64,000 nt of DNA from Mycoplana rhizolycopersici. Its GTDB lineage: Bacteria > Pseudomonadota > Alphaproteobacteria > Rhizobiales > Rhizobiaceae. The notes under the pieces were generated by a model. It worked only from the letters and a program-made list of their open reading frames with translations, was not told the DNA's origin and made no database searches. The DNA lies in the NCBI RefSeq assembly GCF_013378445.1, contig NZ_JABXYK010000003.1, forward strand, positions 62,001 to 126,000. Direction: 5' to 3'. The translations under genes and the position numbers were made by a program. Positions 1 through 64,000 of the stretch are shown one piece after another (the first letter of the stretch is position 1; every line of letters begins with the position of its first letter).

Positions 1-468
1 GAGGTAGTAGCGCGTCTCTTCCGTCGAGATCGCGAACTGCGTCCTGTCGATCAGCATCTTCAGGTCTGTCGCCTTCAGGCGGAACGTGTGGCTGAAGCTG
101 CCGGCCGTCAGGTCGGGGAAGTCGGACTGCGGCAGGCACTGCAGCGAGAACTTCGAGCGGCCGGACGCGACCGTCATAGACCCGCCGTCCGGCGTGTTGG
201 CCAGCAGCACTTCGGAGCCGTCCGGCAACTTGCGCACGATGTCGTAAAGCAGATGCGCCGGAACGGTCGTAGCGCCCGCCTGTTCGATCTGTGCGGGCGT
301 CGCCTCGGTGATTTCCAGGTCGAGGTCGGTCGCCTTCATCTCAAGCCCGGCGCCTTCCGAGCGCAGCAGCACGTTCGACAGGATCGGTATCGTGTTGCGG
401 CGTTCGACCACGCGATGGACATGGTTGAGCGACTTCAGGAGATTGGACCGTTCGATTGTGATGCGCAT
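1..468 (-). CDS. dnaN: DNA polymerase III beta sliding clamp, N-terminal part (cut by window edge)
   Basis: The reverse strand from 468 reads MRITIERSNLLKSLNHVHRV and stays open to the window edge, giving the first 156 residues. The text after the start (ERRNTIPILSNVLL, ATDLDLEI) is the conserved first domain of the beta clamp, the ring that tethers the replicative polymerase to DNA. Later segments such as VRKLPDGSEV, SMTVASGRSKFSLQCLP and the LKATDLKMLIDRTQFAIS stretch that begins domain 2 also fit. The full protein is about 370 residues, so over half lies outside the window. The gene is divergent from rsmI. The start ATG at 468 gives the usual bacterial DnaN N-terminus without extension. 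Confidence 0.93.
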   Translation of the reverse strand, partial: MRITIERSNLLKSLNHVHRVVERRNTIPILSNVLLRSEGAGLEMKATDLDLEITEATPAQIEQAGATTVPAHLLYDIVRKLPDGSEVLLANTPDGGSMTVASGRSKFSLQCLPQSDFPDLTAGSFSHTFRLKATDLKMLIDRTQFAISTEETRYYL

Positions 469-710
469 TGGAGTACCGCTTTCGACCGCTCTGCCCGCCG
501 GCCGTGCCGACGCGGCGTCTTCTTGTTTGCCGGCTGGCGCCGGAAGGATGTGGACGGGCAAATTGGCAGATTTATCCGTCCAATTGCAAGAGGCATGGCG
601 ATTGCCATAGGGGATAGAACCGTCCCCCGCCGTTCCCGCGCCCTTGCGGCCCGTCCCGGTCTCGCCCATAAGGAAGCTAGCCCGCCTCGACCGGGACGAA
701 AAGCAGGAAT

Positions 711-1646
711 ATGACGTCTCGCATGCATGAACAGCCGCAAAGGGAGGCAGCGCCGGCTGCCCGTCACTATCGCGTCCACGGCGCGCTCGTGCCCGCGCGG
801 CCGCTCGAGCCTGCGCTCTATCTGGTCGCAACCCCGATCGGCAATCTCGGCGACATCACTCTGCGGGCGCTGGAGACCCTTGCCGGCGCCGACGTGCTGG
901 CCTGCGAGGACACCCGCGTCACCCGCGTTCTGCTCGACCGCTACGGCATCGTGACGCGCCCTTACGCCTACCACGAGCACAATGCCGACGAGGTCGGTCC
1001 GAAGCTCGTCGCCGCACTGGACGAGGGGCGCTCGGTGGCATTGGTCTCCGATGCCGGCACGCCGCTCGTCTCCGATCCCGGCTATCGCCTCGGCCAACTC
1101 GCGCTTGCCGCTGGCCACAAGGTCGTGCCGATCCCCGGACCGTCGGCGCCGCTCGCAGCGCTCGTCGGCTCGGGCCTGCCGAACGATGCCTTCCTATTCG
1201 CGGGCTTCCTGCCGGTGAAGGACAAGGCGCGCCGCGATCGCCTGGGCGAACTCGGCCGCGTGCCGTCGACGTTGATCTTTTTTGAATCGCCCCACCGGAT
1301 CGGGGCGACGCTTGCCGCTGCGGCAGATGTTCTGGGCGGCGCGAGACAGGCCTGCGTGTGCCGCGAACTGACCAAGACTTTCGAGGAATTCCGCCGCGGC
1401 TCGCTTGAAGAGCTTGCCGCCCACTATGCGGGAAACCCCCAGGTGAAGGGCGAGATCGTGCTCGTTGTCGCGCCGCCGGCGGAAGAGCCGCCGCCGGAAG
1501 CAGCCGACGTCGATGCACTGCTTGCCGGGCTCGTGGCCGACATGCCGGCCGGGAAGGCGGCGACCGAGGCCGCGCGCCAGACGGGACTGCCCCGGCGCGA
1601 CCTCTACCAGCGCCTGCTCGAACTGAAGGCCGAACATGGGCGATGA
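711..1646 (+). CDS. rsmI: 16S rRNA (cytidine1402-2'-O)-methyltransferase RsmI
   Basis: This 311-residue protein belongs to the tetrapyrrole-methylase-fold family. The segments [35 protein letters not shown] and FFESPHRI are diagnostic of RsmI, which uses S-adenosylmethionine to 2'-O-methylate C1402 in the 16S rRNA decoding centre. The ATG at 711 is preceded by AGCAGGAAT, a reasonable ribosome binding site; a second in-frame ATG at 723 is possible. There is an N-terminal extension of about 35 residues before the conserved core. The gene overlaps yraN by 11 bp, the usual rsmI-yraN arrangement, and the pair is probably cotranscribed. Confidence 0.93.
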
Positions 1647-2004
1647 GGCGGGCAGAAAGCTCCGCCGCAAGGCCTTTCGCCGCGGCCATTTCGCGGAATA
1701 CATTGCTGCCCTCTATCTGATCGCCAAAGGCTATCGCATCATTGCGATCCGCCACCGCACCAGGCTCGGCGAGATCGACATCATCGCACGCAAGGGCGAC
1801 TTGGTCGCTTGCGTCGAGGTCAAGGCGAGAGCGAGTGAGGAAGGTGCGGTCTTTGCGGTCACGGGAGCCGCCCAACATCGCATTCGCGCCGCAAGCGATG
1901 TCTGGCTGTCGCGCCAGTCCGATGCACATCTGCTGTCGATCCGCTACGATATCGTCGCCGTCATGCCGTGGCGTTTGCCCCGACATCTGCCGGGCGCGTT
2001 TTGA
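1636..2004 (+). CDS. yraN: YraN family protein (UPF0102), predicted endonuclease fold
   Basis: The gene encodes 122 residues. [20 protein letters not shown] contains the D and ExK residues of a restriction-endonuclease-like (Holliday-junction-resolvase-like) core, which defines UPF0102/Yra[21 protein letters not shown] forms the first conserved helix. No biochemical role is firmly established for the family; a nucleic-acid function is usually inferred. The start codon lies inside the end of rsmI, so the two genes are translationally coupled. About 130 bp of non-coding sequence follow before ugpB. Confidence 0.88.
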
Positions 2005-2049
2005 AGTAAAAACGAAATCGGTTCGAAAGTGATGTGAAATGTAATCGAA

Positions 2050-2071
2050 CTGACACATTCCTGTTAAGCGA
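2050..2071 (+). promoter_or_regulatory. Possible Pho box upstream of ugpB
   Basis: CTGACACATTC is followed directly by CTGTTAAGCGA. Two 11-bp direct half-sites starting CTG resemble the rhizobial PhoB consensus half CTGTCATAAAT, and ugp operons in rhizobia are known to be phosphate-starvation controlled. The match is partial, so this is a candidate only. Confidence 0.3.
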
Positions 2072-2131
2072 TCTTCACGGAAGGGCAATAGGCACTCGCA
2101 CACCGATGCAACCGGTGGAGAGGATCCTTCC

Positions 2132-3430
2132 ATGATCAAACAGTTTTCCCTCGCAGCAATCTCGATCGCCCTGACCGCGACCTCGTCGCTCGCCGCCACC
2201 AATATCAGCTGGTGGCACGGCATGGCCGGCCGCAATGGCGAGGTCATCAACGAGGTGGCCCAGAAGTTCAACGCCGCGCAGACCGCCTGCGCGCTGACCC
2301 CGGTCTCCAAGGGCACCTATGAAGAGGCGCTCGCTTCCGGCATCGCAGCCTTCCGCTCCGGCGAACAGCCGAACATCCTGCAGGTCTTCGACGCAGGTGC
2401 GGCCACCATCATCAACGCCAAGGGCGCTGTCGTCCCGGCCGAGGACCTGATCAAGGAAGCCGGCTACGACTTCGACCGCAACGCCTTCATCGAAGGCGTG
2501 CGCTACTTCTACGCCGACAGCGACGGCAAGTTCGTCGGCATGCCGTTCAACTCGTCCGCGCCGATCATGTACATCAACGACGAGGCCCTGAAGAAGGCCG
2601 GCGTCGAGGCGCCGAAGACGTGGGAAGAGTTCGAGGCGGCAGCGCCGAAGCTGAAGGAAGCCGGCTACATCCCGCTGGTCCAGGCGCAGCTGACCTGGCA
2701 GTTCACGGAAAACTTCTTCTCGCGCAACAACATCCAGTTCGCGACCAACAACAACGGCTACGACAGCGTCGTAGACACCAAGATCAAGGCCACCGACCCG
2801 AACCTCGTCATGATGTTCGAGAAGCTGAAGTCCTGGGCGGACCAGGGTTACTTCGCCTATTACGGCGCCGGCTGGAACGACAACCAGAAGCCGTTCGAAG
2901 AAAACAAGGTTGCGCTGTGGGTCGGCTCTTCGGGCTCCTTCGGCGGCCTGCAGAAGACCGCCCAGATGCCGTTCTCGGCCACTTTCCTGCCTTACTGGGG
3001 CTCGATTGCGGGCGCCGGCACCAATTCCTTCATCGGCGGTGCCGCTCTCTTCGCCATGGCTGGCAAGCCGGCCGAGGAAAACAAGTGCGTGGCCGACTTC
3101 TTCCAGTTCCTGACCTCGCCGGAGATCCAGAAGTTCTACCACCAGGCCACCGGCTACGTCGCCATCACCAAGGAAGCATACGAACTGGCGAAGTCCGAGG
3201 GCTACTATGAAAAGACCCCGGTCGCCGAAGTCGGCATCCAGCAGCTGATGCTGCCGGCCGGCGAATGGTCGAAGGGCTACCGTCTCGGCTTCTATCCGCA
3301 GATCCGCGAGATCATGGAGCGCGAATACGGCCGCATCTTTTCCGGCGAGACCACCGTCAAGGACGCGTTCGATACAATTGAGCGCGAGGGTAACGAATTG
3401 CTCGCCCGCTTCGCCAAGACGGCGGGTTGA
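2132..3430 (+). CDS. ugpB: sn-Glycerol-3-phosphate ABC transporter, periplasmic binding protein
   Basis: This 432-residue extracellular solute-binding protein starts with a signal peptide (MIKQFSLAAISIALTATSSL, cleavage near residue 21-23). The mature N-terminus TNISWWHGMAGRNGEVIN matches UgpB, which binds glycerol-3-phosphate and glycerophosphodiesters. WGSIAGAGTNSFIGGAALF is another typical UgpB segment. GGAGAGGATCC lies just upstream of the ATG. It is the first gene of ugpBAEC, with a palindromic RIME-like repeat between it and ugpA. Such a repeat could attenuate transcription or stabilise the binding-protein mRNA, which is usually needed in excess; this last point is inference. Confidence 0.94.
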   Translation: MIKQFSLAAISIALTATSSLAATNISWWHGMAGRNGEVINEVAQKFNAAQTACALTPVSKGTYEEALASGIAAFRSGEQPNILQVFDAGAATIINAKGAVVPAEDLIKEAGYDFDRNAFIEGVRYFYADSDGKFVGMPFNSSAPIMYINDEALKKAGVEAPKTWEEFEAAAPKLKEAGYIPLVQAQLTWQFTENFFSRNNIQFATNNNGYDSVVDTKIKATDPNLVMMFEKLKSWADQGYFAYYGAGWNDNQKPFEENKVALWVGSSGSFGGLQKTAQMPFSATFLPYWGSIAGAGTNSFIGGAALFAMAGKPAEENKCVADFFQFLTSPEIQKFYHQATGYVAITKEAYELAKSEGYYEKTPVAEVGIQQLMLPAGEWSKGYRLGFYPQIREIMEREYGRIFSGETTVKDAFDTIEREGNELLARFAKTAG

Positions 3431-3463
3431 TCGGTAACTGTCGGCCGCTCGACTATCCGGTGG

Positions 3464-3572
3464 CCCCTCATCCGGCCTGCCGGCCACCTTCTCCCCGCAA
3501 GCGGGGAGAAGGATCCTCGCCGCAACGTATTCCTCCCCCTCTCCCCGCTTGCGGGGGGGCTGGGGTGAGGGG
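3464..3572. repeat. RIME-like palindromic intergenic repeat
   Basis: A 109-bp block between ugpB and ugpA begins CCCCTCATCC and ends with the inverted TGAGGGG. Inside is a perfect stem TCTCCCCGC-AA-GCGGGGAGA (3490-3509), then a second related stem near 3540-3559. This layout is that of the rhizobial intergenic mosaic elements. It contains no gene and can fold into strong RNA hairpins. Confidence 0.7.
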
Positions 3573-3652
3573 CATTCGCCAATGAGGGGTGAGAGGCAGC
3601 CTTCACATCAGGCTCGAACGAACATTGCCCCTACCTGTCTGAAGGTCTGCCA

Positions 3653-4534
3653 ATGAAGCGCGTCCAGTTCTCCTCGCCGCTGCTGCCCTATCTGTTCCTG
3701 GCGCCGCAGTTGGCCGTGATCGTCATCTTCTTCTACTGGCCGTCGGTGCGGGCGATCCAGTCCTCCTTCTATCTGGAGGATCCGTTCGGCTTCGGCTCGA
3801 CCTTCGTCGGCTTCGACAACTATCTCGGCGTGCTTCTCAGTCCCGAATATCTGTCCATCGCCCGCTTCACGGCGATCTTCACCGCAACCGTCACCTTCTT
3901 CTCGCTCGCGCTCGGCCTGCTGCTCGCCGTCAAGGCAGACGCGGTGATCCGCGGCAACGCCGCCTACAAGACGCTGCTGATTTCCGTCTATGCCATCGCC
4001 CCGCCGGTCGCGGGCCTGATCGGCATGATGTTCTTCGACCAGCACATCGGCCCCTTCGTCAAGATTGCCGCCTTCCTCGGCTGGGATATGAAGGTAGGCC
4101 TCAGCTATTTCGACACCGCGTTTGCCATGATCTTCGTCGCCGTCTGGAAGCAGATCCCCTACAATTTCATCTTCTTTCTCTCCGGTCTCCAGGCTCTGCC
4201 GGCTTCCGTGCGCGAGGCCGCCGCCATCGACTGCCGCTCCGGCATCAAGCGCTTCTGGACGGTCATCTTCCCGCTTCTCGCGCCCACCGCCTTCTTCCTT
4301 CTGATCATCAACGTCACCTACGCTCTGTTCGACACCTTCGGCGTCATCGACGTGATGGTGAAGGACAAGGCGGCCAACAACCCGATCACGCTGGTCTACA
4401 AGGTCTACATGGACGGCTTCCGCGGCAACGACATCGGCGGCTCCTCGGCCCAGTCGGTGATCCTGATGATCGTCGTCTTCGTGCTCACCGTGCTGCAGTT
4501 CCGCTTCATCGAGCGGCGCATCCACTACACCTGA
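3653..4534 (+). CDS. ugpA: sn-Glycerol-3-phosphate ABC transporter permease UgpA
   Basis: This 293-residue inner-membrane protein has about six transmembrane helices. The first is LPYLFLAPQLAVIVIFFYWP near the N-terminus. The EAA loop that docks on the ATPase is seen as REAAAIDCRSGIKRFWTVIF. The sequence resembles UgpA closely, including the C-terminal NNPITLVYKVYMDGFRGNDI segment. It forms the channel with UgpE and is energised by UgpC. The gene is followed by ugpE after 7 bp. The start ATG at 3653 follows the RIME-like repeat by about 80 bp. Confidence 0.94.
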   Translation: MKRVQFSSPLLPYLFLAPQLAVIVIFFYWPSVRAIQSSFYLEDPFGFGSTFVGFDNYLGVLLSPEYLSIARFTAIFTATVTFFSLALGLLLAVKADAVIRGNAAYKTLLISVYAIAPPVAGLIGMMFFDQHIGPFVKIAAFLGWDMKVGLSYFDTAFAMIFVAVWKQIPYNFIFFLSGLQALPASVREAAAIDCRSGIKRFWTVIFPLLAPTAFFLLIINVTYALFDTFGVIDVMVKDKAANNPITLVYKVYMDGFRGNDIGGSSAQSVILMIVVFVLTVLQFRFIERRIHYT

Positions 4535-4541
4535 GGCGCCC

Positions 4542-5384
4542 ATGCACAGAACCCGCATCCTCGACCATGCCGTCCTGATCCTCGGCGCCCTGTTCCTGAC
4601 GCTGCCGGTGGTCGTCGCCTTCATGACCTCGACGCACGAGGCGGCCGAGATCCATTCGAAGGGGCTGATGCTCTCGCCCGGCGGCCATTTCGTCGAGACC
4701 TACGAGACCGTGCTGACGCGTCAGGGCGGCTTCACCGGCCAGGTCACCGGCGCGCGGATGATGATGAATTCCTTCATCCTCGGCATCGGCTTCGCCGTCG
4801 GCAAGATCGTGCTCTCGATGCTGGCTGCCTATGCGATCGTCTATTTCCGCTTCCGGTTCGCCACGCTCGCCTTCTGGGTGATCTTCACCACGCTGCTTTT
4901 GCCGCTCGAAGTGCGCATCATGCCCTCCTACGAGGTGATGAGCGGGCTCGGTCTCATCAACTCCTATACCGGCCTGATCGTGCCGCTCTTGGCGTCGGCC
5001 ACCGGCACCTTCTATTTCCGCCAGTTCTTCAAGTCGGTGCCTGAGGAGCTTCTCGAGGCCGCCCGCATCGACGGCGCCGGGCCGTTCAAGTTCTTCATAG
5101 ACGTGCTGGTGCCGCTCTCGAAGACGATGATTGCGGCGATTTTCATCATCATGTTCGTCTATGGCTGGAACCAGTATCTCTGGCCGATGCTGATGACCAC
5201 CGACGAGCGCTTCTTCACCCTGATGCGCGGCATCAAGCAGATCCTCCAGGTCTGGATCGGCTCGCAGATCCCCGACTACAACGAGGCCTTCGCACTGGCT
5301 GTCCTCGCCATGCTTCCACCGGTTCTCATCGTGGTGATCTTCCAGAGCTGGTTCATCAAGGGCCTCACCGAAAGCGACAAGTAA
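4542..5384 (+). CDS. ugpE: sn-Glycerol-3-phosphate ABC transporter permease UgpE
   Basis: This 280-residue permease has six predicted transmembrane helices. The EAA motif is [38 protein letters not shown] and [20 protein letters not shown] are characteristic of UgpE in the carbohydrate-uptake CUT1 group. It pairs with UgpA to form the membrane channel. It begins 7 bp after ugpA and ends 10 bp before ugpC, so all four genes are one operon. The length is typical. Confidence 0.94.
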
Positions 5385-5394
5385 GGATAAGTCG

Positions 5395-6522
5395 ATGGCA
5401 ACGATCGAGATCGACAAGGTATCGAAAATCTATCACGGCAACGTGCCGGCGGTGAGCGAGGTCGACATAAGGATCGCCGATGGCGAGTTCATCGTCCTCG
5501 TCGGCCCCTCCGGCTGCGGGAAGTCGACGCTCCTGCGCATGGTCGCCGGGCTGGAGACGATCTCAAGTGGTACGGTGCGGATCGGCGATCGTATCGTCAA
5601 CGATGTCGAGCCGGCCGACCGCGACATCGCCATGGTCTTCCAGAACTATGCGCTCTATCCGCATATGACCGTGCGCGAGAACCTCGCCTACGGGCTGAAG
5701 AACCGCCGCACGCCCAAGCCGGAGATCGAGGCGCGCGTGGCAGAAGCCGCCCGCATGCTGGAACTCGGCCCCTATCTCGACCGCAAGCCGCGCGCGCTCT
5801 CGGGCGGCCAGCGCCAGCGCGTCGCAATGGGCCGCGCCATCGTTCGCCAGCCCTCCGCCTTCCTGTTCGACGAGCCGCTCTCCAACCTCGACGCCAAGCT
5901 GCGCGTCTCCATGCGCGGCGAGATCAAGCGCCTGCAGCGCCGGGTCGGCACGACCTCGCTCTACGTCACCCATGATCAGTTGGAAGCAATGACGCTCGCC
6001 GACCGCCTCGTGGTCCTCAACGGCGGTCGCATCGAGCAGATCGGCCGGCCGCTCGATGTCTACCACGCACCCGCCTCCACCTTCGTCGCAAGTTTCATCG
6101 GCTCGCCGGCAATGAACCTGGTGCAGGGTGAACTGCACGGCAGCAAGCTTGCGATCGGCCCGGCGCTGATCGACCTCGGCAAGGCTGTGCCGACGCAAGG
6201 CGCCGTCACCGTCGGCTTCCGCGCCGAGGACCTGCAGGCGGCCGCCCCCGGCGGCACCGCTGCTGAGGGCGGCAGCATGCCGCTTCGCGTCGATTATGTG
6301 GAGGAACTGGGTTCCCAGCGCCTCGTGCACGGCATGGTCGGCGACCAGGCCGTCACCGTTGCACTCTCCTCCGATGCGACGCTGAGAGGCGAGATGCCGG
6401 TCACGATCCCGATCGGCCGCCTGCATTTCTTTGACGCGGAGAGTGGCCGCCGGCTGCCCTGGTCCAGCGCCGAGCCGCACCGCACGGCCACGGCCCCCGA
6501 CCTGCTGGAGACGGCACGATGA
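5395..6522 (+). CDS. ugpC: sn-Glycerol-3-phosphate ABC transporter ATP-binding protein UgpC
   Basis: This 375-residue ATPase energises UgpAE. Walker A is GPSGCGKST (residues 37-45), the Q-loop lies in [11 protein letters not shown], the signature is [14 protein letters not shown], Walker B is [11 protein letters not shown] and the H-loop lies in [15 protein letters not shown]. The C-terminal third is the TOBE/OB regulatory region of the MalK/UgpC type ([13 protein letters not shown]). AAGGATAAGTCG precedes the ATG. Its last four bases overlap the start of the next gene, indicating coupling. Confidence 0.94.
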
Positions 6523-7513
6523 TCCGCACCACCGTCCCTGCATTGGAGGCTGCGAGCGAGAGCGTTCGCGCCGACGTCGCCACCCTGCCGCGCACTATCG
6601 AGGCCCATGACGACAGGATGGCGTCGCTGCCCTTCATGAATGTGATCGAGGTCGGCGGCAGCGCCGCATCGGCCGGCTCGCTCGCCTTCCCGTTTGATGT
6701 CGCCGCCTGGAATCTGGAACGCTGCCTGTTTCCCGAAGCGACCGCAGGCCTGCTGCGGCGGGCAACGCCGGCACCCGTCGTGCTCGTCTCGGAAATGGAC
6801 AGCGGCATGGCCCGCACCGGCCAGCGCAATACGACGACCGAACTCGCCGGCCACCTCAACATGGCCTATGCCTATGGGGTCGAGTTCCTCGAGCTCGGTC
6901 TCGGCTCTGCGACCGAGCGCGAATTCTGCAGGGACGACTTCAACCTGCACGGCTTCCACGGCAACGGCCTGATGGCGGGCGTTCCGCTGGCGCGGCCCTT
7001 CATGCTCCGCCTCGAAGGCGAGCGGCTGTGGTTCATCGACGGCGGCGACCAGCCTCGTCTCGGCGAGCGCATGGCGATCGGCGCGGTCATCGAGACGGAA
7101 GCGGGACCCTTCGTCGCCGTCTCCACCCATCTCGAAAGCGCGACCAATGCGGCCTATCGCGAACGCCAGGTGGTGGGCCTCATCGATGTGCTCGACGCAA
7201 CCTTTCCGGGCCTGCCGGTCCTGATCGGCGGCGACCTGAACACCGGCAACCATACAGGCGGCGACTTCGAGGCCGAAGGCCTGTTTGCACGCGCTTACGA
7301 ACGCGGCTTCTCTCGCCACGGCGGCCCGCTGGAGCAGATGACGACCCGTCCGAGCCTGATTACCCGCTGGCCGACCGGACGATGAAGCTCGACTGGTTCC
7401 TGGCCCGTGGCCTCCTCGTCGGTGAGACCCGCATCGTCTCTTCGCTCGACGAAACCGGCCGGCCGCTCTCCGGTCACGACCTGATCGTCTGCCGCATCGA
7501 GGGTTTCGAATAG
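6519..7513 (+). pseudogene. Endonuclease/exonuclease/phosphatase family protein, frameshifted near its 3' end
   Basis: The first frame runs from 6519 to a stop at 7383 and encodes the phosphohydrolase fold: FDVAAWNLERCLFP, VSEMDSGMARTGQRNT, HGNGLMAGVPL, VSTHLESATN and IGGDLNTGNH, the last two holding the metal-binding Asn/Asp/His residues. The expected C-terminal block (YPLADRTMKLDWFLARGLLV then SLDETGRPLSGHDLIV) continues in another frame to a stop at 7513. The switch lies about 7345-7365 and is equivalent to one missing base. The gene overlaps ugpC by 4 bp, so it is the last gene of the ugp operon and may act on glycerophosphodiester-type or other phosphate substrates; that role is inference. 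The shift could be true inactivation or a sequencing error. Confidence 0.75.
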
Positions 7514-7770
7514 GTATTGCTGCGTCGTCGCGGCCACCACTGGTGATCCTTATCTGGCCGCTGCCATGCGGGACGCCATCGGGCGTCGGCCTGTCGGCGG
7601 TGGCGCGATCGGTGCGGTGCCGTTGCAGGGGCGGGGCGGAAGCCCGTTTCGAGAACATCGTCCGTCCCGCCACGCCAAATCCGCATGATCGCTAAAATTG
7701 TAGCAAGCGCATGAACCCGCTTCGAACCTTCTGCTCTTAAATTCGCGCCGATGGCGAAGAGGGGACTTCG

Positions 7771-8271
7771 ATGGTTCTGAAACTGATGCTCGCAAGTGCG
7801 ATCGGCATGGCGGTGCGTACGATTCCGGCAAAGGCGCTGCCTCCAAGGCCGCTGATCGCAGCCTCCATGGATGAGATGGAGATGGCGGACGCGCCGATCG
7901 AGCCTTCCTGGATCCTCGAAGGCGCGCCTCGCGCGCGCCTTGCCCTGCATTCGCGCGGCCACGACGACCAGTCGACGACCGCGATATGGGATTGCACCGC
8001 CGGCGCCTTCCGCTGGTATTTCGGCTGGGACGAGACGGTGATGATCCTGGAGGGCGAGGTGCACGTCACCACCGAGGACGGAGTGGAACGGACGCTGCGC
8101 TCCGGCGATATCGCCTATTTCGCCGGCAAGACCTGGGCAACCTGGCGCGTCGACGACTACGTCCGCAAGATCGCCTTCTGCCGCAAGCAGTTTCCCGCAC
8201 CCGTCGCAATGGCGCTGCGCCTGCGCGACATGATGCGCCCCGGTGCCGCACGCGGTGGTCTCGCCGCCTGA
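7771..8271 (+). CDS. Cupin domain protein (EutQ/DUF861-like)
   Basis: This 166-residue protein carries a small cupin barrel. WDCTAGAFRWYFGWDETVMI, LEGEVHVTTEDGV and RTLRSGDIAYFAGKTWATW match the two conserved cupin motifs of the DUF861 (Cupin_3) group, in which the glutamate/histidine metal ligands are often reduced. An N-terminal stretch of about 45 residues precedes the barrel; its first part (MVLKLMLASAIGMAVRTIPA) could be a membrane or signal-like helix, or the true start may be further in. It lies alone between the ugp operon and gshB. The substrate is unknown. Confidence 0.8.
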   Translation: MVLKLMLASAIGMAVRTIPAKALPPRPLIAASMDEMEMADAPIEPSWILEGAPRARLALHSRGHDDQSTTAIWDCTAGAFRWYFGWDETVMILEGEVHVTTEDGVERTLRSGDIAYFAGKTWATWRVDDYVRKIAFCRKQFPAPVAMALRLRDMMRPGAARGGLAA

Positions 8272-8493
8272 GCGGTCGTCGACGGCGGGTGGAGAAGGTA
8301 TATCCGCCGGTGCCGGATCGACGCGGATGACGCCTTCCCGCCCTGATTGACCGCTGTTTTCGCAGACGCCGTGGCGTCATTTGCGGAAGCGGCGGCAAAG
8401 TCCTGCCTGATCGGTTTGGATGCCGAGCCCGGGCCGTTGCGTTTGTGGGGCCGGAGCCCTAAATGTGACGGGCAGATTCCTGAGGGCAATTAC

Positions 8494-9438
8494 ATGGCGA
8501 AGATCAAGAACGTCGCGGTCCAGATGGACCATGTGTCCACCGTCAATATCGCGGGCGATTCCACCTTCGCCATGAGCCTGGAGGCCCAGGCGCGCGGCTA
8601 CAATCTCTTCCACTATACGCCGGAAAAGCTCAGCCTGCGCGACGGCAAGGTCTTTGCCACCGTCGAGCCGATGCGGCTTCGCGACGTCAAGGGCGATCAC
8701 TACGAGCTCGGCGAGCCTGAGCGTATCGACCTCTCTACCATGGATGTGGTGCTGCTCCGCCAGGACCCGCCTTTCGACATGGCCTACATCACCTCCACCC
8801 ACCTTCTGGAACGCATTCATCCGAAGACGCTGGTGGTCAACGATCCCGCCTGGGTGCGCAACTCGCCGGAGAAGATCTTCGTCACCGAATTTGCCGACCT
8901 GATGCCGGCAACACTGATCACCCGCGATCCGGCCGAGATCCGCCGTTTCCGCGAGGAAATGGGCGACATCATCTTGAAACCGCTTTACGGCAACGGCGGC
9001 GCCGGCGTTTTCCACTCGACCCGCGACGACCGCAACCTCTCCTCGCTCTTGGAAATGTTCGGTCAGATGTTCCGCGAGCCCTTCATTGCGCAGCAGTACC
9101 TGCCGGACGTGCGCAAGGGCGACAAGCGCATCATCCTCGTCGATGGCGAGCCGGTCGGCGCAATCAACCGCGTTCCCGCCGAGCACGACAGCCGCTCCAA
9201 CATGCATGTCGGCGGCCGCGCCGAGGCCACCGCGCTGACGAAGCGCGAGGAGGAGATCTGCGCCCGTATCGGCCCGGCGCTGAAGGCCCGCGGCTTCCTG
9301 CTCGTCGGCATCGATGTAATCGGCGACTACATGACCGAGATCAACGTCACCTCGCCAACCGGCATCCGCGAGGTGAAGAAATTCGGCGGCGCCGATATTG
9401 CAAGCCTGCTGTGGAACGCAATCGAAGCCAAGCGTTAG
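8494..9438 (+). CDS. gshB: Glutathione synthetase
   Basis: This 314-residue ATP-grasp enzyme joins gamma-glutamylcysteine and glycine to form glutathione. Visible family segments are [20 protein letters not shown] at the N-terminus, [32 protein letters not shown], the ATP-grasp loop [12 protein letters not shown], and [13 protein letters not shown] at the C-terminal metal-binding end. The ATG at 8494 is preferred because it gives the normal GshB N-terminus and follows TGAGGGC; the frame stays open upstream but that part is not conserved. The gene stands alone, followed by a hairpin-rich spacer before comM. Confidence 0.95.
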
Positions 9439-9844
9439 GCAGTCGCGCCGGTAGTCCCGGCCGGCGCTCGTGCCCGGGCGTTCAGCCGGCGCACGCGAAG
9501 GCGTGCGCAAGCACGCCTGAGGCGCGACTACAGCATCCTGCATTTCGCTTCATGCCTTGGCGCCCTCCAGAGCCGTCGGCGGGCAGGGCGCCCCGTCACG
9601 CAAAGGGCATCATCCCGTCTGTTCTCCCGTTGCAACCCGATGCAGCCTGAGCGGGAAAAATACGCGCGTTTGTTCGATAATTGTTCTTGTTATATTCCGT
9701 ATTCCGTGCAATCGTGTCACCTGCAACTTGAGGATTGGTTGTGGTGATCGGATGCTATTGGCAGGAGCGGCAGCATCGCTCCCGGTCATGCGCGCTCCTT
9801 TCGCCATCAAGTTCGGCAGCATGAGGCTGCCGCAGGGGGCGTTC
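9439..9844. other. Intergenic region gshB-comM with overlapping hairpins
   Basis: No gene is seen in this 406-bp spacer. It holds two mutually exclusive hairpins: GCGCACGC-GAAG-GCGTGCGC (9489-9508) and AGGCGTGC-GCAA-GCACGCCT (9499-9518). A further stem is GGCGCCCT (9559-9566) with AGGGCGCC (9585-9592). An AT-richer stretch around 9660-9710 precedes comM and may hold its promoter, though no clear -35/-10 pair is assigned. Confidence 0.5.
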
Positions 9845-10507
9845 ATGGTGGCACGGGTCAGTACGGTGGCATTTCAGGGCATCGATGGCGTTCCCGTCGA
9901 TGTCCAGGTGATGGTGGCGCCCGGCAAGGTCGGCATGCAGATCGTCGGGCTTCCGGACAAGGCGGTGGCGGAAAGCCGCGAACGCGTTCAGGCTGCCCTT
10001 CATGCCTCCGGGCTGTCGCTGCCGGCCAAGCGCGTGACGGTCAATCTCGCACCCGCCGATCTGCCGAAGGAGGGGAGCCACTTCGATCTTCCTATCGCCT
10101 TGGGCCTGATGGCTGCGCTCGGCGCGATTCCTGCAGATGCCCTGGAGGGTTATGTCGTGATCGGCGAGCTCAATCTCGACGGCACGATTGCCGCCATTGC
10201 CGGAGCGCTGCCCGCCGCGATCGGCGCCAACGCCCTCGGCAAGGGATTGATATGCCCCGCCGACAGCGGCGCGGAAGCGGCGTGGGCGGGAAGCCAGCTC
10301 GACATCCTCGCGCCGCGAAGCCTGATCGCGCTGGCGAACCATTTTCGCGGCACCCAGGTGCTGTCGCGTCCCGAACCCGCAATTCGCGCAGCGCCCGCGA
10401 ACCTGCCTGACCTCGCCGATATCAAGGGCCAGGAAAGCGCCAAGCGCGCGCTGGAGGTCGCCGCCGCTGGCGGGCATAATCTGCTGACATTGTGCTACAT
10501 TAATTAG
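9845..10507 (+). pseudogene. comM: comM (Mg-chelatase-like AAA+ ATPase), 5' part, interrupted by the integrated element
   Basis: From ATG 9845 the sequence MVARVSTVAFQGIDGVPVDV is the Lon-protease-like N-terminal domain of the ComM/YifB family. The family helps integrate transforming DNA by branch migration. VGLPDKAVAESRERVQAAL, VNLAPADLPKEGSHFDLPIA and LADIKGQESAKRALEVAAAG follow. Chromosomal sequence ends at AAT CTG CTG A within the Walker A approach (GGHNLL), after which the frame enters the mobile element and stops at 10507, leaving about 212 native residues plus a short TLCYIN tail. The remainder is at 37796-38691. Together they would give about 510 residues, the usual ComM length. The AAA+ motor is lost from this part. 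Confidence 0.93.
10482..10505 (+). other. attL: left attachment site of the element
   Basis: The core TGCTGA (10482-10487) is followed by C and then the 17-bp arm ATTGTGCTACATTAATT (10489-10505). That arm is the exact reverse complement of the arm at 37778-37794. Bases left of the core are comM. Confidence 0.88.
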
Positions 10508-10739
10508 CGGGTCTTCGGTTGGCTAACGGGCCGAAATTGGCTTACTCAACACCCGCTCGTTATTTCCCATGCCTATAGGCATCACAAGTTCCGTAGCTTC
10601 GATGGATTTATTCAAAAGAAGCTTTCCTCAAGTTGCGCACGAAGCTGTCAACAGTCTTGTTTGTATTTGCGGTCGTTGAGATATTCATCGTAGGTTGCAA
10701 CGGTGATTCCGGACTAAGAAAACATGGGCTGGGGGGATA

Positions 10740-13061
10740 ATGAGCGACAGACCTTTCAAGGCTTTTTTTGCCTACCCAGGCCAACCAGACGAATTGGTGT
10801 CGACAATCAACGCCGCGGCCAAACGCATAAATGCGACCGGGAAGTCGTCGGTACTAACCTGGCCGGAGATGGGTGTTTTCGGAACGGTGATTCCTGACGA
10901 TGTCAGGAACAATATTGCCGATGCCCAAGCCCTCGTGTTCGACGTCACGCGACCGAACCTTAACGTCTACTACGAGGCCGGATACGCCATCGGCCTTGGA
11001 AAGGCGATTGCTCCCGTAGTGAATAGGTCTTTCGACAACGCGCTTGCCGATATCCAGCGCGACGGCATGTTCGACAACATTGGATACAGGTCCTACGAAA
11101 ACAGCGAAGAACTCGCCGATATCCTTTCTGGATTGCCAGAGACAAAGCTACTCGATCTTTACAGCAGGGAACTCGATAACCAGCAGCCTCTGTTTGTGCT
11201 CGACACCTTGAGGAAGACAGACTTCCGCAACTGGGTCGTTTCGGCGATCAAAAGTTCGAAGGTCCACTACCGCAGTTTCGATCCCGTCGAGGTCCCGAGG
11301 CTTTCTGCGGTCACGGTGCTATCACAGGTCTCTGCCTCGTCCGGTATTATCCTACCGATACTTGGCGACCACATAGACGACGCCAAAAGACATAATCTGA
11401 GAGCCGCCTTCGTAGCTGGCATCAGTCACGGATTGGGCCGACAGACCTTGCTGGTCGCATTGAAGAGGTTCGACGCAGCACCTGCGGATTATCGGGACCT
11501 CATCACGCCCGTTGTCGACGAGAAGTCTATCATGCAGGTCGTAGGGACGTTCTCGCAACAGGCTCTTCTCGCAGGCCAGTCGATAAAGAGCAGACCCGGG
11601 AAGGGTACCAAAACTGTCCTCCAATCGCTCACCTTAGGGTCCTCAGCCGCAGAAAACGAATTCAGGACTCTGTCGAGCTATTTCGTAGAAACGTCAGAAT
11701 TTCTGCGGACGTTGCGGGGGGAAGTGAACGTGGTAGCGGGAAGGAAGGGGTCCGGCAAGACCGCGATCTTCTTCCAGTCGCGTGACGTGTTCCGAGCTGA
11801 GAAAGGGGCGATCGTTACCGACCTGAAGCCCGAGTCTCATCAATTAAGCCTCTTCAGAGAGGAACTGCTCAAGATTGTCGATGTAGGGGCGTTCGATCAC
11901 TCGCTCGCGGCATTCTGGTATTTCCTCCTCTTGTCGGAAGTACTTCTGACGATGAAGCGGAACCTCGAATATCGATCCCGCGTCGACAGCCGAGCACTGG
12001 AGACTCTCCGGGAGATCGACCGGGTCCTCGATTCATATCAGATCAACGAGAGCGGAGATTTCACTACCCGTATCAACCGTCTCAGCCGTTTCGTAGTCCA
12101 GGAAATAGATGCCGCCAAGAAGAGGCGGCAGTCTATATCGCCCGAATTCCTCACGAATATCATCTTTCGGGGTGGGATTAACGACCTCAAGAAGATGGTT
12201 TTCCAGTATGTCGGTCACCACGACAGGGTGACGTTGCTTTTTGACAACATCGACAAGGGCTGGCCCGCCAACGGTGTCGACGAGTTCGACGTGCGTCTGG
12301 TGCGCCTGCTTGTTGAGGCGCTCGACAAGATCAAGCGCGATTTCCTCGCTGCAAAGCGCGAGTTCCTCTCAGTCGTTTTCCTCCGAAACGACATTTACGA
12401 GATGCTCGTGGAAGGCACGCCTGACCGAGGAAAGGCGGGCCAAGTGCGGATCGACTGGACCGACCGCGCAAAGCTCAAACAAGTGATATTCAAGCGACTC
12501 CAGGCTTCGGCGGGAGCGACGGCGACCAACTTTAACGAACTCTGGCAAAGATTTTTTCCGGAATCCGTTGCCAATCAGGACTCGTTCGAGTTCTTCGTTG
12601 ACCATTGCCTGATGCGGCCGCGGTTCCTCATCAACATCATTGAAAACGCGATCTCGAACGCCGTGAACCGAGGGCATTCCAAGGTGGCGGTTGAAGACTG
12701 CATCGACGCAGTCAGGCAGCATTCGCTCTATTTGGTCGACGACTTCGGTTACGAGATACGGGATGTTTCGGGGTTGTCCGCCGAATTGCTTTATTCGCTC
12801 GTGGGGGCTGAAAAAGTGATGGCGAGATCGGACTTTCTCGCCAAGTTCATTGAGTTCGGCCTTTCGGCGGAAGAGGCCGACAAAGCATTTTCACTCATGT
12901 TGTGGTACGGGGTTCTTGGCATCCGAAACAAGGACGGCAAGGATCGCTTTATCTACGATTTCGAATACAGCATGAAGCGACTGACCGCGGAGGCCAAGGT
13001 TCTCGGGGAGACTGCTCGGTATGTCACCAACGAAGCCCTACATGTGGCGCTTGCCACTTAG
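10740..13061 (+). CDS. TIR/deoxyribosyltransferase-like plus P-loop ATPase protein (Sll1717-like), candidate defence protein
   Basis: This 773-residue protein has three visible parts. Residues 1-140 look like a Rossmann-type TIR/nucleoside-deoxyribosyltransferase-like domain, with ADAQALVFDVTRPNLNVYYE and YEAGYAIGLGK. A second similar module lies around 165-290 (IILPILGDHIDDAKRHNL, AAFVAGISHGLGRQTLLVAL). From about 310 a P-loop ATPase begins with GRKGSGKT (334-341) and a Walker B-like RVTLLFDNIDKGW near 496-508; this half resembles the P-loop ATPase family named after cyanobacterial Sll1717. No transmembrane segment is obvious. It is the first gene inside the left end of the element. A sensor-ATPase defence role is inferred from architecture and neighbours only. 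Confidence 0.65.
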   Translation: MSDRPFKAFFAYPGQPDELVSTINAAAKRINATGKSSVLTWPEMGVFGTVIPDDVRNNIADAQALVFDVTRPNLNVYYEAGYAIGLGKAIAPVVNRSFDNALADIQRDGMFDNIGYRSYENSEELADILSGLPETKLLDLYSRELDNQQPLFVLDTLRKTDFRNWVVSAIKSSKVHYRSFDPVEVPRLSAVTVLSQVSASSGIILPILGDHIDDAKRHNLRAAFVAGISHGLGRQTLLVALKRFDAAPADYRDLITPVVDEKSIMQVVGTFSQQALLAGQSIKSRPGKGTKTVLQSLTLGSSAAENEFRTLSSYFVETSEFLRTLRGEVNVVAGRKGSGKTAIFFQSRDVFRAEKGAIVTDLKPESHQLSLFREELLKIVDVGAFDHSLAAFWYFLLLSEVLLTMKRNLEYRSRVDSRALETLREIDRVLDSYQINESGDFTTRINRLSRFVVQEIDAAKKRRQSISPEFLTNIIFRGGINDLKKMVFQYVGHHDRVTLLFDNIDKGWPANGVDEFDVRLVRLLVEALDKIKRDFLAAKREFLSVVFLRNDIYEMLVEGTPDRGKAGQVRIDWTDRAKLKQVIFKRLQASAGATATNFNELWQRFFPESVANQDSFEFFVDHCLMRPRFLINIIENAISNAVNRGHSKVAVEDCIDAVRQHSLYLVDDFGYEIRDVSGLSAELLYSLVGAEKVMARSDFLAKFIEFGLSAEEADKAFSLMLWYGVLGIRNKDGKDRFIYDFEYSMKRLTAEAKVLGETARYVTNEALHVALAT

Positions 13062-13363
13062 GTGTTGATCTGCGCTGAGAACCAGCTCTTGGTTGAGAAG
13101 TGGTGACTCCCACCTGCCTCATCAAAAAGCCCAGAAAACAAGGGATTTTCAACCGCAAATTTGGTGTCGTGTGTGCCAATCTTGTGTGCGCATGTTTTGC
13201 ATGCAGATGCGCGAAAAGTCAACGACATGTGGGCGGACACCCTGGCGACCCCATCGGCATTGACGTACGCTAGTGCATTGGTGTAGGTAGTGCATGTACT
13301 ACGGAAACCGTAGCTCCATCGTTAACTTCGTTGACGGTGAATTTCAGAGAAGGAGCTTCTCTT
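13062..13363. other. Intergenic region with possible promoter
   Basis: No gene is seen in these 302 bp. TTGACG at 13259-13264 could be a -35 element for the small gene that follows; no convincing -10 is assigned. Repeated AGTGCAT words occur near 13273 and 13288. Confidence 0.35.
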
Positions 13364-13732
13364 ATGACCACTGCATTTAATGTTTCAGATGCCGTAGCAG
13401 CGCTTGAAAGCCAACGCACAGACCTTATCGACTACATCAATCGCACAACCGATGCCCTAATTGGCAAGATTGTCGGAGCAGATGCGGGGCCTGTCATTGG
13501 CGTTAGAATCCCGACGCTTGAACAGGCCCGGGACGCGCGCAACAAAGAAGGGGCAAACCTTACCGCCCGCGGCACAGAAATCCTTTACCGTCTGTTCGAC
13601 GACGGAGCTGGATATAACCGTGCTTCCAAGGCTCTTGGTATCACTCAGACTGCTGCTCGCAACAGAAAGGGTCTGTGGGAAAAGCAGGGTGGTTTAAACC
13701 GCAAGCGCGAGCGCCTTGATATCGACGATTAG
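13364..13732 (+). CDS. Small protein with helix-turn-helix-like C-terminus, unrecognised family
   Basis: The ATG at 13364 follows GAGAAGGAGCTTCTCTT, a strong ribosome binding site, and gives 122 residues (MTTAFNVSDAVAALESQRTD). The N-terminal half is helical, with a coiled-coil-like stretch ESQRTDLIDYINRTTDALIG. The C-terminal half (GTEILYRLFDDGAGYNRASK, then ALGITQTAARNRKGLWEKQG) looks like a resolvase/sigma-type helix-turn-helix, ending in a basic KRERLDIDD tail. It may bind DNA, for example as a regulator for the element. It stands alone between the ATPase gene and the convergent DUF3644 gene. Confidence 0.55.
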   Translation: MTTAFNVSDAVAALESQRTDLIDYINRTTDALIGKIVGADAGPVIGVRIPTLEQARDARNKEGANLTARGTEILYRLFDDGAGYNRASKALGITQTAARNRKGLWEKQGGLNRKRERLDIDD

Positions 13733-13788
13733 GCTATTCCCAGCATCGTAGCAGAGCCTCCGGGAGACCTTGGGGGCTCTAATCCATA

Positions 13789-14835
13789 TCAGCGCGGACG
13801 ATCCGCCCACAGTTGATCCATGTCTATCTGATGAAGCGCTTCCTTCATTCTGGTGACCGCATTGTCGCTGAAGCATCGGATTTTCTGGGCACCGAACTCG
13901 AACAGGTGACTGCAACTGGCATCGTTATCGATCCCCAAGTGCTGACGGAGGACTTTGGAGCGAGGGGGGCTTAACCCCACTTTCACAGCCAACGGGTGAG
14001 CCTGCAGATGAAACTTCCTTCTTAGATCAACTTCACGCACCGCGGCTGCCGCGGCCGGGTCGTCCCCGCCAATGTATTGGACCGGCGCACCCTGTTTTTT
14101 CGTGAAGTGGACGGTCAGATTGAGTCCTTCCCCCTGCAAATTAGTGCCCACGGTCGCTAGGCGAGGAAAAACCGCAGAGAAATCTGCATCTCCCCGCATA
14201 GCCTTCTCGATCCGATCGATGTCCCTTTCCGATATCTCGACTTCGTCGGTGACGATTGCCTCCATAGCCAGCATGGTTCGGATGCGGGCGCGGGCTTCGT
14301 CGCGCGCCCGTCTCCCTGGCTTGAGCAACTCGTTCACATAATTAAATTCGCGGTCGACGAGGAATTCAAAATCGCCAGGCGGAAGAGTGGAGATTGGTAG
14401 AACACGGGGCGGGATATGTGATCGGAGATCGCTTTCCAGCATACGTTGCAGATAGGCATCGTAAGCGGTGATCAGTGCCCGCGTTTGGAGGTAGAGCAAA
14501 TCCTCGGAAACGAAGACATACCAATGCTGTGCGGCATCCCGGAGCGCGTCAATCGCACGCATGATCCCCGCCTCGTCTGCGGAAAGTTGATGATGGGCAA
14601 CACAAAGGCCAAGACATCGTTCAAAGCCGATCGACTTGCCCGTCCCTTTGTCAAAGACCTTCACTTTTCGCTGTGAAAGCACCGCCTTGAGCAACATTTC
14701 GCAAGCATGCTGAAGGTTCATCAGCACCATCGTGATACGACCGTCGTCGTCGTAGCTGTTAAAGGCGTTCATTGCTGTTTTCAGCGAGCTAATGGACTTC
14801 GCCTTCAACGTTCGAGCATCACGAACCAGCTTCAA
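13789..14835 (-). CDS. DUF3644 domain protein (HEPN-like), candidate defence-associated
   Basis: This 348-residue protein has the N-terminal DUF3644 region: LKTAMNAFNSYDDDGRITM, NLQHACEMLLKAVLSQRKVK, and ALRDAAQHWYVFVSEDLLYL. The helical bundle with a conserved acidic/His pattern resembles HEPN-type domains, many of which are ribonucleases or toxins. The function of DUF3644 proteins is not established, but they recur in restriction and defence islands. The middle (about 190-240) is charged and helical, and the end (KIRCFSDNAVTRMKEALHQI) may bind nucleic acid. A 20-bp palindrome lies about 98 bp upstream of the start. The gene follows the GHKL-ATPase operon on the same strand after a 126-bp gap, so it may have its own promoter. 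Confidence 0.65.
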   Translation of the reverse strand: MKLVRDARTLKAKSISSLKTAMNAFNSYDDDGRITMVLMNLQHACEMLLKAVLSQRKVKVFDKGTGKSIGFERCLGLCVAHHQLSADEAGIMRAIDALRDAAQHWYVFVSEDLLYLQTRALITAYDAYLQRMLESDLRSHIPPRVLPISTLPPGDFEFLVDREFNYVNELLKPGRRARDEARARIRTMLAMEAIVTDEVEISERDIDRIEKAMRGDADFSAVFPRLATVGTNLQGEGLNLTVHFTKKQGAPVQYIGGDDPAAAAAVREVDLRRKFHLQAHPLAVKVGLSPPRSKVLRQHLGIDNDASCSHLFEFGAQKIRCFSDNAVTRMKEALHQIDMDQLWADRPR

Positions 14836-14932
14836 GATAGCTCCTAACCAACCTTATCCGTGCAACTTTTAGTTTGAGCATGCTACGTCAACGCGTGTTT
14901 GGCCGACAAGTTGTAGAGATAGCCCGATTTCC

Positions 14933-14952
14933 ATCATGTACTTGTACATGAT
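14933..14952. repeat. Dispersed palindrome copy 1 (ATCATGTAC-TT-GTACATGAT)
   Basis: The arms are perfect 9-bp inverted repeats around a TT centre, upstream of the DUF3644 gene. It shares its ATGTAC-NN-GTACAT core and a following GTTYT with two other copies in the element. A protein-binding operator or partition-type site is possible. Confidence 0.6.
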
Positions 14953-14961
14953 GTTCTACCG

Positions 14962-15687
14962 TCAGAGCGGCGCGCTTTCGGAAGCTTTCAAACGGAAGCG
15001 ATCGAACTCTTTCGGAAGCTTTTCGAGAAGCTGATCAGGTGACAGCGCGAACAGGTCCCATGTCACGTCGAGCTGCTTGCGCACCTGTGCAAGGCGTCGC
15101 GATGAGCCTGCTCCCTTGCCGCCAGCCCCCCGGCGCAACTTCATTTTGCCAGGTTCAAGATAAAGCAAGCGGGCAACTCGCTGGAACGATTCATGGAACA
15201 TATCCTGCTGGCTTGTAAGCTGCTCACGCAACTCGCCTGGCACTGAAGGACTACCTATAAGCAGGTGCTCGGCAGCATCTCCGAAAGATGACTTCAGGAG
15301 TACAGGCATACGGATCAGATGTCGCTGACCTTTCTGGTAGTCTTCAGGTTCGCTCGGAAACCACCTCCACACCTCGCCCAATTTCCGGTGTCCGTTTTTC
15401 TGCTCCGGGTACACTACGTCGCGGCATACAAAAGAGAGCCATCCCCAGACCCCCTTGCGGCCAAGCAGGGCCTTGATATTTACGCTGCCTATCGAACCCA
15501 GTATGGCAGTAGCCATCTCGTCGGCTGAAGCCCAGTCGGAGACAGTGAACGCCGTGGTTCCCGTGATCTTCCGGGCAATAGCATCATTGGTCAGGTCGAT
15601 TGCTTCCTCTTCCAGCTCGCCGTCAAACGCCTGTCTGAAAGCCTCGAGTCCAGCTTCGGTAAATTCGTAGAGCCCAGTGAACTTCAT
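14962..15687 (-). CDS. Uncharacterised protein, last gene of the GHKL-ATPase operon
   Basis: This 241-residue soluble protein was not recognised. The start MKFTGLYEFTEAGLEAFRQA follows AAGGAGACGTTGC, a strong ribosome binding site. Its ATGA overlap with the upstream gene indicates coupling. Features that can be seen are an acidic helical N-terminus (FDGELEEEAIDLTNDAIARK), a central aromatic/basic block (GVWGWLSFVCRDVVYPEQKN, RHLIRMPVLL) and a C-terminal block (PGKMKLRRGAGGKGAGSSRR, DVTWDLFALSPDQLLEKLPK) with basic residues that could contact nucleic acid. No catalytic motif is evident. It forms a conserved-looking unit with the two genes before it. Confidence 0.6.
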   Translation of the reverse strand: MKFTGLYEFTEAGLEAFRQAFDGELEEEAIDLTNDAIARKITGTTAFTVSDWASADEMATAILGSIGSVNIKALLGRKGVWGWLSFVCRDVVYPEQKNGHRKLGEVWRWFPSEPEDYQKGQRHLIRMPVLLKSSFGDAAEHLLIGSPSVPGELREQLTSQQDMFHESFQRVARLLYLEPGKMKLRRGAGGKGAGSSRRLAQVRKQLDVTWDLFALSPDQLLEKLPKEFDRFRLKASESAPL

Positions 15688-16445
15688 GCAACGTCTCCTT
15701 GGCCGAATTGATCGACGATGCGATCCGAGAGCTTATGCCGCTGGCAGAACGTATCGATCAGGCCATCGATCCACTCTCTCCGGTCACGGCTTTCTGACTG
15801 CTGGGGTCTGCTATTTCCTGGCATCAAACCGTCTGCCCAGCGTATCCAGTCATTCATCCAGTCCGTTTCCTCCGGATTTGGGTGCGAAAGGATGTCGTCG
15901 AAGACCTGATAAATGATCGCAGGCATGATCGTGCCGACGAAAGTGGGGTCACTCTTTGCCCAGGACCTCGGGTCAGGGATACGATTGTCGACATAGATAA
16001 CAGGGTGCGAATCTTCCTTGATGATCAGCTTCCAAGTCCGTGGTGCAATCTTCGCGGGAAGGAAATTCAGAAGCCCCCTTACACCTCCAGTCTGCTCTGG
16101 GTTGTCCGAGTTCAGTCGCCATGACGGGGAGCTACCTAGCAAGATGCCAAGGCGATCTGCATCTGCGTTCGCTATCCGGAGCTGGCAACTCGGATCGATG
16201 TATTCCTGGTTCGCAACTTCGACGGCAGTTTTCGGATTGCCAAGGGTACCGAAGTCTACCAGTTCCATCTGCTTGGTTTCGATCAGTTTGATCGTAAGCC
16301 GTGCGTTTGCCGGGAAGCCTTTTACTGCTTTCGGATCGACGATCGTCATGGTCAGGACTTTTTTTCCGCCGACCTCGCGCATCGCAACGTTTACACAACT
16401 TCGCGGGAGCTGCCGCCGACCTGTCAGCCTAATCGTTCTGCGCAT
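15684..16445 (-). CDS. Uncharacterised protein, third gene of the GHKL-ATPase operon
   Basis: This 253-residue protein has no recognised domain. It starts MRRTIRLTGRRQLPRSCVNV, overlaps the end of the ATPase gene by 17 bp, and overlaps the next gene by 4 bp (ATGA). The N-terminal half alternates short beta-like strands (KKVLTMTIVDPKAV, ARLTIKLIETKQMELVDFG). The C-terminal half is helical and tryptophan-rich (PEETDWMNDWIRWADGLMPG, REWIDGLIDTFCQRHKLSDR). There is no signal peptide or transmembrane segment. Overlapping gene ends on both sides suggest it acts with the ATPase, perhaps as a complex subunit. Confidence 0.6.
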   Translation of the reverse strand: MRRTIRLTGRRQLPRSCVNVAMREVGGKKVLTMTIVDPKAVKGFPANARLTIKLIETKQMELVDFGTLGNPKTAVEVANQEYIDPSCQLRIANADADRLGILLGSSPSWRLNSDNPEQTGGVRGLLNFLPAKIAPRTWKLIIKEDSHPVIYVDNRIPDPRSWAKSDPTFVGTIMPAIIYQVFDDILSHPNPEETDWMNDWIRWADGLMPGNSRPQQSESRDRREWIDGLIDTFCQRHKLSDRIVDQFGQGDVA

Positions 16446-18261
16446 TCTTCCAGACCTTTATGTGCGTATCGAGTTCACGTAATACGTCGAAGCCTGTGAC
16501 CTCGACCGCAAAGGCCGGCCCGCAGTTGCGTGCCGTCAGCTTGTTGTTCGAAAAGTTCGCATCACAATCCGCGATTTGAGGACTAAGGTTCTCCAGCGCA
16601 AAATCGTAGATGCTCCAAGCTGGTTTTCTTGTCCCGTCGGCATAAGCCATCGTCACGGATACATTGACCGGCCAGTCTCCGTAAGAAGGATTTGCAGCCA
16701 CTCGAAAGCCGTCTGGTAACGTCTCCATCACAATAGGCGATATTTTGGGAAGTGGAGGAGGCACAGGTGGTGCGGGGCTGACATCGGCCTTGGCACCCTT
16801 AGACTTCTTCTTTTCGGAACTGTCGTCTGGCAACGCAAAAAACGCATCGAAGACATCGATTTCGGGCTGCGTAATATCTGGCGTCAGGAGCGCACGAAGT
16901 TCGGTTGGAAGTCCTTTGATGAACCGCTTCAGGAGGATCGGCAGATGGTAGCCATTCTTCTCAAGTTTTGCCCTGACTTCTTTCGATTCCAGCAGGTCGA
17001 GGTGGGCCTTTCCTTCGCAGAGGTTGAGGAAGGTGGCGAGATTTTCGTCGTCGACAAGCAGGACCAGATCGAGTTCGCCCGGCATAGAAGATTTGACCTC
17101 GGGCAAGCTCATGCCCTCCCGGAAAAACCTGTCGATCGGGAGCTGGTCATCGGGGGTCTTCGCCAGCACCGCTCGAAGCGAGACAGGAAGTGTGACATCA
17201 TTCTTTTTAAGGCTGAAGGACAGTTTCAGCGCGATCTTCTTACCAGCAGCGCAAGCCTCCTGCATGGCCTTGATCTGGTCGGTGTCACGAAGAGCTGCCA
17301 GACCTGATTTGGAATCAACCTTCAGCTCGCTGGTGGCCGACATGCCGATCGCAATAAGATCAAGATATCGCCTGACGTCGTCGCGGATCGAACGCGTATG
17401 AAATTTCTCCGCGACCGAGACACCCACTTCTTCGATCGAGCCTTTGTCGAGCGTCACATCGTCCACCTGGACCACCAGCGAGCCGTTTAGGATAGCCGGC
17501 GCGAAGTGCTCGACAGCCGAGGCCAAGATACCCTCTGGCGTCAGGTCGGCATGAGGATAGGGAATAATGAGTGCAAGACCGCTATTTGTGGGGGCCGAAT
17601 TGTACCCGTTTAGAGAGAAGGCGGCGGCGAGCCCGTTGTTGAAATCACCGGCAACATGGAGCCCGAAAACATCGTCTTTTTCATTGTCCGCCAGATAGGC
17701 ATGGGTTGTTCGCACGACACCTTCGGTGCGCATCGTGCGTAGCAAGGTCATGCCGCATGCGGCGGTGACGCCATCGTCGACGCGCCTGGTGAGAGCAAGG
17801 ACAGTTTGCATTCGGGACGCGATAAGAAATGTGACGCGTCCGATGCCTCGCCCGCCACGCTTAGCTCCATCCTTGTTCGAGACGCCGAAATTCAGCCAGT
17901 AATTCCAGAAATTGCCAAGGCGGTCATCCAGGCTGCCGTCCAGGCCGCGAGTGTTGAAGTCTTCAATCGTCACCCAGTTGATCTGCCCGTTCTGCCAGTC
18001 TTCGACTGGAGGGAAGTCAGCGATTTCCCGGAACTTGACCGCTCCTTCCAAAAAGGCACGCCTTGAGGATAAAGCCGCCTGGTGAAAGCCGAATCTGATG
18101 ATCGCCGGGCGACCGGCATCCAGACGGGCATCAAGCGTATTCTGGATCGCTTCACGGACAAATGTTTCCGTATACGGATAGTCCGCCCGATCGAACATTT
18201 CGCTATCAGTATTCTGCGAACTCGGCGTGGGCCCAACGCGAGGCCATATCCACTTCCACAT
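16429..18261 (-). CDS. GHKL (Hsp90/MutL/histidine-kinase-type) ATPase of a candidate defence operon
   Basis: The ATG at 18261 follows GAGGTGAGGCGT and gives 610 residues. The GHKL ATP-binding motifs are visible: an N-box VREAIQNTLDA (E37, N41, D44), a divergent metal/adenine loop TIEDFNTRGLDG (98-109), and a glycine loop RGGRGIGRVTFLIASRMQTV (about 135-155). After the ATPase region comes a long segment of mixed secondary structure, a proline-rich linker (APPVPPPLPK near 510) and a C-terminal beta-rich domain (WPVNVSVTMAYADGTRKPAW) ending in LDTHIKVWKNAQND. Proteins with this ATPase fold couple ATP binding to clamp closure. It is the largest member of a four-gene reverse-strand operon and is not one I can place in a named system. 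Confidence 0.7.
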   Translation of the reverse strand: MWKWIWPRVGPTPSSQNTDSEMFDRADYPYTETFVREAIQNTLDARLDAGRPAIIRFGFHQAALSSRRAFLEGAVKFREIADFPPVEDWQNGQINWVTIEDFNTRGLDGSLDDRLGNFWNYWLNFGVSNKDGAKRGGRGIGRVTFLIASRMQTVLALTRRVDDGVTAACGMTLLRTMRTEGVVRTTHAYLADNEKDDVFGLHVAGDFNNGLAAAFSLNGYNSAPTNSGLALIIPYPHADLTPEGILASAVEHFAPAILNGSLVVQVDDVTLDKGSIEEVGVSVAEKFHTRSIRDDVRRYLDLIAIGMSATSELKVDSKSGLAALRDTDQIKAMQEACAAGKKIALKLSFSLKKNDVTLPVSLRAVLAKTPDDQLPIDRFFREGMSLPEVKSSMPGELDLVLLVDDENLATFLNLCEGKAHLDLLESKEVRAKLEKNGYHLPILLKRFIKGLPTELRALLTPDITQPEIDVFDAFFALPDDSSEKKKSKGAKADVSPAPPVPPPLPKISPIVMETLPDGFRVAANPSYGDWPVNVSVTMAYADGTRKPAWSIYDFALENLSPQIADCDANFSNNKLTARNCGPAFAVEVTGFDVLRELDTHIKVWKNAQND

Positions 18262-18272
18262 ACGCCTCACCT

Positions 18273-18497
18273 CTAACCAAGAGTGAATTCATTGTCTTTG
18301 CCGCCAGAGTCGCCGCTGAAACGTGCTTTGGCAGCATCAAGCTCCTTTTGAAGAGCTCTGAAAATCTTCTTCATGTCATCGTCTTCATAGGCATAGGCCC
18401 CTCGGTTCGCGAGGTTGCCGATCAGACGGATGTCCTTGATTGCCCTATTCACCCGAGCCTCTGCGAGCTCTACAAATTTGCTTCTTTTGTCGCGCAT
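18273..18497 (-). CDS. 74-aa helical protein, first gene of the GHKL-ATPase operon
   Basis: The ATG at 18497 follows GCAGGAAAT and gives MRDKRSKFVELAEARVNRAI and so on, 74 residues. The frame is open further upstream, but that part is AT-rich and unlikely to be coding. The pattern NRAIKDIRLIGNLANRGAYA followed by DDDMKKIFRALQKELDAAKA is a recurrent small-protein family found beside mobile-element genes, all helical and highly charged. It may be a regulator or an adaptor of the ATPase. It stops 11 bp before the ATPase start. Confidence 0.65.
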   Translation of the reverse strand: MRDKRSKFVELAEARVNRAIKDIRLIGNLANRGAYAYEDDDMKKIFRALQKELDAAKARFSGDSGGKDNEFTLG

Positions 18498-18863
18498 ATT
18501 TCCTGCACCTTTTCGAAAATATACGACGAATATACACAGAAATTTTAAGCCGTCAACATTTCCAAGATATCCTAAGAATATTCCGGATTTTCTCGGCAAT
18601 AGTGAATCACTGTATGCATCGCTAAGTTCGCTACATTTCCCACATATTTTCATTTTGATCGCTTTAAATGAACTCCGATTAGCACCCAACATCTTGTTTT
18701 TGAATTGCTCTTTTGATTCGCATCGAAAAATAAATAGATGCAAAAAAATCGTTGACGTTCGGCAATTGCAATGCGCTCAATAGTTACACCAGAAACAAGT
18801 GATTGGGCGCGTAAGCCAGAGACATCGAGATGGCACGCGTATCGGCGAAAAGAGGTGGCCAAG
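18498..18863. other. AT-rich divergent intergenic region
   Basis: This 366-bp stretch separates the reverse-strand GHKL operon from the forward genes at 18864 onward. Its AT content is clearly higher than the surroundings. It probably carries promoters in both directions; TTGACG at 18752-18757 is a candidate -35 for the forward side. No gene is supported. Confidence 0.45.
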
Positions 18864-19082
18864 ATGATCGACCTAGACATGTATCAATACGTCAATTTCA
18901 ACGATACAGAACTCGTAGCGGTGATCGTTGCTGCGTTGGTAGCAGTAGCGTTCGGCATGCGGCAGCTTCGCCTTCCAAAGACGTGGATGAAAGTGGTCGC
19001 AAACCTGTTCTTTTATTTGGTCTGCATGCATGCCGTCGGCTTTACGCTGATCGGTTTTGCGGCGTGGCAAGCCAAATCATAA
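18864..19082 (+). CDS. Small membrane protein, unrecognised
   Basis: The ATG at 18864 follows AGAGGTGGCCAAG and gives 72 residues (MIDLDMYQYVNFNDTELVAV). Two hydrophobic helices are visible: LVAVIVAALVAVAFGM and VVANLFFYLVCMHAVGFTLI, separated by a basic loop RQLRLPKTWMK. It lies ahead of the transfer operon, which also has several short membrane proteins. No family was recognised. Confidence 0.5.
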   Translation: MIDLDMYQYVNFNDTELVAVIVAALVAVAFGMRQLRLPKTWMKVVANLFFYLVCMHAVGFTLIGFAAWQAKS

Positions 19083-19351
19083 CCGGTCAGGGGAGCAATC
19101 ATGACGACTTGCTCCCTACCGATGCCTCCTGCATCCGGTACGCTTGCTTGAGGGTTTGCGGAAAAATCATAGACCTAGTGGCCGTGAACATGACACCCTC
19201 GAGCCGAAACCGCCCTGGGGCGCAAGTATCCCTCGCAGAGCCGCATCATGACCGAAGGGAATTGATGGTAGTCGGTCACTATCATGGTACTTTTTGCTGT
19301 CTTTCTTTGCCGCCGGCAGGCAAGCTTGGGTTATTCCCCTGAGTGCCTAGC

Positions 19352-19615
19352 ATGCAAAAATATGACCTTCCAATTTCAATCGTCTATCGCGACGTCACTG
19401 AACAAGGCCGGCTAGTAATAGGCCGCACAACGGATACTTGGCAGGCGGAGATATGGCAGGGACCATGTCTTCTCGCCGATTTCGACCATACTTCGACCCC
19501 TCGCAGTCGCGGAGTAGCCGCCCTCGATGGAGACGGCCTCGTAGAGAGGGTAAGGATCATCGCTGAATGCCGCTATGGCGTCTACTTCGAGCGTGAAACC
19601 GAGGTCGGGATATGA
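19352..19615 (+). CDS. Hypothetical protein, first gene of the transfer operon
   Basis: The gene encodes 87 residues starting MQKYDLPISIVYRDVTEQGR; a GTG at 19343 is an alternative start. The predicted structure is mostly beta (VIGRTTDTWQAEIWQGPCLL, VERVRIIAECRYGVYFERET). No domain was recognised. It ends 3 bases before the relaxase start, so it is likely cotranscribed with the relaxase and could be a relaxosome accessory protein; that role is inferred from position only. Confidence 0.5.
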   Translation: MQKYDLPISIVYRDVTEQGRLVIGRTTDTWQAEIWQGPCLLADFDHTSTPRSRGVAALDGDGLVERVRIIAECRYGVYFERETEVGI

Positions 19616-19618
19616 CGT

Positions 19619-20776
19619 ATGGCTTTCCAATTCGTTCACCTGGAGCCATACAGCCGGCGGCCCGACTCTAAAGGGCGTAGCACCGCCTTCGTTTTCGATG
19701 AAGCCTCCCGAAAGCCGGTAGCGTCGGTCCACGTTCGCGATCCCAAACCGCCGACCACGATCTGGGGCGTCGGCGTCGAGGAAGTCCGGGCGATGCATGA
19801 CGCCGCCGCGGAAGTGGCGATGACGCCCGGTGCGCGGGGCAAGCTCCGGAAGATCGCGGTGAGTCAAAAGACTCTGCATACCGTTGTCGCCTCGCACCCT
19901 TACACTGTCGAGGAAGTCCGCGCCGACAAGGCCAAGTTGGCAGAGGTCCGGCAATGGGAGCGTTTGACGATCGATTGGCTCAAGCGCCAATACGGGCCGG
20001 CGCTGAAGTCCGTCATTCGGCACACGGACGAGCAACAATGGCACATCCACGCCTACGTGCTGCCGAGTGAGGACCGGGAACTGAAGGCTGCGGTCTTTCA
20101 TCCCGGTATCGTTGCGAAACGAGCGGTGATGGCCGAAGGGCGACGGCCGGGTGAAGATGGAAAGGCCCTGAACAAGCGGTCCAACGCAGCCTACAAGGGC
20201 GCGATGCGCGAATGGCAGGACTCGTATCACGAGGCAGTGGCCGCGCCATGCGGATTGACGCGTCTCGGTCCTGCGCGCCGACGCCTGACGCGTGAGGAAT
20301 GGATGGCGGAACGGACGCAGGCGCAGGCACTCAAGCAGGCCGTGGAGCGCGCGGCGGCGGTGGACGCCAAGGGGCGCGAGTATATCGATCGCACCAAAGC
20401 CGAGGCCCAGGCAGTCAGGGTAGACGCCGCGAAGGTAAGGGCGGCTGCCGATCGCCTGAGAGGCATCGGGGGAGCATTCCGGGCGGCTATCGACGGAATT
20501 CAGGAATCCCGCATCCGCGACCAGATTCGAAAAGAGTTCGCCTGCGATCTCGCCGCCGCGAAGGCTGCCGTGGAAAAGGCCAGAGCCGCCGCCGGTAGAG
20601 AGCGAAACTCACGTCGTGAGTTTGAGCGAAAGGCTTCCGATGCAAGTTACGCATTCCGCCAACAGCGTCAACGTCTCCTCGCTGCGCAGCAGGAAATCCG
20701 GACTTTATCCAAGGCACTCGCCGCCGCGCTGGATGAGCCGGCACCGACACCAGCACCGGGAGGGGTGACGCCATGA
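19619..20776 (+). CDS. MobV-like (Pre/Mob) relaxase
   Basis: This 385-residue protein carries H135-TDEQQ-WHIHAYVLP (H142, H144), which matches the HxDE...HxHxxxxP signature of MobV relaxases. These nick oriT and stay linked to the DNA to start conjugative mobilization. The N-terminal region (VHVRDPKPPTTIWGVGVEEV) is divergent, so the catalytic Tyr or other nucleophile is not assigned; Y11 or Y95 are candidates. Residues 230-375 are a long charged coiled coil, as in other MobV proteins. It opens a run of genes joined by ATGA overlaps, ending with a DotA/TraY-like protein and secreted proteins. Confidence 0.65.
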   Translation: MAFQFVHLEPYSRRPDSKGRSTAFVFDEASRKPVASVHVRDPKPPTTIWGVGVEEVRAMHDAAAEVAMTPGARGKLRKIAVSQKTLHTVVASHPYTVEEVRADKAKLAEVRQWERLTIDWLKRQYGPALKSVIRHTDEQQWHIHAYVLPSEDRELKAAVFHPGIVAKRAVMAEGRRPGEDGKALNKRSNAAYKGAMREWQDSYHEAVAAPCGLTRLGPARRRLTREEWMAERTQAQALKQAVERAAAVDAKGREYIDRTKAEAQAVRVDAAKVRAAADRLRGIGGAFRAAIDGIQESRIRDQIRKEFACDLAAAKAAVEKARAAAGRERNSRREFERKASDASYAFRQQRQRLLAAQQEIRTLSKALAAALDEPAPTPAPGGVTP

Positions 20777-21447
20777 TGGACGTCGGCGAAGAGATTTTTT
20801 GGCAGAACGCCCGTGCGGTCACACGCGATATCGGAATGTTCCACCTTGATCCCGCACACGGGGCGGCGGTGGACGTCGTTCGGTGGTGCTTACGACACCG
20901 AGGCCGTCCGACACATCACCGGCAGACCTTTTTAGAGGCGGAGTCTCCACCGCTTCTCGCCTACCTCGAAACGCTGGCGAGGTCAGGGGACGCGGCAGGC
21001 TGGCGGACGCTGGAGCAACGTATCCGGCATCATGCGGAACTTCTCCACGAGACGGACATGCATCCTTGCGCCCGTCCCTGGCTGGCCGCGATTTGGCATT
21101 GCCTGCCCGAGCTTGCGGGGATCGGCCAGACGATCCTTGACGGCGCGGACGAACCCAAGAGCGCGGCGGATTTCGAAGTCGCGCCAGCGCCGACCGATAC
21201 CGACACGAAGGCCGGCGACGGCGGCGGCGACGAGGGCAGCGCGGGCAAGGCCGGATCGGCGGGGACGGCGGCGAAGCCGAAACCCTCATCGCCGCTGGCA
21301 TTACCTGTCGTCCCTGTGGTGCTGACCCAGGCCGAGATGAAGGCGTTGGCTCCCGACGACGACGCCAGCGATGCCAACGCGAAGAACGATGCCACGCCTG
21401 ACGGCCCAGACGGGTCAACGGGTCCCAAACCAGGAAGCCCGAAATGA
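20773..21447 (+). CDS. Hypothetical protein of the transfer operon with acidic low-complexity tail
   Basis: The gene encodes 224 residues starting MMDVGEEIFWQNARAVTRDI. The first 120 residues are globular and histidine/tryptophan-rich (LRHRGRPTHHRQTFLE, WRTLEQRIRHHAELLHE). From about 135 the sequence becomes Gly/Ala/Asp/Lys-rich low complexity (KAGDGGGDEGSAGKAGSAGT), then ends in an acidic/proline tail. It overlaps the relaxase by ATGA and the DotA/TraY-like gene by ATGA. It could bridge the relaxosome and membrane partner; there is no direct evidence of function. Confidence 0.55.
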   Translation: MMDVGEEIFWQNARAVTRDIGMFHLDPAHGAAVDVVRWCLRHRGRPTHHRQTFLEAESPPLLAYLETLARSGDAAGWRTLEQRIRHHAELLHETDMHPCARPWLAAIWHCLPELAGIGQTILDGADEPKSAADFEVAPAPTDTDTKAGDGGGDEGSAGKAGSAGTAAKPKPSSPLALPVVPVVLTQAEMKALAPDDDASDANAKNDATPDGPDGSTGPKPGSPK

Positions 21448-23417
21448 TCGACTACATAGCAAGTTTGTTTCAGGAACCTCCCGACTCTAATCTGGCGTGG
21501 CAGTTGGTCAAGGCGGTCCTACCGTCTGACGCGACGTCGGCATGGGGCCAGACGTTGCAGGTATTCACGTCGGCGCTCTTCGGGTTCTGCACCGTGATTC
21601 TCGGCTATGGTGTCATTTCCGGAATAGTGCAGTCGGCCTATACGGGGAAAACGCTTGGGGATCGCTGGCATCAGATTTGGACGCCGCTGCGGGTCATCGT
21701 TGGTTTGGGACTTCTTATCCCGACGCCGTCGACGGGGTTTTCTCCGGTACACTACCTGCTGCGTGACGTCGTTGCCCGTGGCGGTATAAATCTGGCGGAT
21801 GACTCTTGGGGGGTGTTCGTGAAGGTGGTGGCATCGGGGGAGACGACAATCCTTCCGGTGTCGTCCTCGGGATCGACAGTCGCCATGGCGATCCTGCAAC
21901 ACGAAATATGCGCTGCCGTCTACAATCAAGCGGGTTCCCTTTGGGGCTGGCAAGCACCGTTGCCCGAACCGGCCGGCGATATCGCGGGCCTCGGTATTCC
22001 TGGTTATGGCAAGAAGGTCGTATGGAGTTACGGGCCGACCTGTGGGCATTTCTCGTATACGGTCCCCGACAACCGGGAGGATTTCTCGAACGCACGGCGT
22101 GAGGCGGTCAAGGAAATCGTGTCCGCCTACAGGACAGAGGCGCAGCGGTATGCCCAGTTGGCCGCCGAGACTTCGGGCCTCTCGTCCGCCGACGCAATGA
22201 CGAAGGCGCTCGGCAGCAAGGGTCTATCCCTGGCGATCGTGCAGGATATCCGCGCCCGCGGGGCTGCCTTCGACGCGAAGATTTCCGAAGCGGCCAAGAC
22301 GGAAGCCGCGACAGTCGAAAAAGAGTCGAGGTCAAAGCTGGTCAAGAACGCGGAGCTCGAAGGCTTTTTGAGTGCGGGGACTTACTTCCGGGCACTGGGC
22401 CAGATCAGTGAACTGACGACGGCGCTTTCGAACGAGACCTTGGAAGACGTTGCGCCCCGGACGGATGGAGATTTTGGGCTGCCGTTGGATCGGGCCTTTG
22501 CCGTCCTGCGCCTGCAGGTCTCCGGAGAGACCGACAGGGCGAACCTGACGGCCAATGACTTCGCGGCTGCGGGCGATGAGGGGTCGAATTTCCTCGTGAA
22601 GCTCCTTGCGCCAATTTCCCGGGGTCTTGCCGAATGGGGTGCGTCATCATCTGCCAGATCGGGTGACGCGATGTCGAACCTGATTTCCTCGGGTCATGCG
22701 ATGTTGTCGATTGCCTGGACGGCCATCGGCGCGGGAGCCACGTTGATGGTCGCGTCCTCGAACTGGTTTTCGTCCGCGGTCGGTGCGGGCGGGGCAGCCG
22801 ACTTCCTGCTCGGCTGGGGCAATTGGGTTATCGGGGCCCTCATGTTCATCGGCGGCTTACGCGCCTACGTGATCCCGATCCTTCCGTTCCTGTTCGTTCT
22901 TGCCGCCGGGATCGCCCTTGTCGCCGCTCTGCTTGAGGCGATGATCGCATTGCCGCTGTGGTGCCTGAAATGGCTGAAAATGGAGGGCGGCGATGACTTC
23001 GCCGCCGAGGGCGTTCGCATGGGCTTGATGCTGACCGTCAACGTCTTCCTGCGTCCGTCCCTTGCGATCCTGGCCTATTGTGGCTCTTACCCGGTTTTCA
23101 ACGTCGTTCTCAGGACGATGGATTCGATGTGGGCGACCGCCTTCCTCGCCCAGACTGGCGGCGCGGTCGTCGGCCTCATCGGTTTCCTCGTGATGTCCAT
23201 CATCCAGCTTTATCTGACCTGGTACGTCAGCCTGAAGTTGTTCGGGCAATCGTGGGCGCTTCCGGATCGGGTTCTCGGCTGGCTCGGCCTTCCGGGAACG
23301 GCGGGGGAATCAAGCATCGCCTCCGGCGCTATCGGCGGAATGCTCGGTCTTGCCGGACGCGGGTTATTGCCGAAAACTGGTGTGGCGATGCTCAGCAAGG
23401 GAGGGAAGTCGAAATGA
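21444..23417 (+). CDS. DotA/TraY-family membrane protein (type IVB secretion/I-type conjugation component)
   Basis: This 657-residue protein fits the DotA/TraY family. In Dot/Icm and IncI conjugation systems this polytopic protein is part of the transfer channel, and in IncI plasmids TraY is the target of entry exclusion. Evidence is an N-terminal membrane part (SALFGFCTVILGYGVISGIV, PLRVIVGLGLLIPTPSTGFS), a large soluble segment (about 90-390) and a C-terminal cluster of hydrophobic helices (NWVIGALMFIGGLRAYVIPI, LPFLFVLAAGIALVAALLEA, GAVVGLIGFLVMSIIQLYLT). No other channel component except short membrane proteins is present in the element, so it probably works with a helper system. Confidence 0.7.
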   Translation: MIDYIASLFQEPPDSNLAWQLVKAVLPSDATSAWGQTLQVFTSALFGFCTVILGYGVISGIVQSAYTGKTLGDRWHQIWTPLRVIVGLGLLIPTPSTGFSPVHYLLRDVVARGGINLADDSWGVFVKVVASGETTILPVSSSGSTVAMAILQHEICAAVYNQAGSLWGWQAPLPEPAGDIAGLGIPGYGKKVVWSYGPTCGHFSYTVPDNREDFSNARREAVKEIVSAYRTEAQRYAQLAAETSGLSSADAMTKALGSKGLSLAIVQDIRARGAAFDAKISEAAKTEAATVEKESRSKLVKNAELEGFLSAGTYFRALGQISELTTALSNETLEDVAPRTDGDFGLPLDRAFAVLRLQVSGETDRANLTANDFAAAGDEGSNFLVKLLAPISRGLAEWGASSSARSGDAMSNLISSGHAMLSIAWTAIGAGATLMVASSNWFSSAVGAGGAADFLLGWGNWVIGALMFIGGLRAYVIPILPFLFVLAAGIALVAALLEAMIALPLWCLKWLKMEGGDDFAAEGVRMGLMLTVNVFLRPSLAILAYCGSYPVFNVVLRTMDSMWATAFLAQTGGAVVGLIGFLVMSIIQLYLTWYVSLKLFGQSWALPDRVLGWLGLPGTAGESSIASGAIGGMLGLAGRGLLPKTGVAMLSKGGKSK

Positions 23418-23647
23418 AGAAACTGGCATTCTGGACGGCCGGCGGGCTGAGTATAGCGACGGTCTGCGGTCTCGTGGGGTTGCCCCACCTGTCTGCCACA
23501 CTGGTCACGCTAACGGTGTTTTGCGCCTTGCAGGTCCTCGCCGTCTGGTCCTTTGGTGTCGTGTGGTCTCTGCCTGATCGCATCGCTGTATGGGTGCAGC
23601 TCCCTTGCTCCAAAACACTCGGGGGAAAGAGAGAGGGCGGAGCATGA
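23414..23647 (+). CDS. Small two-helix membrane protein of the transfer operon
   Basis: The ATG at 23414 overlaps the stop of the DotA/TraY-like gene (ATGA) and gives 77 residues, MKKLAFWTAGGLSIATVCGL onward. Two hydrophobic helices (AFWTAGGLSIATVCGLVGL and LVTLTVFCALQVLAVWSFGV) are followed by a short basic tail. The position beside a TraY-like gene recalls small membrane partners of I-type systems, including exclusion proteins, but no homology was recognised. Confidence 0.55.
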   Translation: MKKLAFWTAGGLSIATVCGLVGLPHLSATLVTLTVFCALQVLAVWSFGVVWSLPDRIAVWVQLPCSKTLGGKREGGA

Positions 23648-23856
23648 GAGGCGAGTTCAGCTTTGTCGACTTATTGGCCGAAGCCTACGGGCCTGATTTC
23701 GTCTGGATTATCGAATGGGCTGCGTGGGCTTTCGTGTGGGCTTGGGCGATATCGGGGACATTGTTTCTCGGCGGATGCCTGATTTCATGGCCCGTGATCA
23801 TTGGCGCGAGAATGGGATTATGGCGACTCACAAAAGCATTTGGGGGCGAACAATGA
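23644..23856 (+). CDS. Small tryptophan-rich membrane protein of the transfer operon
   Basis: The gene encodes 70 residues from the ATG at 23644, again through an ATGA overlap. MRGEFSFVDLLAEAYGPDFV is followed by one long hydrophobic stretch rich in Trp (WAAWAFVWAWAISGTLFLGG, then CLISWPVIIGARMGL). It is unlike any family I know. A role in the membrane complex around the TraY-like protein is inferred from position only. Confidence 0.5.
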   Translation: MRGEFSFVDLLAEAYGPDFVWIIEWAAWAFVWAWAISGTLFLGGCLISWPVIIGARMGLWRLTKAFGGEQ

Positions 23857-24248
23857 AATCCATCACGATCGCCGTCGCCGCACTGGCGGCATTCATGGCG
23901 GGGCCTGCGGTGGCAGAGGTGATACTTCACACGTCGCCTCTACCCGCGAATTTCTTGCCGCATGAACAGGGCGCACACGAGCAAGGCGGGCAACGGGGAT
24001 ATTGGTTTCGTGGTCACACGACCGACATCAAGTATTTGCCTGGTGACGGAGACGAGGTGTTTTTGAGGATGCACGGCTTTCAGGGTATCCAGCTTGTCGG
24101 CCTGCCGCCCTTCGTACGTGAGGTCTCCACGGCAGACGGGCGTCTGCTGCGCGGCATCCCTCAACCAGGCAATTACACAGTCGAGATGTGGCGCGACGGA
24201 AAGCGCATCCCCACTCTCGACATGCACATGAGGTTTATTCCGCGATGA
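23853..24248 (+). CDS. Exported hypothetical protein of the transfer operon
   Basis: The gene encodes 131 residues starting at the ATG at 23853 (ATGA overlap). A clear signal peptide (MKSITIAVAALAAFMAGPAV, cleavage after AVA near residue 21) precedes a beta-rich mature part with histidines (LPANFLPHEQGAHEQGGQRG, YWFRGHTTDIKYLPG). It is predicted periplasmic or surface-exposed. No domain was recognised. Its place before another exported protein suggests both act outside the inner membrane, possibly at the donor-recipient contact or the transfer channel. Confidence 0.55.
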   Translation: MKSITIAVAALAAFMAGPAVAEVILHTSPLPANFLPHEQGAHEQGGQRGYWFRGHTTDIKYLPGDGDEVFLRMHGFQGIQLVGLPPFVREVSTADGRLLRGIPQPGNYTVEMWRDGKRIPTLDMHMRFIPR

Positions 24249-24610
24249 CACGTTCCCTGTTCAGCGGTCTCATCTTTCTCGCCTTGGCGACCCTACCGGC
24301 TTACGCGGGATCGCTCCTGCAACCACCCGCCGACGCGCTGCGCGTGGAGTTCGTCAGTCCCGACACGTCGCCAACCGAACGCCACAAGGCAGGCCAGTCG
24401 TTGACCGTGGGCGTCGTCGTCACCAGGTCGACGGGGGCCGTCCAGGTCGTGCCAACGTCAACGCCCGACTGGATGACGTACGATCCGAAAACGCGGGAGT
24501 TTTCGGGGATTCCCGTAGCGGGTGAGCATGAGCTTTCGGTACGCACGACGGACACAGGAACGGGGCAGACTGCAACGGGCATCCTGAGGTTCAACATCGA
24601 AGCGAGGTGA
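24245..24610 (+). CDS. Exported protein with putative Ig-like (He_PIG/cadherin-like) domain
   Basis: The gene encodes 121 residues from the ATG at 24245. A signal peptide (MTRSLFSGLIFLALATLPAY, cleavage near AYA) precedes a single beta-sandwich. The sequence PDWMTYDPKTREFSGIPVAG then EHELSVRTTDTGTGQTATGI is the consensus of putative-Ig (He_PIG) repeats, which occur in surface and adhesion proteins. One copy only is present, so it is short for an adhesin. It is the last gene of the transfer operon and is followed by a convergent methyltransferase gene. Confidence 0.6.
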   Translation: MTRSLFSGLIFLALATLPAYAGSLLQPPADALRVEFVSPDTSPTERHKAGQSLTVGVVVTRSTGAVQVVPTSTPDWMTYDPKTREFSGIPVAGEHELSVRTTDTGTGQTATGILRFNIEAR

Positions 24611-24747
24611 GTGTTAAGCGAGAGTGGATTTGCCGCTCTTTTCGTTTTCACAGGTGCCAGACACCATCCATGTCAGCCAAACGCGCTGTACGGACCTGCC
24701 TGCGCCACGTTTCAGCAGCGATTGCCGAATATCTCGAGAAAGAACGG

Positions 24748-26142
24748 TCAGGCGGCATCCGCCAGCACAATCGGTTCGGGAGCGGTCTCGGTCGCTCGGG
24801 TCTGCCGTGTTGTCTTCGGTCGTGATTTCTTCGAGCTTTCGAACTGGGCGAGGAGAACCAGAGCTCGCCGAAGGTCACTCCGCGTGTTCTTCGGCAAACT
24901 GGCGAAACCGGCCACGGCATCGAGGTCCGCAAGTTCCCTCGCTGAATCAGCATACGTCCGTCCACCCAGGAGACGCCGCGCTCTCATCGCGCTCGCCTTG
25001 ATGTTTCGTGCAATCGTCCGACGTTGTCCGTTGTGCTCAAGCCAGTCCAGAAACCTGCCCTCGATCGCAGGTACGGTCTGCCCCGCCTGACGGGCCAGGA
25101 TGATTTCACCGATCGCCTTCGCCAACGGGGCGGGAACAGCGTTGGCGATCATTTGCAAGATGTCCCGTTGCGTGCGGGCTATCCATTGCCAGTCTTCCGG
25201 GAACCCCTGAATCCTTGATGCCTGCTCTCGTGTGAGGGTGGCAGTCAATTCGGCCGGTGCCGGGTCGTCGGGATGCGGATTGCCCAGGTACTTCGGGGCT
25301 GGACGTTCCCAAGACGTCCTTGTGACAGTCGGAAATGGTTCGTCTATCGTCCTGACGCCTCGTCCGCCACGCACCGGCCGAGAGTATACGTATCCGTTCT
25401 CGATCAGGGCAATGTCGGCAGCATGGGGATGCCATGTTGCGGGAACAGGTCTAATCGACCGCTCCCGGATCGTCGGAGCCGATTCGTCAGGCGAATAGAG
25501 TGACCGTCTGGCTGCCGACGTCGCCGGAAAGTATAGAGGGCTTTTGATGAGTGGACCAAACATATCTCGCAAAGTCATCGGTCGGGCGGATGCCGCGTCC
25601 GCGACGGCGGACTGCAGAAAGCCGTCTCGCTCGCCGAGGCGGGCTGTCACTATAAATCGACGTCTGCTCTGTGGAACGCCATAAAGGCTCGCGTTGGTGC
25701 GCGACTCCGACAGACCATAACCGGCGCGTTTGAGCATTGCCCGTGCCTCGGCCCAAGCCTGCGATTTCGAGGCCTGGATGACGTTCTCCATGACAATCCA
25801 TTCCGGGCGGACGGCCGTTGCGATGATCGCGAAGGCAACCGTCATGCTGGCGTTCTCGCCCTCCTGACGCCGGCCGGCCAGGGAATAGTCCTGGCACGGC
25901 GGACCACCGCAGATCATGTCCGGTGCAAGACGAACAATCTCCGGAATGATGGAAAGGAGGTTCTTGAGGTCTGCGACCTCTGCATGAGGGCCGATGTTAT
26001 GGCGGTAGTTTTCCACTGCCACTGGCCACGCATCGTATGCCCGGATGACCTCGATACCCGCATCTATCAGGCCGCGGGACATGCCGCCCGCGCCACAAAA
26101 CAATTCCACTGCCTGCACTGAAAACCCTGCTGAAAACGTCAT
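24748..26142 (-). CDS. Solitary DNA (cytosine-5) methyltransferase
   Basis: The gene encodes 464 residues from the ATG at 26142 (MTFSAGFSVQAVELFCGAGG); the frame also allows 26154. C5-methyltransferase motifs are in order: I (VELFCGAGGMSRGLI), IV with the catalytic Cys (ICGGPPCQDYSLAG), VI (WIVMENV) and VIII (SLYGVPQSRRRFIVTARL), with a later motif IX/X segment (RIQGFPEDWQWI). A C-terminal extension of about 120 residues (LEHNGQRRTIARNIKASAMR onward) is uncommon. No restriction gene lies next to it, so it may be an orphan or protective enzyme. The start codon lies inside a 22-bp palindrome, suggesting control at or near the start. Confidence 0.85.
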   Translation of the reverse strand: MTFSAGFSVQAVELFCGAGGMSRGLIDAGIEVIRAYDAWPVAVENYRHNIGPHAEVADLKNLLSIIPEIVRLAPDMICGGPPCQDYSLAGRRQEGENASMTVAFAIIATAVRPEWIVMENVIQASKSQAWAEARAMLKRAGYGLSESRTNASLYGVPQSRRRFIVTARLGERDGFLQSAVADAASARPMTLRDMFGPLIKSPLYFPATSAARRSLYSPDESAPTIRERSIRPVPATWHPHAADIALIENGYVYSRPVRGGRGVRTIDEPFPTVTRTSWERPAPKYLGNPHPDDPAPAELTATLTREQASRIQGFPEDWQWIARTQRDILQMIANAVPAPLAKAIGEIILARQAGQTVPAIEGRFLDWLEHNGQRRTIARNIKASAMRARRLLGGRTYADSARELADLDAVAGFASLPKNTRSDLRRALVLLAQFESSKKSRPKTTRQTRATETAPEPIVLADAA

Positions 26143-26158
26143 GTACCTGTACATGACG
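26137..26158. repeat. Dispersed palindrome copy 2, over the methyltransferase start
   Basis: Two perfect 10-bp arms CGTCATGTAC and GTACATGACG surround a CT centre. It covers the region of the C5-methyltransferase start codons, so a bound protein would block expression. The reverse-strand reading continues GTTTTC, matching the GTTCTC that follows copy 3. Confidence 0.65.
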
Positions 26159-26241
26159 GAAATGGCACGGCGACGGTTACGAATTCACGAATACTACGTG
26201 GAAATTGAGGTCTGCACGACAAACGCGCAGACGCTTCTTTT

Positions 26242-26874
26242 CTACTGCCGCATAATTGCGAGGGCGGCCGCCTCGGCATGTTCGCCACAGGTCCGGGAAA
26301 GCCGACGCCAGATATCGTTGCCGCCGATTTGGTCGGCCACACGCGAGTAGTCGGCGGCATGCAGCATGCCGATAAGAACCGGGACTTCGCCTGTTGAAAC
26401 CACGTTCGCCAGATGCCTGACGCGCTTCACAAGATCGCCATCGGAGCGGTCGTTCTCACTGCAGAACGCTTCCGTATAGTCGCTCCACGAGCTGCATCCG
26501 CTTATGTCCAGATCGATCCGTGAGGCCATGTCCTGAACAGGCGACAAGGCCTTCCAGCGGAGGAAATGCGACCGCAGGCGATCCCACGCCCTGTCGGCTT
26601 CGCCAAGCCAGTGCGCAGCGAAATCTCGTTCGTCCGCATCGGGAATCCTGTCGGTCCAGTCGATTTCGCAAAGAACGGTTCGACGGTCGATCTGGTACAC
26701 GAACCCGTTCACAACGTCGGCTTCCCCCTCTTTCTCGACCGGCTGCTGTTCGAAAGGGTCGACCCTGACCACGCGCGCCGTGAAGCGCGGTGACACGAGA
26801 TGCACGATGTATTCCCGGCGTGTTCCGTCATCCGCCAGCGTACTGCCGATTTGCCATTTCTTCGGGTCTGTCAT
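26242..26874 (-). CDS. Hypothetical protein of the small-gene accessory operon
   Basis: This 210-residue protein was not recognised. MTDPKKWQIGSTLADDGTRR begins a beta-rich N-terminal part (REYIVHLVSPRFTARVVRVD, YQIDRRTVLCEIDWTDR). A helical C-terminal half (AHWLGEADRAWDRLRSHFLR, RTCGEHAEAAALAIMRQ) follows. It is soluble and acidic, without a catalytic motif that I can name. It overlaps the upstream gene by ATGA. It is the last of a chain of reverse-strand small genes that begins near 29068. Confidence 0.5.
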   Translation of the reverse strand: MTDPKKWQIGSTLADDGTRREYIVHLVSPRFTARVVRVDPFEQQPVEKEGEADVVNGFVYQIDRRTVLCEIDWTDRIPDADERDFAAHWLGEADRAWDRLRSHFLRWKALSPVQDMASRIDLDISGCSSWSDYTEAFCSENDRSDGDLVKRVRHLANVVSTGEVPVLIGMLHAADYSRVADQIGGNDIWRRLSRTCGEHAEAAALAIMRQ

Positions 26875-27197
26875 GCCATTTCTCCGAACGAGACATAGTT
26901 GCCCGCCAGAAAGCGGTCCCGGATCGCCACAGCTTCACTCACTGCGCGGGAGATGTCCGCTTCGTCACCGAAGTCGCACTGGATATCCACCACGTAGTTC
27001 TGTTCGACATATTCGCGCAGCGCCTCGCGGACATCATCGTCACCTTCACCGCTGTCGGCGACGAGTTCGACGCGGACAATGCCTGCGCTGAACAACGACG
27101 AGATTTGCGGCTCTACCCACTCGTAGTTGTCGGAGCGATCGACGATAGCCAATTTGTCATTGAAACCGAAGTCGTCGAATCTGAATTCCGTGTTCAT
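26871..27197 (-). CDS. Hypothetical acidic protein
   Basis: The ATG at 27197 gives 108 residues (MNTEFRFDDFGFNDKLAIVD). It is strongly acidic (SGEGDDDVREALREYVEQNY, IQCDFGDEADISRAVSEAVA). No domain was recognised. ATGA overlaps on both sides tie it to its neighbours. Confidence 0.5.
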   Translation of the reverse strand: MNTEFRFDDFGFNDKLAIVDRSDNYEWVEPQISSLFSAGIVRVELVADSGEGDDDVREALREYVEQNYVVDIQCDFGDEADISRAVSEAVAIRDRFLAGNYVSFGEMA

Positions 27198-27460
27198 TCT
27201 TGCGCTCCTTCTGCAACTTCCTTCTCCTTGCGGATCGTTGCGATGTAGTTCAGGCACGTAGCTTCTGCGATTTCGATGCCTGCGGCGTTGAGGCCGCGTG
27301 CAATCGTCTTGAGCGAGAAACCTTGCCGCGTCATTTCCTCGATGACGGACCAGACTTCCGGTGATGAAATCTGCTGCCTGAGCGACGGATGCGCGTTGGC
27401 CTCGGCAAACCTCTTGAGAGCGGCTGCGGCTGTAGCGGGATTGAAAGCTGTCATGGTCAT
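27194..27460 (-). CDS. Small predicted DNA-binding protein
   Basis: The gene encodes 88 residues starting MTMTAFNPATAAAALKRFAE; an internal Met two codons later is possible. The segment VWSVIEEMTRQGFSLKTIAR then GLNAAGIEIAEATCLNYIAT looks like a helix-turn-helix of the kind found in plasmid accessory proteins. It is coupled by ATGA overlap to both neighbours. A regulatory role is inferred. Confidence 0.5.
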   Translation of the reverse strand: MTMTAFNPATAAAALKRFAEANAHPSLRQQISSPEVWSVIEEMTRQGFSLKTIARGLNAAGIEIAEATCLNYIATIRKEKEVAEGAQE

Positions 27461-27648
27461 GGGTGCGTTCCTTCGTTGATGATTTCCCGTTCGATGAGGT
27501 CGGTGACGACCTCGCGGATCGTCGTTTCACGTTGTGCAACGTGGATTTTGAGTGCCGTAAGCGTCCCGGCAGGCAGGTCCACTGTCAGCCTGTCCGCGCG
27601 CTCTCTTCGCGACGGTCGGGCCTGGTGGTTGGAGGAGGCCAGAGCCAT
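27457..27648 (-). CDS. Ribbon-helix-helix-like small protein
   Basis: The ATG at 27648 gives 63 residues (MALASSNHQARPSRRERADR). The basic tail is followed by RLTVDLPAGTLTALKIHVAQ and RETTIREVVTDLIEREI, the strand-helix-helix pattern of CopG/ParG-type ribbon-helix-helix proteins, which bind short inverted or direct repeats as dimers. Such proteins act as plasmid partition or copy-number regulators. It is the best candidate on the element to bind the dispersed palindromes or the 14-bp repeats. It starts one base after the stop of the gene before it. Confidence 0.6.
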   Translation of the reverse strand: MALASSNHQARPSRRERADRLTVDLPAGTLTALKIHVAQRETTIREVVTDLIEREIINEGTHP

Positions 27649-27649
27649 G

Positions 27650-27961
27650 TCATGCCTCCTCGACCACGAAGAAGCGGGCAATGGTGTCCTCGTCGGCATG
27701 TTGTTCGGCGAAGTTGCGGGCTTGTGCGGTACCTACAGGATGCAGCCCCTCGCCATCTGACTGCCCGCCCTGGACTGGTTGAGCCCAGCGCGTCATCGCA
27801 CCACCGCGTCCTGCGAGGAAGAAACGTCCCCGGGGCGTCCGATACAGAGTGGTGACTTCGTGACGGAAATCTCCTCGCCCGGATTCGCTTTCGAAAGAGC
27901 AGATTTCCTCTGCTGTCGCGGTGTTGTAGCGGAGGCCGTCGATGATCTTGCTGATGTTCAT
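27650..27961 (-). CDS. Hypothetical protein
   Basis: The ATG at 27961 follows GAAAGGTAACGAA and gives 103 residues (MNISKIIDGLRYNTATAEEI). LYRTPRGRFFLAGRGGAMTR is the most distinctive segment, a beta-hairpin-like motif seen in short plasmid-borne proteins of unknown function. The rest is charged and soluble. It is part of the small-gene operon. Confidence 0.5.
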   Translation of the reverse strand: MNISKIIDGLRYNTATAEEICSFESESGRGDFRHEVTTLYRTPRGRFFLAGRGGAMTRWAQPVQGGQSDGEGLHPVGTAQARNFAEQHADEDTIARFFVVEEA

Positions 27962-28151
27962 TTCGTTACCTTTCACTTGGCCTGCGGGCACGGCTCCGCC
28001 GCGCGCCGAAGCACGTTGTTCATTGATTTCGTTTCCATTTTTCAGGATTTCATGTGATGTGGGGAAGTGCGTTTGTGACTGTCCACATACAAAGTGTTGG
28101 AGCATTCCAACGGCCGCGCAAGAGGGAAAATGCGCCGGCTGAGAAGATTTT

Positions 28152-28412
28152 TCAGCCGTGGACTCGCCAGGCGTTCGACGTCCAGTTTTCGAACGCGTGT
28201 TCTACTTGCGCCAGCGCCGTCGGCATCTCGGAGGTGATGCCGCTTGCGATGACCCGCTTGCCTTTCCGGAGGAACCACGCAGCACTGCGGATGTCGGGCA
28301 AGTCGCCGACGTACAAATAGTACGACGCGCCGGCCCGACGAACCCTGCACTTGGCGCTCTTGTCGCTCTCATTCCATGGATACTCTCTCACACGCATTTC
28401 CTTTCTATACAT
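28152..28412 (-). CDS. Hypothetical protein, behind a strong promoter
   Basis: The ATG at 28412 lies 8 bases after GGCGGAG and gives 86 residues (MYRKEMRVREYPWNESDKSA); the Met at 28394 is an alternative. The protein is basic, with an aromatic core (ASYYLYVGDLPDIRSAAWFL, RKGKRVIASGITSEM). No family was recognised. A near-consensus promoter sits 63 bp upstream. Confidence 0.5.
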   Translation of the reverse strand: MYRKEMRVREYPWNESDKSAKCRVRRAGASYYLYVGDLPDIRSAAWFLRKGKRVIASGITSEMPTALAQVEHAFENWTSNAWRVHG

Positions 28413-28474
28413 AGTTGTATTCTCCGCCTCAGAGGCGAGGATCAATTGTTTGCGCCGCCCCTTCGATAAAGCAA

Positions 28475-28518
28475 CATATAAGAAACGATCCTTTCAACGT
28501 CAATAGTGTAAGCTATTG
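28475..28518 (-). promoter_or_regulatory. Promoter with overlapping palindromic operator
   Basis: On the reverse strand TTGACG (28503-28498) is separated by 17 bp from TATATG (28480-28475), a near-consensus sigma70-type promoter for the gene starting at 28412. The palindrome CAATAG-TGTAAG-CTATTG (28501-28518) overlaps the upstream edge of the -35, an expected place for a repressor or activator. Confidence 0.6.
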
Positions 28519-28520
28519 TT

Positions 28521-28617
28521 TTAATTCAAGAACTCGTTGCGCTAGTACCGCTCGTCGAGTTCTTGAATTAAACCTGTATTCGAGTTCTTGAATTTCGACA
28601 TCGAGTTCTTGAATTAA
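28521..28617. repeat. Cluster of four 14-bp iteron-like repeats
   Basis: The unit CGAGTTCTTGAATT occurs at 28556-28569, 28581-28594 and 28602-28615, and inverted (AATTCAAGAACTCG) at 28523-28536. The inverted copy and the first direct copy extend to 16-bp perfect arms around a 19-bp loop. The last copy overlaps the stop codon of the 60-aa gene. Such clusters are typical of replication origins, transfer origins or partition sites on mobile DNA. Confidence 0.65.
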
Positions 28618-28796
28618 TTTAAGGTTGCATTGGGCAGCATGGCCCTGGCGAGCTTGGTGACAATGAGAAGCGGCAGGATGATCCAGAGAACGAGGCTGCC
28701 GACTTCGACCGCATGCGGAGCTTTGATGGCGATGGTGTAGAGGGTTGCGAAGGCAAACAGTGCGATCGGGAAGGTCAGGATGCGGAGGAGGAGCAT
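28614..28796 (-). CDS. Small membrane protein, 60 aa
   Basis: MLLLRILTFPIALFAFATLY has a first hydrophobic helix, and VGSLVLWIILPLLIVTKLAR a second, with a short soluble loop between. AGAAAGGAAATGCA gives a good ribosome binding site. The stop codon lies within the fourth iteron-like repeat. No family was recognised. Confidence 0.5.
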   Translation of the reverse strand: MLLLRILTFPIALFAFATLYTIAIKAPHAVEVGSLVLWIILPLLIVTKLARAMLPNATLN

Positions 28797-28828
28797 TGCA
28801 TTTCCTTTCTATGTGGGAATGTGGGTTT

Positions 28829-29068
28829 TCAGACGTGCTGAAAGCGGCGGAACGCCTGGATGCCGTCCCGTTCGATCTCGTCGCGCATCGCGGCGGCCGC
28901 ACCGGGCAAACGGGAGCGACGGATAAGATGGCGGACGGAGGTTCCTTTTTCGATCCTGTAGATCGATGCCAGATATCCATTGAGGCGGCCGGCCGTGTCC
29001 CGATCGGCGAATTCCTCAACCAGAAGATTAAAGGTCAAACCTTGAAACGTTGTGCTCGTGATTGCCAT
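28829..29068 (-). CDS. Hypothetical protein, 79 aa
   Basis: The product MAITSTTFQGLTFNLLVEEF is soluble and basic in its second half (GTSVRHLIRRSRLPGAAAAM). It is the first gene of the reverse-strand small-gene run; an AT-rich ATAAATAT at about 29097-29110 on the reverse strand may be part of its promoter. No family was recognised. Confidence 0.5.
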   Translation of the reverse strand: MAITSTTFQGLTFNLLVEEFADRDTAGRLNGYLASIYRIEKGTSVRHLIRRSRLPGAAAAMRDEIERDGIQAFRRFQHV

Positions 29069-29716
29069 TTCGGACCTCGATTACGACTGTTTTCGTTGAC
29101 ATATTTATAGCACATCGGGGCAATGGAGCCCAGGGGACGACGCGGCATGGTTGTATTGTGCCGGAGGAAAACCCAACTGGATTGCTAGGATTTTACGGAT
29201 GTGAAGATGAGGGCCTGTTCCCTGTTCGATGCGGGCCGCAGGCCAAGTCGAACCCGCGCGCAGCGCGGCCTTCTGATGTGTTCCCCGTCCCGATAGCTCC
29301 ATGATCGCCACCGCTCGCAATGGGAGTCACCCGAAGGGCCGTAACGGAGTGTAGGATGCCCAAGGGCGTTGACAGAGTGAGAACGGTGGCAGGCTTGGCG
29401 CGGAGGGTGGGAAAGGGATTCAGGGGTAGTCGGACCCATTCGAGAAGCCAAGCGTGCTGTATGGGCGCGCATACGGCCCCGTACAGCACACTTGAGCTTA
29501 AAATGGACTCATGGACCATTCTGGCGCGCTACCGCGCCCCACGATGAAGAAGAGCATATCGGAGCGGTCAACATAGTGGTCCTCGATATCGAGGAGACCG
29601 CGGGAATTCGCGCATGCGATTTCGGAATCACGTCTGCCGCAGGAGCGTCAGCATAGCGACCCGGAACGGGTGACGCGGGACCGACTGACGCCGAAATCGC
29701 ATTCCGCTTGATCTGT
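29069..29716. other. 648-bp region without a convincing gene, with inverted repeats
   Basis: Open frames here are short, overlapping and without ribosome binding sites. Structure is present at the right: the 14-bp palindrome CCTCGATATCGAGG (29581-29594), and TGCGATTTCGG (29615-29625) with its inverted copy CCGAAATCGCA (29691-29701). The region lies between the small-gene run and the EcoRII-like gene and could hold a transfer origin or a decayed gene. Confidence 0.4.
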
Positions 29717-30943
29717 TCAAGCTATTCGGACGTCCCCGATAAATTCTTCCAGCGTCATCAGATGCGGGCGCACGGTATCGGGATACGAGTCGTGCAGGCC
29801 GGCGGGAACGACGAGCCGGACGCCCGCTTCCGTCATCTCGTTGAACTGGGCCTGAGACACACCTTCCTGGAGCGTCAGCAAATGCTTTGTCGGAATGCGG
29901 TCGGCTTCGTTGATGATCTGACGCCAGCGGTCCTTACAGGTAGTCTTCGCGGCGAGCATGCGCAGCCTGTTGGCGGGGAAGGCCCCGTTCTCGTAGGCTT
30001 CGACGTTGGGAAACAAAAAGTCAGGTCGCTTGTTGCCCTCGATAACCGGGTTGTGGACGAAATTGGCACCAGGCGACAATCCGTCTTCCTCGAAAATCGC
30101 ACTGGCATGGTATTCAAGCGATTTGCCCGCCCTTGATTTCCGGCTCTGCAGGATGGTGTTGGCGAGGCCGAGAAATCCGTCGATCGTATGGAAGCCTTCG
30201 CTTATCTTGGGCATCCACGTCGCCTGCTCGACGCTCTTGAAAATCTCGAACTCGCATGCACGACGTCGCATCAGCCGGACATCGGCATTCGTCCCTGTTG
30301 CCGGCCTGAGCGAAATAGTCTTTTCGATGATCTGACGCCCGGTCGGGAACGTCACCAGCCACTCAGGAGGCATCTCGGCCGGACCCAGCCAGCAAGAAGT
30401 TCGCGCTGCTGGGGTAATGGTGAACAGGTCAGCCTGTGGCTCCGAGATTCCCGGACGCCAAATGACTGGAACCTTGGGCTCAACTGGCCCAAGTCTTTCC
30501 TCGATCAGGTCGGCCTGGATGCCATCATCGCATAGCCAGACATGGCACGATGCATCGGCAGCGTCCGTCTCGGGCGCGAAAGCGAAGACCACAAGCGCGC
30601 CGGTACTGTCTGCATCCAGAAGTGCGGACTGGCCGCCGCCGAAATTGGTCAGTCTGGTCTCGTTACGGGTCTTTCCATGGAGCCTGTTATTGTACCAGAC
30701 CGCTCTTATGGTCCGGACATCAGGATGGGAGTCGACATAGAGTTCGAAGCGGGCATCCGGATTCAATTCCTGAGGACGATTCAGGCTGGGGATGATTTCA
30801 AAAAGAAAATCTTTCGGGATATAAGGGCCGGCCTGATGCGAGCCGTTCGCCAGCGTGTCGTTACCCGACAGGCGCTTCGCGTACCAAACGAAACCTGGTC
30901 GACCGTACTCGTCCATCCAGTCCGTCAGGTCACTGATCGCCAT
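29717..30943 (-). CDS. EcoRII-like type II restriction endonuclease
   Basis: This 408-residue enzyme has the two-domain layout of EcoRII. An N-terminal effector-binding part (WYAKRLSGNDTLANGSHQAG, PYIPKDFLFEI) is followed by a catalytic PD-(D/E)XK domain (FEIFKSVEQATWMPKISEGF, ANTILQSRKSRAGKSLEYHA, NKRPDFLFPNVEAYE, LAAKTTCKDRWRQIINEADR). EcoRII cuts at CCWGG (W = A or T) and needs two sites; the same target is likely but not proven. Its start overlaps the end of vsr by 14 bp, so methyltransferase, Vsr and nuclease form one operon in the order M-vsr-R, giving the new host protection before cutting. Confidence 0.85.
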   Translation of the reverse strand: MAISDLTDWMDEYGRPGFVWYAKRLSGNDTLANGSHQAGPYIPKDFLFEIIPSLNRPQELNPDARFELYVDSHPDVRTIRAVWYNNRLHGKTRNETRLTNFGGGQSALLDADSTGALVVFAFAPETDAADASCHVWLCDDGIQADLIEERLGPVEPKVPVIWRPGISEPQADLFTITPAARTSCWLGPAEMPPEWLVTFPTGRQIIEKTISLRPATGTNADVRLMRRRACEFEIFKSVEQATWMPKISEGFHTIDGFLGLANTILQSRKSRAGKSLEYHASAIFEEDGLSPGANFVHNPVIEGNKRPDFLFPNVEAYENGAFPANRLRMLAAKTTCKDRWRQIINEADRIPTKHLLTLQEGVSQAQFNEMTEAGVRLVVPAGLHDSYPDTVRPHLMTLEEFIGDVRIA

Positions 30944-31397
30944 CCGTCGTCCCCTCTATATCCGCAGCAAACCTGCCCGATTCGAGCCAGTTCGCCACCT
31001 TGTCGATAACCTCGACGATCGGCAACCTCGTCCTGCCTTTCAGCGCGCATTCCCAAACCGTCAGGTGCCGCCACCCCAGTCCGTCCAGCGCCTTCCTGAC
31101 CTCGACGTCCCGTTGCCGATTGCGCGCGATCTTTTCCGTCCAGAAATCGACCCGTGAAGACGGGAGCCTGAACAGGTGGCAAGTGTGTCCATGCCAGAAG
31201 CAGCCGTCCACAAACACAACGGCTCTAAGCCGCGGGAACACCAGGTCGGGCTTGCCTGGCAGGCGCTTGTCATGGAGACGATATCGCCATCCACGCGCGA
31301 ACAACGCCTTGCGGATCAGGATTTCAGGTTTCGTATTCTTTCCCCGGATGCCCGACATCATCAGGCTACGCTTCTCCGGGGTGACGATATCCGCCAT
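30930..31397 (-). CDS. vsr: Very short patch repair endonuclease Vsr
   Basis: This 155-residue protein carries all Vsr hallmarks: MADIVTPEKRSLMMSGIRGK at the N-terminus, NTKPEILIRKALFARGWRYR, the catalytic GKPDLVFPRL with its Asp, and VDGCFWHGHTCHLFRLPSSR holding the zinc-binding Cys/His. Vsr nicks beside T:G mismatches that arise when 5-methylcytosine deaminates in the Dcm-type target, limiting mutation caused by the partner methyltransferase. Its start overlaps the methyltransferase stop (TGATG), and its end overlaps the restriction gene. Confidence 0.93.
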   Translation of the reverse strand: MADIVTPEKRSLMMSGIRGKNTKPEILIRKALFARGWRYRLHDKRLPGKPDLVFPRLRAVVFVDGCFWHGHTCHLFRLPSSRVDFWTEKIARNRQRDVEVRKALDGLGWRHLTVWECALKGRTRLPIVEVIDKVANWLESGRFAADIEGTTDGDQ

Positions 31398-32635
31398 CAG
31401 GCCCGCTTTCTGACGACCTCTTTGCGGGCGTCGAGAATGTAGGGCTTCATGAGCTGCGCAACCGCCTCGACAGCAGGAACCGCGACGGAATTCCCGAACT
31501 GGCGGTAGGCCTGTGTGTCCGATACGGGGATTATGAAGTCGCTATGTCCTGGAAGGTCAAAGCCCATAAGCCGTGCGCACTCCCGCGGCGTCAGCCGGCG
31601 CGGGTTCCGTCCGTCACCTCTGTCGATGAGGATTTCCGATCCGTCCTTGTGGTAGCGAGCCGAGAGCGTGCGGGCGACCCCTTCCGCGCCGAACAAACCG
31701 AAACCGAAACCGTTGCCTTTTGCCTTATGCTTGTCGGCATAGGCCTGAAGGTAGGCCCAGAGCTTGTCGCTCAGTGTGTACTTGTCCGATACCCGGCCGA
31801 TATTGCCATCCGTAAACGGCTTCTCGGGGGCTTCCTCTCCGTTCTCCGGATGCAGGATGGTCTTGAGGGTTGGTCCCTTCAAAACGTCAGGCACAACAAG
31901 GTCTTCGAAATCGAAACCACACTCGTCCCTGAAACCGACAATGAAAATGCGTTCGCGGTGCTGCGGCAACCAGGACTTGGCATCCAGTATCCTGCACTGG
32001 ATCGTATAGCCAAGCTCGTTTTCCAGCACGTTCCGGATGATCTTGAAGGTCTGCCCCTTATCGTGGTTGACTAGGTTCTTCACGTTTTCGAGCAGGAACG
32101 CCTTGGGACGATGGAAGGCAAGGATGCGCTGGATATCGAAGAACAGCGTTCCCTGCGTCTCGCAGGCGAAGCCATGGGGCCGGTTCAAGGCGTTCTTCTT
32201 GGAGACGCCCGCTATCGAGAACGGCTGACACGGGAAACCGGCCAACAGGACGTCATGAGGCGGGATGTCTTCCTCACGCAGCTTGGTAATGTCCGGAAAG
32301 ATGTCGTGGTTATCCTCCGGGTAATTTGCCCGATACGTCTCCTGCGAATGCTTGTCACGCTCACACGTGAAAATGCACTTTCCGCCGATCGCATCGAAAC
32401 CGCGACGAAGTCCGCCGATCCCTGCGAACAGATCGATGAAGGTGAACGAATGTTCGGGCGTCGCCTCGGAGCATCGTTCATGCCGAACGGCCTCAAGGGA
32501 GTCCAGCACCACTTTGCGGGGAACGTTCTTACCCGACTCCCATCGGTAAACCTGACGCTCTGTGTAACCCAGTCGCTCGGCCGTTTCAGGGATACCCAGG
32601 CCAGCCTTCTGACGGAGGGCGGAAAAATCACTCAT
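31397..32635 (-). CDS. EcoRII/Dcm-like DNA (cytosine-5) methyltransferase with N-terminal HTH
   Basis: This 412-residue protein begins with a helix-turn-helix (IPETAERLGYTERQVYRWES), followed by the C5-methyltransferase domain: motif I TFIDLFAGIGGLRRGFDAIG, IV with catalytic Cys LAGFPCQPFSIAGV, VI FLLENVKNL, VIII WLPQHRERIFIVGF and IX/X RLTPRECARLMGF with YRQFGNSVAVPAV. The resemblance is to M.EcoRII and Dcm, which methylate the inner C of CCWGG. The HTH suggests that the enzyme represses its own operon, as shown for several M.EcoRII-type proteins. It is the first gene of the M-vsr-R operon, with a 114-bp gap to the gene before it. Confidence 0.92.
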   Translation of the reverse strand: MSDFSALRQKAGLGIPETAERLGYTERQVYRWESGKNVPRKVVLDSLEAVRHERCSEATPEHSFTFIDLFAGIGGLRRGFDAIGGKCIFTCERDKHSQETYRANYPEDNHDIFPDITKLREEDIPPHDVLLAGFPCQPFSIAGVSKKNALNRPHGFACETQGTLFFDIQRILAFHRPKAFLLENVKNLVNHDKGQTFKIIRNVLENELGYTIQCRILDAKSWLPQHRERIFIVGFRDECGFDFEDLVVPDVLKGPTLKTILHPENGEEAPEKPFTDGNIGRVSDKYTLSDKLWAYLQAYADKHKAKGNGFGFGLFGAEGVARTLSARYHKDGSEILIDRGDGRNPRRLTPRECARLMGFDLPGHSDFIIPVSDTQAYRQFGNSVAVPAVEAVAQLMKPYILDARKEVVRKRA

Positions 32636-32749
32636 GAATCACCTCGGCATTCTCTGGGAGTCTTTCTGACATTACGGCAGGAAGTAATCCATAGAACATA
32701 ACAAGAACATCCGGATGTCAACTGATTATTATTGCAGCTCTCGTCGACC

Positions 32750-33652
32750 TCAGAGTTCGAGGGTTGATCTGCCAACCACTCGCCTCATGTCGCCTCCGAA
32801 CTGTGCAAGGGGCCGATAGAGGTCAGCCCCGTTGAGGTTTACAGCATGCCTTTCCCTACCATCGCCCACCACACGGGCCATGACCGCCGAATGCGTTGCA
32901 TCGGGCATGTAGATGGCCGAGAACCCCATCCTCTTGAACAGAGCCATACGGCTAGTGGTCCAGAACTCCTCTGGCTGATTGAAGAAACCGAAGCCGACAC
33001 CCTCGATGGAGTTGGAAGAGTAGAGAAGTCTTTCCCGCGCAGCTTCACTCTTCACAGAGATGACCAGGTTGGTAGGCGCGCAGGGGATCAGGATGTCCCC
33101 GAACGCTTTCAGCGCCTGCATCCTCCCCTCGTTCATGATGATATGACCAGGCATCTGCCATCTCGGCCAATTGTCATCATCCAGGGCCATCAGCGGCACG
33201 CCGGCGGATTCGAGAACCTCACTGCAGAGGAATTCCATGATCGTACCGCCGATATTCCGGACAACTTCGCGCGGCGGATAGGCCATTGCTGGAGTGCCAG
33301 GGCGAGGATGCTGGATCAGGAAGGCATCATGAACGTTTGACGAGTCTATTCGGGTGCCAAGCGTAAGTTCGCAGAGGTGAACTACCGCTCTGGCGGTGGG
33401 GGAAATCTCGATTTGCGTAAACAGACACGGACAGTAATCCAGCAGTCGTTTCAGCATCGCCCGGTTCAACGGAGACGGGAACAAGGCCGCGGATGTCCAG
33501 GTGCCGACGGAACGGAAGTTGGCGTCAAGAAACGCTGCCACGGCAGGTCTGTCAGCCACCCTGATTTTCAGTTCAGGCCGGTCGAGAACCGGAGCCCAGG
33601 CGGGACTGCCTGACGGTGCAGACATTGGGCAAAACGGATGAAGACAGTTCAT
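32750..33652 (-). CDS. Uncharacterised protein with a possible nuclease motif, upstream of the EcoRII-like operon
   Basis: The ATG at 33652 follows AAGGAGGAAAC, an excellent ribosome binding site, and gives 300 residues. No family was recognised. A segment GDILIPCAPTNLVISVKSEA (G185-A204) has the spacing D186...x-V-K201-x-E203 of divergent PD-(D/E)XK nucleases, in which the middle acidic residue may be replaced by Ser199. ALDDDNWPRWQMPGHIIMNE may be a second conserved element. Together with the adjacent restriction genes this makes a nuclease or restriction role plausible, but it is inference. Two cysteine-rich bits occur at the start (NCLHPFCPM). Confidence 0.5.
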   Translation of the reverse strand: MNCLHPFCPMSAPSGSPAWAPVLDRPELKIRVADRPAVAAFLDANFRSVGTWTSAALFPSPLNRAMLKRLLDYCPCLFTQIEISPTARAVVHLCELTLGTRIDSSNVHDAFLIQHPRPGTPAMAYPPREVVRNIGGTIMEFLCSEVLESAGVPLMALDDDNWPRWQMPGHIIMNEGRMQALKAFGDILIPCAPTNLVISVKSEAARERLLYSSNSIEGVGFGFFNQPEEFWTTSRMALFKRMGFSAIYMPDATHSAVMARVVGDGRERHAVNLNGADLYRPLAQFGGDMRRVVGRSTLEL

Positions 33653-33914
33653 GTTTCCTCCTTGAGAAACCTGAACTTGCCACGCCGGCCTTGCGTCAAA
33701 CCGTTGGTTCCGCCAATCGAGAATTATGAGCATCTCGAAGCCGTGAGCATAGCGACGCTGAAAGGGTTGCGCCGGGTTTTCGCATGTCGAGATCGGAATC
33801 AGGGTCGCCGTAAGAGGTTCAGAAGAGTCGCCTTGGCGGGAACCGGGGCCGACCACCCCCGACGAGATATTCCGTGTACTTCCGTACTGAGCTTCCCAGC
33901 CCCTCCAGATGCAG

Positions 33915-35672
33915 TCAAACCGTTTGGACGACTACCGATCCATCTTTCCCACCATACACCAGCTGGCGTCCACGCTGGCGGCTCTCGCGTATGGCTTGCT
34001 TTCGTGCTTCCTTTTGCTTCCAGGCCTTCTTTCGATCCTCCATTGCCTTTCTCATGAATTCCGGCATGGGACGACGTTTGACGCCCAGCTGTTCCGCCTT
34101 CGGGTCTTCCTTGCTGTCTACCAGGATTGAAGACCCCGTTCCGACGGCCACGGAGGACACTGATTTCGAAGAACGGGGTTCCCGATTCTGCAGTACGGAA
34201 TCGCCGAGTACTGGAGTCCTATCTTTGACCTCGGAGGGCGTGGTGAAGGGCGGGTTGTGAAGGTGTGGTGAATCCAGACGGCAAGTCTTTGATTTTGTTG
34301 AATCGGAAGTTGCAACGGACTTCAGGGAGCAGACACCCGAATTCGACCGTCCGACGAACTTCTCGTACGCAGCCTTCATCGTCCTGACGAGGTTCTTCAC
34401 CTGTCCGGCGGGAACGATAAAGCTGTCGTGGATCGGCAGGCACGGGACACCCTTGCGGACCGTCATCTCACGGAGAACGTACTCGGCCATCTTCGCATCG
34501 AGGTTCTGCAACTCCAGTCCGATGCCCGAATGGAAGTACTTCTCGACCGGAGCATGGCGGGCCTTCATCACGGCGATCAGCTTGGCGGCGAGTTTCCTGT
34601 CCAGTCCCTTCTTTTCGAGGTAGTTCGCGACGGCTCCCTTGGCAGCCAGATAGCCCTCGGCGTTGACGATGATGAAGAACGCCCGCTTCGCCACGTTCCT
34701 CGGAAAGCCTTCGATGATGTAGGGATCGCCGACGAGTTTCTTCTTCGCCCAGGCATAGATGATCCTGGCGTGCAGGTAGTCGTAGTCAACCTCCTCGGTG
34801 CGCTCGCCGTCAATCAGGATGGTATGCCTGTGGCGGCCGCGCATGGTCTGCCAGAACCCGGCGTAGAAACGCCCGCCCGATGTCCAGACACCCTGGTTGA
34901 AGACGCGGTGCATGGCGGTCGCCGAGGTCGAGAACACGCGGTCCTCGATACGGGTCCACTGTCCGTCGGTGACCACGCCTTCGCCCTCGACGGTGAAGCG
35001 GGTCTTCTCGAGGACGTCGTTGACCTTCTCGAGAACGTATCGGCTGTCCCGTGTCTGGGGCGTGTCCTTGTAAGCCAGCATGTCGCCGTTCTTGTCGCGC
35101 AGGATGATGGTTTCCCCGCGCTTGCGGTTCAGCTTCGGCATCTCGAAAGCGACGAGCATCGGGTTCGGCAGATAGGAGGACTGGATGCCCCGCTTGCCCG
35201 CCGGCCGCCTGTCGTGTTCGATCAGGATGCCCTTGGCGACCAGAGCGTCCACCGCCTTGATGACGGTGCTGCGTCGGAAGGCGGGACCCGTATACCGTGC
35301 GCGGTTCTGCCAGTAGGCTTCGCGCCTCGAATAGGAGATACGGCGGCCGGGATAGAGATGGGCCGAGATGATGGCGTCGGCCGTCAGAGCGTCCACCACT
35401 TCCTGCTCGGAGGCGGTCTCCATCACCGGGACATCGAGGACCTTCTTGAGTTCCTCGGAAGGCATGCGCCAGGACATGCCGACGGGACGATGCCTCGTCA
35501 GGTCCGTGCGCCATTCGCCGTCAAGGGAGAATTCGGGTAGGACGCAGGCCCCTGCGCCGACCTCACACTGATTTCCAGAGCCTACGTGCTCGTCGGATTT
35601 GTCAACATTTTTGATTGTAGGGTCAGGCGGTAGTGTCGAGCGGGTCGGGATATGTCCCGACCTCGGGCTCAC
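33915..35672 (-). CDS. Protein with family-A-polymerase/T7-RNAP-like palm motifs, possible replication protein
   Basis: The frame from a GTG at 35672 gives 585 residues; the Met at 35477 is a possible later start. Residues about 85-180 look like a winged-helix region (RRSTVIKAVDALVAKGILIE). From 290 onward three motifs match the polymerase A/T7 RNA polymerase palm in order and spacing: motif A VDYDYLHAR (D296, R303, as in DYSQIELR), motif B RNVAKRAFFIIVNAEGY (R325, K329) and motif C PIHDSFIVP (H415, D416, close to T7 RNA polymerase IHDSF). D296 and D416 would be the two metal-binding aspartates. Residues 441-585 are a charged, disordered, basic tail. It is next to the integrase and may replicate the excised element, or prime or regulate it. 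No 3'-5' exonuclease is present. Confidence 0.55.
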   Translation of the reverse strand: MSPRSGHIPTRSTLPPDPTIKNVDKSDEHVGSGNQCEVGAGACVLPEFSLDGEWRTDLTRHRPVGMSWRMPSEELKKVLDVPVMETASEQEVVDALTADAIISAHLYPGRRISYSRREAYWQNRARYTGPAFRRSTVIKAVDALVAKGILIEHDRRPAGKRGIQSSYLPNPMLVAFEMPKLNRKRGETIILRDKNGDMLAYKDTPQTRDSRYVLEKVNDVLEKTRFTVEGEGVVTDGQWTRIEDRVFSTSATAMHRVFNQGVWTSGGRFYAGFWQTMRGRHRHTILIDGERTEEVDYDYLHARIIYAWAKKKLVGDPYIIEGFPRNVAKRAFFIIVNAEGYLAAKGAVANYLEKKGLDRKLAAKLIAVMKARHAPVEKYFHSGIGLELQNLDAKMAEYVLREMTVRKGVPCLPIHDSFIVPAGQVKNLVRTMKAAYEKFVGRSNSGVCSLKSVATSDSTKSKTCRLDSPHLHNPPFTTPSEVKDRTPVLGDSVLQNREPRSSKSVSSVAVGTGSSILVDSKEDPKAEQLGVKRRPMPEFMRKAMEDRKKAWKQKEARKQAIRESRQRGRQLVYGGKDGSVVVQTV

Positions 35673-35734
35673 CGATTACGGTGGGGGGTCTTTACAGCAA
35701 TTTCGCCAACAGCGATGATCATCTGGCAACTCCG

Positions 35735-35780
35735 AAAAAACACCACTGAGGGTTCCCGCCCTGCGACGTGGTGTTTTTTT
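35735..35780. terminator. Bidirectional rho-independent terminator
   Basis: AAAAAACACCAC (35735-35746) pairs with GTGGTGTTTTTTT (35768-35780) around a 21-nt loop. It has an A run on one side and a T run on the other, so it can terminate in both directions. On the reverse strand it would end integrase transcripts before the polymerase-like gene. Confidence 0.75.
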
Positions 35781-35849
35781 ATGGTCATGCGAGGCAGAGT
35801 CCGGGTCAAGCGCCGAAAATACATTCCGCATGCGAAACGAATTGATGGT

Positions 35850-35871
35850 CGTCATGTACAGGTACATGACG
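35850..35871. repeat. Dispersed palindrome copy 3
   Basis: Perfect 10-bp arms CGTCATGTAC and GTACATGACG surround an AG centre. It is identical to copy 2 on the opposite strand over the whole 22 bp and is followed by GTTCTC as in that copy. It lies about 180 bp upstream of the polymerase-like gene and 110 bp past the end of the integrase gene. Confidence 0.65.
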
Positions 35872-35981
35872 TTCTCCACAATCCCCCACCCCGCCCGAGG
35901 GCGGTGCTGCGGCCCTCCCCCCGGGAAGGGCCTCACGCCCCTCGCGGGGCGACTGGGTTTCATCGCCCTCGCGCCGGCGCT

Positions 35982-37751
35982 TCAGGCGATGCCTTGCTTA
36001 TTTTTCAGTCGTTCAAAAGCATTCGGGGAGGGAAACCCCTTGATCCCATCCGCAGTCATCATCTGGCCGCCCTTCCCTTGGTAGAAGGCGTCGCGAGCAT
36101 CGTCAGTTGGATTCTTCTTCAGCAGGAAAAGATAACGAGGAGGAGGCGCGTCAGCGGCTCGAGGCTGAAGATCAAGCTGAAAGGCGAAAGCGCCCTCTGT
36201 TGGGGACTCCACCCGCCACACTTTCGTGTCGAGTGGCAACACCATGTATGCTCCCCGGATGGGGTGGCATTCAATTAGTGGCACGATCCGACGGATAAGA
36301 GATGAAAGCCGGATTCGGCTTTCCAGCCGCTCCTCGCCTTCGAGCTGCATGAAGTCCGTCGACAACTGAAGAACTTCCGCAAGGCGGACGGAATCTCCAG
36401 GGTCGCTTTGGCTTATCGCCAGCTCCGCCTCCGCAGCCTTCAGCTCAGCTGTCTTGGCCTTAACCTCCTCCGCGATTTCGAGGAAGCGTGCTATCGCCTG
36501 CTGGTCTTCGGATTCTGCCAGCCTCATCAGGACCTTGTTTCTGCGATTGAGGTCATCCAGTTCAGCCCGGATCGCATCAACTATGTCGCCATTGTCAGTT
36601 TCTTGTTGGTACAAGCCTTTGAAAGACTGCGTCTTGAACGAGGTCAAGCATAGCAGAACCGCTTCCTCAAGTTCGTCCACTCGCCAAGCTCGTCCGTTGT
36701 CGCAACCTACGTTTCTCCGGTTGGATGAACAGGCGAGATAGACCCCACCTTTTGGCGGTTTGCCTTTGTTCACCACCCACATTGCGCTGCCGCACGCTGA
36801 ACATTTTGCTAGGCCATGGAGAATGTGGGCCCCTTTGTCACCGCGGCGACCTCCAGTATGCTGTCGTCGGGTTTCAAGAGATGCCTGAGCGCGCCAGAAT
36901 ACGTCATCGGGAATAATCCGAGGATAGTAGTCTTTGATCGGGTCTCCCTCTGGCTTTCTGTTACGCGCTTTATGTGTGCCGGTGTGAGGTTGGTACTCGC
37001 CCATCACTGCGCGGTTCTGCACGATCTTCGCGATACTCGAAGTCTGCCACCCAGTGGAAGGCTTCTTCCGCTTCTCGCCAGCTTTGAACGGCAGCTTTCC
37101 TTCGCCGTTTAACCGGCATACGATCTCTCGTCGGCCGAATCCTTCGATCGTCTCCCGAAAAATACGGCGCACGATTTCGACCCTATCTGGGCGCTCAACG
37201 AACTTCCCGTCGCGGACTTCCAGCCATTCGGGGCATCGTGGCGTAATCGGCTTTCCTTCTGCACGTGCAGCCGCCTTCTTCTGCCGCCATGCCTCTCCGA
37301 CGCGCTCGCTCTTCACGCGGCTTTCATCATGCGCGCGTGCCATGACCGCAAGTGAAATGACCAGTGGCGTCCAGTCTTGCCGGAGTCGAGTGGCGGAATA
37401 TTCCTGACCATCGCTAAGGGTGACGACGACGACGCCGGCTTGAATAAGGGCGAACAGTTGGGTCGCGGCATCAATCACGGTTTCGCGCGATAGGCGGTCC
37501 AGGCTCTCCACGATGAGATATGAATCCCGTTCAATCTTCCCGTCCTCGACCATCTGAAGAAACGATCGAAGGGCACCATTTGTCCGGTTCGCTCCGTGAT
37601 AGGCGCTGATTCCGAGGTCGCGATGGGAGTCGTCCAAGTCGAGGCCGCGCCCGTCTGCCCAAGCCTCCGCCTTCGCGACTTGGCGACGCAGGGAGTCCCC
37701 TTGCGCTTGTTCCGGCGTAGAGAATCGAATGTATGAATAAGCTTTCGTCAT
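35982..37751 (-). CDS. Large serine recombinase (integrase of the element)
   Basis: The ATG at 37751 follows GGAACGCAGC and gives 589 residues. The catalytic resolvase domain starts TKAYSYIRFSTPEQAQGDSL with the nucleophile Ser11 in YIRFS, and continues with LIVESLDRLSRETVIDAATQ. The recombinase domain (EIVRRIFRETIEGFGRREIV, WQTSSIAKIVQNRAVMGEYQ) and a zinc ribbon (AKCSACGSAMW...YLACSSNRRNVGCDN) follow, then a coiled coil (EVKAKTAELKAAEAELAISQ) typical of large serine integrases. These enzymes cut both DNA strands at a central dinucleotide and need no DNA homology beyond it. The gene reads inward from the right end of the element, with attR immediately upstream; excision would need a directionality factor not identified here. 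Confidence 0.92.
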   Translation of the reverse strand: MTKAYSYIRFSTPEQAQGDSLRRQVAKAEAWADGRGLDLDDSHRDLGISAYHGANRTNGALRSFLQMVEDGKIERDSYLIVESLDRLSRETVIDAATQLFALIQAGVVVVTLSDGQEYSATRLRQDWTPLVISLAVMARAHDESRVKSERVGEAWRQKKAAARAEGKPITPRCPEWLEVRDGKFVERPDRVEIVRRIFRETIEGFGRREIVCRLNGEGKLPFKAGEKRKKPSTGWQTSSIAKIVQNRAVMGEYQPHTGTHKARNRKPEGDPIKDYYPRIIPDDVFWRAQASLETRRQHTGGRRGDKGAHILHGLAKCSACGSAMWVVNKGKPPKGGVYLACSSNRRNVGCDNGRAWRVDELEEAVLLCLTSFKTQSFKGLYQQETDNGDIVDAIRAELDDLNRRNKVLMRLAESEDQQAIARFLEIAEEVKAKTAELKAAEAELAISQSDPGDSVRLAEVLQLSTDFMQLEGEERLESRIRLSSLIRRIVPLIECHPIRGAYMVLPLDTKVWRVESPTEGAFAFQLDLQPRAADAPPPRYLFLLKKNPTDDARDAFYQGKGGQMMTADGIKGFPSPNAFERLKNKQGIA

Positions 37752-37777
37752 GCTGCGTTCCATATCTGACATGAGGA

Positions 37778-37801
37778 AATTAATGTAGCACAATTTGCTG
37801 A
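37778..37801 (+). other. attR: right attachment site of the element
   Basis: The arm AATTAATGTAGCACAAT (37778-37794) is followed by T and the core TGCTGA (37796-37801), after which comM resumes as TGGTCGGCC. The arm is the exact reverse complement of that at 10489-10505. The arm lies 26 bp upstream of the integrase start, so attR also contains the integrase promoter region. Confidence 0.88.
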
Positions 37802-38691
37802 TGGTCGGCCCCCCGGGATCCGGCAAGTCGATGCTCGCCGCGCGCCTGCCGTCGATCCTGCCGCCGCTGGCGCCTGCCGAACTGCTCGAAGTCTCGATGA
37901 TCCATTCCATCGCCGGCCAGCTGGCCGGCGGGCGCCTGTCGGACCGTCGTCCCTATCGCGCGCCGCACCATTCGGCGACCATGGCAGCTCTCGTCGGCGG
38001 CGGCTTTCGCGCCCGCCCAGGGGAGGCGTCGCTCGCCCATCATGGCGTTCTTTTCCTCGACGAGTTCCCCGAGTTCTCTCCGCAGGTTCTGGATGCGCTG
38101 CGCCAGCCGCTCGAGACCAGCGAATGCGTCATCGCGCGTGCCAACCATCGCGTCAGCTACCCCGCCGCAATCCAGCTGGTCGCGGCGATGAACCCGTGCC
38201 GCTGCGGCATGGCGGGCGAGCCGGGGCAGACCTGCGCGCGCGGTCCGCGCTGCATGGCCGACTACCAGTCCCGTATCTCCGCGCCATTGATGGACCGTAT
38301 CGACATCCGCATCGATGTGCCGGCTGTCTCGGCGAGCGACCTGATCCGGCCGATGGCGGCGGAGGCCAGTGCCGCGGTGGCCGCGCGCGTGGCGCGGGCG
38401 CGCGAGGCGCAGCGCGACCGGTTTGCAGCCCTCGGGCACTCCGGGATTTCCACCAACGCCCGGGCGTCGACCGCGCTGATCGAGCGCATCGTCGAACCCG
38501 ATCCTGGCGGTCTGCAATTGCTGCGGGACGCGGCGGAGAAGATGCGCTTTTCCGCCCGCGGCTATCATCGTGTGCTCAAGGTTGCGCGCACCCTCGCCGA
38601 TCTGGACGGCAAGGATATCGTCGGCCGTATCCATCTCGCCGAAGCGATTTCCTACCGGATTGCCGGGGAGCGTCTGGCCGCGGCGGCCTGA
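37796..38691 (+). pseudogene. comM: comM, 3' part (AAA+ ATPase domain), separated from its 5' part by the element
   Basis: Resuming in frame at LLMVGPPGSGKSMLAARLPS, this part has the complete Walker A loop and the rest of the Mg-chelatase-type AAA+ motor: PYRAPHHSATMAALVGGG, Walker B GVLFLDEFPEF, ELVAAMNPCRCG-type sequence (QLVAAMNPCRCGM) and PLMDRIDIRIDVPAVSAS, then the C-terminal RGYHRVLKVARTLADLDGKD. About 298 residues remain. Met37798-37803-type internal starts exist, but no ribosome binding site or promoter other than that in the element is evident, so expression is doubtful. Joining 9845-10487 with 37802-38691 yields the full ComM. Confidence 0.93.
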
Positions 38692-38864
38692 GCGCGCATG
38701 AAACGCATTGCGATCCGTTGTGAGGCCGGCGGCTGTGCGCGCCGGGGATGGCTGCTATCTCGCGAGCCGGGCAAAGCCTTCCGGGACTGGCGGGGTCCTC
38801 AGGTGCGGCCACCTGTTGTAGCAGGCTGCCTCTTCGGTGGTAGTGCAGTGCAGATAGAAGGAGC

Positions 38865-38890
38865 GGGGCGCTTCCAGGCCGGAGCGCCCC
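38865..38890. terminator. Hairpin between convergent comM and cysK
   Basis: GGGGCGCT (38865-38872) pairs with AGCGCCCC (38883-38890) around a 10-nt loop. It lies between the convergent ends of comM and cysK. The T run is poor in both directions, so efficiency is uncertain. Confidence 0.45.
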
Positions 38891-38919
38891 TGCCACGACG
38901 ACGCCGGGCGGCGTGTCGA

Positions 38920-39888
38920 TCAGCCGCCGAGCCCCTCGAACAACGCGGTCGAGAGATAACGTTCGGCAAAGGAGGGGATGATGACGACGATGGTCTTTCC
39001 TGCATTCTCCGGGCGGCTGCCGACCTTGATCGCCGCCGCCAGCGCCGCACCGGAGGAGATGCCCACCGGTACCCCTTCAAGCCGCGCCACCAGCCGGGCG
39101 TTTTCGAAGGCCTCGTCGTTGCTGACGGTGACGACCTCGTCGTAGATTTTGGTATCGAGGATCGCCGGGGCAAAGCCGGCGCCGATCCCCTGGATCTTGT
39201 GCGGTCCGGGATTGCCGCCGGAAAGGACCGGGCTGTCTGCGGGCTCGACCGCGACCACCCTCAGGCCCGGCTTCTTCTGCTTCAGCACCTGGCCGGCGCC
39301 GGTGATCGTGCCGCCGGTGCCGATTCCGGAAACGAGGATGTCGACCTGGCCCTCGGTATCGTTCCAGATCTCCTCGGCCGTCGTCTTGCGATGAATTTCC
39401 GGATTGGCCGGATTTTCAAACTGCTGGGGAATGATGGCGTCGGGAAGCGTCGATGCCAGCTCTTCCGCCTTGGCAATCGCCCCCTTCATGCCTTTCGGCC
39501 CTTCGGTCAGCACGAGTTCCGCACCCAGCAGCGCCAGCATCTTGCGGCGCTCGATCGACATCGTCTCCGGCATGGTGAGGATCAGCTTGTAGCCCTTGGC
39601 GGCCGCGGCAAAGGCGAGCGCGATGCCGGTGTTGCCCGAAGTCGGCTCGATCAACGTGGTCTTGCCAGGGCTGATCTTGCCCTGTGCCTCCAGCGCTTCG
39701 ATCATGGCGACGCCGATGCGATCCTTCACCGAGGCGATCGGATTGAAGAACTCCAGCTTGGCCAGAAGGTTGGCCTTGACGCCCTTCTCCTTCGCGAGCT
39801 TGTCGAGGCGGACGATCGGCGTATCGCCGATCGTTTCGGTGATGGAAGCGTAGACGCGGCCGCGGCCGGGCTTGCGGGTCTCAGGCAT
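38920..39888 (-). CDS. cysK: Cysteine synthase A (O-acetylserine sulfhydrylase)
   Basis: This 322-residue PLP enzyme makes cysteine from O-acetylserine and sulfide. [17 protein letters not shown] opens the family core; [20 protein letters not shown] holds the PLP-binding Lys; [20 protein letters not shown] is the substrate loop; and [14 protein letters not shown] is the phosphate-binding glycine loop. [14 protein letters not shown] is a typical CysK (not CysM) segment. It sits alone, convergent with comM. The N-terminal extension of about ten residues is ordinary for the family. Confidence 0.95.
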
Positions 39889-40022
39889 TTCAATCTCCCT
39901 TCAAATCTGCATTGAGGGCAGAATAGGTTTCGGCGGCAGCCGAGACCAGTGGGGTATCGCCCATGTGTGGCCTGTGGAGTGGAAAAAACGCTTCCCAATC
40001 CGGTTGAATGGAAATCTTTATT

Positions 40023-40640
40023 TCAAGCAGCGCGCGTTGCGATATAGGCAGCGGTGCTGGCGAGGATGCCCGCCGCCACCCGGTTCAACGTGCGCAGCGC
40101 GCTCGGCTTCTTCAACAGCGTGCGCGCCCGTGATGCCAGCGCCATGTACGGGATCAACACGACGAGAAGCACGACGAAGGTCGCCCCCAGCAGCAGCCCG
40201 TAGTCGTTCAGGCCGATGGCGCCGAGATTGATGAGCGTCGGCACGAGCGCGACGTAGAAGAGCATCGTCTTCGGATTGCCGAGCGTGACCAGCAGCCCGG
40301 AAAGAAACGACATCGCGATGCTCGACGAGCGTCGCGCCTGGATTTCCTGCGGCACGAGGCCGGTGGTCCAGAGCTTCCAGGCGATATAACCGAGATAGAG
40401 CGCGCCGGCGATCTTGATGACCATGAAGGCTGTCGTAAACGTCTGCGCGATGAAGGCGAGCCCCAGGATCACCGCCGTGAGGTAGATCATGTCGCCGAGG
40501 ATCAGCCCCAGTCCCATGAAGAATGTCTCGCGGAAGCCCGAGCCGAGCGCGCGCGCAACGATCGCCGTGATGCCCGGGCCGGGGATCACGGCAGCAATGA
40601 AAAGGGCTCCGCTATAGGCAAGTAGGGCGGCAAGGGTCAT
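40023..40640 (-). CDS. LysE/RhtB-family amino acid exporter
   Basis: This 205-residue inner-membrane protein has six predicted helices. The starting segment FIAAVIPGPGITAIVARALG with the conserved PGP, and AWKLWTTGLVPQEIQARRSS followed by LVTLGNPKTMLFYVALVPTL, are LysE/RhtB signatures. The family exports amino acids or homoserine-like compounds; the substrate cannot be told. It is transcribed in the direction of cysK with a gap of about 130 bp. Confidence 0.9.
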   Translation of the reverse strand: MTLAALLAYSGALFIAAVIPGPGITAIVARALGSGFRETFFMGLGLILGDMIYLTAVILGLAFIAQTFTTAFMVIKIAGALYLGYIAWKLWTTGLVPQEIQARRSSSIAMSFLSGLLVTLGNPKTMLFYVALVPTLINLGAIGLNDYGLLLGATFVVLLVVLIPYMALASRARTLLKKPSALRTLNRVAAGILASTAAYIATRAA

Positions 40641-40911
40641 GTCAGGATCTCGCTTTTGTATCCTCTCTACGCCTCGGCCGATGTGCTTTCAAGCACCCGG
40701 CAGGGCGCGCGCGTTTGGCCGTGAAGCAAACCGGCTGTCGGCGCAGGCTGGGCACGGCGTGCGAAAGGTCGCAGGCTGTTGAAGATTACGGCCGCCGCTC
40801 TAGCTTTCGTGCGGTCGGTAGCCGCCGAGTGGCAGTCCGGTTTTCCCGGTGAGCGCCAAACCGCGTCGCGTCGTCTCGTTGCCGAACATTGTCCAAACAA
40901 GGAGAGCCCGC

Positions 40912-41430
40912 ATGTCTTCTTCCTCTGCCGAAAAACGCAGGATTGCACCACTCAAGACCCCGTCCGGTCTACCCTCGAATGCGATCACCGACATCTCGGC
41001 CGCGCTCACTACCCTCCTTGCCGACATGTTCACGCTTTACCTGAAGACGAAGAATTTCCACTGGCACGTCTCCGGCCCCCACTTTCGTGATTACCACCTG
41101 CTGCTGGACGAGCAGGCCGAGCAGATCTTCGCGACGACGGACGACATTGCCGAGCGGGCCCGCAAGATTGGCGGAACAACCCTGCGTTCCATCGGCCATG
41201 CGGCACGGCTGCAGCGCATTCCCGACAATGACGCCGACTATGTTACGCCGGGGGACATGCTTGCCGAGCTGCTGGAGGACAATAAGCACCTGGTCTCCCT
41301 CCTGCGTGAAACGCACGACCTGTGCGACGAACATAACGACGTCGCCACCGCCAGCCTCCTGGAAAACTGGATCGACGAGGCCGAGCGCCGCACCTGGTTC
41401 CTGTTCGAGACGACCCGGCAGGCGAAGTGA
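40912..41430 (+). CDS. dps: Dps-family ferritin-like DNA-protection protein
   Basis: The ATG at 40912 follows AAGGAGAGCCCGC and gives 172 residues. The ferroxidase residues of Dps are visible in TKNFHWHVSGPHFRDYHLLL and DEQAEQIFATTDDIAERARK; the four-helix bundle continues to EHNDVATASLLENWIDEAER and ends WFLFETTRQAK. Dps dodecamers oxidise Fe(II) with hydrogen peroxide, store iron and shield DNA during stress. The basic N-terminal tail (SSSSAEKRRIAPLKTPSG) may bind DNA. It is a single gene, with no recognised regulator site. Confidence 0.93.
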   Translation: MSSSSAEKRRIAPLKTPSGLPSNAITDISAALTTLLADMFTLYLKTKNFHWHVSGPHFRDYHLLLDEQAEQIFATTDDIAERARKIGGTTLRSIGHAARLQRIPDNDADYVTPGDMLAELLEDNKHLVSLLRETHDLCDEHNDVATASLLENWIDEAERRTWFLFETTRQAK

Positions 41431-41491
41431 CGAAACAGGGGTGGCGTCCGGCGTGTCGACGGGACGTCACCCGCTCGGGCGGAGGAATGCA

Positions 41492-42388
41492 TCAAGCCGT
41501 GCGCCGGCGCGGGCCGCGCCGGCCGGGCCGCCAGCCGAGCGTCACGCCCGCCGCCGCAAGCAGGATGACGGCGGAGCCTGCAAGCTGCATCGGCTGCAGG
41601 ACGTTCCCCAGCGCAAAATGATCGACAAGGATCGCCACTACCGGATAGAGAAACGAGAGTGCTCCGGTCAGATGCGTCGGCAACTTCTGGATCGCGCCGT
41701 AGAGCAGGACATACATCACCCCGGTATGGAGCACGCCGACAACCAAAAGGTTGGCCCAGACCGCGACAGATGTCGGCAGGTTCGAGAAATCCGCCAGCGG
41801 CGCCAGCATCACAGCACCCGTCACAACCTGGATCAGGGCGATCAGATGCGGCGGTGTCCCCTTGAGCTTTTTGGCGGCCAGTGCGGCCAGGGCGTAGAAG
41901 AAGGCGGCACCAAGAGCCAGCAGGATGCCAAAGAGATAGGTCTCGCCGCCGCCGCTCTTGCCCTCGACGATTGCCAGCATGCCGAGGAAGGACAGGCCAA
42001 GCCAGAAAAGCTTCTCGCCCGTCAGGCGCTCGCCGAGGAAGAGCGCGCCGAGCCCCAGCAGCATGAAAGGCTGGGTATTGTAGACCATGGTGGAGATCGC
42101 GATCGATGTATGGCTGTATGACGAGAACAGAAGCAGCCAGTTCAGGACGATGGCAACGCCGCCTCCGGTTGCGATCATCATCGCGCGTCCGGTCAACACG
42201 CCTTTCCGGAATTGGCCGAGCCGCGCGCAGACGATCGCCAGTGTCGCCGCTCCGATCGCGCAGCGCCAGAACACGACATCAATGACAGGCTGCCCCGACA
42301 TCAGCACGAACCAACCAATCGTTCCCGAAATCAGCATGGCGGCGATCATTTCCAGACTGCCGCGCCGGATCTGTTCGCTTTCCATCAT
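41492..42388 (-). CDS. EamA (DMT-family) transporter
   Basis: This 298-residue protein has about ten transmembrane helices arranged as two EamA halves, for example MIAAMLISGTIGWFVLMSGQ in the first and LFGILLALGAAFFYALAALA in the second. MVYNTQPFMLLGLGALFLGE and LSFLYPVVAILVDHFALG are the characteristic conserved segments. The family exports diverse metabolites, often amino acids. It is divergent from an Lrp/AsnC regulator gene 129 bp away, an arrangement in which the regulator commonly controls the exporter. The start may be the second Met. Confidence 0.88.
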   Translation of the reverse strand: MMESEQIRRGSLEMIAAMLISGTIGWFVLMSGQPVIDVVFWRCAIGAATLAIVCARLGQFRKGVLTGRAMMIATGGGVAIVLNWLLLFSSYSHTSIAISTMVYNTQPFMLLGLGALFLGERLTGEKLFWLGLSFLGMLAIVEGKSGGGETYLFGILLALGAAFFYALAALAAKKLKGTPPHLIALIQVVTGAVMLAPLADFSNLPTSVAVWANLLVVGVLHTGVMYVLLYGAIQKLPTHLTGALSFLYPVVAILVDHFALGNVLQPMQLAGSAVILLAAAGVTLGWRPGRRGPRRRTA

Positions 42389-42517
42389 CCCGCCCTTTTG
42401 ACCATGTTCAAAACGATAGCCGGTGCGAGCAGGGATTTACATGTCATTTGAAAGGTGGAATTCTTCATCTGCCTATTATCATGAGGCTATAAAGGAAAAA
42501 TTCTTTCGGAGCGCTCT

Positions 42518-42958
42518 TTGCTGGATGATATCGACCGGAAACTGCTGGGCATCCTTTCCGCCAATGCCCGCATCTCGCTGAAGGAACTTGCGGCGGAGGC
42601 GGGGCTGTCCTCGCCGAGCACGGCCGAGCGGCTGCGCAAGCTTGACGAGCGCGGCGTCATCACCGGTTACACCGTCGACGTCGATCCGCGAATGCTCGGC
42701 TACACGCTGCAGGCCATCGTGCGGGTCAGGCCCCTGCCGGGCCAGCTCCACATCATCGAGCGGATGATCCAGGAGATGCCGCATTGCGTGGAATGCGACA
42801 AGGTCACCGGTGACGACTGTTTCGTCGCACGCATTCTTGTGCGCAACATGGAAGAACTCGACGGTCTGCTGGACGGCATTGCCGAGCGGGCGCAGACCAG
42901 TACGTCGCTGGTCAAGTCGACCTCGGTAAAGCGGCGGCTTCCGGCTCTTTTGCCCTGA
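42518..42958 (+). CDS. Lrp/AsnC-family transcriptional regulator
   Basis: This 146-residue protein has the family's two parts. The N-terminal winged helix-turn-helix (DDIDRKLLGILSANARISLK, ELAAEAGLSSPSTAERLRKL) is followed by the RAM ligand domain (GYTLQAIVRVRPLPGQLHII, DKVTGDDCFVARILV). It starts at a TTG (42518) after CGGAGCGCTCT; no better ATG is near. It probably senses an amino acid and controls the divergent EamA exporter as well as itself; this is inferred from the arrangement. Confidence 0.92.
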   Translation: MLDDIDRKLLGILSANARISLKELAAEAGLSSPSTAERLRKLDERGVITGYTVDVDPRMLGYTLQAIVRVRPLPGQLHIIERMIQEMPHCVECDKVTGDDCFVARILVRNMEELDGLLDGIAERAQTSTSLVKSTSVKRRLPALLP

Positions 42959-42976
42959 AGTCCGGCGAGCAAGCGC

Positions 42977-43874
42977 TCAGAACTCCGCCATGGGCGAAAG
43001 TCGGAAAGGACCTTTCGGGGAAAGGCCGGCGTCATCGCGCATCATGAAGCGCAGATCCCCGTCTTCGGCAATGCAATCGCCCTCCCAGGCGAGCCGATCC
43101 GGCGCGAACAGAACTTCCACCGTTTCCGGGTGCCTTCCGATTGCCTGCAGGATCTCGCCAAGCGAAGGGATGCGGGCAGCCACGACGTCTTGCAGCGTGA
43201 AAACGCTACCATCCTGGTTCTCGCTCCAGGCGATCACCGCCGAATGCTGCGGCAGGAGGCTGAAGGTCACGCCCTCCACCAGCGCGGTGTTGAGCAGGAA
43301 TGTCTGCGTGTTCCGGCATGCGGCCAGACGCTGCGAGACCGGGGCGCGGTTTTCGAGCAGCTGACGCACCAGGGAAATGTCCTCGGCATTGTTCATGTCG
43401 AGCGGGCGGCAGGACGGCGATGCCTCTTTCACGACCGGCGCGGCGCCGGCAAAGCGATGCTCCGGCAGGATCCTGAAACCGTAGGGTTCGTAAAGCTGCG
43501 GTTTATCGGTATAGAGCACGATCGCCTCGAAGCCTTGCTCCTCGCAACGCTGCAGCATGCGGCGGACGAGGTCACGAAAGAGGCCTCTGCCGCGATATTC
43601 CGGCACCACTGCGCCCGATTGCAGCGCGGCCGCTTTTACCGGATGTCCGTCGATGACGAGCGGCATCGAAAAGGCGGAAAAATTCGCGACGCATCGCCCG
43701 CTTTTCGTCGAACCAGGCCGACGACATCAGCGTCCGGTCAGGTCCGCCCAGCCGGTCGAGCGGCTTGACATCGACGCCGAAGACGTCGACAAGCAGCGCC
43801 TTCACCGCCGCCCAGCCGGCGGGATCGTCGAAATAGTCCTCGCGAAAGATCAGCCCGGCCCGGTCGCTTGCCAT
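42977..43874 (-). pseudogene. GNAT-family N-acetyltransferase, frameshifted
   Basis: Two reverse frames together make one protein. The first (from 43874, MASDRAGLIFREDYFDDPAG) holds the N-terminal part up to LMSSAWFDEKRA. The second holds the rest: ANFSAFSMPLVIDGHPVKAA, then the acetyl-CoA loop VVPEYRGRGLFRDLVRRM and YEPYGFRI, a GNAT signature, and a C-terminal sterol-carrier-like part. The switch is at about 43670-43700 and equals one extra base. Either the gene is inactivated or the assembly has an error. It ends 18 bp after the Lrp gene on the opposite strand and starts 14 bp past the dut stop on the same strand, so it is probably cotranscribed with dut. Confidence 0.8.
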
Positions 43875-43888
43875 CTGCCGGTCGTTCC

Positions 43889-44359
43889 TCAGACCCCGGT
43901 CGAGCCGAAGCCGCCCGCGCCACGCTCGGTCGCGCCCGCTTCCGTGACCTCGCGCACCTGCGCCTGGACGACCGGCGCGATCACCATCTGGGCGATGCGC
44001 ATGTCGCGCTCGATGACGAAATCCGTCGTGCCGAGGTTGACGAGCAGGACCTTCACTTCGCCGCGATAGTCGCTATCGATCGTGCCGGGCGTGTTCAGGC
44101 AGGTAATGCCATGCTTGAAGGCGAGGCCGGAGCGTGGGCGGATCTGTGCCTCGTAGCCCTCCGGGATCTCAAAGACGAAGCCGGTCGGCACCAGCGCGCG
44201 GCTGCCCGGCGCAAGCACCAGCGGTTCGCCTTCGGTAACGGCGGCCCTCAGGTCCATGCCGGCGGCACCGGCCGTTTCGTAGGACGGCAGATCGAGGCCG
44301 GCGCCATGCGGCAGGCGGACGAGGTTCAGCGTTGGGGTGGGAGCGTGTCGGATGTTCAT
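43889..44359 (-). CDS. dut: Deoxyuridine 5'-triphosphate nucleotidohydrolase (dUTPase)
   Basis: This 156-residue trimeric dUTPase has all five motifs: [46 protein letters not shown] and the mobile C-terminal [11 protein letters not shown]. It hydrolyses dUTP to dUMP, keeping uracil out of DNA and feeding thymidylate synthesis. In rhizobia dut is often next to coaBC; here coaBC lies about 5 kb away. It is divergent from prfC with a 97-bp gap. Confidence 0.95.
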
Positions 44360-44456
44360 CCCCCATTTGCGGATCGGCTGCTGTCCGGGTCAAACGCGAA
44401 TTGAAAGTTTTCCACGGAACCGTTACATAGCGCGCGATCAACAGGATTTTCAGAAC

Positions 44457-46040
44457 ATGGCAGAAAGTCTCGCCGAGGCGGTCTCCCGCCGCCGCACCTT
44501 TGCTATTATCGCCCACCCGGACGCGGGCAAGACGACGCTGACCGAAAAGCTGCTGCTGTTCGGCGGCGCTATCCAGCTCGCCGGCGAGGTCAAGGCCAAG
44601 AAGGACCGCATCCAGACGCGCTCGGACTGGATGAAGATCGAGCGCGAGCGCGGCATCTCGGTCGTGACCTCGGTGATGACGTTCGAGTATGAAGGCAATG
44701 TCTTCAACATTCTCGACACGCCCGGCCACGAGGACTTTGCCGACGACACCTACCGCACGCTGACGGCGGTCGACGCGGCCGTCATGGTCATCGATGCCGC
44801 CAAGGGTATCGAGCCACGGACGCTGAAGTTGTTCGAGGTTTGCCGCATGCGCGACATCCCGATCATCACCTTCGTCAACAAGATGGACCGCGAGAGCCGC
44901 GATCCCTTCGAGATCCTGGACGAAGTCGAGGAGAAGCTGGCGCTCGATTGCGCGCCCGTCACTTGGCCGATCGGCCGGTCGAAGACCTTCTGCGGCTCCT
45001 ATCATCTCTCCACCAACGAGGTGCGCGGCTCGGACACGCAGGAACGCCTGACGCGCGTCAACGATCCGGAGATGGCCTCGCATAGGCTGCCGGAAAACGA
45101 GCGCGAGGCCTTCATCGACGAGCTTTCGCTGGCGATCGAGGCCTGCAAGCCCTTCGACAGGAAAGCCTTCCTCGAGGGTCATCTGACGCCCGTCTTCTTC
45201 GGCTCGGCCCTGCGCAACTTCGGTGTGCGCGACCTCATCAACGCGCTCGGAGACTTTGCCCCGCCGCCGCGTGACCAGGTCGCCGACGTCCGCACCGTGC
45301 ATGCGGCGGAAGACCGGATGACCGCCTTCGTCTTCAAGATCCAGGCGAACATGGATCCGAACCACCGAGACCGCATCGCCTTCGCCCGTGTCTGCTCCGG
45401 CAAGCTGGAGCGCGGCATGAAGGCCAGGCTGTCGCGCACCGGCAAGCAGCTCGGTCTCACCGCGCCGCAGTTCTTCTTCGCCTCGCAGCGCCAGCTTGCC
45501 GACACGGCCTACGCCGGCGACGTGGTCGGCATCCCGAACCACGGCACGCTGCGCATCGGCGATACGCTGACCGAGGGCGAGGCGCTGGTCTTCGAGGGCG
45601 TGCCGAACTTCTCGCCGGAAATCCTTCGCCGCGTCCGCCTCGAGGACGCGATGAAGGCGAAGAAGCTGAAGGAAGCGCTGCAGCAGATGGCCGAGGAGGG
45701 CGTCGTGCAGCTGTTTTCGCCGGAGGACGGCTCACCGGCGATCGTCGGCGTTGTCGGCGCGCTGCAGCTCGACGTGCTGAAGGAGCGCCTGCAGGCGGAA
45801 TACGGCCTGCCCGTTTCCTTCGAGATGTCGCGCTTCTCCGTCTGCCGCTGGATCTCGGCCGACAGTGCCGTGGATCTGGACAAGTTCGTCACCGCGCGGC
45901 GTGGCGACATCGCCCGCGATCTGGACGGCGACCCGGTATTCCTGGCGCAGGACGCGTTCTCGCTACGCTACGAGGCCGAGCGCTATCCGGCGATCAAGAT
46001 GGTAGCGATCAAGGAGTATCACGTCGCCAAGGCGGCGTGA
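44457..46040 (+). CDS. prfC: Peptide chain release factor 3
   Basis: This 527-residue GTPase recycles RF1/RF2 from the ribosome after termination. The G motifs are AHPDAGKTTLTEKLLLFGGA (G1), ERERGISVVTSVMTFEY (G2), DTPGHEDFADDTYR (G3) and FVNKMDRESRDPFEIL (G4). The RF3-specific C-terminal domain includes PEDGSPAIVGVVGALQLDVL. The start ATG at 44457 gives the usual N-terminus (MAESLAEAVSRRRTFAIIAH). It is likely monocistronic. Confidence 0.95.
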   Translation: MAESLAEAVSRRRTFAIIAHPDAGKTTLTEKLLLFGGAIQLAGEVKAKKDRIQTRSDWMKIERERGISVVTSVMTFEYEGNVFNILDTPGHEDFADDTYRTLTAVDAAVMVIDAAKGIEPRTLKLFEVCRMRDIPIITFVNKMDRESRDPFEILDEVEEKLALDCAPVTWPIGRSKTFCGSYHLSTNEVRGSDTQERLTRVNDPEMASHRLPENEREAFIDELSLAIEACKPFDRKAFLEGHLTPVFFGSALRNFGVRDLINALGDFAPPPRDQVADVRTVHAAEDRMTAFVFKIQANMDPNHRDRIAFARVCSGKLERGMKARLSRTGKQLGLTAPQFFFASQRQLADTAYAGDVVGIPNHGTLRIGDTLTEGEALVFEGVPNFSPEILRRVRLEDAMKAKKLKEALQQMAEEGVVQLFSPEDGSPAIVGVVGALQLDVLKERLQAEYGLPVSFEMSRFSVCRWISADSAVDLDKFVTARRGDIARDLDGDPVFLAQDAFSLRYEAERYPAIKMVAIKEYHVAKAA

Positions 46041-46195
46041 TACTCCTGTTCGCCGTGTGCGTGGGCAGTTTAGTTGCAGGAATGCTCTCGAGAGCCGATG
46101 AATTCGTGGGGCTCTTCTGTTCGCCGTCGACGTTTGTAGAAGTCGCTCTATCTGGCTGCGCGCGTGCCGGACGAGCCTGTGAAAGGCAGTATGTC

Positions 46196-46369
46196 GTGAA
46201 GCTGAAGGCTTTCGTCGTGGCCGCCTGCCTCCTGATGGTCTCGCTGGTCGGATTGTTATTGCACGTAGCCGAGACGATAAATGACGAAATTGACAGATGC
46301 GACGATGTCTCGTCTGTCAAGTACGTGGAAGACGCAGCAGCAAGGGATGAACTCTGCCGCCGACAATAG
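46196..46369 (+). CDS. Possible small membrane protein
   Basis: A GTG at 46196 follows AAAGGCAGTATGTC and opens 57 residues with one hydrophobic helix (FVVAACLLMVSLVGLLLHVA) and an acidic soluble tail with two cysteines. The same frame extends upstream to 46037. Coding status is uncertain. Confidence 0.25.
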   Translation: MKLKAFVVAACLLMVSLVGLLLHVAETINDEIDRCDDVSSVKYVEDAAARDELCRRQ

Positions 46370-46392
46370 TCGGGCAATTCGGTACCAAAATC

Positions 46393-47274
46393 CTACTCTG
46401 CGCCTGTCGAACGGAGCATCAGCCACGCGCCGGCGGCGATCAGAACGACGCCGGCGGCGCGGCCCATGCGGTCGCCGCCGGGCAGAAGCTTCTCCGCCAG
46501 CACGAAGATCGCGATCACGGCGATCCACAGGATGTTCATCACCCCGCCGACGAACAGCAGCAGCATCAGCGGCCAGCAGCAGCCCACACAGTAGGCGCCG
46601 TGGCGCATGCCCATGAGAAAGGCACCGGTCGCATCGCGCCTGAAGCCGCCGGCGGCCTGCAGGAAGGCGGCCGGCGCACGGCACTTGCCGAGGCACGTGC
46701 TCTTCAGCGGCGTCCACTGGTAAAGCCCGGCCGTGATGAGAAGAGCCCCGCTGAGAAACGGGCTCGCGCTGTCCATCATCGGCGTGATCAGCAACGCCTG
46801 TTCCAATATCCACTGGGCGAGCGTCGCTGCGAGGGAAAACAGGAACCAGACCGCAAGATAGCCGGCGCAGAACACACCCGTTGCTGCAAAGGGAGTTCCC
46901 TTCGCGCCCGCATGTCGCCCCACCCGGGCATAAAGAAGGATCATCGGCGCGGCTGACGGCAGCATCATGCCGACCATCATCACGAACCACATGGCGACCA
47001 CGAGCGCCGTATTGTCCGTGTTCCATCCGGCCTGCGCTGCGTCGGAAGTCTGCATACCCGACATGTCCATCCCGGGCATGTCCATCCCGGGCATGTCTTC
47101 CATCCCCGGCATGCCCTCCATGGTGCCCGCGCCGTTCACCGGCATGTTGGCGGCGCCCATGGAACGGGCGAGCGAGAGCAGGTAGAGCCAGGCCAGCACC
47201 GTCATGACGATCAGGCACACGGCGACGATTGCCCGGTCGCGCTTGAGCAGCCTGTCGAGTGCCGGGTCTCCCAT
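46393..47274 (-). CDS. DUF2182 integral membrane protein with Met-rich loop
   Basis: This 293-residue DUF2182 (predicted metal-binding) membrane protein has about six helices. Family segments are WFVMMVGMMLPSAAPMILLY, GYLAVWFLFSLAATLAQWIL, LYQWTPLKSTCLGKCRAPAA and MGMRHGAYCVGCCWPLMLLL, with conserved Cys/His likely to bind metal. Between helix 1 and 2 there is a run of MPGMxDMPGMDMPGM-type repeats (about residues 49-75), reminiscent of copper-binding Met motifs. The gene is followed, in the upstream direction, by a DUF1326 gene 6 bp away; the two families are commonly paired, with the pair possibly handling copper. Confidence 0.88.
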   Translation of the reverse strand: MGDPALDRLLKRDRAIVAVCLIVMTVLAWLYLLSLARSMGAANMPVNGAGTMEGMPGMEDMPGMDMPGMDMSGMQTSDAAQAGWNTDNTALVVAMWFVMMVGMMLPSAAPMILLYARVGRHAGAKGTPFAATGVFCAGYLAVWFLFSLAATLAQWILEQALLITPMMDSASPFLSGALLITAGLYQWTPLKSTCLGKCRAPAAFLQAAGGFRRDATGAFLMGMRHGAYCVGCCWPLMLLLFVGGVMNILWIAVIAIFVLAEKLLPGGDRMGRAAGVVLIAAGAWLMLRSTGAE

Positions 47275-47280
47275 GATGCC

Positions 47281-47919
47281 TCAACCGTGGACGACGCCGG
47301 CGCCGGTCATATGCAGCCTGCTGAAATGGGCGTGGCTGTCGGCAAGCGAGAGCTTGATCGGTCCCGTCGTCTCCGCCCAGCCGCGGCCGACCTCGCACAT
47401 GTCGTATTCGAAGCCGTGCGGCAGGGTGATGCGGGCGCGATGCTCGTCACCCGTCACGGGATTGCGGATGGGTTCGCCGCGCGCATCCATCCATCCGGGG
47501 ATAACGATCCGGGCGGTGCGCCCGTCGATGTCGAGATCGAAATCGATCCGCGTGAAAACCGGGTCGTGCACCGCGTCGAAGGTGGTGGCGAAGACGGCGA
47601 AGAAGGTCGCGCCCGGCTCGGTGTCCTCCCCGCTCATGATGCGCAAGAGCGCCTCGCGCTGTTGCGGGGTCGCCCGCTCGTCGACGATCGGCACGCATTG
47701 GCCGCCGCCTTCGTGGATCGCGCCCGGCCATGCGGCGATCAAGGCGATCCGCAACCCGTCCAGGCGGGTATCGCCGTGAAAACCGTCTTCGATGTCGATA
47801 GCGCCGACCGCGTGGCAATTGCCGTGCGTCGGCAGTGCGTTGAACTGGCACGGGCACCCGTAGGCGCAATTGCAGTGTATGAATTCGCGTCCCTGAAGCT
47901 TCCACTCGACGTTCGCCAT
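47281..47919 (-). CDS. DUF1326 domain protein
   Basis: This 212-residue protein begins MANVEWKLQGREFIHCNCAY, and the family's CxCxxGCxC motif (HCNCAYGCPCQFN) is a probable metal site. GLRIALIAAWPGAIHEGGGQ and CVPIVDERATPQQREALL are further family segments. The function is unknown. It is the first gene of a two-gene operon with the DUF2182 membrane protein and could deliver or sequester metal for it. Confidence 0.88.
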   Translation of the reverse strand: MANVEWKLQGREFIHCNCAYGCPCQFNALPTHGNCHAVGAIDIEDGFHGDTRLDGLRIALIAAWPGAIHEGGGQCVPIVDERATPQQREALLRIMSGEDTEPGATFFAVFATTFDAVHDPVFTRIDFDLDIDGRTARIVIPGWMDARGEPIRNPVTGDEHRARITLPHGFEYDMCEVGRGWAETTGPIKLSLADSHAHFSRLHMTGAGVVHG

Positions 47920-48168
47920 GACGCCCTCCGGAGCTTTATTTCATTGATCGCTAATTAAATACCCGCATCTTCACCTTGTCCAGCCAGGTCCGGGCCGCTC
48001 GCCATCCCGAGAACCGGCGTGGTGCTCCCGTCGTGTCGGGCGGCGCGAACATGGTTTCCCGATATTTACTTTCGTTAACGCATTTTTACCCATTTTCGAT
48101 GATTCTGACGCCAGCACATGCATTCGTCCCTTCGGCCGCTATGGCCGGCAGCCAAGCGAGTTGAGCCT

Positions 48169-48999
48169 ATGTGCCGTTGGGCAGCCTATCGCGGTGAACC
48201 GCTCTTCCTGGAGGAACTCGTCTCCTCGCCGGCGCATTCGCTGATCGAGCAGTCGCATTGCGCAACCCGCGCCAAGACGGCGACGAACGGCGACGGCTTC
48301 GGTATCGCCTGGTATGGCGAGCGCCCGGAGCCGGGCCGCTACCGCGATATCCTGCCGGCCTGGTCGGACTGCAACCTCAAGAGCATCGCAAGGCAGATCC
48401 GCTCGAGACTGTTTCTCGCCCATGTCCGTGCCGCGACCGGCGGCGGCACGCGGCGCGACAATTGCCATCCCTTCGTCCATGGGGTCTGGTCGTTCATGCA
48501 CAACGGCCAGATCGCCGACTTCGAGCATCTGCGCCGGCCGATGGAGACCATGCTCGACAACGATCTCTATGCGGCCCGCACCGGGGCGACGGATTCCGAA
48601 CTTCTTTTTCTGCTCGCCCTGCAATTCGGCCTCGCTCACGATCCCCTGACCGCCATCGCCGAGGCGATTTCCTTCGTCGAGCGTCTGGCGCAGCATCTGG
48701 AACGCAAGGTGCTGGTGCGCTTCACCGCGGCCCTTTCCGACGGAAAGACACTCTATGCGATCCGCTACGCCACCGATGATCGCGCGCCCACGCTCTATGC
48801 CGCACCGATGGGCGGGGCGGGTGGCTATTGCCTCGTCTCAGAGCCGCTGAACGACGACAGTGAGGCCTGGGTGGAGATTCCCGACGGCAGCGCCGTCGTG
48901 CTTGGCGAGGATGGCGTCGACGTGCGGCTGTTTTCGCCAGCCGGCCGCCCGGCACCAAGGACGGCGCAATCGCGATCGGAACTTGCTGTCGTCGGCTGA
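48169..48999 (+). CDS. Class II glutamine amidotransferase (EgtC/YafJ-like)
   Basis: The ATG at 48169 gives 276 residues starting MCRWAAYRGEPLFLEELVSS, so that after Met removal Cys2 is the N-terminal nucleophile of class II amidotransferases. Supporting motifs are NGDGFGIAWYGE, FLAHVRAATGGGTRRDNCHP, FVHGVWSFMHNGQI (oxyanion Asn) and TGATDSELLFLLAL. In-frame upstream sequence to 48118 would bury the Cys, so it is rejected as the start. The family includes YafJ and the ergothioneine enzyme EgtC; no other ergothioneine gene is near, so a specific role is not assigned. Confidence 0.9.
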   Translation: MCRWAAYRGEPLFLEELVSSPAHSLIEQSHCATRAKTATNGDGFGIAWYGERPEPGRYRDILPAWSDCNLKSIARQIRSRLFLAHVRAATGGGTRRDNCHPFVHGVWSFMHNGQIADFEHLRRPMETMLDNDLYAARTGATDSELLFLLALQFGLAHDPLTAIAEAISFVERLAQHLERKVLVRFTAALSDGKTLYAIRYATDDRAPTLYAAPMGGAGGYCLVSEPLNDDSEAWVEIPDGSAVVLGEDGVDVRLFSPAGRPAPRTAQSRSELAVVG

Positions 49000-49029
49000 A
49001 CGGAAAACGTGAACCTTGCGGCGAGGGCG

Positions 49030-50256
49030 CTAGCGAAGCGCCTCCAGCCGTTTTGCAATAAGATCCGCCAGCCTTTCGGCGACCTCTTGTTTCGACAGGT
49101 CGGGCCATGCCTCGATGCCGTCGTTCCCGACGATCTTCACGCTGTTTCGGTCGCCGCCCATGATGCCGGTGGCCGGCGACACGTCGTTGGCGACGATGAA
49201 GTCGGCGCCCTTGCGCTTCAGCTTGCCGCGCGCGTTCGCCTCGAGGTCCTGGGTCTCCGCGGCAAAGCCGACGACGAGTTTGGGCCGTGCCGCATGGTGG
49301 CCGATCGTCTTCAGGATGTCGGGATTTTCCGCCAGTTGCAGAGGCGGCGGCGCCTCGCCGGGTTTCTTCTTGATCTTCTCGCCGGCCGATGTCGCCACGC
49401 GCCAGTCGGCGACGGCTGCGACCATCACGGCGATGTCGGAGGGCAGGGCGGCAACAACCGCATCCAGCATCTCCTCGGCGCGTTCGACATGCACGACGCG
49501 GACACCGGGCGGGTCGGCGATTTCCACCGGGCCTGAGACGAGCGTCACGTCGGCGCCGAGCTTTGCAAGTGCGGCCGCGATCGCATGGCCCTGCTTGCCC
49601 GAGGAACGGTTGGCGATGTAGCGCACGGGGTCGATCGGTTCGTGCGTCGGTCCTGACGTGACGATCGCGCGCTTGCCGGAAAGCGGCAAAGGCTGGGCGC
49701 CTGCGCCGGCATCAAGGAGCGCTTCGACAGCTGCCACGATCTCCAGCGGTTCGGCCATGCGGCCAAGCCCCGCCTCGCCGCCTTCGGCCATCTCTCCGGC
49801 CTTCGGTCCGACGAAGCGGATGCCGTCGCCGGCAAGGGTCTCCGCATTGCGCAGGGTTGCGGGGTGCGACCACATTTTCGGGTTCATGGCCGGCGCAATC
49901 AGCACTGGCCGGTCGGTCGCCAGCAGCACGGTCGAGGCGAGGTCGTCGGCAAGGCCGTTCGCCATTTTCGCCATCAGGTCGGCAGTTGCCGGCGCGACCA
50001 GCACCAGATCGCAGTCCCGTGCCAGTCGGATGTGGCCGACGTCCTGCTCGTCCTCGCGCGAAAAGAGATCGGTGAAAACGTGCCCGGACGAAAGCGCCCC
50101 GACCGCAAGCGGCGTCACGAACTGCTGCGCACCGGCCGTCATGACCGGGATAACCCGGGCGCCGCGCTCGCGCAGGCGGCGGATCAGGTCGAGGCTCTTG
50201 TACGCCGCGATCCCGCCGGAGATGATCAGAAGAATGCGCCTGTCCCGCAAGGTCAT
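49030..50256 (-). CDS. coaBC: Bifunctional phosphopantothenoylcysteine decarboxylase/phosphopantothenate-cysteine ligase
   Basis: This 408-residue enzyme performs two steps of coenzyme A synthesis. The N-terminal HFCD flavoprotein domain shows ISGGIAAYKSLDLIRRLRER, VLVAPATADLMAKMANGLAD and APAMNPKMWSHPAT. The C-terminal ligase domain shows VTSGPTHEPIDPVRYIANRS, SSGKQGHAIAAALAKLGADV and AVADWRVA. The ATG at 50256 gives the usual N-terminus (MTLRDRRILLIISGGIAAYK); the longer open frame lacks conservation. It is convergent with the amidotransferase gene 30 bp away. Confidence 0.95.
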   Translation of the reverse strand: MTLRDRRILLIISGGIAAYKSLDLIRRLRERGARVIPVMTAGAQQFVTPLAVGALSSGHVFTDLFSREDEQDVGHIRLARDCDLVLVAPATADLMAKMANGLADDLASTVLLATDRPVLIAPAMNPKMWSHPATLRNAETLAGDGIRFVGPKAGEMAEGGEAGLGRMAEPLEIVAAVEALLDAGAGAQPLPLSGKRAIVTSGPTHEPIDPVRYIANRSSGKQGHAIAAALAKLGADVTLVSGPVEIADPPGVRVVHVERAEEMLDAVVAALPSDIAVMVAAVADWRVATSAGEKIKKKPGEAPPPLQLAENPDILKTIGHHAARPKLVVGFAAETQDLEANARGKLKRKGADFIVANDVSPATGIMGGDRNSVKIVGNDGIEAWPDLSKQEVAERLADLIAKRLEALR

Positions 50257-50386
50257 CGGCCGTTCCTGCCCTTCAATCTTCCGCCTGCAGCACGATGGCA
50301 GGCGCATCGTTCCTATCGCCTATGTCGACCTTTTCCAAGCACAAGCGCGTCGCCCGAAAGGATAGCCGCGTTTTCGACTGCCAGCA

Positions 50387-51184
50387 TCACGTGCCCTCGT
50401 CGGGAATGTTCAGCACGTGGCCGCAGGCCTTGCAGTGGACGGCGTCCGCGTCGTGGCGCTTCAGGCCGCATTGCGGGCAGGCAAAGGCTACCTTGTGCGG
50501 CCGTACGATCGTCTGCGCCAACCGCACGAACAGCGAGATGCCGATGATCATCGTGACGATCGAGGTCAGCTTGCCGAGAGTTCCGGGCAGCGTGATGTCG
50601 CCGAAGCCGGTGGTGGTCACCGTGGCGACGGTGAAATAGAGAGCATCGACAAAGCCGATGATGTTCTCGCCATAGAAGAACGTCGAATAGACGAAGCCGG
50701 TGACCAGGAAGAGGAAGATCAGGAAATTGATGCAGGCCTGGATTGTCTCCTCGTAGTCGCCGTACCCGCGGCGCTTCAGCACCAACGTGAACAGGCGGCT
50801 CTGGCTGATCGCCCAGATGCGCAGCGCCCTCAGGAAGGCGAAGTTGGCGAGCTGGTTTGGAAAGAGCAGGGTGGCGAGGATGAAGAGGTCTATCCAGGTC
50901 ATCGGCCGGGTCAGCCAGTAGCGCAGCGTCGGGGCGACCAGGATGCGCGCGACGATCTCAAACGCGATGATGGCGGCGACGACGTAGTCGACCAGCACAT
51001 AGGCATGCCCAGCGCGCAGGTAAGGCCCCATCAGGAAGAAGACGATGATCGCGATGTCGACCATCATCATCGCGAACTGAAAGGCGATCGCACGCGGGTC
51101 GCTGCCGAAATAGAGGCTGCGCAGACGGCGGCGTAGCGCCTCCGTCGAGCTCACCTCTTCCCCTTCCTGCCCTGTCTCAGCCAT
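50387..51184 (-). CDS. Voltage-gated-type potassium (ion) channel protein
   Basis: This 265-residue protein starts at the ATG at 51184 (MAETGQEGEEVSSTEALRRR). Residues 40-100 contain voltage-sensor-like helices (AFQFAMMMVDIAIIVFFLMG, YVVAAIIAFEIVARILV). ALRIWAISQSRLFTLVLKRR is S4-like, and the pore has FVDALYFTVATVTTTGFGDI with the selectivity filter TTGFGD. A C-terminal zinc ribbon with two CxxC pairs (FACPQCGLKR, VHCKACGHV) ends the protein, an unusual addition to a small channel. Ion selectivity for K+ is probable. Confidence 0.88.
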   Translation of the reverse strand: MAETGQEGEEVSSTEALRRRLRSLYFGSDPRAIAFQFAMMMVDIAIIVFFLMGPYLRAGHAYVLVDYVVAAIIAFEIVARILVAPTLRYWLTRPMTWIDLFILATLLFPNQLANFAFLRALRIWAISQSRLFTLVLKRRGYGDYEETIQACINFLIFLFLVTGFVYSTFFYGENIIGFVDALYFTVATVTTTGFGDITLPGTLGKLTSIVTMIIGISLFVRLAQTIVRPHKVAFACPQCGLKRHDADAVHCKACGHVLNIPDEGT

Positions 51185-51519
51185 GGCGCCCAATCTATGG
51201 CGCGTCCGCTTCAGGTCAAGCGGTGTCCCGGAGGACTGCAATTTGGATCCTGCGGTCTCGATCGACACAATGCTGACGAAAAGAAGTAAATACAATAGGG
51301 ATGTATTTCGGGCAGAGGCAAATATTATTTTCCGCCCGCAATTTCATTGCTTAACAAAATAACGATCCTGTGGCGTTTCTGTCGATGCTTACCTGGAATC
51401 TTCAGTCACGCTATCGGAGGAATACGCAGATGGCCTGCCGATGAACATGTCGGCGGGAAGGAATGCCCTTTTTCGCTGAATCTTGCTTCCAAAACGGACT
51501 TGAATGAGGAGGGTAAGCC
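51185..51519. other. Intergenic region upstream of the sulfatase gene
   Basis: No gene is seen in these 335 bp. An AT-rich part (about 51280-51365) includes the 7-bp inverted repeat AAATACA (51288-51294)/TGTATTT (51302-51308), possibly an operator. GAGGAGGGTAAGCC just before 51520 is a strong ribosome binding site for the sulfatase. Confidence 0.45.
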
Positions 51520-53196
51520 ATGAATTTCATGAGGAATATTTGCACGGGGCTGCTGTGGTCGACGGTGGCCCTGGGTTCGGCGGCGCCAGCGGGCGCACAG
51601 GAGCAGAAGCCCAACATCGTGGTAATCATGGGCGACGATGTCGGTTGGTTCAACATCGGCGCCTATCACCGCGGCATCATGTCCGGCAAGACGCCGAACC
51701 TCGACCGGCTGGCTGCCGAAGGGCTGATGTTCACCGACTACTATGCCGAGGCGAGCTGCACCGCGGGACGGGCCAGCTTCATCACCGGCGAAATCCCCCT
51801 GCGCACGGGGCTGACGACGGTGGGGCAGGCGGGTGCGGATGTCGGCATGCCCGACAAGGCCGCAACGATCGCCACCGCGCTGAAGGTCGAGGGCTATGCC
51901 ACAGGGCAGTTCGGCAAGAATCATCTCGGCGACCTGAACAAATATCTGCCGACGTTGCACGGTTTCGACGAGTTCTTCGGATATCTGTATCACCTCGACG
52001 CGATGTCGGACCCCTACTGGTATTCCTTCCCGGACGACCAGTCGTACCGCGACAAGGTCGGGCCGCGGAACCTCGTGCGCAGCTATGCGGTCGATACCGA
52101 TGACACGACCGAGCAGCCCCGATGGGGCAAGATTGGCAAGCAGCGGATCGTCGACGAGGGGCCGCTCGCGCCCTATCCCGACATGTCGAACGTGCCCAAC
52201 ATGCATGACATCATGCCGAAGGCCAAATACGACATGGGGACGTTCGACGAGGTGCTGGTGAAGGCATCGTGCGACTTCATGGATAAGGCCAAGACCGACG
52301 GCAAGCCGTTCTTCGTCTGGCACAACACCACGCGCATGCACGTCTGGACCTTCCTGTCGCCCAAGTACCAGGCCCTGATGAACAGCGACAGCAACTACGG
52401 GCTGGAAGAGGCCGGAATGGCACAGCTCGACGACAGTGTCGGCGCCATCATGAAATGCGAGGACGCCGGTGAGACCGACAACACCATCGTTCTGTTCACC
52501 ACCGATAACGGTGCCGAGGTCTTCACCTGGCCGGATGGCGGCATGACGCCGTTCAAGGGTACCAAGGGAACGGTGATGGAAGGCGGCTTCAGGGCGCCGG
52601 CGATCATCCGCTGGCCTGGCAAGATCGGGCCCGGCACGGTCGAGAACGGCATCTTTTCCGCGCTGGACTGGTTTCCTACGCTACTTGCCGCCGCCGGCAA
52701 CACGGAGATCACCGACCAACTCCTGAAGGGCGTGCAAATGGGTGATCGCACCTACAAGAACCATCTCGACGGCTACAACCAGATGGACCTGCTGTTGGGG
52801 AAAGGACCTTCCGCCCGGCACGAGTTCTTCTATTTTGGCGGTTCACAGCTCGGGGCAGTGCGCATCGACAACTTCAAGTTCCAGTTCTTCCAGCAGCCGC
52901 AGGGATGGCCGGGACCGAAGGTCACGACGGATATGCCCACGATGGTCAACATCCGCCAGGACCCGTTCGAACGCACTCCCTCGATCGGTCAGCAGAGCCT
53001 GAACGACCTGGGTGGCGGATATATGAACGATTTCTTCGCGCGTGAATTCTGGCGGTTCGTCAGCGTCCAGCAGGAGGTTGCCAGGCTCGCCATGACCGCG
53101 GTCGACTATCCGCCGATGCAGGATCCGGCTTCCTTCAACCTGGATGCCGTCAAGCGGCAGATCGACGCCGCGATCAGGAACAAGCCGGGCAACTGA
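51520..53196 (+). CDS. Exported arylsulfatase-type sulfatase
   Basis: This 558-residue sulfatase has a signal peptide (MNFMRNICTGLLWSTVALGS, cleavage near AGA-QE). The catalytic cysteine, to be oxidised to formylglycine, lies in the core CxAxR motif ASCTAGRASFITGEIPLRTG. KPNIVVIMGDDVGWFNIGAY supplies metal-binding aspartates, and FTTDNGAEVFTWPDGGMTPF supplies further active-site residues. It should hydrolyse sulfate esters in the periplasm to release sulfate. The formylglycine-generating enzyme or anaerobic maturase is not in the window. The gene is alone, and its end is convergent with ubiB. Confidence 0.9.
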   Translation: MNFMRNICTGLLWSTVALGSAAPAGAQEQKPNIVVIMGDDVGWFNIGAYHRGIMSGKTPNLDRLAAEGLMFTDYYAEASCTAGRASFITGEIPLRTGLTTVGQAGADVGMPDKAATIATALKVEGYATGQFGKNHLGDLNKYLPTLHGFDEFFGYLYHLDAMSDPYWYSFPDDQSYRDKVGPRNLVRSYAVDTDDTTEQPRWGKIGKQRIVDEGPLAPYPDMSNVPNMHDIMPKAKYDMGTFDEVLVKASCDFMDKAKTDGKPFFVWHNTTRMHVWTFLSPKYQALMNSDSNYGLEEAGMAQLDDSVGAIMKCEDAGETDNTIVLFTTDNGAEVFTWPDGGMTPFKGTKGTVMEGGFRAPAIIRWPGKIGPGTVENGIFSALDWFPTLLAAAGNTEITDQLLKGVQMGDRTYKNHLDGYNQMDLLLGKGPSARHEFFYFGGSQLGAVRIDNFKFQFFQQPQGWPGPKVTTDMPTMVNIRQDPFERTPSIGQQSLNDLGGGYMNDFFAREFWRFVSVQQEVARLAMTAVDYPPMQDPASFNLDAVKRQIDAAIRNKPGN

Positions 53197-53229
53197 AACG
53201 ACCCGGCTGACTGACACGAGCTCGAGAGG

Positions 53230-53251
53230 GCGGCCGGCCGATGCCGGCCGC
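53230..53251. terminator. Bidirectional hairpin between the sulfatase gene and ubiB
   Basis: A perfect 9-bp stem GCGGCCGGC-CGAT-GCCGGCCGC lies between the convergent ends of the two genes. The stem is very stable but the following T run is short, so it may work as a terminator or mRNA end stabiliser. Confidence 0.55.
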
Positions 53252-53278
53252 TAGTTTGCCGGCGTTCAGGCCGGAACC

Positions 53279-54853
53279 CTATCCCACGACCCAGGCGATA
53301 TAGACCAATGCTGCTGCGATCACCCACAGCGCCAGGCGGCCGGACCGCCCATGGCGGGCCTCGGAGCGGCCGATCGCCTCTGCCGTGGCTTCGTCGAACC
53401 GCAACCCCTTGTCGGCCATGACTGTGAGGTCCAGCGAGAGCTTTTCCGCCTTGGCGGCGATCTCGGGAGCGGCCTCGGCAAGGCGGAGCGCTGCATGTGC
53501 GCCCTCGCGCAGGTCGGCGAGGATCCGCTTCGGCCCGAGATTGTCGCGAATCCAGCTACCGACCACCGGTTCGGACGCCTTCCACATGTTGAAGCGGGGG
53601 TTCAGCGTGCGTGCCACCCCTTCCACCACCACCATCGTCTTCTGCAGCATGACGAGTTCTGTGCGTGTCTCCATGTCGAACAGCTCCGTCACCTCGAAGA
53701 GGAGCGTCAGGAGCTTGGCCATGGAGATCGTCTCGGCCGGCTGGCCGTGGATCGGTTCGCCGATGGCGCGGATCGCCTGGGCGAAGCTTGCGACGTCATG
53801 GTGCGAGGGCACGTAGCCGGCCTCGAAGTGAACGTTCGCCACGCGCACATAGTCGCGGGTGATGAAGCCGAAGAGGATCTCGGCAAGGAAGCGGCGCTCC
53901 TTGCGCCCCAACCTGCCGACGATACCCATGTCGACGGCGACGATGTGCCCTTGCGGATCGACGAACAGGTTGCCCTGGTGCATGTCGGCATGGAAGAAGC
54001 CGTCGCGCAGCGTATGGCGCAGGAAGGACTGGATCAGCGTGTCGGCGAGCGCGTTCTGGTCGTGGCCGGCGGCGCGCAGGCCCTCGATATCCGACATCTT
54101 CACGCCGTCGATCCATTCCATGGTGACGACGTCGCGGCCTGTGCGCTCCCAGTCGACCTTCGGAACGCGGAAGCCGGAATCGTTTACCGTGTTCTCTCCG
54201 AGCTCGGAGAGGGCGGCGGCCTCGAGGCGCAGGTCCATCTCCACCTTGGTGGTCTGCTCCAGCGTCCGCGTCACTTCCACCGGCTTCAGCCGGCGCGTAT
54301 GTGGCAGCAATCGTTCCTGCAGGTGCGAGGCGGCGTACATGGCCTGCAGGTCATGGGCGAAGCGCTGGCGCACGCCCGGGCGGATCACCTTGACGGCGAC
54401 GCGGCGCTCGCCATCCTTGTCACGGACGATGGCCGGATGCACCTGGGCGATGGAGGCGGCCGCAATAGGTTCGCCAAAACTTACATAGAGCTCGCTGATG
54501 GAGCGCCCCAGCGAGCCCTCGACGGTGGCCTTCGCCGCCGCCATCGGGAAGGTCGCCATGCGGTCTTGCAGGGCGGACAGATCGTCGGCGATCGCTACGC
54601 CCACGACGTCGGGCCGGGTGGCGAGAAACTGGCCCATTTTCACATAGGATGGGCCGAGCCGTTCGATGGCATGGGCGAGGCGGGTGCTCCGGTCTTCGCC
54701 CGGTTTGCGCCGGCGGGCAAAAAGCCCGGCGACACGGGCGAGAAAGCGGGCGGATGCCGGAAGATCCTGCAGCGGCAGTTCGGTGACGACGCCTTCGCGC
54801 ACGAGCACCCAGCCGACGCGGGCAAGCCGGAGATAGGCTGCGGGGCTGCTCAT
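53279..54853 (-). CDS. ubiB: Ubiquinone biosynthesis kinase-like protein UbiB
   Basis: This 524-residue ABC1/ADCK-family atypical kinase is needed for coenzyme Q synthesis. The KxGQ motif is SYVKMGQFLATRPDVVG; the phosphate-binding and Lys region is GERRVAVKVIRPGVRQRFAH; and the catalytic and metal motifs are DGFFHADMHQGNLFVDPQGH and IVAVDMGIVGRLGRKERRF. One or two helices at the C-terminus (LALWVIAAALVYIAWVVG) anchor it in the membrane. It follows ubiE in the same direction after 119 bp, the common rhizobial ubiE-ubiB order. Confidence 0.95.
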   Translation of the reverse strand: MSSPAAYLRLARVGWVLVREGVVTELPLQDLPASARFLARVAGLFARRRKPGEDRSTRLAHAIERLGPSYVKMGQFLATRPDVVGVAIADDLSALQDRMATFPMAAAKATVEGSLGRSISELYVSFGEPIAAASIAQVHPAIVRDKDGERRVAVKVIRPGVRQRFAHDLQAMYAASHLQERLLPHTRRLKPVEVTRTLEQTTKVEMDLRLEAAALSELGENTVNDSGFRVPKVDWERTGRDVVTMEWIDGVKMSDIEGLRAAGHDQNALADTLIQSFLRHTLRDGFFHADMHQGNLFVDPQGHIVAVDMGIVGRLGRKERRFLAEILFGFITRDYVRVANVHFEAGYVPSHHDVASFAQAIRAIGEPIHGQPAETISMAKLLTLLFEVTELFDMETRTELVMLQKTMVVVEGVARTLNPRFNMWKASEPVVGSWIRDNLGPKRILADLREGAHAALRLAEAAPEIAAKAEKLSLDLTVMADKGLRFDEATAEAIGRSEARHGRSGRLALWVIAAALVYIAWVVG

Positions 54854-54972
54854 GCGCGGCCACCGCAGGCAAGCGGTATGTCAGTGAAAGCGAACGCTCT
54901 CGTGCCGACTGCCGCAGCATTGCGCAGGTCACGCTGGCACACGAACGCGGTATTGAAGTAAACCTGCATCCG

Positions 54973-55755
54973 TCAGAGCTTCCAGCCGGAATGCAGCGCC
55001 GCGATGCCACCGGTATAGTTGGTGAAGCTGACGCGCGAAAAACCGGCCTTGCGGATCATCTCGGCAAAATCGGCCTGGTTCGGGAACTTGCGGATCGATT
55101 CCACCAGATACCGGTAAGGCTCGGCCTCGCCGGTGACCATCTTGCCGAACTGCGGTATCGCCTTGAACGACCAGGCGTCGTAGAAGCGGTCGAGCAGCGG
55201 CATATCCACTTCCGAGAACTCCAGCACCAGAAGTCGTCCGCCGCGCTTCAGCACCCGGTAGGCTTCCGACAGCGCCACGTCGATGCGCGGCACGTTGCGG
55301 ATGCCGAAGGCGATTGTATAGGCGTCGAAGGAATTGTTCTCGAAGGGCAGTTCCTCGGCATTGGCCTCGACGAAATCGAGATTGGCCGAAAGCCCCTTCT
55401 TCGCGGCCCGGTCGGCGCCGACGGCCAGCATCGAGCCATTGATGTCGAGCACCGTGGCATGCGCCAGCCGGTTCGTTGCCTCGACGATGCGGAAGGCGAT
55501 GTCGCCGGTGCCGCCGGCAACGTCCAGCGTGCGGTAGGCCCCATCCTTGCGCGGGTTGAGGGACGCAATCATCGCATCCTTCCAGGCCCGGTGCAGGCCG
55601 GCGGACATGATGTCGTTCATGATGTCGTAGCGCTTGGCCACCTTGTGGAAGACGTCGTTGACAAGCGCCTGCTTTTCGCCTTCGGCCACCTTCCTGAAGC
55701 CGTAGGAGGTTTCCATGCCGCCATTGGCCGAGGTGCGGTCCCGATCGCTCATCAT
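54973..55755 (-). CDS. ubiE: Ubiquinone/menaquinone biosynthesis C-methyltransferase UbiE
   Basis: This 260-residue S-adenosylmethionine-dependent methyltransferase methylates the quinone ring. Motifs are [23 protein letters not shown]-binding [53 protein letters not shown] and, near the end, [18 protein letters not shown], all UbiE hallmarks. GCAGGAGAAACG precedes two adjacent ATGs at 55755 and 55752. It is divergent from mutM across about 207 bp and is followed by ubiB. Confidence 0.95.
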
Positions 55756-55962
55756 CGTTTCTCCTGCTTCTGCGCGTGCGGGCGCGCACCGCCCCTTTCG
55801 CGCCGCGATTGCAGCGCAGAACCCGTGGCGGCATCTCGCCCTGGCCCCGCGGCATCGTCGCGCTGGTATATAGGATAAAGATGGGCAATAGGGAATTGCC
55901 AGCCCGCGGCAAATCCGCCGCAGGGTTAAATAGCACGCGTGAGACAGCATCAGGGGTTTGCG

Positions 55963-56853
55963 ATGCCGGAATTGCCGGAGGTAGAAACGGTCAGGCGCGG
56001 ACTGGCGCCGGTGATGGAGGGGGCGGTGATCGCCCGCGCCGAACTGCGTCGTCCGGACCTGCGCTTTCCCTTTCCCGCCCGTTTTGCAGAGGCGCTTTCG
56101 GGCAAGCGCGTGGTCGCGCTCGGCCGGCGAGCGAAATACCTGCTGATCGATCTGGAGGGTGGCGACGTCGTCATCGCCCATCTTGGCATGTCCGGCTCCT
56201 TCCGGGTTGCGGGGGCAGAGGGAGAGGTCGCGCCCGGCAACTTCCACCTGCCGCGCGGAAAGGACGAGCGGCACGACCACGTCGTGCTGCATCTTCAGAC
56301 CCCGACGGGTGCCTGCCGCGTCATCTATAATGATCCGCGCCGCTTCGGCTTCATGGACCTCTCCCGCCGCGAGAGCCTCGCCGAGCATCCCTATCTGCGC
56401 GAACTCGGCATCGAGCCCACCGGCAACGCTCTCGATCCCGCCTATCTGGGCGCGCGCTTCCGTCGCCGCAGCCAGCCGTTGAAGGCCGCCCTGCTGGACC
56501 AGAAGACGATTGCCGGCCTCGGCAATATCTATGTCTGCGAGGCCTTGTGGCGCTCGCATCTCTCGCCGGAGCGGGCGGCCGGAAGTCTGGTGACGGCTGC
56601 GGGAAAGCCGCGAAAGGAACTTGTGGCGCTGACGGAGGCGATCCGCACGGTGATCGCCGAAGCGATCGAGGCGGGCGGCTCGACACTGCGCGACCACATT
56701 CGTGCAGACGGCTCGCTCGGCTATTTCCAGCATTCCTTTTCCGTCTATGACCGCGAGGGCGGGGCATGCCGCACGTCGGGCTGCGCCGGGACCATCAGCC
56801 GCCTCGTTCAGGCCGGACGGTCGACCTTCCATTGCACGGTATGCCAGAAATAG
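55963..56853 (+). CDS. mutM: Formamidopyrimidine-DNA glycosylase
   Basis: This 296-residue glycosylase/AP lyase removes 8-oxoguanine and other oxidised purines. The N-terminus [18 protein letters not shown] provides catalytic Pro2 and Glu3 and must be exact, so the ATG at 55963 is chosen over the upstream frame start. [20 protein letters not shown], the H2TH region [20 protein letters not shown] with its conserved DQ..AGLGNIY, and the C-terminal zinc finger with CxxxC (CRTSGC) and CxxC (CTVC) near the end are all present. Confidence 0.95.
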
Positions 56854-57138
56854 GACGTAAAGCGCGGCTGCCGGGCGATAGCCTCTGCACCTGGAGGCGC
56901 CGCCAGGGGCAGGTTGGCGGAAGTGCCGCATTTTGAATCGGTTCGGCGCATTTCGCGTCCCGATTTCTTCAATTTGCGCGTTGACGGGCCGCCCAATTCC
57001 CGCTATACGCCGCCCCACAGTTTGGAAAGCCGCTTCCAAGGTTTTCCGAGATTGCTCCCGAATTGCTCAGATGACAGGTCGCAGTGACCCGGCACGGCGA
57101 AGGCGGAGTTCGCGTCCGGTTTCTGAAGAGAGGCATCC

Positions 57139-57405
57139 ATGGCCAATACCACTTCGGCGAAAAAGGCGACCCGCAAGATCGCTCGCCGCACCGACATCAA
57201 CAAGGCTCGCCGTTCGCGCGTTCGTACCTTCGTCCGCAAGGTCGAAGAGGCGCTCGCAGCAGGCGATGCCGCAGCAGCGGCTGCAGCCCTCAAGGCCGCC
57301 CAGCCGGAACTGATGCGCGCCGCGACGAAGGGCGTCCTTCACGCCAACACCGCGTCCCGCAAGGTTTCGCGACTCGCTCACCGCGTAAAGACGCTCTCTG
57401 CCTGA
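57139..57405 (+). CDS. rpsT: 30S ribosomal protein S20
   Basis: This 88-residue basic protein starts [20 protein letters not shown] and has the typical S20 pattern [20 protein letters not shown] and [32 protein letters not shown] precedes the ATG. It binds 16S rRNA early in 30S assembly. A strong rho-independent terminator lies 31 bp downstream, so it is monocistronic, and dnaA follows after 877 bp as in other rhizobia. Confidence 0.96.
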
Positions 57406-58282
57406 TCTGACGGCACGAGCTATGCAATTTTGACGGAGCCCGGCGCTTGCGCCGGGCTTTTTCTTTGCCTTTTTGTCGCCGCTATGGTTAACGTGCAAAG
57501 CTGCGTCCATGTCAAAGGCATGACAGGGAAAATCATTTAAAATCAGTAGTTTATGAAAGGATGGCCGCAAAGCTGTCATCCTCGCGGGACGCAATTGGGG
57601 CGCCTTCGGAGTCAAGAAAATTATTATTTTTCTCGATTCGCGCGCTCGTTGAAACGACCCCAAAAACAAAGCCATTGATTCATAACGGATTCTTCCACAG
57701 GCCCGCATTTCCGAGTCAAATTGCACAGTGAGAGTCAACGGCTGCGTCTTAATCTCGTGTAAAATTCGCCATTGATCTTACCGGGTGATCCTGCCTAAAT
57801 GCCTTCCACAGGGGGCGCACACATAAGTGCATACGAGACACCGAACATCAGCCTTACGGGCCGGTGGGAAAGAGTTTCGGCCCTGTGCGGAGCGCATAGC
57901 TCCGTTTCATCTGAAATCCGTAGCAGTCGACTGGCCACCGCAAGGCAATGGCCGGAACGGTGAAACTTTTGCCGTTGTTCGACTGCATCCTGTGGAGGCC
58001 GCGAGGACGGCGCCCCGCTGGAAAGCGGAGAGGAAGTGTAAGGCAGAAGACGGTCGCGCGATCTGTACGAGGAGTTCGCGTTGTCCGGGCGGCAGGAAGT
58101 CGGAAGGGCCGAAAGGCAGTTTCCGGCAGATTGCCCATTGTGCTGGTCGCGTTCGGAGTGGGGCGTGCGACCGGCAAGGCCGAGATCGTGTCGCCGATGG
58201 CTCCGGTGATGCGGCCTGGGACGAATGAACATGGGCCCGGCATGACATGCCGGTGCGTCGAATGAACTTGAAAGGCGGCAAA
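57406..58282. other. Long rpsT-dnaA intergenic region
   Basis: 877 bp without a supported gene. It begins with the rpsT terminator, then an AT-rich part (57530-57640, with TTATTATTTTT near 57620). TTCTTCCACA (57691-57700) and CCTTCCACA (57802-57810) are imperfect matches to a DnaA box, so this region may contain sites for autoregulation of dnaA. GC-rich sequence of no evident coding value fills 57840-58280. No clear origin structure is seen. Confidence 0.4.
57437..57466 (+). terminator. rho-independent terminator of rpsT
   Basis: AGCCCGGCGC-TT-GCGCCGGGCT is a perfect 10-bp stem followed by TTTTCTTT, an ideal intrinsic terminator 31 bp after the rpsT stop. Confidence 0.9.
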
Positions 58283-59833
58283 ATGCAAGCAAACACGGCC
58301 ACGTCTGTCGGTGCATATGCGAATGGGGAAAGCGTACTCAAGGCAGTCCCGGGAAGCAGTGAGAAGCCAGGGGACAAATCCGAGACCAAGCATGACGCCC
58401 TCTTTGAACGGGTCAGCGCGCGCCTCAAGGCGCAGGTCGGCCAGGACGTCTTTGCGAGCTGGTTCGGCCGGCTCAAGCTCCATTCCTATTCCAAGACCGT
58501 CGTTCGGCTCTCCGTGCCGACGACCTTCCTGAAATCCTGGATCAACAACCGCTATCTCGAACTCATCACCTCGCTGTTTCAGCAGGAAGAGCCCGAGATT
58601 CTGAAGGTTGAAATCCTGGTGCGCACGGCAACCCGTGGCGCCCGGCCCGTGGGCCTCGAGGAAACCGCGGCGATTGCCGATGCGGCCCCGGTCGTCCAGG
58701 CCCGCCGCTCGACGGGGCCGCAGCCGATTGCTCAGGCCGTCAGTGGCCTGACCCCGCCGGCGCCGCAGCGTCAGCCGGCGCAGACGCCGCTCTTCGGTTC
58801 GCCGCTCGACCCGCGCTATACCTTCGACAGCTTCGTCGAGGGCTCGTCCAACCGTGTGGCGCTTGCCGCAGCGAAGACGATCGCGGAAGCCGGCGCCGGT
58901 GCGGTGCGTTTCAATCCGCTCTTCATCCATTCCAGCGTCGGCCTCGGCAAGACGCACCTGCTGCAGGCGGTCGCAAATGCGGCGCTTTCCAGCGCGCGCA
59001 GCCCGCGCGTGGTCTATCTGACGGCCGAATACTTCATGTGGCGCTTCGCCACGGCCATTCGCGACAACGATGCGCTGTCGCTGAAGGAGACGCTGCGCAA
59101 TATTGATCTGCTCGTCATCGACGACATGCAGTTCCTGCAGGGTAACTCGATCCAGAACGAGTTCTGCCACCTTCTCAACATGCTGCTCGATTCCGCCAAG
59201 CAGGTCGTGGTCGCTGCCGACCGTGCGCCCTGGGAGCTGGAATCGCTCGATCCGCGCGTCCGCTCCCGTCTTCAGGGCGGCGTGGCGATCGAGATGGAAG
59301 GGCCGGACTACGAGATGCGTCTCGAGATCCTGCAGCGCCGCCTCGATGTGGCACGGCAGGAGGACGGCTCGCTCGACATTCCCGCCGATATCCTCAGCCA
59401 CGTCGCGCGCAACATTACCGCCAGCGGTCGCGAGCTGGAGGGCGCCTTCAACCAGCTCCTGTTCCGGCGCACCTTCGAGCCGCAGCTGACCGTCGAGCGG
59501 GTTGACGAGCTGCTCGCCCATCTCGTCGGTGCCGGCGAGCCCCGCCGCGTGCGTATCGAGGACATCCAGCGCGTCGTCGCCAAGCATTACAACGTCTCGC
59601 GCCAGGAACTGGTCTCCAGCCGCCGCACGCGCGTCGTCGTCATGCCGCGCCAGATTGCCATGTACCTGTCCAAGACCCTGACGCCGCGCTCCTTCCCGGA
59701 AATCGGCCGTCGGTTCGGCGGACGCGACCACACCACCGTTCTGCACGCCGTGCGCAAGATCGAGGATCTGGTCGCCTCCGATACCAAGCTCAGCCACGAG
59801 ATCGAGCTTTTGAAGCGTCTGATCAACGAATAG
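58283..59833 (+). CDS. dnaA: Chromosomal replication initiator protein DnaA
   Basis: This 516-residue initiator binds DnaA boxes and melts oriC. Domain I is [20 protein letters not shown]. Domain II is a variable linker (about 125-180). Domain III is the AAA+ core, with [20 protein letters not shown] (Walker A) and [20 protein letters not shown] (Walker B). Domain IV is the helix-turn-helix, with [20 protein letters not shown] as the DnaA-box signature. The ATG at 58283 follows AAAGGCGGCAAA; it adds about 35 residues before domain I compared with other rhizobial DnaA proteins, so a later start is possible. The ComM insertion element lies about 20 kb away. Confidence 0.95.
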
Positions 59834-59863
59834 CTGGCACACGCGCCTGGGGGTGCGGCCCTT

Positions 59864-59898
59864 GAGCCCGGGAGCGCGAGGCCCCGGGCTCTTTTTTT
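59864..59898 (+). terminator. rho-independent terminator of dnaA
   Basis: GAGCCCGGG (59864-59872) pairs with CCCGGGCTC (about 59883-59891) and is followed by TTTTTTT, 31 bp after the dnaA stop. Confidence 0.88.
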
Positions 59899-60085
59899 GT
59901 GCGGTTGCTGAGCTGGCTATGGATGCGGCTGAAGCTTGCGAATCCGGGTTTTGCGGTTCGCTCAGGCGGCGAAGCCGGCGTAGACCAGCTTCGGTCAAGG
60001 AGTTCGGAATACCTGTCTGTCGAGCACATTCCCGTGCGTCCGATCCCGCTTCGATCGGTGATCGGCCCTTCAGGCGTGGACAGAT

Positions 60086-61024
60086 ATGAACGCATTCACC
60101 CCGCACGCAAACGAAATCAGGCGCAGCAACAAAAACCTGCCCGGCTCGGTCAAGGTCGGCAGGGATGTTCTCATGATACCGCCCGTGCGCCTCTACGGCA
60201 CCGCCAAGGTGGAGGAGGGCTGCACGATCGGCAAATATACTTATGTCGGAAACATGAGCGCCTTGGCAAATGTCGATATCGGCAACTATTGCTCGATCGC
60301 CCGCGCGGTGGAGATTGGCGCCAAGCCGCATCCGCTCAGTATGTTGTCCTCCCATCCCTTTCAGTTCGACGACAAGCACTTCAACGGGCAGCCGGGTTAC
60401 GACCTTGAACGCGTGGTATGGCAGGAAAGCTCTGAGCCGCCGCGGGTGATGATCGGGAACGATGTCTGGCTTGGGACGAAGGTCACGATCCAGGGCGGCG
60501 TATCAATCGGTACGGGTGCTGTCGTGGGGTCGAATGCGGTGGTGACGAAGGATGTGCCGCCTTATGCGATCGTCGCCGGTGTTCCCGCCAGGATCATGCG
60601 CTACCGGTTCGATCCCGATACGATCGAGCGTCTGCTGGCTAGCCAGTGGTGGCACTTCGATCCCGCAGACATGAGTGGTATTGATTTCACCGATGTATAC
60701 GCGGCCCTCGCCGAGGTCGAAAGGCGCAGGACGCTGTTTGAAACGCAAGTGAGAAGCGCACTCGCCGGCTCGCTGCTGAACGCCGCCGACCGTACCAATC
60801 AGGGGATACTCTGGTTCGATGTCGAAAAATCCTATGCCGTCCCGGATGTCATTGCGAGCTACGGCACCGTCCATATTGAGGCTAGCCAGCAGGAGGGCAT
60901 CGGGACCGACAGTTACCCGATCCTGAAGAGCTGGTTCGATCCCGTCTCGAACTACTTCGCCGTCTGGACCGGCCAGTACATGGGGCCGGTTGCCGAAGGG
61001 AGCGTCAGTTTCAGGCTGGAGTGA
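60086..61024 (+). CDS. CatB-like hexapeptide-repeat acyltransferase with C-terminal extension
   Basis: This 312-residue protein has a left-handed beta-helix made of hexapeptide repeats (LYGTAKVEEGCTIGKYTYVG, ANVDIGNYCSIARAVEIGAK, VMIGNDVWLGTKVTIQGGVS, AVVGSNAVVTKDVPPYAIVA). PHPLSMLSSHPF carries a candidate catalytic His of the CatB/xenobiotic O-acetyltransferase type. CatB proteins are usually about 210 residues; here residues 225-312 (WFDVEKSYAVPDVIASYGTV, WFDPVSNYFAVWTGQYMGPV) add an unrecognised beta-rich domain. Substrate unknown; polysaccharide or nodulation-factor-like sugars are plausible but unproven. Confidence 0.8.
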   Translation: MNAFTPHANEIRRSNKNLPGSVKVGRDVLMIPPVRLYGTAKVEEGCTIGKYTYVGNMSALANVDIGNYCSIARAVEIGAKPHPLSMLSSHPFQFDDKHFNGQPGYDLERVVWQESSEPPRVMIGNDVWLGTKVTIQGGVSIGTGAVVGSNAVVTKDVPPYAIVAGVPARIMRYRFDPDTIERLLASQWWHFDPADMSGIDFTDVYAALAEVERRRTLFETQVRSALAGSLLNAADRTNQGILWFDVEKSYAVPDVIASYGTVHIEASQQEGIGTDSYPILKSWFDPVSNYFAVWTGQYMGPVAEGSVSFRLE

Positions 61025-61054
61025 GCGTTGCGGCTTGCCGGAACGGCTTCGACC

Positions 61055-62251
61055 TCAGCAGGCGAGATCCGCCACCACGGCATCGAGGATCAGCATGCCT
61101 GCCGGCGTGCAGCGCAGGCGGGAGTTGCCAAGACGCTCGAGGAAGCCGTGGTCGATGAGGAACTGCTCGCGTGCCGGATCGGGGTCATGGCCCGACAGCG
61201 CCTGCCAGCGGGCGAGATCCACCCCCTCTGTAAGACGCAGCCCCATCAACAGCAACTCGTCGGCCTGCTCCGACAGTTCGAGCACCTCCTGATCGACCAT
61301 GCCGTGGCCGTTCTCCTCGACGCGCGAGAGCCAGGTCTCGGGATGGCGCTCGGTTGCAGTGGCAATCTTTGCGCCGCCGGTCGACAACCGGCCATGGGCG
61401 CCGGGGCCGATACCGACATAGTCGCCGTAGCGCCAGTAGGTGAGGTTGTGCCGGCTTTCGGCGCCGGGGCGGGCATGGTTGGAGACCTCGTAGGCGGGCA
61501 TGCCCTCGCGCGCTGTGATCTCCTGCGTCGCCTCGTAGAGGACAGCCGACTGTTCGCCATCGGGAACGATCAGCTTGCCGGCCTTGTGCAGCCCGTAGAA
61601 CGGCGTCCCCTCCTCGATCGTCAACTGGTAGAGGGAGAGGTGGTCGACGGCATAGGACACTGCCTGCTTCAGCTCGGCATCCCATTCCGCCACCGTCTGG
61701 TTCGGCCGGGCATAGATCAGATCGAAGGACATGCGCGGGAAGATCTCGCGTGCAAGCCTGATAGCCTTCAGGGCGTCTTCGACGTCGTGCAGCCGGCCGA
61801 GGAATTTCAGGTCGCGGTCGTTCAGGGCCTGCACGCCGAGCGAGACGCGATTGACGCCGGCCGCGCGATAGCCGCGGAAGCGTTCAGCCTCGACGCTGGA
61901 CGGGTTGGCCTCCATGGTGATCTCGATACCGTCGGGCATGTGCCACTGGCCCGCTATCCCTGACAGGATCGCGCTGACCGTCGAGGGTCGCATCAGGGAA
62001 GGGGTGCCGCCCCCCATGAAGACGCTGGTGACCGTGCGCGGGCCGGTCAGCCGCCGCATCGTCTCCATCTCCTTCAGGAAGGCGGCGACGAACCGGTCCT
62101 GGTCGACCGGCTGATGGCGGACATGACTGTTGAAGTCGCAATAGGGGCATTTGGCGGCACAGAAAGGCCAATGCACATAGACTCCGAAGCCGGGGTCCAG
62201 CGGATCGTCGGCAATCGGCTGTCTCGGTGCGAAGGGGGTGACCGCCGTCAT
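61055..62251 (-). CDS. hemW: Radical-SAM heme chaperone HemW
   Basis: This 398-residue radical-SAM protein has the HemW cluster motif WPFCAAKCPYCDFNSHV (CX3CX2C, with Phe in place of the fourth Cys of HemN), which distinguishes it from true coproporphyrinogen oxidase. VFMGGGTPSLM, ITMEANPSSVEAERFRGYRA and GVNRVSLGVQALNDRDLKFL are further family segments, as is RHNLTYWRYGDYVGIGPGAH. It inserts heme into target proteins. The ATG at 62251 gives the usual N-terminus. It is 8 bp downstream of rdgB and in the same operon. Confidence 0.93.
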   Translation of the reverse strand: MTAVTPFAPRQPIADDPLDPGFGVYVHWPFCAAKCPYCDFNSHVRHQPVDQDRFVAAFLKEMETMRRLTGPRTVTSVFMGGGTPSLMRPSTVSAILSGIAGQWHMPDGIEITMEANPSSVEAERFRGYRAAGVNRVSLGVQALNDRDLKFLGRLHDVEDALKAIRLAREIFPRMSFDLIYARPNQTVAEWDAELKQAVSYAVDHLSLYQLTIEEGTPFYGLHKAGKLIVPDGEQSAVLYEATQEITAREGMPAYEVSNHARPGAESRHNLTYWRYGDYVGIGPGAHGRLSTGGAKIATATERHPETWLSRVEENGHGMVDQEVLELSEQADELLLMGLRLTEGVDLARWQALSGHDPDPAREQFLIDHGFLERLGNSRLRCTPAGMLILDAVVADLAC

Positions 62252-62259
62252 CTGCTGCC

Positions 62260-62904
62260 CTACGCTTCCAGGCAGGTTTCGACGAAACGCTTGAAGGCGC
62301 GGGCGCGGTGCGACAGCGCCTGGGCCTCGCCGGGCTTCCAGCCGTGCTTTTCCTCTGCACTCATCTCGCCGAAGGTGACCGCGTGGCCCTCCGGCTGGAA
62401 GATCGGATCGTAGCCGAAGCCCTGGCTGCCACGCGGCGGCCAGACGACGGTGCCTTCGATTTCTCCGCGGAACATCTCGGTATGCCCGTCCGGCCAGGCC
62501 AGGCACAGGACGGAGACAAAGCGGGCGGTGCGATCGGCCGGTGCCGTGGCGCCTTTTTCACCGAGCGCGTGTTCGACCTTCTCCATCGCCATGGCGAAGT
62601 CGCGGCTGCCGTCAGCCTTTTCCGCCCAGTTGGCGGTGTAGACGCCGGGCGCGCCGCCGAGCGCATCGATAACGATTCCCGAATCGTCCGAGAGCGCGGG
62701 CAGCCCGGCAGCCTTGGCCGACGCCAGCGCCTTGATGGCCGCGTTTTCTTCGAATGTCGTGCCCGTCTCGTCGGGTTCGATGAAGTTCAGGTCGGCAGCG
62801 GACCTGGCCTCGAAGCCGAGCGGGCCGATCAGGTCGCGGATCTCGCGGATCTTGCCGGCATTATGGCTGGCCACGACGATCGTGCGGGTATCGAGCTTGC
62901 GCAT
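62260..62904 (-). CDS. rdgB: Non-canonical purine NTP pyrophosphatase (RdgB/HAM1)
   Basis: This 214-residue enzyme hydrolyses dITP, ITP and XTP. Motifs are the substrate-binding [58 protein letters not shown] and the C-terminal [12 protein letters not shown]. The start ATG at 62904 gives [20 protein letters not shown]. The order rph-VOC-rdgB-hemW (reverse strand) is the familiar rhizobial cluster, with a VOC gene inserted. Confidence 0.95.
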
Positions 62905-62915
62905 GTCTGTTCCTG

Positions 62916-63356
62916 TCAGGTCGGGTCGCCGGGGTTGAGGCCCCAGAGGCCAGGTTCGGCACATTCGAGGCTGTTTCCGGCGGGGTCACGGAAATAGATG
63001 GAGCGGGCGCCGTTCGGCCAGCGGAAATCCGCCTCGATGGCGACACCTGCTTCTTTCAGCTTTTCTACCCAGAAATCAAGCGCCGTGGCCGATGCGCGAA
63101 AACAGACATGGCCTTGTCCTGTCATTCCATGCACGGGCACGGGAAAAGCGTGCGGCGGCGGCGGCACTATGGTCTCCTTCGGATTGAAGATCAGAAGGAC
63201 GCCGGGGCCACAGCGGAAGAAGACATGGCGATTCGCCTGGCGGGTGATCTTCTCAAGGCCAAGCAGGCCGCCGTAGAAGGCTTCGGCCGCATCCAGATCT
63301 TCCGCATAGAGCGCGGTCTCAAGGATGCCGGCGAGGAGGTTCTCCGGATCGGCCAT
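62916..63356 (-). CDS. VOC-superfamily (glyoxalase/bleomycin-resistance-like) protein
   Basis: This 146-residue protein starts [20 protein letters not shown] and has paired beta-alpha-beta-beta-beta units of the vicinal oxygen chelate fold ([60 protein letters not shown]). Typical metal ligands (His/Glu) occur at positions like YFRDPAGN and HVCFRA. Substrate unknown. It lies 12 bp upstream of rdgB and is probably in that operon. Confidence 0.85.
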
Positions 63357-63390
63357 CTAAATTTCCTCCACCTCGCATCTTTCCCGGCAG

Positions 63391-63617
63391 ACGGCGAAGC
63401 GCCGCCGTCGCCTCCCGGCCTTGACCGGGAGAGGGTGCCCGAAGGGCGGATGACGGGCAAGGGAGAAGTTCCGCGGCCCGAAGATGCCATCTCACCCCCG
63501 CATGGGGGCAAGATGGTGCGTAGGCCGGATGAGGAGAGGCGCGTTCCGCACTTGCGGCAATGCGTCTGATCCCCTCACCGCACTCGCGCTTCTTCCCAGG
63601 CGAGAAGGAGAGGGGCC
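63391..63617. repeat. RIME-like palindromic repeat region between rph and the VOC gene
   Basis: This spacer contains CTCCCGG-CCTTGA-CCGGGAG (63412-63431), CCATCT...AGATGG around a CCCCCGCATGGGGG stem, and TGAGGAGAGG/CCCCTCACCG ends resembling the element between ugpB and ugpA. It is related to rhizobial intergenic mosaic elements. No gene is supported. Confidence 0.6.
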
Positions 63618-63622
63618 GCCTC

Positions 63623-64000
63623 TCAGGCGACGGCCTGTTTCTGCATCTCGACAAGCTCGGCGATGCCGGTCTTGGCAAGCCCCATCAGGCTGGCGAACTC
63701 TTCTTCCGTGAAGGGCTTGCCCTCGGCCGTGCCCTGGATCTCGACGATGCCGCCCGAGCCGGTGATGACGAAGTTTGCATCGGTCTCGGCTGCCGAATCC
63801 TCGAGATAGTCGAGGTCGATCACCGCCTGGTCGGCAAAGATGCCGCAGGAGATGGCGGCGATATGGTCCTTCAGCACCTTGTCGACCTTGATCATGCCGC
63901 GCGTCTCCATCCATTTCAGGCAGTCGTGCAGCGCGATCCATGCTCCCGTGATCGATGCCGTGCGCGTGCCGCCGTCCGCCTGGATGACGTCGCAGTCGAT
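63623..64000 (-). CDS. rph: Ribonuclease PH, C-terminal part (cut by window edge)
   Basis: The reverse frame from the window edge reads [20 protein letters not shown] and continues [10 protein letters not shown], then [20 protein letters not shown] to the stop, about 125 residues. This is the phosphorolytic RNase PH family (3' end trimming of tRNA), with the conserved phosphate-binding [13 protein letters not shown] loop and the [20 protein letters not shown] block. The N-terminal half lies outside the window. Confidence 0.94.

Follow-up and report, generated by a model that had tools for sequence, protein, structure and literature searches.

The segment at 10485-37798 of the window (the whole 64,000-nucleotide stretch of Mycoplana rhizolycopersici DNA analysed here) is very probably a 27,314-bp integrated element, formed when a large serine integrase joined its attP with an attB in the DNA-uptake helper gene comM, at the dinucleotide CT. 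Sequence comparison established the attachment sites, their symmetry, the restored comM frame, the integrase family, and recurrent insertion at the same codon. Most probably, the island is an integrative mobilizable element that carries defence genes as cargo. In the proposed mechanism, the large serine integrase would have recombined a palindromic attP of ~42 bp with an attB inside comM. The crossover step would be bases 1-2 of the Leu230 codon (5'-CT-3'), just before the Walker A codons. The products would be attL and attR, with comM split into an N-terminal half and an AAA+-retaining half; on excision, attB would be re-formed and comM would regain its frame.

Element ends and the interrupted comM gene

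The hexamer TGCTGA is present base for base at both ends of the element. The attL core lies at 10482-10487 and the attR core at 37796-37801; window sequence and comparative mapping place the predicted crossover CT at 10484-10485 and 37798-37799, respectively. On the element side, one C (10488) separates the left core from ATTGTGCTACATTAATT at 10489-10505 on the forward strand, which is the right arm of attP; one T (37795) separates the right core from the exact reverse complement at 37778-37794 on the reverse strand, which is the left arm. These perfect 17-bp inverted arms each occur once in the 64-kb window, and the pair was also listed by a repeat finder (I6, 17 nt, 100% complementary). Joining the element ends gives arm-TTGCTGAC-arm, centred on CT. 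TGCTGA by itself is common in the window (20 copies on the forward and 23 on the reverse strand) and therefore means nothing alone; the inference rests on the arms, the comM frame, and the integrase. The GC content of the element is ~53-63%, compared with 60-67% outside (2-kb bins), and the window contains no tRNA or tmRNA genes.

The 5' half of comM (start MVARVST) extends from 9845 to the crossover at 10484 on the forward strand. The 3' half occupies 37799-38691 on the same strand, and keeps the AAA+ part with an intact Walker A motif. When the flanks are joined, a single ComM frame is open over 526 aa and runs through GGHNLLMVGPPGSGKS, with the insertion at bases 1-2 of codon Leu230, immediately before the Walker A codons. 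The N-terminal half matches query residues 1-231 at 100%, for a query that was built from the window itself. The comM genes of seven relatives, six from the same genus and one from the same family with none at strain level, are collinear across the join over 1447-1831 bp at 81-93% identity, and the 100 bp to either side of it are free of gaps. The attB is thus no artefact of joining, and the relatives gave no different junction. In one of the seven, L008 (G006), comM is broken elsewhere, near codon 50. The closest relative, L002 (92.7% DNA identity), has TT instead of CT at the step. Among 49 comM genes that are uninterrupted and readable there, codon 230 starts with CT in 38 and with TT in 11; one further uninterrupted gene, with codon 230 unread, was left out.

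The initial annotation had described the two TGCTGA copies with their C and T spacers, the perfect inverted repeat, a candidate attP centred on CT, and an attB whose joining restores the comM frame. The hexamers and spacers lie exactly where it had put them, and the arms, the element-end junction, and the open joined frame agree with it as well. It had also taken the boundaries to follow directly from the sequence; this holds for the ends, arms, and frame, whereas the window sequence fixes the crossover only within the six shared bases and no finer. Mechanistically, the core is the step of 2 bp, and conserved coding sequence accounts for part of the six-base identity.

Another reading is that the island was inserted by a Tn6022/Tsy-type transposon or by a tyrosine recombinase, with the serine integrase as a passenger. 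Tn6022 and Tsy both also insert in comM, but the parts of PMC10293859 that describe them place their target in the Walker B region, not at the codons before Walker A. Once joined, the two flanks match the comM of relatives collinearly, with no duplication beyond the shared core, and the attP arms are palindromic about the same codon, a feature common to other serine-integrase insertions. Such an origin is extremely unlikely, and integration by the serine integrase itself is the preferred reading.

This large serine integrase (589 aa) is encoded at 35982-37751 on the reverse strand. It matches the Pfam families Resolvase (1.7e-18), Recombinase (3.9e-18), and Zn_ribbon_recom (6.5e-12), and the Tyr-x-Arg-x-Ser motif and four Cys residues are invariant in 11 aligned integrases, that of the window included. 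The enzyme class and its place beside the right end, with the ATG at 37751 read as 26 bp inside the right-end arm, are as first annotated; an upstream in-frame ATG is also present at 37772. Six integrase relatives were identified in a scan of genome contigs, with best-segment identities of 76% (R. calliandrae), 70% (Rhizobium sp. C4), 63% (a Rhizobiales isolate), 60% (Ciceribacter lividus), 60% (a Sinorhizobium MAG), and 45% (a Syntrophaceae MAG). The integrase had matches in 172 phage records and 157 plasmid records. All of these were below 60% identity and none covered 80% of the query, so they offered no excised copy for comparison. In viral contigs, none of five pattern matches was confirmed as an integrase relative, and a degenerate pattern search of IMG/VR for the circular attP gave 0 matches.

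Crossover position in related insertions

The order survey matched the integrase at E<=1e-60 in 15 of 397 genomes, including that of the window. A comM half was also present at 14 of these 15 loci. Thirteen of the 14 have a comM alignment with one end within residues 226-232; the alignment of G347 begins at 212. The first 23 insertions comprised the window, 5 of 61 genomes, 12 further genomes of the order, and 5 from the genome-contig scan. Both junctions of each insertion were aligned on codon 230, and 52 axes were scored per attP. The unique best attP axis fell on codon bases 1-2 in 20/23, and the attL/attR dinucleotide was shared there in 20/23, compared with at most 13 at other offsets (-12 to +12). 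Eight pairs were added later from the phylum survey (integrase match in 28/398 genomes) and the class survey (8/385), both counts including the genome of the window. The dinucleotide agreed in 3/4 and the axis in 2/4 of the first batch of four pairs; the corresponding values for the second batch of four were 3/4 and 4/4.

For all 31 insertions, the attP palindrome is uniquely centred on bases 1-2 of codon 230 in 26, and the attL and attR dinucleotides agree at offset 0 in 26, with 16/31 at the next best offset (-12 to +12). The permutation p was 0.002, with the 31 rows treated as independent; the close relatives G337 and G377 were both kept. The window sequence alone cannot separate the dinucleotides within TGCTGA, and the crossover might be another of these, with the same site and integrase. 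The comparison makes this very unlikely: identity is 12, 12, 8, and 5 at offsets -2, -1, +1, and +2, against 26 at 0, the symmetry axis points to the same step, and CT is the sole dinucleotide that G347 and G397 share within codons 229-231, as read from the alignment. The CT crossover, which the initial annotation had inferred, is thus supported by symmetry axis and attL/attR identity, both peaking at this step.

The dinucleotides shared at the step were CT (22), TT (3), and AT (1). The five disagreements (G431, G226, G008, G070, and G1130) are all C versus T at base 1, and base 2 agrees in 31/31. These C/T differences could have arisen by later mutation, or from a mismatch that was tolerated when the element integrated. 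One possibility suggested by the sequences is that the integrases tolerate a base-1 C/T mismatch, so that one attP could use both CTN and TTR leucine codons. Five insertions have no unique best axis at 0: G347 is tied, G014 and G688 are off by 0.5, and G368 and G478 have their best axes elsewhere. The comM halves lie on different contigs in 5/31 (G008, G041, G277, G432, and G478), and in G478 the integrase was shown beside neither half. In the MAG G434 the comM flanks are short, and an uninterrupted comM piece is also present.

Several candidates were dropped before the 31 insertions were counted. G055 has an uninterrupted comM elsewhere, G435/L051 gave no match to comM, and G035 carries fragments in addition to an intact comM. 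In G358 and G607 the gene is broken at other positions; the breaks of G018 and G040 look like frameshifts, and those of G044 and G045 are contig breaks. The 3' half is truncated in G662, comM is partial in G532 and G475, and G006 and G934 have the other recurrent comM break, near codon 47-50. In the phylum survey, comM was sought in 25 of the 28 integrase genomes (not in G000, G251, and G601). It was broken at codon 230 in 5/25 and gave a near-full, uninterrupted single match in 16/25. As judged from these genomes, comM is not the target of every related integrase. The aligned junctions show that related integrases have repeatedly split it at the same two letters.

The attP symmetry extends ~21 bp on each side of the axis in the first 23 insertions, which fits the size known for studied serine integrases, where the attP sites described are 48-50 bp with a central dinucleotide (PMC3783163, PMC3642061, in part). 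The attB is little symmetric, with the best axis at 0 in 6/23. When each attP was compared with its own attB (27 pairs), codon position 2 agreed in 64/81 in the left arm, and positions 1 and 3 in 40/81 and 39/81; the right arm gave 50/81, 21/81, and 22/81, respectively. In these alignments, attP-attB agreement is highest at second codon positions. As read from the alignment, the inner attP motif TTGTG matches the comM His-Asn codons, taken outward on the left side of attB.

The catalytic motif of the integrase lies 62-127 nt from the core in 21/23. The integrase is beside the comM 3' half in 16/21 and beside the 5' half in 5/21. These sides are scattered on the integrase tree, and the well-supported sisters G029 and G270 differ. 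The scattered orientation fits the rule described for Bxb1 in the relevant part of PMC3642061, in which the central dinucleotide alone sets polarity.

Cargo, mobilization genes and structured element R1

Candidate defence cargo at 10740-18270 includes a Sll1717-family ATPase, PDC-S19, and a PDC-M33A-like gene, with unassigned ORFs between them. Family scans identified an EcoRII-type restriction endonuclease, Vsr, and a C5 methyltransferase at 29717-32635 on the reverse strand. The second of the two C5 methyltransferases in the cargo (24748-26154, reverse strand; PF00145, 2.8e-42) is common to several related elements by tblastn. A MobV-like relaxase candidate is located at 19619-20776 on the forward strand (NCBIfam MobV 8.5e-12, 45.6 bits versus a cut-off of 100), and shares 57% identity over 261 aa with a plasmid recombination protein of Sinorhizobium. 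The DotA/TraY family protein at 21444-23417 on the forward strand (TIGR04346, 7.5e-54, above cut-off) is the only such match found in the source genome, and the only conjugation-pore part recognised among the element ORFs searched. The Pfam and NCBIfam matches of these ORFs included no phage structural family.

The element might be a dead remnant that kept its arms and integrase and lost excision or movement. No excised form was seen in viral, phage, or plasmid records, no directionality factor was identified, and the relaxase match is weak, all of which would agree with such a loss. Against this, 17/17 arm bases match, and the integrase frame is intact with its conserved residues kept. A dead remnant is therefore somewhat unlikely. 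In the preferred reading of a mobilizable element, the integrase would be active, a directionality factor would permit excision, and transfer would proceed by borrowing a conjugation pore. SGI1-type mobilizable islands, which encode a replacement conjugation-pore part, also carry a lone conjugation-pore protein; SGI1 has a TraG-type protein and a tyrosine integrase, whereas the island has DotA/TraY and a serine integrase.

The structured element R1 (35875-35997, reverse strand) overlaps the integrase stop codon and lies mostly in the integrase 3' flank. Compensatory changes were found in 7/34 pairs among seven sequences. Folding of 35870-36000 on the reverse strand gave a z of -2.66; folding of 35680-35830 alone was ordinary (z -0.42), and the 3-sequence alignment there is too thin for a claim. 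No Rfam family matched 10400-37900 at gathering or 35600-36010 at E<=1. The R1 model matched 8/17 genomes, with no match in the six same-genus genomes searched, nor in G041, G428, and G431. Under stricter filters it was found in 3/297 order genomes, of which only G327 was new. R1 gave 0 matches in plasmids, and its pattern none in viral contigs.

The gene that precedes R1 is the integrase in seven elements and, in three (two loci of G368, and G327), an unrelated one of ~680 aa; gene and R1 share the strand in ten of ten. The two G368 copies of the ~680-aa gene, the only ones scanned, have no Pfam match. The R1 loci of G368 and G327 also carry TraY, a methyltransferase, and a MobA/L-type relaxase. 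A weak R1 match in G029 (C9, E 3.7e-4) has a methyltransferase fragment beside it and no TraY match beside it. G431 has TraY, MobV, and the methyltransferase, with no convincing R1. An oriT nic site is a less likely reading of R1, because the relaxases vary (MobV versus MobA/L) while R1 is kept.

DotA/TraY was matched in 8/8 genomes searched, once and above cut-off in seven; G435 has two partial matches below cut-off. No copy of the methyltransferase was found in G433, nor in the stretches of G434 and L051, which are partial; the L051 stretch also gave no relaxase. The backbone is thus not uniform across related elements, with the methyltransferase, relaxase, or R1 not found in some. It is tentatively proposed, as one joint claim that is possible rather than probable, that the comM integrase is a swappable module of an unrecognised mobilizable-element family. 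As its backbone, the family would have a lone DotA/TraY gene and a MobV or MobA/L relaxase, in most cases together with a Dcm-like methyltransferase, and R1 would directly follow the stop codon of the adjacent gene. In such elements, the TraY protein may redirect a helper's pore or escape its exclusion. Together, these observations point to a mobilizable family that has been little described, carrying a structured element that matched no Rfam family; the lone TraY/DotA and R1 may be newer as observations than the comM targeting.

Comparison with known systems

The predicted attP/attB pair is exact and testable, and belongs to an uncharacterised alphaproteobacterial serine integrase. Divergent integrases converge, in either orientation, on a single codon step that adjoins a conserved ATPase motif, and a conserved coding motif is a target that distant hosts can also offer. 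Loss of comM may weaken transformation of the host, given the ComM role described in part of PMC10293859.

Tn6022 (Tn7-like) and Tsy are, like the island, specialised on comM. According to the comM passages of the same paper, they employ other recombination chemistry and a Walker B anchor; the island, inserted at codon 230, differs in using the codons before Walker A and does not have this anchoring. Phage WO is closer in enzyme class. The relevant parts of PMC9203015 and PMC5062602 describe how its sr1 large serine recombinase splits the Wolbachia magnesium chelatase gene and leaves part of attP at either side, as in the island. However, WO is a phage, whereas the island has a relaxase-like gene and, among its Pfam and NCBIfam matches, no phage structural family.

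In the main-text passages of Durrant et al. 2022 (PMC10083194), 12.4% of the predicted site-specific large serine recombinases (LSRs) have Mg-chelatase/ATP-dependent-protease genes as their target, and competence genes are enriched among LSR targets. The enzyme class and the kind of target gene are alike; the codon-level crossover and the orientation switching given here are absent from the main-text passages compared. This codon-level comM crossover was also not found in the literature searched by title and abstract opening. The target gene was already known; the exact letters and the layout of its site are worked out here.

Crossover bases and comM breaks

Across the 31 comM insertions compared, the second base of the predicted CT crossover never differs between attL and attR, the two junctions with the chromosome. 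This includes five genomes (G431, G226, G008, G070, and G1130) in which the first base is C at one junction and T at the other.

The comM gene is also broken in the region of codons 47-50, at locus L068 of genome G006 and at loci L201/L192 of G934, with a related serine integrase adjoining. From these two genomes, comM near codons 47-50 is a second recurrent site. At locus L067 of G035, comM is intact and is followed by additional comM fragments; one of these terminates in an attL, whose inverted-repeat arm is nearly identical to that of the window. The extra fragments are apparently the scar of an older insertion.

The DotA/TraY gene

The element contains a lone DotA/TraY gene (21444-23417), which is the sole match found in its own genome and is also present in related elements. 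Distant relatives are held by plasmids, many of them predicted to be non-mobilizable; in the one examined, a 33-kb Klebsiella plasmid, none of the 42 features shown is named as another conjugation gene.

Structured element and near-palindrome

A covarying structured element (35875-35997, minus strand) overlaps the integrase stop codon, and matched no Rfam family. It is also found in related elements; in G368 and G327, it is preceded by a gene of ~680 aa in place of the integrase. The near-palindrome TCATGTAC-NN-GTACATGA occurs in three copies (14934, 26139, and 35852), two of which are contained in a 27-nt pair with 96% complementarity. This near-palindrome is operator-like.
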